The notes beneath the pieces are model-generated. The model was not told where the DNA came from and did not search any database. It was given only the letters and a program-made list of their open reading frames with translations. This document shows positions 1 through 32,681 of a DNA stretch of 32,681 nt, one piece after another; position 1 is the stretch's first letter; the number at the start of each line of letters is the position of its first letter. The DNA is from a virus. Location: the IMG/VR virus record IMGVR_UViG_3300033148_003329, positions 1-32,681 of that record; one strand, given 5' to 3'. Position numbers and translations under genes: made by a program.

Positions 1-315
1 ACGACGTGGCTTGAGTTGCCCGGTTGGCATAGAGATAGTTTGCCAGTAGGATCACGCCCGACACCATACGGACCATACTTCGAGGCACCAGTGTCCTTTG
101 GTAAACGTCTCAACACCGAAACTCTTTACCACTCCCTTGACTCGCTGCGGGAGAGGGATACGCCGAAAGATAGTATCTTAGCGGATCCACTTCTCGTGGA
201 TTCAATGATTCGCTCACTTCCACCAATTGATCCGCTACCCGACAGTTGGTTTTATCCCTCACCCCCGCCCTGCTCTGTCTGGGTGCCGGGCCACTGGCAG
301 AAAGGTGGGAAGTGA
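1..315 (+). CDS. Hypothetical protein, 5' end cut by window edge
   Basis: Frame 1 is open from the first base and stops with TGA at 313-315, so the gene probably begins outside the window. An in-frame TTG at 16 is a possible start, but the bases before it show no convincing ribosome binding site. The visible part is about 104 residues, rich in proline, serine and aspartate, with no membrane segment. It ends with VWVPGHWQKGGK, which contains one copy of a WxPGHW motif like those in short WXXGXW repeat proteins; one copy is too little to assign the family. The stop overlaps the start of the next gene by one base, which suggests translational coupling. Function unknown. Confidence 0.5.
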   Translation, partial: TTWLELPGWHRDSLPVGSRPTPYGPYFEAPVSFGKRLNTETLYHSLDSLRERDTPKDSILADPLLVDSMIRSLPPIDPLPDSWFYPSPPPCSVWVPGHWQKGGK

Positions 316-572
316 TGCAAAACATACGCCGCATGTCTAGCGAGGACCGTGTTGATGCAATACAGCACGATTATTGGGATACCTGCGAAAGCGGGTCGTG
401 TATTTCAATTTATGTCGTTAGTACAGGCGATCAGGTCTGCACTTGTATGTTTGGTCCATACTATGAAATCAATCAGGCGTGTGTTAATCGCCTAGCTCGT
501 AGCCGAGCTGCTGCCGAATGTATTGTGACAGAACACAATCGTATTATCGCGGAGGCATCGGATGAACAGTGA
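315..572 (+). CDS. Small hypothetical protein, cysteine-containing
   Basis: An 85-residue protein whose ATG at 315 shares its A with the TGA of the upstream gene (TGATG). GGTGGGAAG just upstream can act as ribosome binding site. The protein has five cysteines in its middle (CESGSC, CTC and NQAC), a central stretch that looks like beta structure (ISIYVVSTG), and a helical C-terminus rich in alanine and arginine. The cysteine spacing does not match a zinc finger I can name. The end overlaps the next start by 11 bases, as expected in a compact phage operon. I do not recognise the family. Confidence 0.6.
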   Translation: MQNIRRMSSEDRVDAIQHDYWDTCESGSCISIYVVSTGDQVCTCMFGPYYEINQACVNRLARSRAAAECIVTEHNRIIAEASDEQ

Positions 573-696
573 GACTGGGACCGAAGAAGCAACCGTTACA
601 TCGGCTCAGGCGCTGATAGAGCAAATCGACGCCCTTGGCGAGGTGGCGGAAAAGTCGAAACTCCGAGGGACACATCACTCTTTCGATCAGCATTGA
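562..696 (+). CDS. Small hypothetical protein, probably first half of a frameshifted gene
   Basis: ATG at 562 has a strong ribosome binding site (GGAGG at 551-555, six bases away), so translation very likely starts here. The frame gives 44 residues and stops at 694-696. The first 33 residues (to EVAEKSK) look like an ordinary acidic helical protein. The last eleven (LRGTHHSFDQH) look like out-of-frame sequence. From about 655 the +1 frame carries a more protein-like sequence that runs on to 829. Either this is a genuine 44-residue protein overlapping another gene, or one gene is split by a single-base difference near the A-runs at 650-653 and 658-660, from a mutation, an assembly error or recoding. 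Confidence 0.45.
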   Translation: MNSETGTEEATVTSAQALIEQIDALGEVAEKSKLRGTHHSFDQH

Positions 697-829
697 ACTG
701 CATGAAAACGCAATCCCCGCCTACACACCTGATGACATCCACGAAAGCAGAGAAGGAGCCGAGGAAGTCGGGAGCGTAAACACTGAGCATAAGGATCAGG
801 CAAATGGAATTGCCGGAAATCATCATTGA
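635..829 (+). CDS. Downstream frame of the probable frameshifted gene (hypothetical)
   Basis: This frame is open from TTG 635 to TGA 829, but the TTG has no good ribosome binding site and lies inside the previous gene. From residue 10 on it is convincing protein: a beta-like segment (HITLSISIELHENAIPAY) followed by a polar, acidic tail. It probably continues the protein that starts at 562, joined by a +1 shift around 650-661. The joined product would be about 88 residues. It overlaps the following gene by 26 bases. No family is recognised. Confidence 0.45.
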   Translation: MARWRKSRNSEGHITLSISIELHENAIPAYTPDDIHESREGAEEVGSVNTEHKDQANGIAGNHH

Positions 830-1208
830 CGGGACAATAGTCAGGCTGCCAGGGTCGAATCGAAAGCGGTACAAGATCACCATCGGCGGGCAGGATTTAT
901 TTGTTCAAGGCGCAGTTTTCTGGTTGCTGGCGTTGCTGGCATTGGTGCGGTACAAGCCGCATTTGCTTGGTTGGATTCACAAGTCAGAGCTGTATCCAAA
1001 TCATCCTGATCCCGCAAAACCAATTCATCATGCAAGGATTCACGTGAGGGAGCAGATCCCAGAATTGGACTGGCCAGTGATCGAGAATGATCGACACGGG
1101 TACTATCGCCTGGCGACTTTGCCCGATCGCATACGATTCAGTAATCCGGCGGCTCTGATAGAATTTGGCGACGCAACGATAATCGAAAGGTATCTGAGGA
1201 GTAGGTGA
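804..1208 (+). CDS. Putative DNA-binding protein with OmpR/PhoB-like winged helix
   Basis: A 134-residue protein starting at ATG 804 behind GGATCAGG. Residues about 35-105 match the layout of the OmpR/PhoB C-terminal winged helix: a hydrophobic first helix (residues 37-50, VFWLLALLALVRY), a connecting segment with HKSELYP, a putative recognition helix around HHARIHVREQIPEL, and the wing hairpin with IENDRHGYYRL, comparable to the IETVRGVGYRL-type ending of that family. No receiver domain is present, so it would be a stand-alone DNA binder. It lies just upstream of the terminator and repeat region that precedes the late genes, so it could regulate that region (inference). The domain call rests on pattern similarity only. 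Confidence 0.55.
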   Translation: MELPEIIIDGTIVRLPGSNRKRYKITIGGQDLFVQGAVFWLLALLALVRYKPHLLGWIHKSELYPNHPDPAKPIHHARIHVREQIPELDWPVIENDRHGYYRLATLPDRIRFSNPAALIEFGDATIIERYLRSR

Positions 1209-1212
1209 AGTG

Positions 1213-1362
1213 ATGAAGACTTACTATTTGGTGTTTACGGCTCGGTGGCCCCCGGCGGGGATGAATGATTTCTTTTGGAGCCGAGCTATCTGCAACCGTG
1301 GCCACCTGTGGGTTTACTATCCGACTTTTGTCAGGCCGCCAGACCGATATGTTGGCGACTGA
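1213..1362 (+). CDS. Small hypothetical protein (49 aa), aromatic-rich
   Basis: A short reading frame from ATG 1213 to TGA 1360-1362 directly follows the winged-helix gene, with GAGGAG at about 1195-1200 as a possible ribosome binding site, somewhat distant. The 49 residues are rich in aromatic and basic residues (MKTYYLVFTARW at the start, GHLWVYYPTFVRPPDRY near the end), with one cysteine and no clear membrane segment. It is the last gene before the terminator. I do not recognise it, and its small size makes it the least certain of the upstream genes. Confidence 0.45.
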   Translation: MKTYYLVFTARWPPAGMNDFFWSRAICNRGHLWVYYPTFVRPPDRYVGD

Positions 1363-1475
1363 TTGGGTAATCGCTATGGATAAGAACTAAGCATGATGCA
1401 GATTTCCTCCTCCGTGAATGCTCGTGGTCCTCCGACCGGCACTCAACTTGTTAGCACTCCAATTGAGCAACCTCT

Positions 1476-1507
1476 GCGGTCCGCACTTCAATGCGCGGAC
1501 CGCTTTT
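1476..1507 (+). terminator. Rho-independent terminator ending the upstream small-gene operon
   Basis: GCGGTCCGC at 1476-1484 pairs perfectly with GCGGACCGC at 1495-1503 across a 10-base loop, and TTTT (then CTGT) follows at 1504. A nine-pair GC-rich stem plus a T-run is a standard intrinsic terminator for + strand transcription. It lies about 110 bases after the last small gene and before the terminase genes. Confidence 0.8.
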
Positions 1508-1512
1508 CTGTG

Positions 1513-1555
1513 TCACGTGAAACCTCACATTATGAATCTCACATTCTGAATGTGA
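1513..1555. promoter_or_regulatory. Putative operator/promoter region for the late operon
   Basis: Between the terminator and the terminase genes lie three symmetrical elements: the 8-bp palindrome TCACGTGA (1513-1520), a tandem 14-bp repeat (1525-1552), and the inverted repeat TCACATT-CTG-AATGTGA (1539-1555). The sequence that follows is AT-rich (GATACATATCTATT, 1554-1567) and could hold a -10 element, but I find no convincing -35 with proper spacing. The location, after a terminator and at the start of a long gene run on one strand, is where a late promoter is expected. Repeat plus palindrome suggests a dimeric DNA-binding protein, possibly the winged-helix protein encoded upstream (inference). 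Confidence 0.5.
1525..1552. repeat. Tandem 14-bp direct repeat
   Basis: TCACATTATGAATC (1525-1538) is followed immediately by TCACATTCTGAATG (1539-1552); the two copies match at 12 of 14 positions. The second copy forms most of the inverted repeat at 1539-1555. One helical turn plus a few bases separates equivalent positions, as in tandem operator sites. Confidence 0.75.
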
Positions 1556-1625
1556 TACATATCTATTCAACAATTCTGGTAACGAGAGGGTGAGACTGGC
1601 ACCACAACATAACTGTGCGAGAGCG

Positions 1626-2132
1626 ATGTTACGTGATAAGTCAAAGCCAAAGAAGCGAGTACCGAAGAAGGCCGGCAAGAAAAAGGGCGGTCGTCACGGC
1701 GGTAGTATGCTCGAACGCGCGCTGTATGCGTGGCATCAGTTCTATCGGGCTGGCAAGGAACAGAAGTGGGTTGCCAAGAAACTCGGCGTCCACCGAAACA
1801 CGGTTAGTCGCTACATCGATCTCATCGACGAACAGTTCAAGCAGGCCGGTGTCGGCGAGTCTCCCGATGATTGGATGGCTCGTTGCATTACTCATGCTCG
1901 TGATTCCGTCGAGCAGCATGTCAATCCCAGCAATGCTCACGACAAGGACTTCGCTGGCCACAATCTCGCAGCCAGCAAGCTCGTGCTCATTACTTCTGGG
2001 GATCTTGAGGACAAGCAGAAGCACGAACACAATTTCAGGGACAAGTCAACCGATGAGCTTATCTCAACGTTCGATCAACTCGCCAGGCGAGCTAAACGCC
2101 TTGAAGGCGGAGATGACGGCGATAACGGCTGA
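1626..2132 (+). CDS. Putative terminase small subunit
   Basis: A basic protein of about 168 residues with a lysine-rich start (KPKKRVPKKAGKKK) and a helix-turn-helix, KWVAKKLGVHRNTVSRYIDL. The C-terminal half is helical and ends in an acidic tail (EGGDDGDNG). Small terminases recognise the packaging site through an N-terminal helix-turn-helix and oligomerise through helices. This layout, directly before and overlapping the large terminase gene by 20 bases, supports the call. The start is uncertain: ATG 1626 has GAGAG very close before it, while a GTG at 1590 would add 12 residues but has GAGAGG immediately adjacent. A general DNA-binding protein is the alternative. Confidence 0.65.
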   Translation: MLRDKSKPKKRVPKKAGKKKGGRHGGSMLERALYAWHQFYRAGKEQKWVAKKLGVHRNTVSRYIDLIDEQFKQAGVGESPDDWMARCITHARDSVEQHVNPSNAHDKDFAGHNLAASKLVLITSGDLEDKQKHEHNFRDKSTDELISTFDQLARRAKRLEGGDDGDNG

Positions 2133-3537
2133 GTTAGAGCGGCGGTACAGTCCGAGCAGTATCGATTATTTTAAGCCGACAGAGCCACCGAACAATGACC
2201 AGAAAGCCTTCCTTCACTCTCCAGCGAAAATCCGGATAGCGTCTGGTGGGAACAGATCCGGCAAAACGCATATTGGCGCCGCCGACGTCGTGTTGACTCA
2301 TCTTGGAAAGCACCCTGTCCGGAGTCAGAAGTATCAACCACCGATCTATGGTCGATGCGTTGCGCCGCACTACGAGCGGGACTGCATGAAGGTAATGGCC
2401 GCCAAACTCAGGGAGATGATCCCGTATCACGAGCTAAGGGGATCGTCGTGGAAGCGTGCCTTTTCGGTCAAGGAGAGCACTCTGCACTTCGCCAACGGTG
2501 GTGAAACGCAGTTCCTCTCTACAGAAATGAAGCTCAGTAGTTACGGTGGGGTCGCGCGGCACTACGTTTGGCAGGACGAGCACTGTCCGTACAGTTATTT
2601 CGTTGAAAATCTGGCTCGGCTGGTTGATTACAATGGCTATTTAATCAATACCTTCACGCCGGAGTGGGGGCGTACCTGGGAGTTCGATTTCTTCGAGAAT
2701 CCGCCGCCGGGCGTGACGGTGGATATGTTCAAATTCTGGCAGGAGAAGAACCCGTTCTTGGATCCCGAAGGTGTTGCGACAAACCTTGCGGCTCTCTCCC
2801 GCGATCCTGTAATGCTGGAACGGAAAATGCACGGCGAGCCAGGCACGCTCTCCGGATTGGTTATCCCGCAATTCGATTCTCGACACCATATCGTTCCTGA
2901 TCGCAAGATTCGGAAGGACGCTTACAGGGTCTTCTGTATCGACATGCACACGAAGACTCCGTGCGGCATGGTCTGGGCTGCCTGGGAGCCTAACGGCAAG
3001 TTGATTATTTATCGCACGGCCAAGAAAGCGATGACGATCCCAGAGTTGCAGGACTTCATCCGCGTCCAGTCGTTGCACGATGGCAAGATCAGTCTATGGC
3101 TCGCTGATTGTTCGGAAGGCGGCAACAGAGACGCCACCGATATTCGTGGCAACCATCCGCTGGTGGTCGAGCTTGCTAGCGGGCCGAACGGCATTCCAGT
3201 TTACCAGGTGCCGAAGCCGAAGGGGTCTTTCAGCGCGGGGATCTACAAGCTGCGAAGTCTTTTCGCCGTCGACCCGATGAGTGGCGACGTCGATGTCGAG
3301 ATTTTCAAGTCGTGTGACTATCCGGTGGAGTGGTTAGGCGACGGCAAGTCGCACGGCTCGCTGCCTTGGGAGTTGGGTCAGTACGCTTTCCGAAAAGAGA
3401 CCAGCACCGACGAAGAGATCCTGCGCGAGAATGTCATCCAGGTCAACGAGCACCTAATCAGTTGTACTCGCTACATCGTGATGGCTGGGCATGGAACTCA
3501 GGGTAAACCGATCAAATCCTATTACGACAAAGGCTGA
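2113..3537 (+). CDS. terL: Terminase large subunit (packaging ATPase/nuclease)
   Basis: A 474-residue protein, a usual length for the family. It powers DNA packaging into the prohead at the portal and cuts the genome. The N-terminal ATPase has a Walker A motif GGNRSGKT (residues 45-52), a Walker B ending YVWQDE (151-156, with the catalytic glutamate) and a coupling segment NTFTPEWG (179-186). A linker like MHGEPGTLSGLVIPQF (239-254) is typical between ATPase and nuclease. The RNase H-like nuclease begins around CIDMH (Asp277), with LADCSEGGN (Asp332) as a second acidic strand. ATG 2113 follows AAGGCGGAG inside the end of the small subunit gene. The same frame is open far upstream, but that part is the shadow of the small subunit. 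Confidence 0.93.
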   Translation: MTAITAELERRYSPSSIDYFKPTEPPNNDQKAFLHSPAKIRIASGGNRSGKTHIGAADVVLTHLGKHPVRSQKYQPPIYGRCVAPHYERDCMKVMAAKLREMIPYHELRGSSWKRAFSVKESTLHFANGGETQFLSTEMKLSSYGGVARHYVWQDEHCPYSYFVENLARLVDYNGYLINTFTPEWGRTWEFDFFENPPPGVTVDMFKFWQEKNPFLDPEGVATNLAALSRDPVMLERKMHGEPGTLSGLVIPQFDSRHHIVPDRKIRKDAYRVFCIDMHTKTPCGMVWAAWEPNGKLIIYRTAKKAMTIPELQDFIRVQSLHDGKISLWLADCSEGGNRDATDIRGNHPLVVELASGPNGIPVYQVPKPKGSFSAGIYKLRSLFAVDPMSGDVDVEIFKSCDYPVEWLGDGKSHGSLPWELGQYAFRKETSTDEEILRENVIQVNEHLISCTRYIVMAGHGTQGKPIKSYYDKG

Positions 3538-3540
3538 CGG

Positions 3541-5685
3541 ATGGCGCAGTCAATCACAGACGAGGAACGGGAACTACTCAACGCCGCTGACGACGAGCCA
3601 TCAGGAGCTGCTGTCGAGCATCCGTTTCTGGCCAAAGTCCGCTTGCAGGTTGCGCGGGACTTCAAGGACGCCTGTGATTTCTGTGACGGCTGGCATGAAA
3701 AGTGCGCCGACATGTACGCGGCTTATCACAACGCTCAGGACTACACGAGTCTCCGCAAAGACCACAAATTCCCGGTGCCGTTCATGCAGAAGACGGTCGA
3801 CCAGATTGTCTCGACCCTCAAGGATAAACTGTTTTTCGGGGCTGGTTCTCCATGCCGCATTGTCGGCCGCGAAAAGCAGGACAACCAGGACGCGGTCGCC
3901 AAGGATAACATGATGCGCTACCAGGACGAACGGAACGGCATTCGCCGCCTCATGTCCGCCTGGCTTAGGTCTGTCGCCCTGGATCGCGTTTGTGTGGCTC
4001 AGGTAGACTATGTTGAAAAGAAGAGGCCGGTCTGGGAGAAGGTCCCGGTCTACAAGATGCTGATGGATCCGAACACTGGTATGCCCATTGTCGACGACCG
4101 CGGCATACCTATTCCTGAAATGGATATGAATGGCCAGCCTGTAGTGATTGGCGAGCGGTGGGAGCGAAGCGAGCAGACGGACTATCTGGGCGCCTGGTGC
4201 AAGAAGATCGATCCGCAGAATTTGTTCATTACGCAGGACAAGCGCGAGATCGACGACCCGTTCCCGGTGATGGTCCAATCGTTTCACGACAAGCGGCATT
4301 TCTACGACGAAGAATACTACTTCAATCAGGATCAGATCGGCAAGCAGGAAGGCCAAGGTTCTCCGACTTCAGAGGATCCTGCTATCAAGAAAATGCGACA
4401 GCGCGGATTTAGAGCCGAAGACACCAGTGCTCGTCGATCTCATCATCTGATCGAGTGGCAGGCACCGGTCAATAAGCGTGAACTATACGACTGGATGGCC
4501 GAGACTGGCCGGGGAATAGAGGTACACACGCCGGGCCGGTTGTATATCGATACCGAGGCCGACGAAATGATCGAGGTTGAGGGTCCGCGAGATACGTGCT
4601 GGGCTATTGTCGGCGTCGTCGATGCTTTGGCGGTCGTCCGCTGTGATCCAACACCGTTCGGCATCGATGGTCCGAACCTCGTGGTCGGCGTTATCACCGC
4701 CGAGGATGAGGGAGTTACCGGTGTTGGCCTGGCCGAACGCATCGAGGCTGTTCATTATGGTCAGCAGGAGTTGATGGGCTGGTGGTTGGAGAATTTCAAG
4801 CAGTGCGTCAATAGCGGCTGGGGCGTTGACAAGACTAAGTGGTGCGATGAGAATCCGTCGGTCAATACGCCTGGCGGTGTCTTCCAATTTATGGGCAACC
4901 CGAGGGAAGCGATGGTTCGGATGGGGCCTGACATGATCTCGCCTCATATCCTTGAGGGCATGGAGCACCTTGAACAAATGGGGCAGGACAGTGTGTCGAC
5001 GCAGGACACGATCTCAGGCAAGGGTGATCGGGCCACCAACACCGCGACAGAGACGACCGCGGCCTTCCAGCAGGCGATGCTCAATATCTCCGAGTACCTG
5101 GAAAATCTGGAAGCGACGTTCATTATTCCGGTCTGGCAGTTACGAAACGAAATCAATGCTGCCCTGATCGACGAGGAGTACGCTTACCGCGTGCTCGGCA
5201 AGAAGGGACGCGAATGGCGGAAAATCTCACCCCACGCGATCAAGGCTGACGTCGATTTTGTGTGTGAAGGATCCAGGCGGGAAGCTCAGAAGGCTGTTCT
5301 GTCTCAGCAAGTAATCGAAGTGGCCAAGGTGGCGCCGCTGTGTGTCAGTGCCGGGCAACCAGTACGCATAGACAAGCTGATCGGTAAGCTGTTGAAGGGC
5401 GGCTTCTCGTGGACCGACGACCAAGTAGCTGAAATCTTTCCGTTGATCGCGGCTGAAGAAGAGGCGGGCGGGGAGTCTCAATTGAACAAGTTACTCGCTG
5501 AAAACGCTGTGCTATCGCAGGCAGTACAGCGAATGCAGATGCTCATGATGGGTGGCGCTCAATCTGGCGCACCTGGTCCGGCCATGCCTGGTGGTGGTGG
5601 GCCGTTACCTGAATCAACAACCGAGGCGGAGGCTGAAGGCGCCATGATGCAGCGCTCCAGCCCCAATGCGTCTTCGGTAATGTGA
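3541..5685 (+). CDS. Portal protein (P22-like, podoviral size)
   Basis: A 714-residue protein four bases after the terminase stop. The portal is the dodecameric ring at one capsid vertex through which DNA enters and leaves and to which the neck attaches. The length is close to that of P22-type portals. The N-terminal region (KVRLQVARDFKDACDF, with DKLFF around residue 97) resembles the wing region of that group, and the middle contains a segment like KKIDPQNLFI. The C-terminal part, after about residue 480, is helical and ends in a Gly/Pro/Met-rich tail, as in portals with an extended barrel. Position between large terminase and scaffold/capsid genes is the strongest support. No catalytic motif is expected. 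Confidence 0.82.
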   Translation: MAQSITDEERELLNAADDEPSGAAVEHPFLAKVRLQVARDFKDACDFCDGWHEKCADMYAAYHNAQDYTSLRKDHKFPVPFMQKTVDQIVSTLKDKLFFGAGSPCRIVGREKQDNQDAVAKDNMMRYQDERNGIRRLMSAWLRSVALDRVCVAQVDYVEKKRPVWEKVPVYKMLMDPNTGMPIVDDRGIPIPEMDMNGQPVVIGERWERSEQTDYLGAWCKKIDPQNLFITQDKREIDDPFPVMVQSFHDKRHFYDEEYYFNQDQIGKQEGQGSPTSEDPAIKKMRQRGFRAEDTSARRSHHLIEWQAPVNKRELYDWMAETGRGIEVHTPGRLYIDTEADEMIEVEGPRDTCWAIVGVVDALAVVRCDPTPFGIDGPNLVVGVITAEDEGVTGVGLAERIEAVHYGQQELMGWWLENFKQCVNSGWGVDKTKWCDENPSVNTPGGVFQFMGNPREAMVRMGPDMISPHILEGMEHLEQMGQDSVSTQDTISGKGDRATNTATETTAAFQQAMLNISEYLENLEATFIIPVWQLRNEINAALIDEEYAYRVLGKKGREWRKISPHAIKADVDFVCEGSRREAQKAVLSQQVIEVAKVAPLCVSAGQPVRIDKLIGKLLKGGFSWTDDQVAEIFPLIAAEEEAGGESQLNKLLAENAVLSQAVQRMQMLMMGGAQSGAPGPAMPGGGGPLPESTTEAEAEGAMMQRSSPNASSVM

Positions 5686-5697
5686 GAGGACTGAATC

Positions 5698-6159
5698 ATG
5701 GCTAAGAAAGCCACCAAACGGAAGAAGACTGGCGTTGCGAAGACGAAGGCGGTGGAGGTCTCGGCGGCACGGTACAAGACTGCGCTCGACCAGGCCCCGA
5801 AGAAGCAGCATCGCGACCCTGATCCGGAGACGGATTTTCATCGACTCGGAGCACGCAAGGCTCTGGTTGTAAAGCAGGGCGTCCGGCCTGACCAGAACAC
5901 ACCGACAGCGGCAAGGACAATGGCAGGTCAGGCATTGACGCACGAGGCCGAGATGGTTGTGCAGCCGCTGTTGACCTACGAAGAGGCGATTCTGCTCGGG
6001 ACTCAGGAATGGGCGGTCTTCCCCTCGTCTCTCGTCGACCCGTTCGGCGGCACGAATTACAAGAAGGGCGAGTGCATGTCGTGTGTCTTCAGACACCGGG
6101 ACATCGTGCGCCGTTTCATCGTGCCGATTGATGTCTTTGTGAAATTAGAGAAGGCGTAA
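5698..6159 (+). CDS. Hypothetical basic protein of the head module
   Basis: A 153-residue protein with ATG 5698 behind GAGAGGA. The first 60 residues are very rich in lysine and arginine (MAKKATKRKKTGVAKTK) and probably disordered or nucleic-acid binding. The C-terminal half looks folded (LLTYEEAILLGTQEWAVFP, then GECMSCVFRHRDIVRRF) with two cysteines in a CxxC arrangement (ECMSC). There is no signal peptide. It sits between the portal and the first signal-peptide gene. Its family is not recognised; a minor virion or DNA-binding protein is possible from context. Confidence 0.65.
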   Translation: MAKKATKRKKTGVAKTKAVEVSAARYKTALDQAPKKQHRDPDPETDFHRLGARKALVVKQGVRPDQNTPTAARTMAGQALTHEAEMVVQPLLTYEEAILLGTQEWAVFPSSLVDPFGGTNYKKGECMSCVFRHRDIVRRFIVPIDVFVKLEKA

Positions 6160-6171
6160 GAGGAGGCCCTT

Positions 6172-6636
6172 ATGAAGAGAATCATACTGCTCGGGGTTAT
6201 CGGGATCGTGCTGGCGCTGGGTGTTGCGGCCGGGGACCCGCCACACTATTTCGGTAGCCGTTCAGTCTCGGCAACAGCCGACACCTCGGGCGACACGACC
6301 GTGATAACGGGTACTATGCCAATGGGCGCTCTTGTCCTGGGCAAGGACGGCGCGTTGGCATACGCCAAGATCAGCGGACCTGTTAGCGGCGACGCCGGAT
6401 GGGGCAACGCCGATAGTTGCATCATTTCTCTGATAACGAAATGGGCTGGCCTGAGCAAGGTGATCGTTGCCGAGACCTGCGGATCACTGCCGTGTTCCTT
6501 GGTCTACAAACTCACCGGTGGATCAGACAGCATCTTATGGGAACGCCTCGATATCGACTACACGATCATGGATACAATCAGTGACACGCCGAGCACCGCG
6601 ACCTATCGCGAGCGGTGGGATGTGCTGCTAAAGTAA
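6172..6636 (+). CDS. Exported protein with Sec signal peptide, paralogue of the next gene
   Basis: ATG 6172 has an AGGAGG ribosome binding site. The 154-residue product starts with MKRIILLGVIGIVLALGVAA followed by GDPPHYF: basic start, hydrophobic core and small residues at a likely cleavage point (VAA/GD). The rest is beta-rich and Thr/Asp-rich with three mature cysteines. The segments DSCIIS, KVIV and TCGSLPCSL align in order with DTCIIT, EVIV and TCTSLPCTL of the next gene, and both end with an FDY/IDY-like segment and an aromatic C-terminus, so the two are probably tandem paralogues. Location in the head module suggests a virion part, but exported decoration or accessory roles are equally open. 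Confidence 0.75.
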   Translation: MKRIILLGVIGIVLALGVAAGDPPHYFGSRSVSATADTSGDTTVITGTMPMGALVLGKDGALAYAKISGPVSGDAGWGNADSCIISLITKWAGLSKVIVAETCGSLPCSLVYKLTGGSDSILWERLDIDYTIMDTISDTPSTATYRERWDVLLK

Positions 6637-6645
6637 AGGGACTCT

Positions 6646-7236
6646 ATGATGAAGAGATTGATTGCGATACTGATAATCCTGGTCTTCACGGGTGCTTACA
6701 CGCGTGTGGATGCCGGGGCAAAACGAGTCGTCAACGTCGCTTCGGGAACGACGACGATCAACCTGCCTGAAGGCGGCGCTGATACGGTTGCTACCGGTAC
6801 TGGCATGAACAAGGCGCTCATCACGAATTCAACCAATACCAACATCGGCGGGAAGAAGTTCGATAAGCTGTACGGGAGCTATCTGATTTCGGCGTGGACC
6901 GACGTTGGTGATTCCATCGCCGGGGAGAATGGCGTCGACACCTGTATTATTACGACCTACACCGGTACGGAATGGATCGAGGTGATTGTCTCGTGCGATA
7001 CGTGCACGAGTCTGCCCTGTACGCTGACGGTCTACTATTACGAGGACATTCCGTTCGACGGCACTCTCGATAATGACACAGCCGCCGATGCACGCTACCG
7101 GCCTGGGAGCTACGAGAAAAACGCCTTGCTCCACGAACACCTGTGGTTCGACTACGACACCGAAGACACCGCCGGGGATCTCGGTCACTTACGGCAGACC
7201 ATTCAATATTGGTTCCGTGGTGTGGAGGACGAGTAA
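6646..7236 (+). CDS. Exported protein with Sec signal peptide, paralogue of the previous gene
   Basis: A 196-residue protein starting at ATG 6646 behind AAAGGGA. The N-terminus MMKRLIAILIILVFTGAYTR, followed by VDAGAKR, is a signal peptide with likely cleavage after VDA or AGA. The mature part is beta-rich and has four cysteines in the stretch from DTCIIT through SCDTC to SLPC, the same pattern as the preceding gene. The extra length lies in the N-terminal half (repeated Thr/Asn/Gly) and near the C-terminus. Function is unknown. Signal peptides are not expected on proteins between portal and scaffold, so either these are exported accessories or the virion is put together in an unusual place. 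Confidence 0.75.
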   Translation: MMKRLIAILIILVFTGAYTRVDAGAKRVVNVASGTTTINLPEGGADTVATGTGMNKALITNSTNTNIGGKKFDKLYGSYLISAWTDVGDSIAGENGVDTCIITTYTGTEWIEVIVSCDTCTSLPCTLTVYYYEDIPFDGTLDNDTAADARYRPGSYEKNALLHEHLWFDYDTEDTAGDLGHLRQTIQYWFRGVEDE

Positions 7237-7485
7237 GTGCCTTTCCCGAAGGAACTAACTGAATGGGTAGTGCGGAATGCCGACAAGCCCGGCTTCCAGA
7301 TGTTACTAGCCAGGCTCAGTGAGCAGGTCGACGCTCTGCGTCTGCAAGCCATGCAGCCGGGCAATACTGATTTCAGCAAGGGGCAAGTTGCCGGTCTTCA
7401 ATGGGCGTGTAACCTGCCAGTGAGAATACTGAAAGCCTCAATACCCGCTGATGACACATCGGAAACGTCAGCGGAAAAAACCTGA
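7237..7485 (+). CDS. Small hypothetical protein between head genes
   Basis: An 82-residue protein starting with GTG 7237 directly after the TAA of the previous gene; GGAGG at 7223-7227 is the ribosome binding site and supports GTG as the true start. The body is helical (ELTEWVVRN, LSEQVDALRLQAMQ), with a segment FSKGQVAGLQWACNL resembling small proteins often found in phage structural operons next to the scaffold. The last twelve residues (ADDTSETSAEKT) resemble the acidic repeats of the following scaffold gene, and the DNA repeat behind them crosses the gene boundary. No assigned function. Confidence 0.7.
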   Translation: MPFPKELTEWVVRNADKPGFQMLLARLSEQVDALRLQAMQPGNTDFSKGQVAGLQWACNLPVRILKASIPADDTSETSAEKT

Positions 7486-7769
7486 TGACACATTAGACAC
7501 GTCAGGCAAAGGATAGTGCTATGGGTGACGAGAACGAACAGAACGAAAATCTCCGTGAGATTAAGTTCAACGTAGTGGACGAGGACGGCAGTTCGATTGA
7601 AACGTCGGAGGACAATAACGCCTCTGATGACACGGCGAATGCCGCTGGCGAGTCCACTGATGACGAACAGACCGATGACACGAAGGCCGAAGGAACGTCG
7701 GAGGAGTCAGAAGACGAATCCGATGACACGGCGGATGGCCAGGAGACGTCGGAGTTCGATTGGGACGCT
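7450..7769 (+). repeat. Diverged GATGACAC repeats across a gene junction
   Basis: The octamer GATGACAC occurs at 7450, 7484, 7626, 7674 and 7722. The first two copies belong to 22-base units (7450-7471 and 7484-7505) that differ at three positions; the second lies mostly in the gap between two genes. The last three are exactly 48 bases apart and encode 16-residue acidic units beginning DDTANAAG, DDTKAEGT and DDTADGQE. ACGTCGGAG recurs at 7602, 7695 and 7744. Confidence 0.7.
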
Positions 7770-8510
7770 GAGTTTGAGAAGGCTGAACTGTCCGGACAGT
7801 ACCCGAACAAGGCCGACGTGTTCCGGGCTGTTAAGGAGAAGGAGCAGGCCGTAACTCAGCTTCAGCAGGAGAATGCGGAGCTTCGGAATATCTTTGCCGA
7901 ATTTGCCCGCAAGCAGGGGCAGGAACGCCCTGATCGAACCGAGAAGCCACCGGAATTCGATCCGGAGGCATTCATAGAACAGTTCCAAACCGACCCTCAA
8001 GCCGCCTTACGTTCTCAGGGCGTCGTGACTATTGACCAGTTGAAGGAGGTCTTGGTGCCACTTGCCGGGGCGCTGACGAATCTACAGCGCAACGACGTGG
8101 CGGTCAAGATGTCCGGCATTTTCGATGGCTACGAAGACCTGAAGGATGTGGCCGAGTTTATCCGCACCACGAAACCTGCAAAGGGACAACCCTACGCTCT
8201 CCCTGCGAAGGGTGTCAATCCTCGCCTGGATCGCATGTTGGCGGTCATTGAGGAGTTCGAGCTTCAGGGCTCACCCAAGACGGTTTTGAAGACTGCGTAC
8301 AAGCTCACCGAGGACGGTTCAGGGTTCAGTGATTCGCGGGACAACAAGGAACCGGAGCACCGGAAGGTTCCGGAGTCTCGCAAGCGTAACGCAAAAACAT
8401 CTCCGGTCAGTAAGCCGAAGGGCAAGCCGGGCGGAGAACCTGACTTTTCAACTATGACTCCCAAGGAAATCAAAGCCTGGTCAAAGGCCAATAATCGTTG
8501 GCGTGGCTGA
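7521..8510 (+). CDS. Putative capsid scaffolding protein
   Basis: A 329-residue protein with ATG 7521 behind AAAGGA. It has a strongly acidic, repetitive N-terminus (residues 1-75, many Asp, Glu, Ser and Thr), a predicted coiled coil (about 95-130, EKEQAVTQLQQENAELRNIF), a helical middle (TIDQLKEVLVPLAGAL) and a basic C-terminal tail (KVPESRKRNAKTSPVSKPKG), and no cysteine. Charge polarity, coiled coil and location immediately upstream of the major capsid gene fit a scaffold, which guides prohead assembly and leaves before maturation. The basic tail would contact the capsid, as in P22 scaffold. No protease domain is visible. Confidence 0.8.
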   Translation: MGDENEQNENLREIKFNVVDEDGSSIETSEDNNASDDTANAAGESTDDEQTDDTKAEGTSEESEDESDDTADGQETSEFDWDAEFEKAELSGQYPNKADVFRAVKEKEQAVTQLQQENAELRNIFAEFARKQGQERPDRTEKPPEFDPEAFIEQFQTDPQAALRSQGVVTIDQLKEVLVPLAGALTNLQRNDVAVKMSGIFDGYEDLKDVAEFIRTTKPAKGQPYALPAKGVNPRLDRMLAVIEEFELQGSPKTVLKTAYKLTEDGSGFSDSRDNKEPEHRKVPESRKRNAKTSPVSKPKGKPGGEPDFSTMTPKEIKAWSKANNRWRG

Positions 8511-8551
8511 GGCGATTTCGGTAGCGGTGTCATGGCGATAAGGAGATAAAC

Positions 8552-9847
8552 ATGACATGGGCTGATGATTATTATGCTGCCACAAACGATGTTACCGTCG
8601 CAAACCTAGGCGTCTCCTGGACATACTACATCAAAAAGTTCCTCGACACTCAGAGGAACGCCGTAGTGATGTCCACGCTGGGTCAGCCGACCCCGCTGCC
8701 TAGGGGTGAGGGTAAGACCGTACAGTGGCACCGCTACTGCAAGTTGGCCGCGAGTGTATCCGGGTCGCATTTGACCGAATCGGTTAATCCGGATGCAACT
8801 ACGTTTACAATGCAGGCCCTGACTGCTTCGATGGAGGAGTTTGGTGCCTTCGCAAAGTTGTCCACAATGCTGTCGATGACTTCGCTTGATAAAAGTGGTG
8901 AAGGCGTCGCAGATATGTTCGGCAAACATGCGGCTGAGGTTATGGACCTTCTTCTGCATCAAGAGGTGGCTGCGAACAGCGGCCGCATTCTGAGGGCAGA
9001 TATAGACGCGACCAAGACCTTCAAGGGTACGGTCGATGCAGGCAGTACGTCGACTACTATGGTCGATGCCGCTTTGACGAGCAACACCAATTACGGGGAC
9101 GCCAACGACGATCTGAACCAGTCGATTGTGACGATGCTCACTGGTACCAGCGCGGGTCAGTCGCGCCCCGTGACGGACTATGTTGCCTCAAGCGGTACGT
9201 GTACGGTTTCACCGGCCTGGGACGTTACTCCAGTTGCCGGCGATACGTATGAGGTGACTTCTCTGGACGGCATCGTATCCGGCGATGACATCAGTTACGA
9301 GAACTTGCTCCGTGGGCATACCCTCCTCGAGGAACAGGGTGCCGAGCCGGACAACCATGGTTTCTTCACCGCTGTTGTTGGACCCTGGGAGGCCGAGGCC
9401 ATCGCGACGGACACTCACTGGGTGAATATTAACACCTACCAACAGGGAGCCAAGGGCATCTACAAGAACGAACTCGGCCGACTCGCCGGGTTCCGCTTCT
9501 TGCGTGAGACGGTGCCCTTCCGGTGTCCGATCACTACGATCGGGACTGCCGGATCGTCGTACGGTATTGGTGCCAACGACATAGCCAACTCCGCGTACAC
9601 GAACTATTCCTCCAGCGGCGGGGTCACCGTGATTCCGCTGATGGGTAGGAATGCGTTCGGTATCACGACGTTCGCCAACAAGGGTTTGCGGGATACACCG
9701 CAGTTGCGGATGACGACTCCGGGACCGCATTCGACGGATCAGCCGTTGAAGCGTTTCTCGACTATGGGCTGGCAGCAGCCTGCGATCGCGAAGGGCCTGG
9801 AGCCGCGCCACTGCATTAACCTGGTTGTGTTCAACACCGCTGCTTAG
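8552..9847 (+). CDS. Major capsid protein, N4-gp56-like, with inserted beta domain
   Basis: A 431-residue protein with the strong ribosome binding site AAGGAGATAAAC before ATG 8552, as expected for the most abundant virion protein. Features like those of N4-gp56-family capsid proteins (HK97 fold) are GKTVQWHRYCKLAAS (residues 54-68), a Leu-Thr-Glu segment (LTESVNPDATTFTMQ, 74-88), MEEFGAFAKLS, and the C-terminal block with GFFTAVVGPWEAEAI (270-284), KNELGRLAGFRFLRET (305-320). Residues about 157-240 (AGSTSTTMVDAAL, GTSAGQSRPVTDY, AGDTYEV) look like a small beta domain inserted in the shell fold, perhaps exposed on the surface. No signal peptide. Confidence 0.85.
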   Translation: MTWADDYYAATNDVTVANLGVSWTYYIKKFLDTQRNAVVMSTLGQPTPLPRGEGKTVQWHRYCKLAASVSGSHLTESVNPDATTFTMQALTASMEEFGAFAKLSTMLSMTSLDKSGEGVADMFGKHAAEVMDLLLHQEVAANSGRILRADIDATKTFKGTVDAGSTSTTMVDAALTSNTNYGDANDDLNQSIVTMLTGTSAGQSRPVTDYVASSGTCTVSPAWDVTPVAGDTYEVTSLDGIVSGDDISYENLLRGHTLLEEQGAEPDNHGFFTAVVGPWEAEAIATDTHWVNINTYQQGAKGIYKNELGRLAGFRFLRETVPFRCPITTIGTAGSSYGIGANDIANSAYTNYSSSGGVTVIPLMGRNAFGITTFANKGLRDTPQLRMTTPGPHSTDQPLKRFSTMGWQQPAIAKGLEPRHCINLVVFNTAA

Positions 9848-9870
9848 GCGGCTGGCATTGTATAGAACCG

Positions 9871-9896
9871 CCTGGGGCAGGTAACACTGCCCCGGG
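9871..9896 (+). other. Strong RNA hairpin after the capsid gene
   Basis: CCTGGGGCAG (9871-9880) pairs with CTGCCCCGGG (9887-9896) through ten pairs including one G-T, with a six-base loop GTAACA. It lies 24 bases after the capsid stop. No T-run follows, so it is not a classic intrinsic terminator. It could stabilise or process capsid mRNA, or weaken read-through (inference). Confidence 0.6.
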
Positions 9897-9920
9897 TCAC
9901 TAATCAGTCAGGAGAATTCA

Positions 9921-10145
9921 GTGCCCAGTTACGATTTCAGATGTCCGGTTTGTGGAGAGATGGCAGAGGAGTTCTTTCTGTCCTACAAAAACAAGAAGGT
10001 TCCGGACTGTCCTACGTGCGGGGTGACTATGGAACAGGTGCATGTAAAACCACCGGCCATGTACATGCCTCCGGATTTCAGCCAAATGGCTCCCAATCAG
10101 GCGGAGATTGACATGAAACATGATGGATCGTGGTGCGGACGATGA
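9921..10145 (+). CDS. FmdB-like zinc-ribbon protein
   Basis: A 74-residue protein with GTG 9921 behind CAGGAG. It starts MPSYDFRCPVCG and has a second CPTCG after about 19 residues, so two CxxC pairs can bind one zinc ion. The form M-P-x-Y-D-F-R-C-x-x-C-G matches the FmdB-type zinc ribbon, small proteins thought to act as regulators or folding factors. The C-terminus is Pro/Met-rich (KPPAMYMPPDFSQM). Its stop overlaps the next start (ATGA). Between the capsid and neck genes it may be a virion or chaperone-like component, but its role in phage is not established. Confidence 0.75.
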   Translation: MPSYDFRCPVCGEMAEEFFLSYKNKKVPDCPTCGVTMEQVHVKPPAMYMPPDFSQMAPNQAEIDMKHDGSWCGR

Positions 10146-10813
10146 CAATCACAGAACTGATAGGTTGGTACGTACTGCAGGCGCGTCGACTGAAGTTGAC
10201 CGAGAATTTGGAGCCAGACGACCAACGGGAGTTTGTGGATACTGCGGTGCGCATGGGAATACAGCAGTTCTGGAACCGGCATTCATGGACTTTTCGCTTT
10301 AAGGACTATGAGCTAGACGTGTCGGCCGGAACGGAGCGGTTTGCGCTTCCCGACGAGTGTGTCGGCATTCGCTCAATTCGCGAGAAGACGAGCCTCACAG
10401 GCTTCCGTTTAACCTACCTGCCGAAGGAAGTGTTTGATACGAAGTTTCCGAGGCCGCTGACTCAGACCAATGATCGGCCGGTTTACTACACAGCCTACGA
10501 GAGTGACGGTACGCTCTATGCGAAGTTCTTTCCAGTTCCCAACGTCTCGACGGTTTACCTGGACATCATGTTGGACAAACTGGAGGATGAGCAGTCGATT
10601 CCGGCGCGGTCGCTAGCGGCGCTGAAAGCCACCGTGGACACGTTTCTGTTCCAGCCGGGGACGGCCCAAATGGAGAGTACGGTTAGAATTGCTCACAAGG
10701 AAGTTATGGAACTAATGCGGACGGATTCGCCGAACAAGAGCACTCCGTTCGAGATCATAGGCGATGCGCAACTCAAAGTGGAGACTTTCCGACCATGGCT
10801 AGTATCAGACTAA
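10142..10813 (+). CDS. Putative head-tail adaptor (neck protein 1), cytoplasmic type
   Basis: A 223-residue protein from ATG 10142, overlapping the previous stop as ATGA. GTG 10130 is also in frame and would add four residues. The order of elements resembles adaptors bound below the portal: an N-terminal helical part (LEPDDQREFVDTAVRMGIQQ, then FWNRHSWTFR), a beta segment ending in RFALPDECVGIRSIR, a central GFRLTYLPKEVFDTKFP, a RPVYYTAYESDGTLYAKFFP segment, and a C-terminal helix. These adaptors extend the portal and close the head after packaging. No signal peptide is present, in contrast to the next gene. The family call is from pattern memory. Confidence 0.65.
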   Translation: MTITELIGWYVLQARRLKLTENLEPDDQREFVDTAVRMGIQQFWNRHSWTFRFKDYELDVSAGTERFALPDECVGIRSIREKTSLTGFRLTYLPKEVFDTKFPRPLTQTNDRPVYYTAYESDGTLYAKFFPVPNVSTVYLDIMLDKLEDEQSIPARSLAALKATVDTFLFQPGTAQMESTVRIAHKEVMELMRTDSPNKSTPFEIIGDAQLKVETFRPWLVSD

Positions 10814-11424
10814 TCATAGCAGCATTGGTGCTGACAGGCATCGCGGCCGCTTCTGACTTATCGGATCTTCGCGATCATGTTTACAGAGGGTTGACCATGA
10901 GCGCGAGCGGGGTGGCACAGCTCAATACCACTAGCGTGGATTCATTGATCGGCCTGACTTGTCGGGATTTCCATTTGAGCTACCCCGATGCTTTGGTGAA
11001 GCTCGATACGATATCGCTTTTGCCTGGAGTGCTGAACTACGCCCTGAATGATGATGTTCTGGATGTTCCCGGCATTAATCCTATCACGTTCTGCTGCTAC
11101 ATAGATTCCACTCGAATCAATCCGGGGACAAAAGTCGCTGTGCCACTACATCCAATTACTTCCGACGAGTGGTATTTGAAGACGATTGCGGAGCCAAATG
11201 CAAGCGCCCCGGACGTAAAGGACGATAAGCAGTACGCATTCACAGCCGGGGGGAGGCTGTTTGTCTATCCCGTTACGCGATTCGATGACATGTTGATTCT
11301 TGAATATCGGGCAGTGCAGCCAGTCATGGACGACACCACGACATTCCAGATTCATCAGGCATACTACGAGAAATTCATTCAGGCAGTGATAGCAAAGGCG
11401 CGCGACAAACTGGGCCTGAATTAG
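10795..11424 (+). CDS. Putative second neck protein carrying a Sec signal peptide
   Basis: A 209-residue protein starting at ATG 10795 inside the previous gene (19-base overlap). The first 19 residues, MASIRLIIAALVLTGIAAA, form a signal peptide with an alanine-rich cleavage site before SDLSD. What follows reads like a neck adaptor of the same general class as the upstream gene: first helix DLSDLRDHVYRGL, then a second helix, a phrase VKLDTISLLPGVLNYAL that resembles 'dtit...g...Y.lp' of such proteins, and GGRLFVYPVTRFDDMLILEY. An internal ATG at 10897 with AGAGGG six bases before it could give a form without signal peptide, but it would lose the first helix. Three mature cysteines. Confidence 0.6.
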   Translation: MASIRLIIAALVLTGIAAASDLSDLRDHVYRGLTMSASGVAQLNTTSVDSLIGLTCRDFHLSYPDALVKLDTISLLPGVLNYALNDDVLDVPGINPITFCCYIDSTRINPGTKVAVPLHPITSDEWYLKTIAEPNASAPDVKDDKQYAFTAGGRLFVYPVTRFDDMLILEYRAVQPVMDDTTTFQIHQAYYEKFIQAVIAKARDKLGLN

Positions 11425-11435
11425 GGAGTGAAACC

Positions 11436-11603
11436 ATGAAGGCAGCGACGCGGTGGGATTATCCAAGCAAGAAACTGGTCAGAGAAGGCATGGTTGCGGT
11501 GGCTCTCAGGTACGGCCATGCCCTTCGGGTGTCGGTGGGCGGGTTTCTGTACAAACGCCAGGCGCTGTATTTCATGGCCAACCTGAGAGGGTTGATAAAG
11601 TGA
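11436..11603 (+). CDS. Small basic hypothetical protein (55 aa)
   Basis: ATG 11436 follows GGGAGTG, and the frame ends with TGA at 11601-11603, overlapping the GTG start of the tail hub gene (GTGA). The 55 residues are basic and aromatic (MKAATRWDYPSKKLVREGM, then GGFLYKRQALYFM) without acidic stretches or signal peptide. Clear ribosome binding site, tight coupling on both sides and an absence of other reading frames here support a real gene. I do not recognise the family; small connector or regulatory proteins occur at this place in other short-tailed phages. Confidence 0.6.
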   Translation: MKAATRWDYPSKKLVREGMVAVALRYGHALRVSVGGFLYKRQALYFMANLRGLIK

Positions 11604-14590
11604 TCTGCCGTTTCCTGACAGCCCTGATTCTCATTGCCGCTTCGGTGACGGCTCAGATCAATTTGACCGCTCCCGGCGTAGAGGGGATGATCTCTAACGC
11701 GGATCTCCGGCCGGGGCAGATGCGGTATTGTCTGAACATTGATGCCTGGTCAAGGCCGGGGTTTTTGCAGCGTCGTCAGGGCCTACAGCACTACGGAGCG
11801 ACGCAGAGGTCGGTGACGGGCTTTCATGCCATGTTTGACCCGTACTGGAACCGCAAGTTGGTGGTGGGGGTCAGTGACTCGCTGTACACTTACTACAATT
11901 CGGGTCAGGTGGTGGCTAACGTAGTTGGTCAGTTATTGGTATCGGATACATTTAGAACGGAGGTCGTGAATGGTGTCGCTGGTTATAGCTTTCCCCACCA
12001 GGATGCCCACCACGACTGGACCGTTTCTGATCTAGGGCTAATTCACTGCGATGGCAAAACCCTCCCGATGTTGCTGACCATGACCAGCCTCTTCAAACAT
12101 AATGATTCGACGCAAGATACGGTAGGTTATGGACCGAGGGTGTTGCCGTTGGGCCTACCGGCACCAGGTCAGTTACTGGCGGGCAACTCCGGCATCGGTG
12201 GCCCCTTGATTGGCGATTATGTGTATGCCTATGCTTTTCTCGATACAGCTACGGCTAGCGGCGATTCAACAGGCCCCCTCGGTATTCAATCTGCGCCTGT
12301 AAGTTTAGTGGGTCAGTGTGCCTACTTAACGCAGTTTGATAAGTACGTGCATGATACTGGTGCCGCCGGAGATATGGGGCCGCTTATTATCGCTCGCAGG
12401 CGAGTTGGCAGTAGGGATGAATGGGCCGTGATCGATACATTATTCCTTGCTGGCCCACCATACGCTCGGCGAGTTTTTGCATACAGTGTTAAGAAAACAT
12501 GGATGAATAATCCCCATGACGAACAGGATTATGACAACACTCATGCTTATAGCATTGCCCTGGCCGATTGGGACTTCCTTGAGGGCGATTCGGTGTGGGA
12601 TTCGATCTTAGTAGATTTTTCAGCTGGTGATACTATCGGGAGTCAGTGTACTGACTGTTACGCCGGACAGCATTCACGAGATTCGCTGACGACATACATG
12701 ACCGAATTGTTCAACGATATGCCTATCACCGGGGACTCGATTATCGCCATTAAGTCTGGGTACTCGGTTGTGATTTACAACGGCGAGAACAAAGAAGATT
12801 CGTTTTCAGTACATGGGGATAATGTAGCAACATCCCCCGGAGGGTATAGTTACCCGTATTACTACGGTCCCGTGCGGATGACTTATGACAGTGTTGGTGC
12901 AACTAGCCCACCGCTTATCTACCTCGATACCATGTCCGATACCCCGGTGGTTTTGTTTGATGCCAGCCGGGTTTCTGATGCCATTCATGCTCCCGGCCAA
13001 CTCTTTGCCGACAGCTTGGCGGCTGGGTACGGTACTCTTGATGGTTATCATGCTTACGACGACAGCACATATTATGTAGCATACAGTTACTACGATCCCC
13101 TGACGGGGTTGGAATCGCCGCGTGGCCCTATCCTTGCCGTGGAGTTGGTCGATGGGCTTTCTGGCGATACGGCTCAATTCCGATCTCTAACTACCGGTGT
13201 TCCTGCAAGTGGCCGCCCGACGTGGATCAGGTTCCAGCAAACCGCCTGCCAGAGTACCATCTTCGGTGCCGGTGACACTCTGATTTGGTATGCTCTGTAT
13301 GACATCAGGACCGAAGGGACCTCCCAGACGATTGTCTGGGGTGGTTGGCCGGATTATGCTGTGGCGTCGAATCTTTCTCCCGACAGCATCAAGACGGACA
13401 CGCTTTACGATTATCAAATGGCGTGGAATGCGGCTGGGGATCAGATTTCCCACCGTGTTTGGGACAACCAGTTAATGTTTGAGGATATTGCTTGGTGTTA
13501 TGGCCGTTTCTGGGGGATCTATCAGAACCGGCTCTATTACTCTGGAATCAATGACCCGGCTGATTGGAGTCCTTACGAGTTCCTGCGTATCGATGAGGGT
13601 GTTGACGACGAATTGGTAGCGGTCAGAGAAGTCGGTGGGCAACTGTACGTATTCAAGCACCGCTCTATCTGGACCGTGACCGGTAGTGACCCTCAATATG
13701 ATATGTACGTCGAGCCGTACCTGACGGGAATCGGGGTAGCATCGATTAAGGCCATGAGGAACCATCGAGCCGACCTGTATTTCCTAACTCCGGATGCTCA
13801 GTTTTGGTCTTTGCGGCAGGGTGAGCTATCGGGCTTGGTAGCAGATCGAATGGATTCTCTATTCGACATCAGTGGTATCGGTACGTATCGCAAGGTCGTG
13901 GATTACGGTAGGGTAGTACCTTTTAACGACAAAATCATGGTGGTCAATGATTCGACATCAGAAGAACTCGTGTACCAGATTGACCCCGGTGTTTGGGTCC
14001 CAGAAGTCTACTCGTCATTCACACCTATGGGATCGTTCTATTATGATTCGTCACAGACTATCTCGGGGTTTGGATCAAGCCATATTCTCTGGGATTCGGC
14101 GGGGAAACCACTTATGCGAGAATACGTGTCTGACACCGTTCGCCAAGACCAATCGGGGACCACGGCTTTCGCGGCGGAATTTTACTTGGGCGGCGATGGT
14201 CAGAGATATTGGCAGGCAACGGCGCTCGGGATAGAACTGAAGGCGGACCATGACCGCAACTGGCTTCGGTACTCGCTCCGAGACCAAGACAGTGAGTTGG
14301 CTACTGATTCTCTGTATATCAAACTGAAGGATACTTGGCGACTATTGAATTGGTCCTTGTCTCCGGAGCAGGGGACGGATTTGTACCTACGGCTGTACTC
14401 TCCAGCGGCTGATTCGGTGAATTACTATCTGCATGGCAGTCCCGGTCCGGGCGACAGCACTTTGACCACAAAGGTTTGTCGGAATGCTTTCGTGATTGAT
14501 CGGTTGCGGGTTGGTCTCAGGGATATGGGCAAACCAATTCAGGTTGGCACGGGTGATGATGTTGACGAGGAAGTTGGGGGTGGATCGTGA
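11600..14590 (+). CDS. Tail hub/stabilisation protein, beta-propeller-like, with Sec signal peptide
   Basis: A 996-residue protein starting at GTG 11600 (GAGAGG upstream, GTGA overlap). It begins MICRFLTALILIAASVTA then QINLT, a signal peptide with a good VTA/Q cleavage site. The mature start (PGVEGMISNADLRPGQM, NIDAWSRPG, RRQGLQHYG) and a later block (GRFWGIYQNRLYYSGINDP near residue 635, FKHRSIWTVTGSD near 683, GIGVASIKAM, LYFLTPD) match the repeated pattern of phage tail proteins that plug the neck, of the P22 gp10 type. Such proteins form the tail below the adaptor. About eight cysteines are in the mature part. It has no membrane segment beyond the signal. The signal peptide is unusual for this family. 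Confidence 0.72.
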   Translation: MICRFLTALILIAASVTAQINLTAPGVEGMISNADLRPGQMRYCLNIDAWSRPGFLQRRQGLQHYGATQRSVTGFHAMFDPYWNRKLVVGVSDSLYTYYNSGQVVANVVGQLLVSDTFRTEVVNGVAGYSFPHQDAHHDWTVSDLGLIHCDGKTLPMLLTMTSLFKHNDSTQDTVGYGPRVLPLGLPAPGQLLAGNSGIGGPLIGDYVYAYAFLDTATASGDSTGPLGIQSAPVSLVGQCAYLTQFDKYVHDTGAAGDMGPLIIARRRVGSRDEWAVIDTLFLAGPPYARRVFAYSVKKTWMNNPHDEQDYDNTHAYSIALADWDFLEGDSVWDSILVDFSAGDTIGSQCTDCYAGQHSRDSLTTYMTELFNDMPITGDSIIAIKSGYSVVIYNGENKEDSFSVHGDNVATSPGGYSYPYYYGPVRMTYDSVGATSPPLIYLDTMSDTPVVLFDASRVSDAIHAPGQLFADSLAAGYGTLDGYHAYDDSTYYVAYSYYDPLTGLESPRGPILAVELVDGLSGDTAQFRSLTTGVPASGRPTWIRFQQTACQSTIFGAGDTLIWYALYDIRTEGTSQTIVWGGWPDYAVASNLSPDSIKTDTLYDYQMAWNAAGDQISHRVWDNQLMFEDIAWCYGRFWGIYQNRLYYSGINDPADWSPYEFLRIDEGVDDELVAVREVGGQLYVFKHRSIWTVTGSDPQYDMYVEPYLTGIGVASIKAMRNHRADLYFLTPDAQFWSLRQGELSGLVADRMDSLFDISGIGTYRKVVDYGRVVPFNDKIMVVNDSTSEELVYQIDPGVWVPEVYSSFTPMGSFYYDSSQTISGFGSSHILWDSAGKPLMREYVSDTVRQDQSGTTAFAAEFYLGGDGQRYWQATALGIELKADHDRNWLRYSLRDQDSELATDSLYIKLKDTWRLLNWSLSPEQGTDLYLRLYSPAADSVNYYLHGSPGPGDSTLTTKVCRNAFVIDRLRVGLRDMGKPIQVGTGDDVDEEVGGGS

Positions 14591-15372
14591 GCATATTCAA
14601 GAAAATCATTGTTGGTACGATTACGGTCGCTCTGGGACTGCTAATCTTACTTTTCGGCTGTATGTGGCTGGACGTTCATGCGGGGGAAGCTCCAATTGTT
14701 AGTAATAGAGTAGCGGAGATACCGGGTGATACGCTTGTTCGTATTATGGGCCGAGGGGCAATAGGTCCCCAGCTGGATAGTTCGAGTCAACAGCCAGGAA
14801 TGTTCAGGGGGGCATCCGGGGGTCCGCTGCCCGAGGGAATGGGACCTGTGTGGGGGCCTGAGTATCTATATGATTCTACTCGCAGGAAAGAAACGAATTT
14901 TCGTGGTCCGCTGCCCGAGGGAATGGGTTTGTGGCAGGCGCGACAATCAAGGAAGTATGATTCGTATTCGGCGAGACGGCCCATGTCCCGAGACCAATTA
15001 GATGCTCTCGGTATGAGTGTAGAAGATTATCGACAGTGGATGATTTCATTACAGCCCTACGACCCAAATCGACGGCGGACAAATGCGTACCGTGCTGATG
15101 GTACTATTCTTGGCCAGTCCCCGGAACGGATGGCTATGCGGACGGTCGTGATCGATAGTGTGCAATTCGATGATGACAGTCTGGCGACGATCACACTTAA
15201 CCGGGTGCCGACGAATACGCAGCGTCGGACCGCTCCGACTTCAAGCGACAAGATTACGGTCGGTGGACCGTTTACGATAGAAGATTACAACGAGACGACG
15301 GGGATCGTGACAGTGAAGGCTCTGTTCGCAGCCGGATCAACGTATGTTACGGTGTCGCTGAACGTTCAATAG
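14587..15372 (+). CDS. Membrane-targeted or exported protein of the tail module
   Basis: A 261-residue protein from GTG 14587, overlapping the hub stop (GTGA). Residues 1-33 hold a basic start and a long hydrophobic core (MSIFKKIIVGTITVALGLL then ILLFGCMWLDVHAGEA). Three outcomes are possible: cleavage at VHA/GE, lipid attachment at the cysteine in LLFGC, or a retained anchor. The middle is Gly/Pro-rich with two copies of GPLPEGMG 28 residues apart. The C-terminal part (residues 175-261) is beta-rich (TITLNRVPTN, ITVGGPFTIEDY, STYVTVSLNVQ) and could be a small trimeric or beta-sandwich domain. Function unknown. Location behind the hub suggests a tail component. Confidence 0.65.
   Translation: MSIFKKIIVGTITVALGLLILLFGCMWLDVHAGEAPIVSNRVAEIPGDTLVRIMGRGAIGPQLDSSSQQPGMFRGASGGPLPEGMGPVWGPEYLYDSTRRKETNFRGPLPEGMGLWQARQSRKYDSYSARRPMSRDQLDALGMSVEDYRQWMISLQPYDPNRRRTNAYRADGTILGQSPERMAMRTVVIDSVQFDDDSLATITLNRVPTNTQRRTAPTSSDKITVGGPFTIEDYNETTGIVTVKALFAAGSTYVTVSLNVQ
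14821..14927 (+). repeat. Pair of exact 23-bp direct repeats inside the tail-module gene
   Basis: The 23 bases at 14821-14843 recur exactly at 14905-14927, 84 bases (28 codons) apart. They encode GPLPEGMG in both copies. Exact identity at the DNA level suggests a recent duplication or repair between copies. Confidence 0.8.
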
Positions 15373-15381
15373 GAGGCGATC

Positions 15382-16788
15382 ATGCCAGGGCTAATGGATA
15401 TTGACTTCAACGATCCTAACTGGTTCAACAAGATGGACCCGGAAGAATTGGGGATGTTGCTGTCCGGTAACACCGGCGGCTATAACAATTCGTATCTTCG
15501 CAAGGCCAAAGCCTTGAACGCCGACAAATGGTCGTGGATGAAACCGCTAACGCGATCTTTTGGTCACGGGAAGACTGGTCGAACAATAATTGATATCATG
15601 CGACCTGGAATTACTGACTCTTCTATTACAGGTTTGTCGGTTGGAGATAGACAATTCCCAACAGGCAAATGGGAATATCAGAACAGAATTCCGCTGCTTG
15701 ATCTGAGGCCAAAGAAAGATTGGAGCGGATATAGAGGGAGAACCGCGCCGACAACTGGAACCGGCGGTGGCTGGAATCGAGAAAAGGGTGTTAAGGGTGA
15801 GTACGATACTCGACGTCAATACACTCCCGGCCAGAGCGGTTCGTCGGGTAGTCAGTCCGGCGGCGCTGCTGAACCGGTTCCGGGTTACGAAGGTGTTCCG
15901 ACTCCGGATTACGTCAACGACATGATTGCCCGCATGGTGGCGATGTTCCCGCAGCTCCAGAACCGATTCGCCAACATCACCAATGAAGGGATTTTCGGCG
16001 AGACGGGGATACGAAACATCCTTGATCCGCTGGAAAGTTCACAAGACAAGATTCTGCAAAGCCTGGAGCCTTACTACGGCGAGATGACGGGGATGTACGA
16101 CGATCAGACACGGGAATTGCTGAATATGCTGGCTACCTCCGGTGCTGATCGACGGCGCCGAATGACAGCCGCCACGAGTGATGATATGGCTCGAATCGGC
16201 GTGAACCGTCCCGGTGTAGCTCAAAGAATGCAGTCGGAATCGATGACGCCGCTTCTTAGCGATCAGGCGAATCGTGAGTTCACTGCCGGCATGGGCGGCA
16301 TGGAACAGAAGATGGATTTGCGCAGCCAGATCGAAGATATTATGCGGTCGTTGGTTAGTGCACGGGGTGAGAACCGGTCCGGTCTAATAAAGGAAAATCT
16401 GGCATCGAAGACGATGGGACTATCGGGTCTCATGGACCTGATAAATCAGCAGCAGGGATTTGTCAATAATCGCACCTGGGACACTAAGGATCCGATGTCC
16501 AAGCAATGGGAATACGGGACCGGCATGGCTGATATTATGCATGGCTATGGGAATCAGGATGCTTATCGAGACTTCAAGAATCAGATGCGGATCATGCAAG
16601 AGCAGCTTCGCCTGAAGCAGGAATGGGAGGCGTGGCTGGCTAATAATAATCTCGGTCAGTACATGGACGATGACGGGACTGACTGGTTAGGTATAGGGCT
16701 AGATATAGCCTCGTTTATCCCGGGGCCACAACAGCCGTTTGTAGCTGGCGGCAACGCAGCCTACAGAGGCAGTAGAGGAGGAGGTTGA
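15382..16788 (+). CDS. Putative internal virion/DNA-ejection protein 1
   Basis: A 468-residue protein with AGGAGG before ATG 15382. It has no signal peptide and no cysteine. The first 170 residues are low-complexity and Gly/Ser/Arg-rich (QSGSSGSQSGGAAEPVPG). After about 175 the protein is helical with many Met and Gln, and long helices near the end (NQMRIMQEQLRLKQEWEAWL). Short-tailed phages of the T7 and P22 type have a set of such helical, polar internal proteins that leave the capsid with DNA and form a channel across the envelope. Location after the hub and next to two similar genes supports this. The specific family is not recognised. Confidence 0.55.
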   Translation: MPGLMDIDFNDPNWFNKMDPEELGMLLSGNTGGYNNSYLRKAKALNADKWSWMKPLTRSFGHGKTGRTIIDIMRPGITDSSITGLSVGDRQFPTGKWEYQNRIPLLDLRPKKDWSGYRGRTAPTTGTGGGWNREKGVKGEYDTRRQYTPGQSGSSGSQSGGAAEPVPGYEGVPTPDYVNDMIARMVAMFPQLQNRFANITNEGIFGETGIRNILDPLESSQDKILQSLEPYYGEMTGMYDDQTRELLNMLATSGADRRRRMTAATSDDMARIGVNRPGVAQRMQSESMTPLLSDQANREFTAGMGGMEQKMDLRSQIEDIMRSLVSARGENRSGLIKENLASKTMGLSGLMDLINQQQGFVNNRTWDTKDPMSKQWEYGTGMADIMHGYGNQDAYRDFKNQMRIMQEQLRLKQEWEAWLANNNLGQYMDDDGTDWLGIGLDIASFIPGPQQPFVAGGNAAYRGSRGGG

Positions 16789-16789
16789 T

Positions 16790-18055
16790 ATGCCAGCACA
16801 AGATCAGCAAGCGTTCATAGAGGACCTGATAGCGCGGGGTATTACCCCGGAGCAGTTTATGAAGGCCAGGGCCTTCGCTGACAAGATGACCGGGAAGAAT
16901 CGCCAGCCTAATATAGACCCAGAATTTCTCCGTGAGTCACTAACTGGTGGCGCTGACGATTTGCAGCTGAGGCGAGAGCAAATCACGGGCGCCCGACCGC
17001 CGATGACCGACCTGATGCCGCAGCGACAGGCCATGACCGACGATCTTCTGTCTCAGTTGACGTCTGCCCGGAGTAAGGCTGCCCAACCGTATCAGCCCGG
17101 GACTAGTGACAAGGTAGCGACAGCAGTCGGGTTGCTGTCGGCTCTGGCCGGTGCAGCCGGGGTAGGCGGCAAGAACAAGAATATCCGCAACGTGCTGAAG
17201 CTTCTCACTGGTGCCAGTCAGGGCTATCTGGGAGGACGTCGGGAACGATTCGAGACGGGGCGTGACGCTGAATTCAAAGGCGCCATGAGTGATCTCGATA
17301 CCCGGTACAAGTTGCTGAACAATTTGTTCAACGCTCAGGGTGCGGCGGATACGCAGGCGCAGGACATGTTTAGTAAGGACATGGACTTTGCGGGTCAGAG
17401 TATGAACCGTGATATCAACCAGGGCAATCTGAATCTGAGACGTGAGGAGCTTGATTGGCAGAGGAATCGGCCGCCGGAGGTTGAGAAGCCGAAGGAGCCG
17501 CTGGGCGTGACCCCAGCTGGGTTGCTGAGCGGAGCCGAGGACTACCAGGAAAACCAGAGCAAAAATCTGCTCAAGCAAATCCTAGATATTCTTAACGCCA
17601 AGTATCCGGGCGTCGCAGACAAAGAGATGACAGTAGCTGGCGTTCAGCAGCTCCTCGATACTGGCAAGTTGAACGAGAAGATCCACGTGGTTGACGACGA
17701 GCTGAACCCAGAGATCCGGAAGGGCTATGCCAATCGCGGGTACACCTTCGAGGACAACTGGGGCGACGACTTCATGACGCGTCCGGATTCGTCGCTGACC
17801 GACCTGATACAGCAGATCAAGCAGTTGATGCAGGGCGACCCACTTGAGAATCAAGGCTATCTGCAATCCGTGGACAAAGCCACTGGCATGGCGAACCAAC
17901 TGAGGGGCCGGCCTACGGGGCCGAGGCTGGCCGCGCCGCAGGCTGATCAGGGTATCGAGCAGTGGGCGCAGGAGAACATTGATGGTTGGGCTATGCTTGA
18001 TGAAGCAACCAAGGAAAAGATTCGCAGAAAGCGCAGAAGTGAGATAGGACAGTGA
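16790..18055 (+). CDS. Putative internal virion/DNA-ejection protein 2
   Basis: A 421-residue protein from ATG 16790 behind AGGAGGAGG. It contains no cysteine and no signal peptide. The content is helical and polar, with one Ala/Gly-rich, weakly hydrophobic stretch (residues 108-125, ATAVGLLSALAGAAGVGG) that could insert into a membrane, followed by a basic region and then long Gln/Asp/Asn-rich helices. The C-terminus is basic (KEKIRRKRRSEIGQ). A single membrane-active helix in an otherwise soluble helical protein resembles ejection proteins. The next gene overlaps it by four bases, so the two are probably made together. Confidence 0.55.
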   Translation: MPAQDQQAFIEDLIARGITPEQFMKARAFADKMTGKNRQPNIDPEFLRESLTGGADDLQLRREQITGARPPMTDLMPQRQAMTDDLLSQLTSARSKAAQPYQPGTSDKVATAVGLLSALAGAAGVGGKNKNIRNVLKLLTGASQGYLGGRRERFETGRDAEFKGAMSDLDTRYKLLNNLFNAQGAADTQAQDMFSKDMDFAGQSMNRDINQGNLNLRREELDWQRNRPPEVEKPKEPLGVTPAGLLSGAEDYQENQSKNLLKQILDILNAKYPGVADKEMTVAGVQQLLDTGKLNEKIHVVDDELNPEIRKGYANRGYTFEDNWGDDFMTRPDSSLTDLIQQIKQLMQGDPLENQGYLQSVDKATGMANQLRGRPTGPRLAAPQADQGIEQWAQENIDGWAMLDEATKEKIRRKRRSEIGQ

Positions 18056-21000
18056 CGCCAGAAGAGTATCTCAATTCAGGTTCGGGAAAGATGACAGCGG
18101 ATCAGTATTTGGGCGTCAGCGCGTCCAAGGTGTCGGCTCAGGATTATCTGTCGGCACCGGCATCCGAGCTTAGTTTCAATCTGACCGGTCCGGCGCCTGC
18201 CCTGGCTCTGCCGACCGGCTCTGCTCTGAGTGAATCTTTAGCCATTCCAGACGCGAGTCCGACGGGCGCCCCCGGCTTGATGCAGGGAGCGGAAGGGTTG
18301 TATGACGCTCGCAATATCCCGGCAACTCCCGCTCCGGCGCAGTCGACGGCCGTTGCCCGGCCGCCATTGCCGTTCGTGAACGCAGAATTGAAGGACAGAC
18401 CGCCGACGGGCGTCCTCGAAACGCTTCATGCTCTGACAGGTGGAGCTGTCTCGGGTGCTCTGGATCTCAGGAAAAAAGATGTCGGATCCACGTTAGGTAA
18501 ATGGGCAACTGAGTTCGAAGAGTACCCGACTCAGACTGTCGGGGAATTCGGTGGCATGGTGGTGCCATACATGGGGGCTGCGAAAGCTGTCAGCGCGGCG
18601 AGTCGGATTCCCCGGATTGCGAGCATTGCACGCAAACTCCCGGCCCTGGTCAACACTGCGATTCGCGGTGGTGCTACGGGCGCCCTAGCGGCTACTGGTC
18701 GCGAGACAATGCGAGCCGCGGCTGGTGAAGAGTTCGAGCCGTCGCACGTGGCTGAGGAGGCTGCTCTGTTCGCTGGGGCGGATGTTGGCATAGGGACTGT
18801 CGGCAAATTACTCAAGCCTCTCATAAAGAAGATGATGGCGGCTCGGAAGCAAGCCACCAAATTAGTTCCGGCAGCCGAACGGCGCGGAACTGTGAAGTTG
18901 CCGGAAGGCGAGCCGATGTCGGACCTCAAGCAGCCGGAGGAAGTGACGGCTAAAACCAAGGATGCGGTTCTCCATATTATCGAGGGTGAGGCCGAGTCCA
19001 ACATGCCGCTGAAGGAATTCAAGCGGCGGATGTTGGCTGCTCTCGATAAAGTGCCGCTGGCGGCCCCGCCGAAGGGAGTCACAAAGACATCTGAGTTCAT
19101 AGACTTCTATAAGGTCGACAAACCAACTGCGGGGCAATTTTATGATCGGTTACAGAGGGTAGTGTCCGGTGATAAGGCTGTGACGATTCACGTGCCAGGC
19201 GATGGCTCTTTCACTCTGAAGCCAGGCGCCAATATCGGCGAGTTGTACGAGAAAGTCCGGAAGCTGACCAAGCGGAGCATTGGAACCAGGAGAAAGCCCG
19301 AAAAGGGTTACGGTCCGTACAAAGCTCCAACGCTGAAGGAAGGACTCGAATCCGGCGACGTGACGTTCACGCCGAGCAAGGTCGGGAAGCTTCAGGCCTC
19401 GCGGGTTCCGCAAGCCTCGCCTCGTCCGCACCATGCCGGGATCCCCAGAAGAAAAGAGCCGACGGCTGCCCTGGCCAAGAAGCCGGGCAAGGCGATCGGA
19501 GCGCGTGACGTCCGCCATCACTTCACCAAGACGCTCGGGATTCCGCTCAAGAAGAAGCTGGGTCCGTGGCCAAGGGGTGTCGCTGGCTACTACTATCCGC
19601 ACGAGGATATCGTTCGGCTTCGGAACTACGGTGATATGGGCGTGATCTCGCATGAGGTCGCGCATCACATCGACTTCACGCATAGCCTGACCAAACCGAA
19701 AAATCTCAAGGTCCGTTCCGCTCCCCGCAAGGAACTAAACGCGCTGGACTACGATCCAGACAAGAAGCGGGCCCATGAAGGCTTTGCTGAGTACATTCGT
19801 CACTGGCTGACCGGGAGCGATGACCCGAAACGGATAGCCCCGGAGTTCACGAAGGTATTCGACAAGTGGCTGGCGGATCCGGTCAACAAGCGGTACGCCT
19901 CGTCGCTGCGGGACGCCCGCAAGATAATGACCAAATGGCGTGAGCAGGGAGCCGTGAAGCGGGTTTTTGGCCAGATCGACATGAAAGGTTCGAAGTGGGG
20001 CGGCGTTCCCTTCTGGGAGCGGCTCGGCCGGATAAAGCGCCAGGTTCAGTATTGGCACACCGATGCCTTCAGTGTCTCGGAGTATGCCGAAAAGCAGATT
20101 CGGGGCGTCAAGCGGCTCGATGCGATGAAGATCAGGCCAGATACGTCGCCAACCCAGATAGCTCGCTCGGTGGCGAAGGGTGCTCAGGTCAAGGCCCGCT
20201 CAATGGTCCTCGACGGCACGTTCGACATTGCCGGGAAGACCACCGGTAAGTCCCTCCGCGACACGCTTGAACCGATCGCCCGGAAAGATCTGAAGGATTG
20301 GATTTCATACGCTTATGCGCGACGGGGGATTGATCTTCACAAACGCGGTATAGACCCTGGTATCGACTTGGGGGACGCTCAGTACGTCTTCAAGAAGCTC
20401 GACAAGCCTGAGTGGCGGAAGGTCGCCGATGAAGTGACTCAGTTCGAGGACCGGGTTATGCGGTATTTGGTCCAATCGGGCGGTATGTCACAAGAGGCAG
20501 CCGAGGCAATCCGGGTGCTCAATTCGTTCCATATCCCACTGAAACGGGCGATCAGCGGCATGGAGGGCCTGCGCGGCGGCGGTGGCAAGCGGTACGGGGA
20601 CCTTAGCTCGCCGGTCAAGCGGATCCGAGGTAGCGGTCGCCCGATCAAGAACCCGCTGAACTCGATCATCGAGAACACGGCCGAGATTATATCGATCGCC
20701 GATAAGGTCCGGGTGGGAAGGGCCTGGGCGGAGCTGCACCGGCAGCACAAGGGAGCTGGTAAATGGATTGCCAAAGTCCGCCGGCCTCAGTGGGCCCAGC
20801 GAGTCTCGCTAAGCAAGGTTGCTGACCAGCTCAGGGACATGGGCGTGGATCTTGGTGAGACGCCTCTGAATGAAGTCCTGATGTACTACACGAACGCACC
20901 CAAGTTCGGCAACAAGGATAACATTATCAGCTTCTGGAAGGGCGGTAAAGAGGTTTTCTACGAGATGGACAAGGATCTCTACAAAAGCCTGTTGAATATC

Positions 21001-22236
21001 GACGCTATCAACATGGGCTGGATGGCCTCGATTTTTGCGGTACCAGCTCGGGGCGTGCGGCTGGGCGCGACCGGAGTGCGGGCCGGGTTCGCCATGATCA
21101 CCAATCCGATCCATGATGCGTGGAGCTATGCTCTCCAGGCCGAGTACGGGACGGGAATGCCGACGGAAATCCTACGCGGTCTCTGGCGCAAGGTGTCCCC
21201 GAATCAGAAGATCAACCTACTCTACAAACGCTCGGGCGCAGAGATGTCACACTTTATAGGTATTGATCAGCGATCGATCCGTCGAGCCCAGGCTGAAGTC
21301 CTGGCCAACACAAAACTGCGCAAATCACTCAACGTCGCAGCTCATCCGATCGAGGCGACCAAAGCGCTGTTCTCTCTAACTGAATCCGGGCCGCGTATGG
21401 CTGAGTTCGAGTCAGCCTACAAGAAGTTGATGAAGAAGTGGGGCAGTGAAACAGCGGCCCTAGTCGGAGCCAAGAATGCGGCGAGTGAAGCTACGGTTGA
21501 TTTCAAACGGGCCGGCCGTCTCGGCGAAATAATCAATCAGTTTATCCCGTTCTGGAATGCAAACATCCAGGGTGTCTCACGCTTTGTCCGCTTTGCCAAA
21601 GATCATCCCACGAAAGCCCTGATAAAGGGGATCACCTATGTTGGCATCCCGACCCTTGGTCTGTGGAATCTGAACAAGGACAAACAATGGTACAAGGACA
21701 TGCCGCCCTGGCTGAAGTACGGTTTCTGGAATATCGAAATTGGCAATGAGATAGTCCGGATCCCGCGACCGTTCGAGTGGTCAATGCCGTTCGCCACCAT
21801 ACCGGAGGCAGTTATTGATGGTATGTACCGAGAGAATCCGGGCGAAGTTCTGAAAGCATTGAAGCAGCAGGGATTGAATATGGCGCCGGACTTTATGCCG
21901 GCGGCGGTTGAACCGCTCGTTGAAGTGAATGCCAATTACGATTTCTTCCGCGATCGGCCAATCGTGAATCCGTACAGCAAGAAACCCGCCGAAGAACAGT
22001 ACAAAAAATGGAACACGTGGACTTCCCGGAAGATCGGGAGAGTTGTTGGTTATTCACCGGCTAAAATAGATCAGTTGATTGGAGGCTATAGCGCTGGCTT
22101 AGGGATTGATTTAATCAAAGCGGCTGAAGGAGTTTATGAGCCACGCACTATTAAACAACCGGCGGAGTACCCGGTAGTCGGCCGATTGTTCCACCGGAAG
22201 AGGAAGCCTGAACGCGTGACCAAGATAACACAGTAG
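18052..22236 (+). CDS. Large polyvalent virion protein with zinc-metallopeptidase motif
   Basis: A 1394-residue protein from GTG 18052 (GTGA overlap), with no cysteine. Its N-terminus has two copies of a short motif (MTADQYLGVSASKVSAQDYL) and Pro/Ala-rich sequence. Residues 534-541 read HEVAHHID, and HEGFAEY follows at 575-581, a HExxH plus downstream Glu arrangement of gluzincin-like peptidases. The C-terminal 250 residues (FIPFWNANIQGVSRFVRF, IPTLGLWNLN, WLKYGFWNIEIGNE, IPRPFEWSMPF, VNPYSKKPAEEQYKKWNT) resemble the C-terminal domain common in large phage 'polyvalent' proteins (LPD38-like). Such proteins are packed in the virion and injected with DNA; a peptidase part could cut host proteins or help envelope passage (inference). 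It is likely the third ejection protein. Confidence 0.7.
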   Translation: MTPEEYLNSGSGKMTADQYLGVSASKVSAQDYLSAPASELSFNLTGPAPALALPTGSALSESLAIPDASPTGAPGLMQGAEGLYDARNIPATPAPAQSTAVARPPLPFVNAELKDRPPTGVLETLHALTGGAVSGALDLRKKDVGSTLGKWATEFEEYPTQTVGEFGGMVVPYMGAAKAVSAASRIPRIASIARKLPALVNTAIRGGATGALAATGRETMRAAAGEEFEPSHVAEEAALFAGADVGIGTVGKLLKPLIKKMMAARKQATKLVPAAERRGTVKLPEGEPMSDLKQPEEVTAKTKDAVLHIIEGEAESNMPLKEFKRRMLAALDKVPLAAPPKGVTKTSEFIDFYKVDKPTAGQFYDRLQRVVSGDKAVTIHVPGDGSFTLKPGANIGELYEKVRKLTKRSIGTRRKPEKGYGPYKAPTLKEGLESGDVTFTPSKVGKLQASRVPQASPRPHHAGIPRRKEPTAALAKKPGKAIGARDVRHHFTKTLGIPLKKKLGPWPRGVAGYYYPHEDIVRLRNYGDMGVISHEVAHHIDFTHSLTKPKNLKVRSAPRKELNALDYDPDKKRAHEGFAEYIRHWLTGSDDPKRIAPEFTKVFDKWLADPVNKRYASSLRDARKIMTKWREQGAVKRVFGQIDMKGSKWGGVPFWERLGRIKRQVQYWHTDAFSVSEYAEKQIRGVKRLDAMKIRPDTSPTQIARSVAKGAQVKARSMVLDGTFDIAGKTTGKSLRDTLEPIARKDLKDWISYAYARRGIDLHKRGIDPGIDLGDAQYVFKKLDKPEWRKVADEVTQFEDRVMRYLVQSGGMSQEAAEAIRVLNSFHIPLKRAISGMEGLRGGGGKRYGDLSSPVKRIRGSGRPIKNPLNSIIENTAEIISIADKVRVGRAWAELHRQHKGAGKWIAKVRRPQWAQRVSLSKVADQLRDMGVDLGETPLNEVLMYYTNAPKFGNKDNIISFWKGGKEVFYEMDKDLYKSLLNIDAINMGWMASIFAVPARGVRLGATGVRAGFAMITNPIHDAWSYALQAEYGTGMPTEILRGLWRKVSPNQKINLLYKRSGAEMSHFIGIDQRSIRRAQAEVLANTKLRKSLNVAAHPIEATKALFSLTESGPRMAEFESAYKKLMKKWGSETAALVGAKNAASEATVDFKRAGRLGEIINQFIPFWNANIQGVSRFVRFAKDHPTKALIKGITYVGIPTLGLWNLNKDKQWYKDMPPWLKYGFWNIEIGNEIVRIPRPFEWSMPFATIPEAVIDGMYRENPGEVLKALKQQGLNMAPDFMPAAVEPLVEVNANYDFFRDRPIVNPYSKKPAEEQYKKWNTWTSRKIGRVVGYSPAKIDQLIGGYSAGLGIDLIKAAEGVYEPRTIKQPAEYPVVGRLFHRKRKPERVTKITQ

Positions 22237-22244
22237 GAGCAGCG

Positions 22245-22508
22245 ATGCCGAACGGAAACAACAACAAGTTCTGGATGTGGATTGTCGGCGGGCTGGTACT
22301 CGCCCTGGTGGGAATGATAGGATTGGTCTGGGCTACGACAACCGGTGATATCGATCACAATGCTCAGGACATCAAGACCCTTTCTGTCAAGACTGACTCG
22401 ACCGACAAGACGGCGATCCGGTTAGAAGAACGAATGATCTACATCCAGGGCGACATAGCTGAGATCAAGGACGAATTGAAAGCGATCCGGGCCAAACTGG
22501 AGCAGTGA
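22245..22508 (+). CDS. Membrane-anchored coiled-coil protein, spanin- or holin-like
   Basis: An 87-residue protein with AGGAGC before ATG 22245. Residues 9-31 (FWMWIVGGLVLALVGMIGLV) form one membrane helix; residues 45-87 form a charged coiled coil (KTAIRLEERMIYIQGD, then EIKDELKAIRAKLE). A short N-terminus in the cytoplasm and a periplasmic coiled coil is the layout of inner-membrane spanins, but the gene lies far from the lysis pair and directly before the fibre gene. It could instead anchor tail parts at the membrane during assembly. No overlapping outer-membrane partner gene is seen here. Confidence 0.65.
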   Translation: MPNGNNNKFWMWIVGGLVLALVGMIGLVWATTTGDIDHNAQDIKTLSVKTDSTDKTAIRLEERMIYIQGDIAEIKDELKAIRAKLEQ

Positions 22509-22509
22509 T

Positions 22510-25500
22510 ATGAAACGACTCTTTGTAATATTCGCGTTGCTGGTGCTGGCTGTCTCGGTCCTGGCCATCCCACCGCTGTGGAAACCAGTGGGGGATTATC
22601 TCTATCCGGCTCTTGTCAAGGATTCGGTGGGGGTGCCGTATGCCGGAGGCACGATCTTCATCACCTACTGGACGGATTCGGCGACGTATGCGACACAGGC
22701 GTTGACGGCTGATTCTGCCACCGTTGCTGGATCAGCGGGACACGATTTCGACGGCGACACTATCAATGTCTCGGACTATCTGACCTCCGAAACCGGCGAC
22801 ATTGAGGGCGTTACGGCTGGTGTTGGCTTATCGGGTGGCGGAACCTCTGGGTCGGTGACGCTTAATATTGATTCTACTTGGGTAGACGCTTTTGCTGATA
22901 CTATAAATGTCCGGCTCGCCGATTCGATCAACGTTACTGACAACGAAGCTACAAGCGAAAACAATCTTATCCTTTTCGCGGGTGATGCTGCGGGTGCGGG
23001 GGTGGTCGGAGTAGAGAGCGACGGCGATTTCCATTACAGCCCCGGACCGGGAGTAGTAACGGCAACAACCTTCTCCGGAGTTGGTGTCGATGTTAGTGGC
23101 AATATCACCGTGGGCGGGAACGTTGACGGCTATGACGTATCTGTTGTTGGTGACAAGGTAGCTGGTATTGAAACGGGGGCTGATGTAACGGATGCTACGA
23201 ACGTCAACGCCGCCGGAGCTACGATGAATGCGGACACTGATGTCAAGAGTAATGGGTGGGTTCTTGACGAGAACGACATGGCTAGCGATGACGATACAAA
23301 GGTGCCTACTCAGCAATCTGTTAAGCAGTACGTTGATGACGAAATTGCCGGGGTTGGGGGTAACCCGTGGACGACCAGTGGCAATTACCTCTATCCCGAT
23401 AATGCGACTGATTCTGTAGTCATCGGCGGCAACGGGGCGTTTGCAGGCGAAGCTCTAACGGTCGTTGGATCTGCGGATGTAACGAATACCATCACGGCTC
23501 CCTACGTGGTAGCAACCGCCACGCTTACTGAGGACGGCAACGCAGTCTATAATGCAAGCGAAACTCCCGGTGGTGAACTGGGCGGTACGTGGGCCAGTCC
23601 TACGATAGATAACGATGCTCTCGATGACCAGTATTACGATGCGGAAGCTGACTTAACTGGTCTGCTGGACGACAATTACCAACCACTCGACGCAGAACTC
23701 ACCGAACTCGCGGATCTTGTTGGTTCTGACGGTGCTATCATCTTCTACGATACCGATACGTGGGACACCATTAAGGCGGGCACTGAAAATCACGTTCTCA
23801 CTATGGGAGCGGCTCATCCCGAGTGGGCGGCGGCCTCTGGCGGCGGTACAAGTTGGTGGGATACGGTCGATAATCGTAACGAGCTGGACTACACTGGCGA
23901 AAGCCAGATCCTACTCGACATCAAAGAGGACAACGACAGCACCATTGTTACCCCCGGCGATAATACCGTTCTCGTCTTGGGCGATCCGGGGCCAACCATT
24001 GTTGACTCGGCGTATCGAGGGGTAGTCACTGGAGATTCGTTGCTCATAACTAAGGCTTATGCTGACGGTTTAGGCGGTTCGGGTGAAGTCAACACGCTCG
24101 GCGACACCGGAACATTCAATGGTACTTCGGGTTTCGGGCTGGCCGGTGGCAAGACGGGGACAGTGTTGAAGGTTAAGGGGTTGATCGAGGGGTCCAATAT
24201 TACTATTACCGCCGACGGGGATTCGGCGTATTCCATAGCTGCAAGCGGTAGCACCGATTCGTCCCTTGTTGCCCAGTATGCTCACGTGTCGGATACGGCC
24301 GATGCCTTGCGTGCCGAGATGGATGACTCAGCCCAAGCCTATTACAGTGACTCGGCAGACGTAGTGGGGTTTGCCCATGTAACTGACACAGCCGATGCAA
24401 TACGTGCCGTTATCCCTGACAGTATCGAGATTGTCGGTTATGCCCACGTAACTGACACGGCCGACGTGCTCAGGGCGGAGATGCCAGACACGGCCGGTTC
24501 CCATGCCGGAGATACGGCTACTGCCTTACGCACTGAAATCGGATACATCGCTGATGACACGACGAACTACCAAACTGCCTATGACAGTTCTCAGCATGAT
24601 TATCTGCGAAGTTCTGAAAACGCTGACTGGGATTGGGTAGATTCCGCTTACTTCTTTGATTTCTCTCATTATGCAGTTGGGGATAGTTCTATAGCTGACT
24701 CAGCCAACTGGGTCACAGCAATGGCAGATGTAGAAGCAGTTAACGGGACGCTCATACTACCCGTTGGGGAATACAACATTGGGACTCCCACAACTACCGA
24801 CTCCGACCATTCACATATCACTATTGTGGGTGAGAGTAAAGAGGGGTCGATCCTATACATCCGCGACAGCACGACATGGTGGATGTCTGATGATGTAACA
24901 ATCAAGAATCTAACTATTAAGTCCACCAATGGTGAGGCTGGAGTCTTGCTGCGTTTTGGTGGTACTGCGGCTTCGCATTGCTATGTTGACAATATCATTG
25001 GCGAGGAGGTGTCGATCCGGTTCGCTGATGTAGATTATTGGGGAGTGACCAACAGTGAGATAAATGCCAGTAAAAACCAACCCCTGACAGCCAACGGTGG
25101 TATTACTACGTTTAATGATTGCCGATACGGACTGGTCGAGAATTGCGACATCCATGACGGTGGAACCAACGGCATTATGCTGCACAATGGTTCCGAATAC
25201 ATCACGCTTCGCAACAATACGATCCATGATAATGGAGCTTCGGGGATTGCCTTGTTTGCTACTGTGTCCTCTCCACCTGCTGGAGGGCATAAGATTGTGA
25301 TCGAGGGTAATCAGATTTGGGGTCATTCGGTACATGATGGCATCGACATCAATCCCAATGGCTACAAGTATTCAGACTCGGCCGGAATTATCATCCGCAA
25401 CAATGAAATATGGGATAGTCATTCAGCACATATTTACGTGTCTGTTGGTGGAGTCTGGATCGATGGCAATAAGCTGTATGATGGTGATAGTTACGCGATC

Positions 25501-27447
25501 CTGTTTACTGATTACGCTAACCCCGACCCCGACACGATTGCCAGTGATATTTGGATAACAAACAACGTTTGTGAGAATAATGCTGCGGATCATGATGGTA
25601 GTAACGACAATGAGATATTGCTAAATTATGTAACTAACTTTCAGATTTCTGGGAATCATATTAGTAGAGATACTTCAGTGGGAGACAAGCTAATTCATGT
25701 TATTGGATTCAATGGTTCAATCGTCAATAACTATCTATTTGAGGATACGCTGGGCAGTACAGTGCAGGCGGTCGGCACGGATCTGATCTTTCTTGAGACA
25801 GTGACCGGTCACAGTGAAGACTACGATGATGTATTTGTCTATGGGAATGTAGGTCAGTTGTACCGGCAAGACTATGTTTACCACATGAATAAGATCAAGG
25901 CTGAGTATTTCACTATCAGGGGAACTGGTGCTCCCAATAATGGTGCAGGCTTAAAGTTCCAGATTTATGATGAGGACAATAATAGCGCCGAATGGTTTGG
26001 GGTGCGGACTCAGGGCAACACATGGGCACTGATAAGCTCTGGCTTTTCTGATTCTTACACTATGCACCCTCTTCATATTGGAATTGCTGGAGGTAGTAAT
26101 CCGAGTTACTCTAATATGAAGGGGATTACCATCAACGGCGGGGCCATCGCTGATGATACTACTGGTTTTGTTGGTATCCTAAATCAGGCTCCGCAACGAG
26201 CCTTGGATGTAACTGGCAGCGTTGGGATTACTGATGCGTTGGTTATAAGTGGTGATTCGATTGTGGACTTTGCAGGAACTAATCTCTCGGTCACCGATGG
26301 TGTGCTGAATGCTTCTGGTGGGAGTGGGGGGTCTGGAGACAGTCTCTACTTTTGGGACGGGGCCGCTTATTGGGACATTATCAACGATAAGATTCAGATG
26401 ATGGAGGGGTCTGGTATCGACTTTTCCAGAGAGGATTCAACTAACTGGGACGTGATGCGAGTATCGGTACAGGATTCATTCGTCAAGAATTATGAATCTG
26501 ATGTTATGGTTGGCACTCTCACCGCTGATGGATTAACTATAGGAGCCGATGAAGATTTGACGATGGGGACCTTGGCAATATCCGAAAATGGTAGTGGCTG
26601 GCTCATCGTTCCTGGAGCGATACATCTCGATGATGGTGGTGGTGGATATGTGGTATGTGACGGTGATATGTACCTCAACTATGGGGGGGATCAATCAAAC
26701 GGACGAACCTATTTCTACGAATCGGGAAGTGGTACAGGAGCATTTTTCTTATTCGACACGCTTCAGAATAGATTTCGCTTTTCGCACATTATCCAAAAGG
26801 TTCAGGCCGATACCGTCGCTATCAGTGGCGATGTTATTACCGACTTCGCTGGGCAAGGAATGGCTGTGGTCGGTAACGCCTTGGGGATTACTGATGATGT
26901 GTTTCAGCATACGCTTGATAGTGCAGAAGTTGCCCAGATTGTCGCTGACTCCTCCTACCTTGATAATGATGATCCCAACGTAGACACGTCCCAATGGCGG
27001 ATTGCTTATGACAGTTCGCAGCATGATTATCTTCGCAGCAACGAAGAAGCCGGTGACGTTGATACTACCGGCACTAAGATTGCAGCGGCACTGGCTGATC
27101 GGGTGAGCCGGAGTGATACGCTGTCAAAGTCATTCGTTATCGGATCTATCGACGACACGTATGACTTCCCCTTCTGGCAGACAAAAGAAGCAATCACGAT
27201 TACGGCGGTTTCGGCGGTAAGTACCGGCGGGACAAATGTTGTCGGGGCACTTCAGGAATACAATGCTACCGGGACCTCTGTAGATGCCGCTGTCGATGGG
27301 GATTGGACAATTACAACCTCCGAATACACCGACGCCTCGTTCACGAATGCCGGCATCGATGCCGGTGATTGGCTTGGCTGGAAAACAACATCAGTCTCGG
27401 GAACGGTGACATTCTTCAGCATAACCTTTGAGTATACGGTGGATTGA
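22510..27447 (+). CDS. Giant tail fibre/spike with Sec signal peptide and beta-helix
   Basis: A 1645-residue protein, the largest in the window; ATG 22510, GGAG upstream. It begins MKRLFVIFALLVLAVSVLA then IPPLW, a signal peptide with cleavage after VLA. Fibre-type segments follow, including VPTQQSVKQYVDDEI (near residue 265) and ENHVLTMGAAHPEWA (near 425), which are common in phage and host fibre-like proteins. A shaft has four 14-residue AHVTDTADAIRA-like repeats (591-677). Residues about 740-1100 form a right-handed parallel beta-helix by pattern (NCDIHDGGTNGIML, LRNNTIHDNGASGIAL, IIIRNNEIWDSHSAHI). The motif AYDSSQHDYLRS occurs before (690) and after (1499) the helix. It probably binds or degrades a host surface glycan; no catalytic residues can be assigned. 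Confidence 0.8.
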   Translation: MKRLFVIFALLVLAVSVLAIPPLWKPVGDYLYPALVKDSVGVPYAGGTIFITYWTDSATYATQALTADSATVAGSAGHDFDGDTINVSDYLTSETGDIEGVTAGVGLSGGGTSGSVTLNIDSTWVDAFADTINVRLADSINVTDNEATSENNLILFAGDAAGAGVVGVESDGDFHYSPGPGVVTATTFSGVGVDVSGNITVGGNVDGYDVSVVGDKVAGIETGADVTDATNVNAAGATMNADTDVKSNGWVLDENDMASDDDTKVPTQQSVKQYVDDEIAGVGGNPWTTSGNYLYPDNATDSVVIGGNGAFAGEALTVVGSADVTNTITAPYVVATATLTEDGNAVYNASETPGGELGGTWASPTIDNDALDDQYYDAEADLTGLLDDNYQPLDAELTELADLVGSDGAIIFYDTDTWDTIKAGTENHVLTMGAAHPEWAAASGGGTSWWDTVDNRNELDYTGESQILLDIKEDNDSTIVTPGDNTVLVLGDPGPTIVDSAYRGVVTGDSLLITKAYADGLGGSGEVNTLGDTGTFNGTSGFGLAGGKTGTVLKVKGLIEGSNITITADGDSAYSIAASGSTDSSLVAQYAHVSDTADALRAEMDDSAQAYYSDSADVVGFAHVTDTADAIRAVIPDSIEIVGYAHVTDTADVLRAEMPDTAGSHAGDTATALRTEIGYIADDTTNYQTAYDSSQHDYLRSSENADWDWVDSAYFFDFSHYAVGDSSIADSANWVTAMADVEAVNGTLILPVGEYNIGTPTTTDSDHSHITIVGESKEGSILYIRDSTTWWMSDDVTIKNLTIKSTNGEAGVLLRFGGTAASHCYVDNIIGEEVSIRFADVDYWGVTNSEINASKNQPLTANGGITTFNDCRYGLVENCDIHDGGTNGIMLHNGSEYITLRNNTIHDNGASGIALFATVSSPPAGGHKIVIEGNQIWGHSVHDGIDINPNGYKYSDSAGIIIRNNEIWDSHSAHIYVSVGGVWIDGNKLYDGDSYAILFTDYANPDPDTIASDIWITNNVCENNAADHDGSNDNEILLNYVTNFQISGNHISRDTSVGDKLIHVIGFNGSIVNNYLFEDTLGSTVQAVGTDLIFLETVTGHSEDYDDVFVYGNVGQLYRQDYVYHMNKIKAEYFTIRGTGAPNNGAGLKFQIYDEDNNSAEWFGVRTQGNTWALISSGFSDSYTMHPLHIGIAGGSNPSYSNMKGITINGGAIADDTTGFVGILNQAPQRALDVTGSVGITDALVISGDSIVDFAGTNLSVTDGVLNASGGSGGSGDSLYFWDGAAYWDIINDKIQMMEGSGIDFSREDSTNWDVMRVSVQDSFVKNYESDVMVGTLTADGLTIGADEDLTMGTLAISENGSGWLIVPGAIHLDDGGGGYVVCDGDMYLNYGGDQSNGRTYFYESGSGTGAFFLFDTLQNRFRFSHIIQKVQADTVAISGDVITDFAGQGMAVVGNALGITDDVFQHTLDSAEVAQIVADSSYLDNDDPNVDTSQWRIAYDSSQHDYLRSNEEAGDVDTTGTKIAAALADRVSRSDTLSKSFVIGSIDDTYDFPFWQTKEAITITAVSAVSTGGTNVVGALQEYNATGTSVDAAVDGDWTITTSEYTDASFTNAGIDAGDWLGWKTTSVSGTVTFFSITFEYTVD
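24280..24540 (+). repeat. Four 14-residue shaft repeats in the giant fibre gene
   Basis: Coding units at 24280-24321, 24373-24414, 24442-24483 and 24499-24540 encode AHVSDTADALRAEM, AHVTDTADAIRAVI, AHVTDTADVLRAEM and a diverged SHAGDTATALRTEI. Linkers vary in length. DNA copies differ mostly at third positions. Confidence 0.75.
24577..24612 (+). repeat. Copy 1 of the AYDSSQHDYLRS element before the beta-helix
   Basis: This 36-base segment encodes AYDSSQHDYLRS, identical in protein to 27004-27039. The DNA copies match at 31 of 36 positions, and every difference is silent, so the peptide itself has been conserved after an old duplication. Confidence 0.8.
27004..27039 (+). repeat. Copy 2 of the AYDSSQHDYLRS element after the beta-helix
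   Basis: Second copy of the element at 24577-24612, about 2.4 kb downstream in the same frame of the same gene. Together they bracket the beta-helix and the segment behind it. Confidence 0.8.
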
Positions 27448-28832
27448 TGATGCTTAGAGTTCTGTTTTGCACACTGTTGTTTGCCGCCTCGATCTCGGCA
27501 ACCGGAATCCCGGTGGTCGAAAGCTACACGTCGAACAACAGTGGCGGTGGCCTTCAGGATTCCATTAGGCTGGGGAAGCCCTCCGGGGTCGCCACCGGGG
27601 ATTTGTTATTAGTAATGGTGGGGAACGATAATATGGGGGTTGCTCCATCTTTTCAGGCGATACCCGACTGGACACAATTTGTCCACCAGGGTGATGCGGA
27701 CTCGGATTGCAAATTGGTTTGTTACTGGCGGATAGCTGACGGCACAGAGGCGGACACAATTCAGGTTGATTGTACTGGCGACGATGAAATATGGGGATGG
27801 TATATTAGGGTAAGTGGAGTCGACGACGACAGACCTATTGACGATACTGGGTCTGCGTATGTTTACAGTTACGAATCTTCTCACGCCATAACGGAAGCAA
27901 CGTCAACGGTAGATAGTTGTCTTGGTTTCTATGTCCTTGCATTTGACGGCGGCGACGGGTATCCATTTGGCATTTCCGGTACTGGCTGGACAGAGGAGGA
28001 CGAACAACAGTCGGGTTCGGATGCTGTTGATGCTTCGGGCGTATGGGGTACAAAGGAATTGGCGACTCACGGTGGGACGGGGACGGCTACGGTTAGCTCT
28101 AGCGTTTCCGATGGTGCCACGGGCATCCAATTTGTTGTGGCTCCCTTTAGGGCGGTGGACACCCTCAGCGACACGTCGGATATTTATGACGCGGTACTTT
28201 ACAATTATGCGAATTGCGATGGTGACGTGGTAGGGGAAGACTGTTTTCGATACAATGCCGGGGGGCTTTATACTGGCCGAGTGGGAACCGCCGGGGGAAA
28301 CTTTTCCACAATAGTGATGTCATTCCCCGGCTGGGATGGTGTTGTTCCCGATTCGTCTGAATTGGTTCTGTATTGTCTTGGTGAGAATGCAACTACGGAC
28401 AAGGATCTCATCTGCTACCCACTGACAACGGCTTTTATAGAGGGGAATGAGCTAAAAAGTAACGCCGGTGATTACCCAAACCCCGATAGTGGGGTGACGT
28501 GGAACCACGCCTACCTCGACGACGGGGATGCCGATTCGCTGAACTGGACGACGGCAGGGGGAGACTACACTACCGCCGTTGCCTGCACAGTATCGATAAC
28601 CAACGCCACCGCTTATTTCTCGCTGAAGCCATTTAATCGCATACTGAATTATATGGATACGTCGTCGACATATTATGGGGTTCGGTTTTTGGTCTCGCCA
28701 GCCACCCCCTTATTTAATACCGGGAAGACGTTCCGATTGTCCGAGACGGGCACGGGGACCGAGCCACGACTGATCCTGTACACGACGGAAGCTGAAGACA
28801 CTGCCGTGGGTCAGGTGATAATCATACAATGA
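27447..28832 (+). CDS. Exported tail-spike candidate with carbohydrate-binding-like domains
   Basis: A 461-residue protein; ATG 27447 shares bases with the previous stop (TGATG), and ATG 27450 is an alternative. It begins MMLRVLFCTLLFAASISA then TGIPVV, a signal peptide with cleavage after ISA. Residues about 20-150 (KPSGVATGDLLLVMVGND, VCYWRIADGTEADT, WYIRVSGVDDDRPI) match a beta-sandwich pattern seen in phage and secreted bacterial surface proteins. Residues about 235-455 (SELVLYCLGENATT, CYPLTTAFIEGN, GVTWNHAYLDDGD, EPRLILYT) resemble a DNRLRE/CBM96-type carbohydrate-binding domain. About nine mature cysteines could form disulphides outside the cytoplasm. The role as receptor-binding protein is inferred. 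Confidence 0.68.
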   Translation: MMLRVLFCTLLFAASISATGIPVVESYTSNNSGGGLQDSIRLGKPSGVATGDLLLVMVGNDNMGVAPSFQAIPDWTQFVHQGDADSDCKLVCYWRIADGTEADTIQVDCTGDDEIWGWYIRVSGVDDDRPIDDTGSAYVYSYESSHAITEATSTVDSCLGFYVLAFDGGDGYPFGISGTGWTEEDEQQSGSDAVDASGVWGTKELATHGGTGTATVSSSVSDGATGIQFVVAPFRAVDTLSDTSDIYDAVLYNYANCDGDVVGEDCFRYNAGGLYTGRVGTAGGNFSTIVMSFPGWDGVVPDSSELVLYCLGENATTDKDLICYPLTTAFIEGNELKSNAGDYPNPDSGVTWNHAYLDDGDADSLNWTTAGGDYTTAVACTVSITNATAYFSLKPFNRILNYMDTSSTYYGVRFLVSPATPLFNTGKTFRLSETGTGTEPRLILYTTEAEDTAVGQVIIIQ

Positions 28833-30742
28833 AGCAGATAGTCTACATACTGACAATGATACTGCTATGCGGTAAGGTGTGGGCCTTCGGGCCGACAGGC
28901 TGTAACGACTCAATCGGGACTTCTTTATCGTCCGCAATATCTATTAGTGATACCTGTTACTACCTGACGGGGAATCAGTGGACCTCTGGTTCTCGCGGAG
29001 TTATTCAGTCAGGCGTTCACGACATCAGACTAAACCTCCGGGGCTATACGGTTACTTTCGCGGGATCAGGAAGTGATACGGGCGAGTATGGTCTGAGCAT
29101 TGGTGCTAATTGTTATAATATAACCATTCACAACGGCAACATCGTTCACGGTGGTGACAGTACCACTGACGGCTCCAATTGTATAGAAATTGGGTCTGGC
29201 TGCCATGATATTAAGTTCAGCAATTGTAGTCTGTACGTTCAGGGTGGGAATGCAACCTGCGTAAACGGTGAGGTTTCCGGCCTCTATGATATTCGCTTCG
29301 ATACTTGTGATTTTCGTTCCGACGCATGGGGGTTTACCAGTGCCAACGCTAGCGACCAACATCCGGTGAAGTTTACCGATATGGCTCCCAGCGGGTTAGG
29401 TAATGACACTCTGACGTGGTTAGAGCCGGACGTGAATGGGTACGATTTCTTGTTTTATGGCTGTCGGCTATGGGGACCGGGTGGGCTGTCTGTTGGCGGG
29501 GTAACGGTCATTGCCCAATGCAGCCTTACGGTGGATGCTCGCAATGACTTTTACTCTTACCCCAGTGACGCCGCCGATCACGGCATGAAAAACTCCTGTG
29601 CTATTGGTGGCGCGCTAAGATGTGATTCCAGCGGTCGCACTGCGGTAATCTGTTCAACAACGATACGAGCCGGGACGAACTATGCCGGTTGCGACGAGGG
29701 GATGTTGCTTCAAACTGCGCGAGGTTATCCGGGGTATGAGATTCGCGTATTCGACAACGATGTGGATGTTCACTGTGGCAAAGACCACTATTATGGTTAC
29801 ACGGACAATACCGGCTGGAACTGCAAGGCGGTCAAGTTTAGGGGTGGTTGTAACAGTATCAAATTGTATGACAACACTCTCAAAACAACCGTCGGGGACA
29901 CTACCCTGTCGTCTTATGGCATGAAGTCGGCGACCCTCTATTTGATCTCTAACTATGATGGTGGCGCGGGGCTTTACGGCCACCTTGATAGTAATCATTG
30001 GATTTACAACAACACTATCATAGCCGACACAAATGGCACTGCCATTAACAGGCAACGGGCGGTAATGATCTCGGCGGGTGACAATTATCCGTCAATGGAC
30101 CACGATTGGGACTCGGTGAATATCAACTGGTATGGAAACAGTGTTCAGTCGAATGGTTGGTGTTATGACATTGGGGATGAAGACGGTGACGCAAGAGGTG
30201 TCAAGATACGAGAAGACACAATCAATCTCCTTTCTCAAGTTGGCAGTGAATATCACAACACTGTCTGCATTGCTACTGATTGGGGTGAGAGTGATTCCTG
30301 TATCAACAATCGGTTGCAAGATTGCTATTATACCTCTGGCGATGAAACTGATGTTATCATGTGGGCCAATACGTGGAGCGAATTGGAGTTATGGCGAACG
30401 ATCCAATGTACTGTAATGGCGGGATCGTCACCGGCCAACGGAGTCGAGGTGTGGTTCAAGAATTCGGCCAACAGCGATTCCCTGACAGCCACAAGTGACG
30501 CTAACGGATTAGCCACAAAGACTGTTCGGTATTACGACAATTTCACCGGCAGCGGCTCACCGGCTGATACACTAATTGCCGACTACTATCCCTTCACTAT
30601 CGGGGCAGTGATTAACGACAGCACCGTTACGGACACGCTCAACGTGGAGTGGGATAACTATCAAATAACGCTTACGGGTCCGGAGGGCGGAGGCACGACC
30701 AAGAAGACAGGAGCGGTGAAACTGGGAAAGGTGAAATTATGA
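28829..30742 (+). CDS. Exported cysteine-rich beta-helix tail-spike candidate
   Basis: A 637-residue protein; ATG 28829 overlaps the previous stop as ATGA. It starts MKQIVYILTMILLCGKVWA then FGPTGC, a signal peptide with cleavage after VWA. Most of the mature protein follows the short-strand pattern of a right-handed beta-helix (GLSIGANCYNITIHNGNIVH, CIEIGSGCHDIKFSNCSL, YDIRFDTCDFRS). About 22 cysteines recur, often in the turn position of successive coils, which would allow a ladder of disulphides after export. Residues about 528-600 (CTVMAGSSPANGVEVWF, TSDANGLATKTVRYY) look like a small Ig-like regulatory domain. Likely a glycan-binding or glycan-cleaving spike; the catalytic residues are not identifiable by eye. 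Confidence 0.68.
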   Translation: MKQIVYILTMILLCGKVWAFGPTGCNDSIGTSLSSAISISDTCYYLTGNQWTSGSRGVIQSGVHDIRLNLRGYTVTFAGSGSDTGEYGLSIGANCYNITIHNGNIVHGGDSTTDGSNCIEIGSGCHDIKFSNCSLYVQGGNATCVNGEVSGLYDIRFDTCDFRSDAWGFTSANASDQHPVKFTDMAPSGLGNDTLTWLEPDVNGYDFLFYGCRLWGPGGLSVGGVTVIAQCSLTVDARNDFYSYPSDAADHGMKNSCAIGGALRCDSSGRTAVICSTTIRAGTNYAGCDEGMLLQTARGYPGYEIRVFDNDVDVHCGKDHYYGYTDNTGWNCKAVKFRGGCNSIKLYDNTLKTTVGDTTLSSYGMKSATLYLISNYDGGAGLYGHLDSNHWIYNNTIIADTNGTAINRQRAVMISAGDNYPSMDHDWDSVNINWYGNSVQSNGWCYDIGDEDGDARGVKIREDTINLLSQVGSEYHNTVCIATDWGESDSCINNRLQDCYYTSGDETDVIMWANTWSELELWRTIQCTVMAGSSPANGVEVWFKNSANSDSLTATSDANGLATKTVRYYDNFTGSGSPADTLIADYYPFTIGAVINDSTVTDTLNVEWDNYQITLTGPEGGGTTKKTGAVKLGKVKL

Positions 30743-31758
30743 ATAGAGAAGAAAAGCATTTGTTGTCGGCCACAGGGATTGTTATCCTGTTTCTGGTAAT
30801 ACTCTTCTGCCTGATACCGATGATGAGCCATGCGGGGACTTACTATTTGCGTTGGGAAGTTCCTGATTATGATGCATGGGCGGCGTATGACAGCCTTCGC
30901 GTAATTGCGTATGACGCTAATACTCCCAATACTCCGGCTTGCTCGTTAAATACCGGCAGCTTCCCCTTCGTGGATTCTCTCGGACCGCTCGACTCGACCA
31001 AGGCTTACGTTGTGTGGGAGTTTCGCGGGTATGCCGATTTTGATTCGTTGGCTCCCATGTCAGCTCTACATATCTCGCCAATTGAGGTTTCGGCGTCCGC
31101 TACGGTTGATTATGGCGAGATGAATGATACTTTATCTGCTCATCACGGGTCTGGATCATGGACCCCGTCAGGTACGGGAGCGGCCTCGGTTCGGTTCTTT
31201 GTCTACAGCACTGCGGGTGATAGTTCGACACCGGTTCCTGGTGTTCAGGTGAGTGTGAAGAACAGAGCCCAAACCCTTGAACATGGTCGAGGCGGTACGT
31301 CTACAGATTCGGGTTTGGTCACACTCAACGTGCCGGAGGATACGGTAGTAGTGATCGCCGATCTCACTGGTTGGACTTTCCCGACTTTCGATACGACGGT
31401 CATGGTCGGGGATTCTACTTACTATATTTACGGCACGTGGTTCACGCCGGACGCGCCGAGCGATAGTAACAGTTGTACAGTGTATGGCTATCTCGCACGG
31501 TCGACCGGTGATCCTACCTACGCAAATCGCCTGATTACATTTACACTGCCTAAGATGGTAACAAATTCGTGTAATGGGCAGGATATCATTGACCTGATGG
31601 AAACGGCTATAACCGATTCTGTCGGTTACTATGAACAAGAGTTGGCATGGTCATCGTGTATTGGCGACTTGGAGTACACGATCAGTTATGGTCAGGGCAA
31701 AACCAAGAAGATCACGGTGCCGGATTCGACGAGTTACCAGGTGGTGTGGGATGATTGA
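30739..31758 (+). CDS. Exported fibre-like protein with Ig-like domains
   Basis: A 339-residue protein; ATG 30739 overlaps the previous stop (ATGA). The N-terminus is a long, polar start followed by a hydrophobic core (ATGIVILFLVILFCLIPMM) and SHA/GTYYL, a signal peptide or, if uncut, an anchor. The mature part begins with a beta-sandwich (YYLRWEVPDYDAW, LRVIAYD), contains SAHHGSGSW, a phrase like those in many phage fibres, and continues with an Ig-like domain (PVPGVQVSVKNRAQTLEHGR, STDSGLVTLNVPEDTVVVIA) and a second one that holds three cysteines. It is the last of four consecutive exported tail candidates before the lysis genes. No enzyme motif is seen. Confidence 0.65.
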   Translation: MNREEKHLLSATGIVILFLVILFCLIPMMSHAGTYYLRWEVPDYDAWAAYDSLRVIAYDANTPNTPACSLNTGSFPFVDSLGPLDSTKAYVVWEFRGYADFDSLAPMSALHISPIEVSASATVDYGEMNDTLSAHHGSGSWTPSGTGAASVRFFVYSTAGDSSTPVPGVQVSVKNRAQTLEHGRGGTSTDSGLVTLNVPEDTVVVIADLTGWTFPTFDTTVMVGDSTYYIYGTWFTPDAPSDSNSCTVYGYLARSTGDPTYANRLITFTLPKMVTNSCNGQDIIDLMETAITDSVGYYEQELAWSSCIGDLEYTISYGQGKTKKITVPDSTSYQVVWDD

Positions 31759-32269
31759 TGTACTGCCGCCGAATCTGGCTGAGTTAGGGATACAAAGAAA
31801 GCATCCGATTAGTGCCGCCGATCTTGAGACTATCTGGCGAATCCCGGACTACCCGGTAATCACTCAGTATCTCAGGCTCTGCGATCAGTTGGGTTGGGAA
31901 CCGTTTGGTGGCGGAACGCGACAGATTCAAGGCTCGCACTCACAGCCCGGATTCATCACTTCCGGCTACCGAGATGCGATCATTAACGGCAACAAGCACT
32001 CAGCGCATCGATATGCGTTGGCTCTCGATATTCACGTTGGAAATGCTCAGGCCCAGATTGCGGCAGCCCACAAAGCGGTTAACTATTTCAACCGAGTAGG
32101 ATTGTATCCGGACGGCAGCTTTATCCATGTTGACTTGATGCCGTTCACTTGGGTCGAGATATACCGCAGGAAGCGGTTCTGGGTCACAGGAGCATCGAAA
32201 ACAGTGTTCAGTTCAAATGATCTACGAGCTGCAATCAGTCATGTTGAACAACGGATGGCGAAAGGATAA
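31751..32269 (+). CDS. M15-type peptidase, probable endolysin
   Basis: A 172-residue protein from ATG 31751, overlapping the previous gene by eight bases. It cleaves peptidoglycan cross-links or stem peptides at the end of infection. Zinc ligands are recognisable: FITSGYRD (68-75), KHSAHRYALALDIHV (82-96) with His86 and Asp93, and GSFIHVDLMP (122-131) with His126. The usual S-x-H-x-x-G-x-A-x-D motif has Ala in place of Gly here. There is no signal peptide, so access to the wall depends on the holin encoded immediately downstream. The size is that of a single-domain D-alanyl-D-alanine peptidase; no separate wall-binding domain is present. Confidence 0.85.
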   Translation: MIDVLPPNLAELGIQRKHPISAADLETIWRIPDYPVITQYLRLCDQLGWEPFGGGTRQIQGSHSQPGFITSGYRDAIINGNKHSAHRYALALDIHVGNAQAQIAAAHKAVNYFNRVGLYPDGSFIHVDLMPFTWVEIYRRKRFWVTGASKTVFSSNDLRAAISHVEQRMAKG

Positions 32270-32272
32270 AGG

Positions 32273-32476
32273 ATGGAAAAGGTTTTGGAATTTCTCAAAG
32301 CTGTGCTGGACAAGATGCCAGCCAAAGCATTCGTAGCTATGTTCGGTATTGCTGCGCTTTGGTATCTGCCGGAGCAATTCGCGAGTATGGCCCCCATGAA
32401 CTTCGGGATCGCGCAGGGTGGAATCATCTTCATTGTCGTCGCCCTGTTCTTCGTGAAGTTCCAAAAGAAAGGGTAG
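32273..32476 (+). CDS. Probable holin
   Basis: A 67-residue protein with AAAGGATAAAGG before ATG 32273, three bases after the endolysin stop. It has two predicted membrane helices (about 18-34, KAFVAMFGIAALWYLP, and 45-62, IAQGGIIFIVVALFFV) and a basic C-terminus (KFQKKG), the usual form of a class II holin, which makes holes in the inner membrane at a set time and releases the endolysin. The adjacent peptidase gene supports the call. Other two-helix membrane proteins cannot be excluded. Confidence 0.75.
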   Translation: MEKVLEFLKAVLDKMPAKAFVAMFGIAALWYLPEQFASMAPMNFGIAQGGIIFIVVALFFVKFQKKG

Positions 32477-32480
32477 ACCG

Positions 32481-32681
32481 ATGCCAGCAAACACTGATGT
32501 TATTGTCGCCGATCTCGCTGTTTATTTCGGAACGCATGACGCCGAGAAGATCCTTGCTCGTGTCACGGCGGACCCGATTGGCGCATGGTTTGCCGGTGAT
32601 CTCGGAAATCTCCTCAAGTATGCGGCCTATCACATAGACACGATGGGTCGTGACGCAGAGGGGCTATTGGGTGGAGAGAAA
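32481..32681 (+). CDS. Hypothetical protein, 3' end cut by window edge
   Basis: ATG 32481 lies two bases after the holin stop region, and the frame is open to the last base (67 complete codons). The visible part is helical and without signal peptide or membrane helix (MPANTDVIVADLAVYFG, then LLKYAAYHIDTMGRDAEGLL). The ribosome binding site may be the AAAGGG of 32468-32473. Not recognised. The final codon ends exactly at the window end and is in phase with the open frame at base 1. Confidence 0.6.
   Translation, partial: MPANTDVIVADLAVYFGTHDAEKILARVTADPIGAWFAGDLGNLLKYAAYHIDTMGRDAEGLLGGEK

Follow-up and report, generated by a model that had tools for sequence, protein, structure and literature searches.

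Sec-like signal peptides on tail-side proteins and a doubled head–tail adaptor suggest that a short-tailed phage lineage may divide virion assembly between two compartments

The accepted view is that tailed phages make heads and tails in one compartment. Why, then, should the tail-side genes of such a phage begin with signals for export through the inner membrane? This question is raised by an IMG/VR virus record of 32,681 bases (referred to below as the window, i.e., the whole stretch of DNA analyzed), whose gene content is that of a short-tailed phage with an SU10-type neck, and which is probably a fragment, since an end repeat is absent. The following genes were distinguished:

2128..3537 (start approximate), plus strand: terminase large subunit; Terminase_6N (PF03237) above the Pfam cut-off; no signal
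3541..5685, plus strand: portal protein of the SU10 type; Pfam SU10_portal (PF23899), 52 bits, cut-off 30; no signal
6172..6636, plus strand: early small protein 1, predicted signal peptide MKRIILLGVIGIVLALGVAA/GD
6646..7236, plus strand: early small protein 2, predicted signal peptide MMKRLIAILIILVFTGAYTRVDA
7521..8510, plus strand: scaffold-like protein, preceding the capsid gene and of acidic composition; no signal
8552..9847, plus strand: major capsid protein; phrog_1357, E 9e-33; no signal
10142..10813 (start 10130 to 10142), plus strand: adaptor 1; Pfam SU10_adaptor (PF24175), 41 bits, cut-off 27; no signal
10795..11424, plus strand: adaptor 2, predicted signal peptide; mature part matching SU10_adaptor (PF24175), 28 bits, cut-off 27
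11600..14590, plus strand: tail nozzle/hub, predicted signal peptide MICRFLTALILIAASVTA/QI; phrog_511 and the nozzle profile family
14587..15372, plus strand: post-nozzle protein, predicted signal peptide or anchor; long core, VHA/GE site
15382..22236, plus strand: three ejection-type genes (15382, 16790, and 18052), named by position and size; no signal, no cysteine
22245..22508, plus strand: spanin-like protein with an N-terminal transmembrane helix; phrog_739 and phrog_89 (Rz-like spanin)
22510..27447, plus strand: tail fibre or spike 1, predicted signal peptide; Pfam Beta_helix, 1.5e-14
27447..28832, plus strand: tail-region protein 2, predicted signal peptide MMLRVLFCTLLFAASISA/TG
28829..30742, plus strand: tail-region protein 3, predicted signal peptide MKQIVYILTMILLCGKVWA/FG; 22 cysteines past residue 20
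30739..31758, plus strand: protein before the lysis genes, predicted signal peptide or anchor; long core, SHA/GT site
31751..32269, plus strand: endolysin, M15 peptidase; Pfam Peptidase_M15_3 above the cut-off
32273..32476, plus strand: holin-like small membrane protein of 67 aa with hydrophobic segments, following the endolysin

A preliminary description of the window had pointed to nine genes with Sec-like N-termini, and all nine proved real, at or very near the starts it had proposed, their N-termini running from a basic n-region through a hydrophobic core to an AXA-like site; each of its example sites (SVTA/QI, ISA/TG, VWA/FG, and SHA/GT) was located. Most of the nine starts have Shine–Dalgarno-like sites at normal spacing (e.g., GAGGAGG ahead of 6172 and AAGGTGA ahead of 30739). 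Gene 11600 corresponds to a GTG start within the longer ORF 11453-14590, and for gene 27447 the starts 27444, 27447, and 27450 are possible. A signal rule combining n-region charge, an uncharged core of 9–12 aa, and an AXA-like site was applied alike to the window, its relatives, and the controls. In the automatic run, seven of the nine listed genes were called: 11600 was missed because the ORF caller chose the upstream GTG, being called as a signal peptide from the 11600 start, and 30739 features a strong core and site, but a net charge of 0 ahead of the core. The window count of 9/24 therefore refers to the listed genes, including 11600 and 30739, which were added by hand; the spanin-like gene 22245, outside the list of nine, was also called.

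Among the controls, representing 14 loci (T7, P22, N4, crAss001, phi38:1, Bacillus phage Page, and other environmental phages), 14 of 356 proteins were called, and at this rate the probability of nine or more calls among 24 proteins is approximately 2e-7. The calls in T7, P22, N4, and crAss001 included spanins, an endolysin, a lysis protein, glycosyl-transfer membrane proteins, and one false terminase call, with no adaptor or nozzle among them. On pseudo-starts within the window's own coding sequence, the rule fired at 2.6%. In most signals of the family, the core is short and Q, G, D, E, or another small residue comes next to the AXA-like site on the mature side, and the best cleavage-site score exceeded the mean of same-residue shuffles in 32 of the 38 family proteins. 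The weakest of the nine are those of 14587 and 30739, whose core length suffices for a transmembrane anchor, so that both could represent uncut anchors. Judged by the rule and its controls, the signals on the nine genes are real and systematic.

To place the window among other phages, its capsid protein was used as a query, leading to an IMG/VR genome of 40.1 kb (G003), which is probably complete in view of its 91-base end repeat, and to contigs in two genomes, G001, assigned to Candidatus Zixiibacteriota, and G002, placed in the same phylum by genome classification. Capsid and nozzle profiles searched against 132 genomes of the Zixibacteria phylum added G005 (a 42.4 kb contig with a 139-base end repeat), G070, and G079. 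Hence, six divergent relatives were obtained, five of them residing in Zixibacteria MAGs; scans of the viral collection yielded no close relatives beyond G003. Since integration was shown for none of the relatives, the host assignment rests on binning. Nozzle identity among the relatives ranged between 17% and 25%, and capsid protein identity between 38% and 58% inside the window clade, being far lower outside it.

Conservation in homologous phages had been named in the preliminary description as a check on the signals, and they were indeed kept in the six divergent relatives, conserved as a feature, yet non-identical in sequence. The opposite case it had raised, namely the same genes lacking a hydrophobic N-terminus, was not encountered in these relatives and appeared only in distant homologues of other phage groups. 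Signal-bearing genes close to the portal are present in the window (6172) and in G003, G002, G005, and G070, the portal of G005 being followed, like that of the window, by two small signal-bearing genes. The post-nozzle slot (window 14587) also holds signal-bearing genes in G005 and G070. In G003, the gene L019:7360, occupying the slot of window 22510, features Beta_helix and a signal, and L020:3974, in the slot of window 30739, has a similar N-terminus. The ejection trio likewise carries no signal in G003, G002, G005, and G079. A zinc-ribbon (FmdB-like) gene lies between the capsid and adaptor genes of the window (9921-10145), similar genes being found in G003, G002, and G005. Outside the tail cluster, two signal-bearing proteins of about 150 aa, possibly non-virion envelope proteins, were seen in G003 (L020:5411-5866) and G079 (L044:2420-2899).

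The distribution of the signals follows the location of the proteins in the virion. The N-termini of 95 proteins from the window and the six relatives, assigned to exported or head-side roles, were read. Adaptor 2 carries a signal in 6/6 phages and the nozzle in all five phages with an intact start (the sixth, in G002, is cut at the contig end), and the fibre/spike genes are signal-bearing, whereas none of the 56 head-side proteins (terminase, portal, the small genes g5 and g8, scaffold, capsid, adaptor 1, and ejection proteins) does so. Adaptor 2 and the nozzle represent the only independent tests of this split, since position and signal had a part in the naming of the fibre, early, and post-nozzle genes. 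The split tracks the place in the virion and not gene order, because the unsignalled ejection genes lie between the nozzle and the fibre genes. Ejection proteins ride within the podophage head, as described for SU10 (PMC9509320). The earlier proposal that the signal-bearing set consists of tail parts thus held for adaptor 2 and the nozzle, both assigned by homology, while the early genes 6172 and 6646 may not encode tail parts.

Cysteine content was considered as a sign of periplasmic folding and rejected as such. Overall, the exported proteins are richer in cysteine (11.9 vs. 5.0 per 1000), but nozzles with and without signals are alike in this respect (9.4 vs. 9.3, p 0.57), so that nothing points to a benefit from disulphides. 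Over several thousand residues, the ejection-type proteins contain, past residue 20, no cysteine in the window, G002, G005, and G079, and a single one in G003.

Comparison with unsignalled homologues clarifies how the signals relate to the proteins bearing them. With regard to the beta-propeller fold of SU10-type nozzles, the AlphaFold models were unusable (pLDDT of 26 for the nozzle and, likewise low, 40 for adaptor 2), and the nozzle assignment is consequently based on profile matches and gene position: phrog_511 was matched by five of seven nozzles, and the nozzle profile matched 8jov_A, a virion-associated phage protein, weakly (E 0.06). Unsignalled nozzles (L017, L060, L061, Page, T7 gp12, and P22 gp10) begin directly with the segment found behind the signal of the group studied here; seen from these homologues, the signal sequences are N-terminal additions. 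Searching the nozzle profile against 254 genomes outside the phylum returned six loci, none with a signal on the adaptor, nor on the nozzle where its start was present; signals were also absent from four further adaptor loci and one further nozzle locus outside the phylum, and the nozzles recovered from the phyla of G360 and G313 were all unsignalled. In total, 11/11 adaptor 2 and nozzle proteins of the group are signalled versus 0/35 for the unsignalled homologues (Fisher p ~7e-11), the rows being related and the group having been chosen by its signals. Two environmental loci deserve mention here. L061 (G360:C14; 3641-4969, 15861-16277, and 16688-17998) combines an unsignalled nozzle and adaptor with signal-bearing genes, two between terminase and portal and two past the tail genes; it may represent a halfway state, or the early exported genes may be independent of tail export. 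In the environmental phage contig L062 (G234), a small signal-bearing gene (5577-6011) lies directly ahead of an unsignalled adaptor gene.

Beyond the preliminary account, profile matches indicate that the head–tail adaptor is doubled, with one unsignalled and one signalled copy. SU10_adaptor was matched by 5/6 members each of adaptor 1 and mature adaptor 2, and the profiles of the two adaptors matched one another (hhalign 90%, E 1.6e-6). Two adaptor genes each were found in the window, G003, G001, G005, G070, and G079, and one each in L030, L060, L061, L017, and L063. Doubling alone is not unique to the group, since the genome G067 contains two SU10-type adaptor genes, both unsignalled (contig C591; L092:7370-8014 and 9356-9985). 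The single adaptor ring of SU10 grips the portal with its embracing loop, and its helix bundle attaches to the nozzle (PMC9509320). In the phages studied here, adaptor 1 would stay with the portal and adaptor 2 with the nozzle, their contact forming the head–tail joint. The signal of adaptor 2 is anchor-like in G079, and that of G005 (L029:353-1015) ends in LSAC, which resembles a lipobox; a lipid-anchored tail adaptor would be odd.

The trait could not be tied strictly to the host phylum: G016, G054, and G067, belonging to the same phylum, encode SU10-type adaptors without signals (L088-L092), and the trait therefore belongs to the tail module rather than to the phylum as such. By BLASTP, no alignment to the window clade was obtained for the capsid proteins of G070 and G079, whereas those of the unsignalled Page and L017 do align, meaning that the signalled tail is paired with at least two kinds of head. 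This pairing may reflect module exchange or more than one origin; for a single origin of adaptor 2, the adaptor tree gave an AU p of 0.37, a value with which one origin and several are both compatible.

Several explanations were weighed against export of the tail parts for assembly. That wrong starts or chance hydrophobic N-termini have produced the pattern was already disfavoured and is hardly credible: the calls do come from a rule-based caller and not from SignalP, but ribosome sites are present at the starts, the excess over the controls (9/24 vs. 14/356) is large, and the signals recur in six relatives. The most serious competitor, although unlikely, assumes that the signals remain uncut and direct the proteins to the inner membrane, where the hydrophobic N-termini stay as anchors and the tails assemble before release. 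It would suit the long cores or poor sites of 14587, 30739, and the G079 adaptor 2, as well as the lipobox-like sequence of the G005 adaptor 2; yet most signals look cut, with a short core and sites scoring above their shuffles in the proportion given above, and a released virion would have to accommodate an anchor on every nozzle and fibre subunit.

Some short-tailed phage proteins make channels through the envelope during infection, and the hydrophobic N-termini could accordingly be virion parts that serve infection without Sec export, for example, by insertion into the next host's outer or inner membrane. We consider this improbable, as one pattern is shared by proteins as unrelated as adaptors, nozzles, spikes, and small proteins, the design of charged n-region and cleavage site would be unneeded, and homologues exist without it. 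Equally improbable appears a function of the exported proteins outside the virion, such as receptor blocking, envelope remodelling, or a periplasmic structure, with tails made from other proteins. Such a role would fit the early genes 6172 and 6646, which have no virion homologue, and known phages do export non-virion proteins, e.g., Lom (PMC12309495); on the other hand, adaptor 2 and the nozzle are homologous to tail parts and occupy the usual gene positions, and a profile search of the window, G003, and G005 loci found no second, unsignalled nozzle.

In our judgement, the best explanation, with a probability slightly above even, is that this short-tailed phage with its SU10-type neck splits the assembly of its virion over two compartments. 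In the cytoplasm, terminase, portal, scaffold, capsid, adaptor 1, and the ejection proteins would be made and assembled into heads that are filled with DNA and closed by adaptor 1. Adaptor 2, the nozzle, and the fibre/spike proteins would be exported by means of their Sec signal peptides, cut by signal peptidase, and built into tails in the periplasm. Once the holin opened the inner membrane, heads and tails would meet and join at the interface between adaptor 1 and adaptor 2. The parts of this scheme differ in strength. Export of tail parts is likely, being well supported by the clean split of roles, the doubled adaptor, and the distant homologues without signals. Signals on tail proteins and never on head proteins further suggest head construction within the cell and tail construction beyond the inner membrane, and we infer tail assembly in the periplasm as rather probable and head–tail joining at lysis as an even chance. 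For the complete picture of a tailed lineage with cytoplasmic heads, secreted periplasmic tails, and joining at lysis via a duplicated adaptor, one member on each side of the membrane, the balance is likewise even. Against the two-compartment reading, Sec would have to move large amounts of protein chains 900 to 1,600 aa long, the meeting of head and tail across a membrane is an unproven step, the anchor-like signals (14587, 30739, and the G079 adaptor 2) and the lipobox-like LSAC of G005 fit poorly, and the early signal genes 6172 and 6646 could not be assigned to a role in the tail.

If tails are secreted, the order of assembly must be seen anew, as must what the holin and the head–tail neck do, and the place of tail making becomes directly testable. 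Moreover, virion proteins would be missed wherever annotation takes the presence of a signal peptide to speak against a place in the virion. In one paper, lack of signal peptides was taken as support for a phage origin of variable proteins (PMC6199706). Two and one signal peptides, respectively, were predicted for two rumen Bacteroides phages (PMC5723332). A search of the open-access literature, with subscription papers and bioRxiv mostly outside its scope, returned no report of signal peptides on adaptor, nozzle, and fibre proteins of tailed phages as a system. Within the literature searched, the window thus represents a known kind of virion with a feature not found described. We know of no tailed phage with heads made inside and tails outside the inner membrane, and such an assembly route, if real, would be without counterpart among the tailed phages known to us.

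Filamentous phages (Ff; Inoviridae) export their virion proteins by signal peptides and assemble at the inner membrane. The likeness lies in signal peptides on virion proteins, identified here by a sequence rule, with presence in the virion deduced from homology. Filamentous phages, however, have no capsid, terminase, lysis, or tail and are extruded without lysis, whereas in the present case signals are confined to the tail side, and the window encodes a terminase, a portal, a capsid protein, and an M15 endolysin along with holin-like and spanin-like genes. Lambda Lom is similarly a phage-encoded signal-peptide protein from a tail gene region, but it is a host outer membrane protein and not a virion part (PMC12309495). 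T7, P22, N4, and crAss001 share the arrangement of adaptor, nozzle/hub, and fibres on a portal, but their adaptor, nozzle, and fibre genes were not called by the same signal rule. The closest likeness in parts is to Escherichia phage SU10 and other short-tailed phages of the Kuravirus type, comprising the SU10_portal and SU10_adaptor domains, the portal–adaptor–nozzle–fibre series, and the ejection proteins. In SU10, one adaptor ring (gp11) holds the nozzle directly, and a signal peptide is unmentioned in its description (PMC9509320), whereas the phages of this study encode two adaptors and carry signals on adaptor 2, the nozzle, and the fibres.
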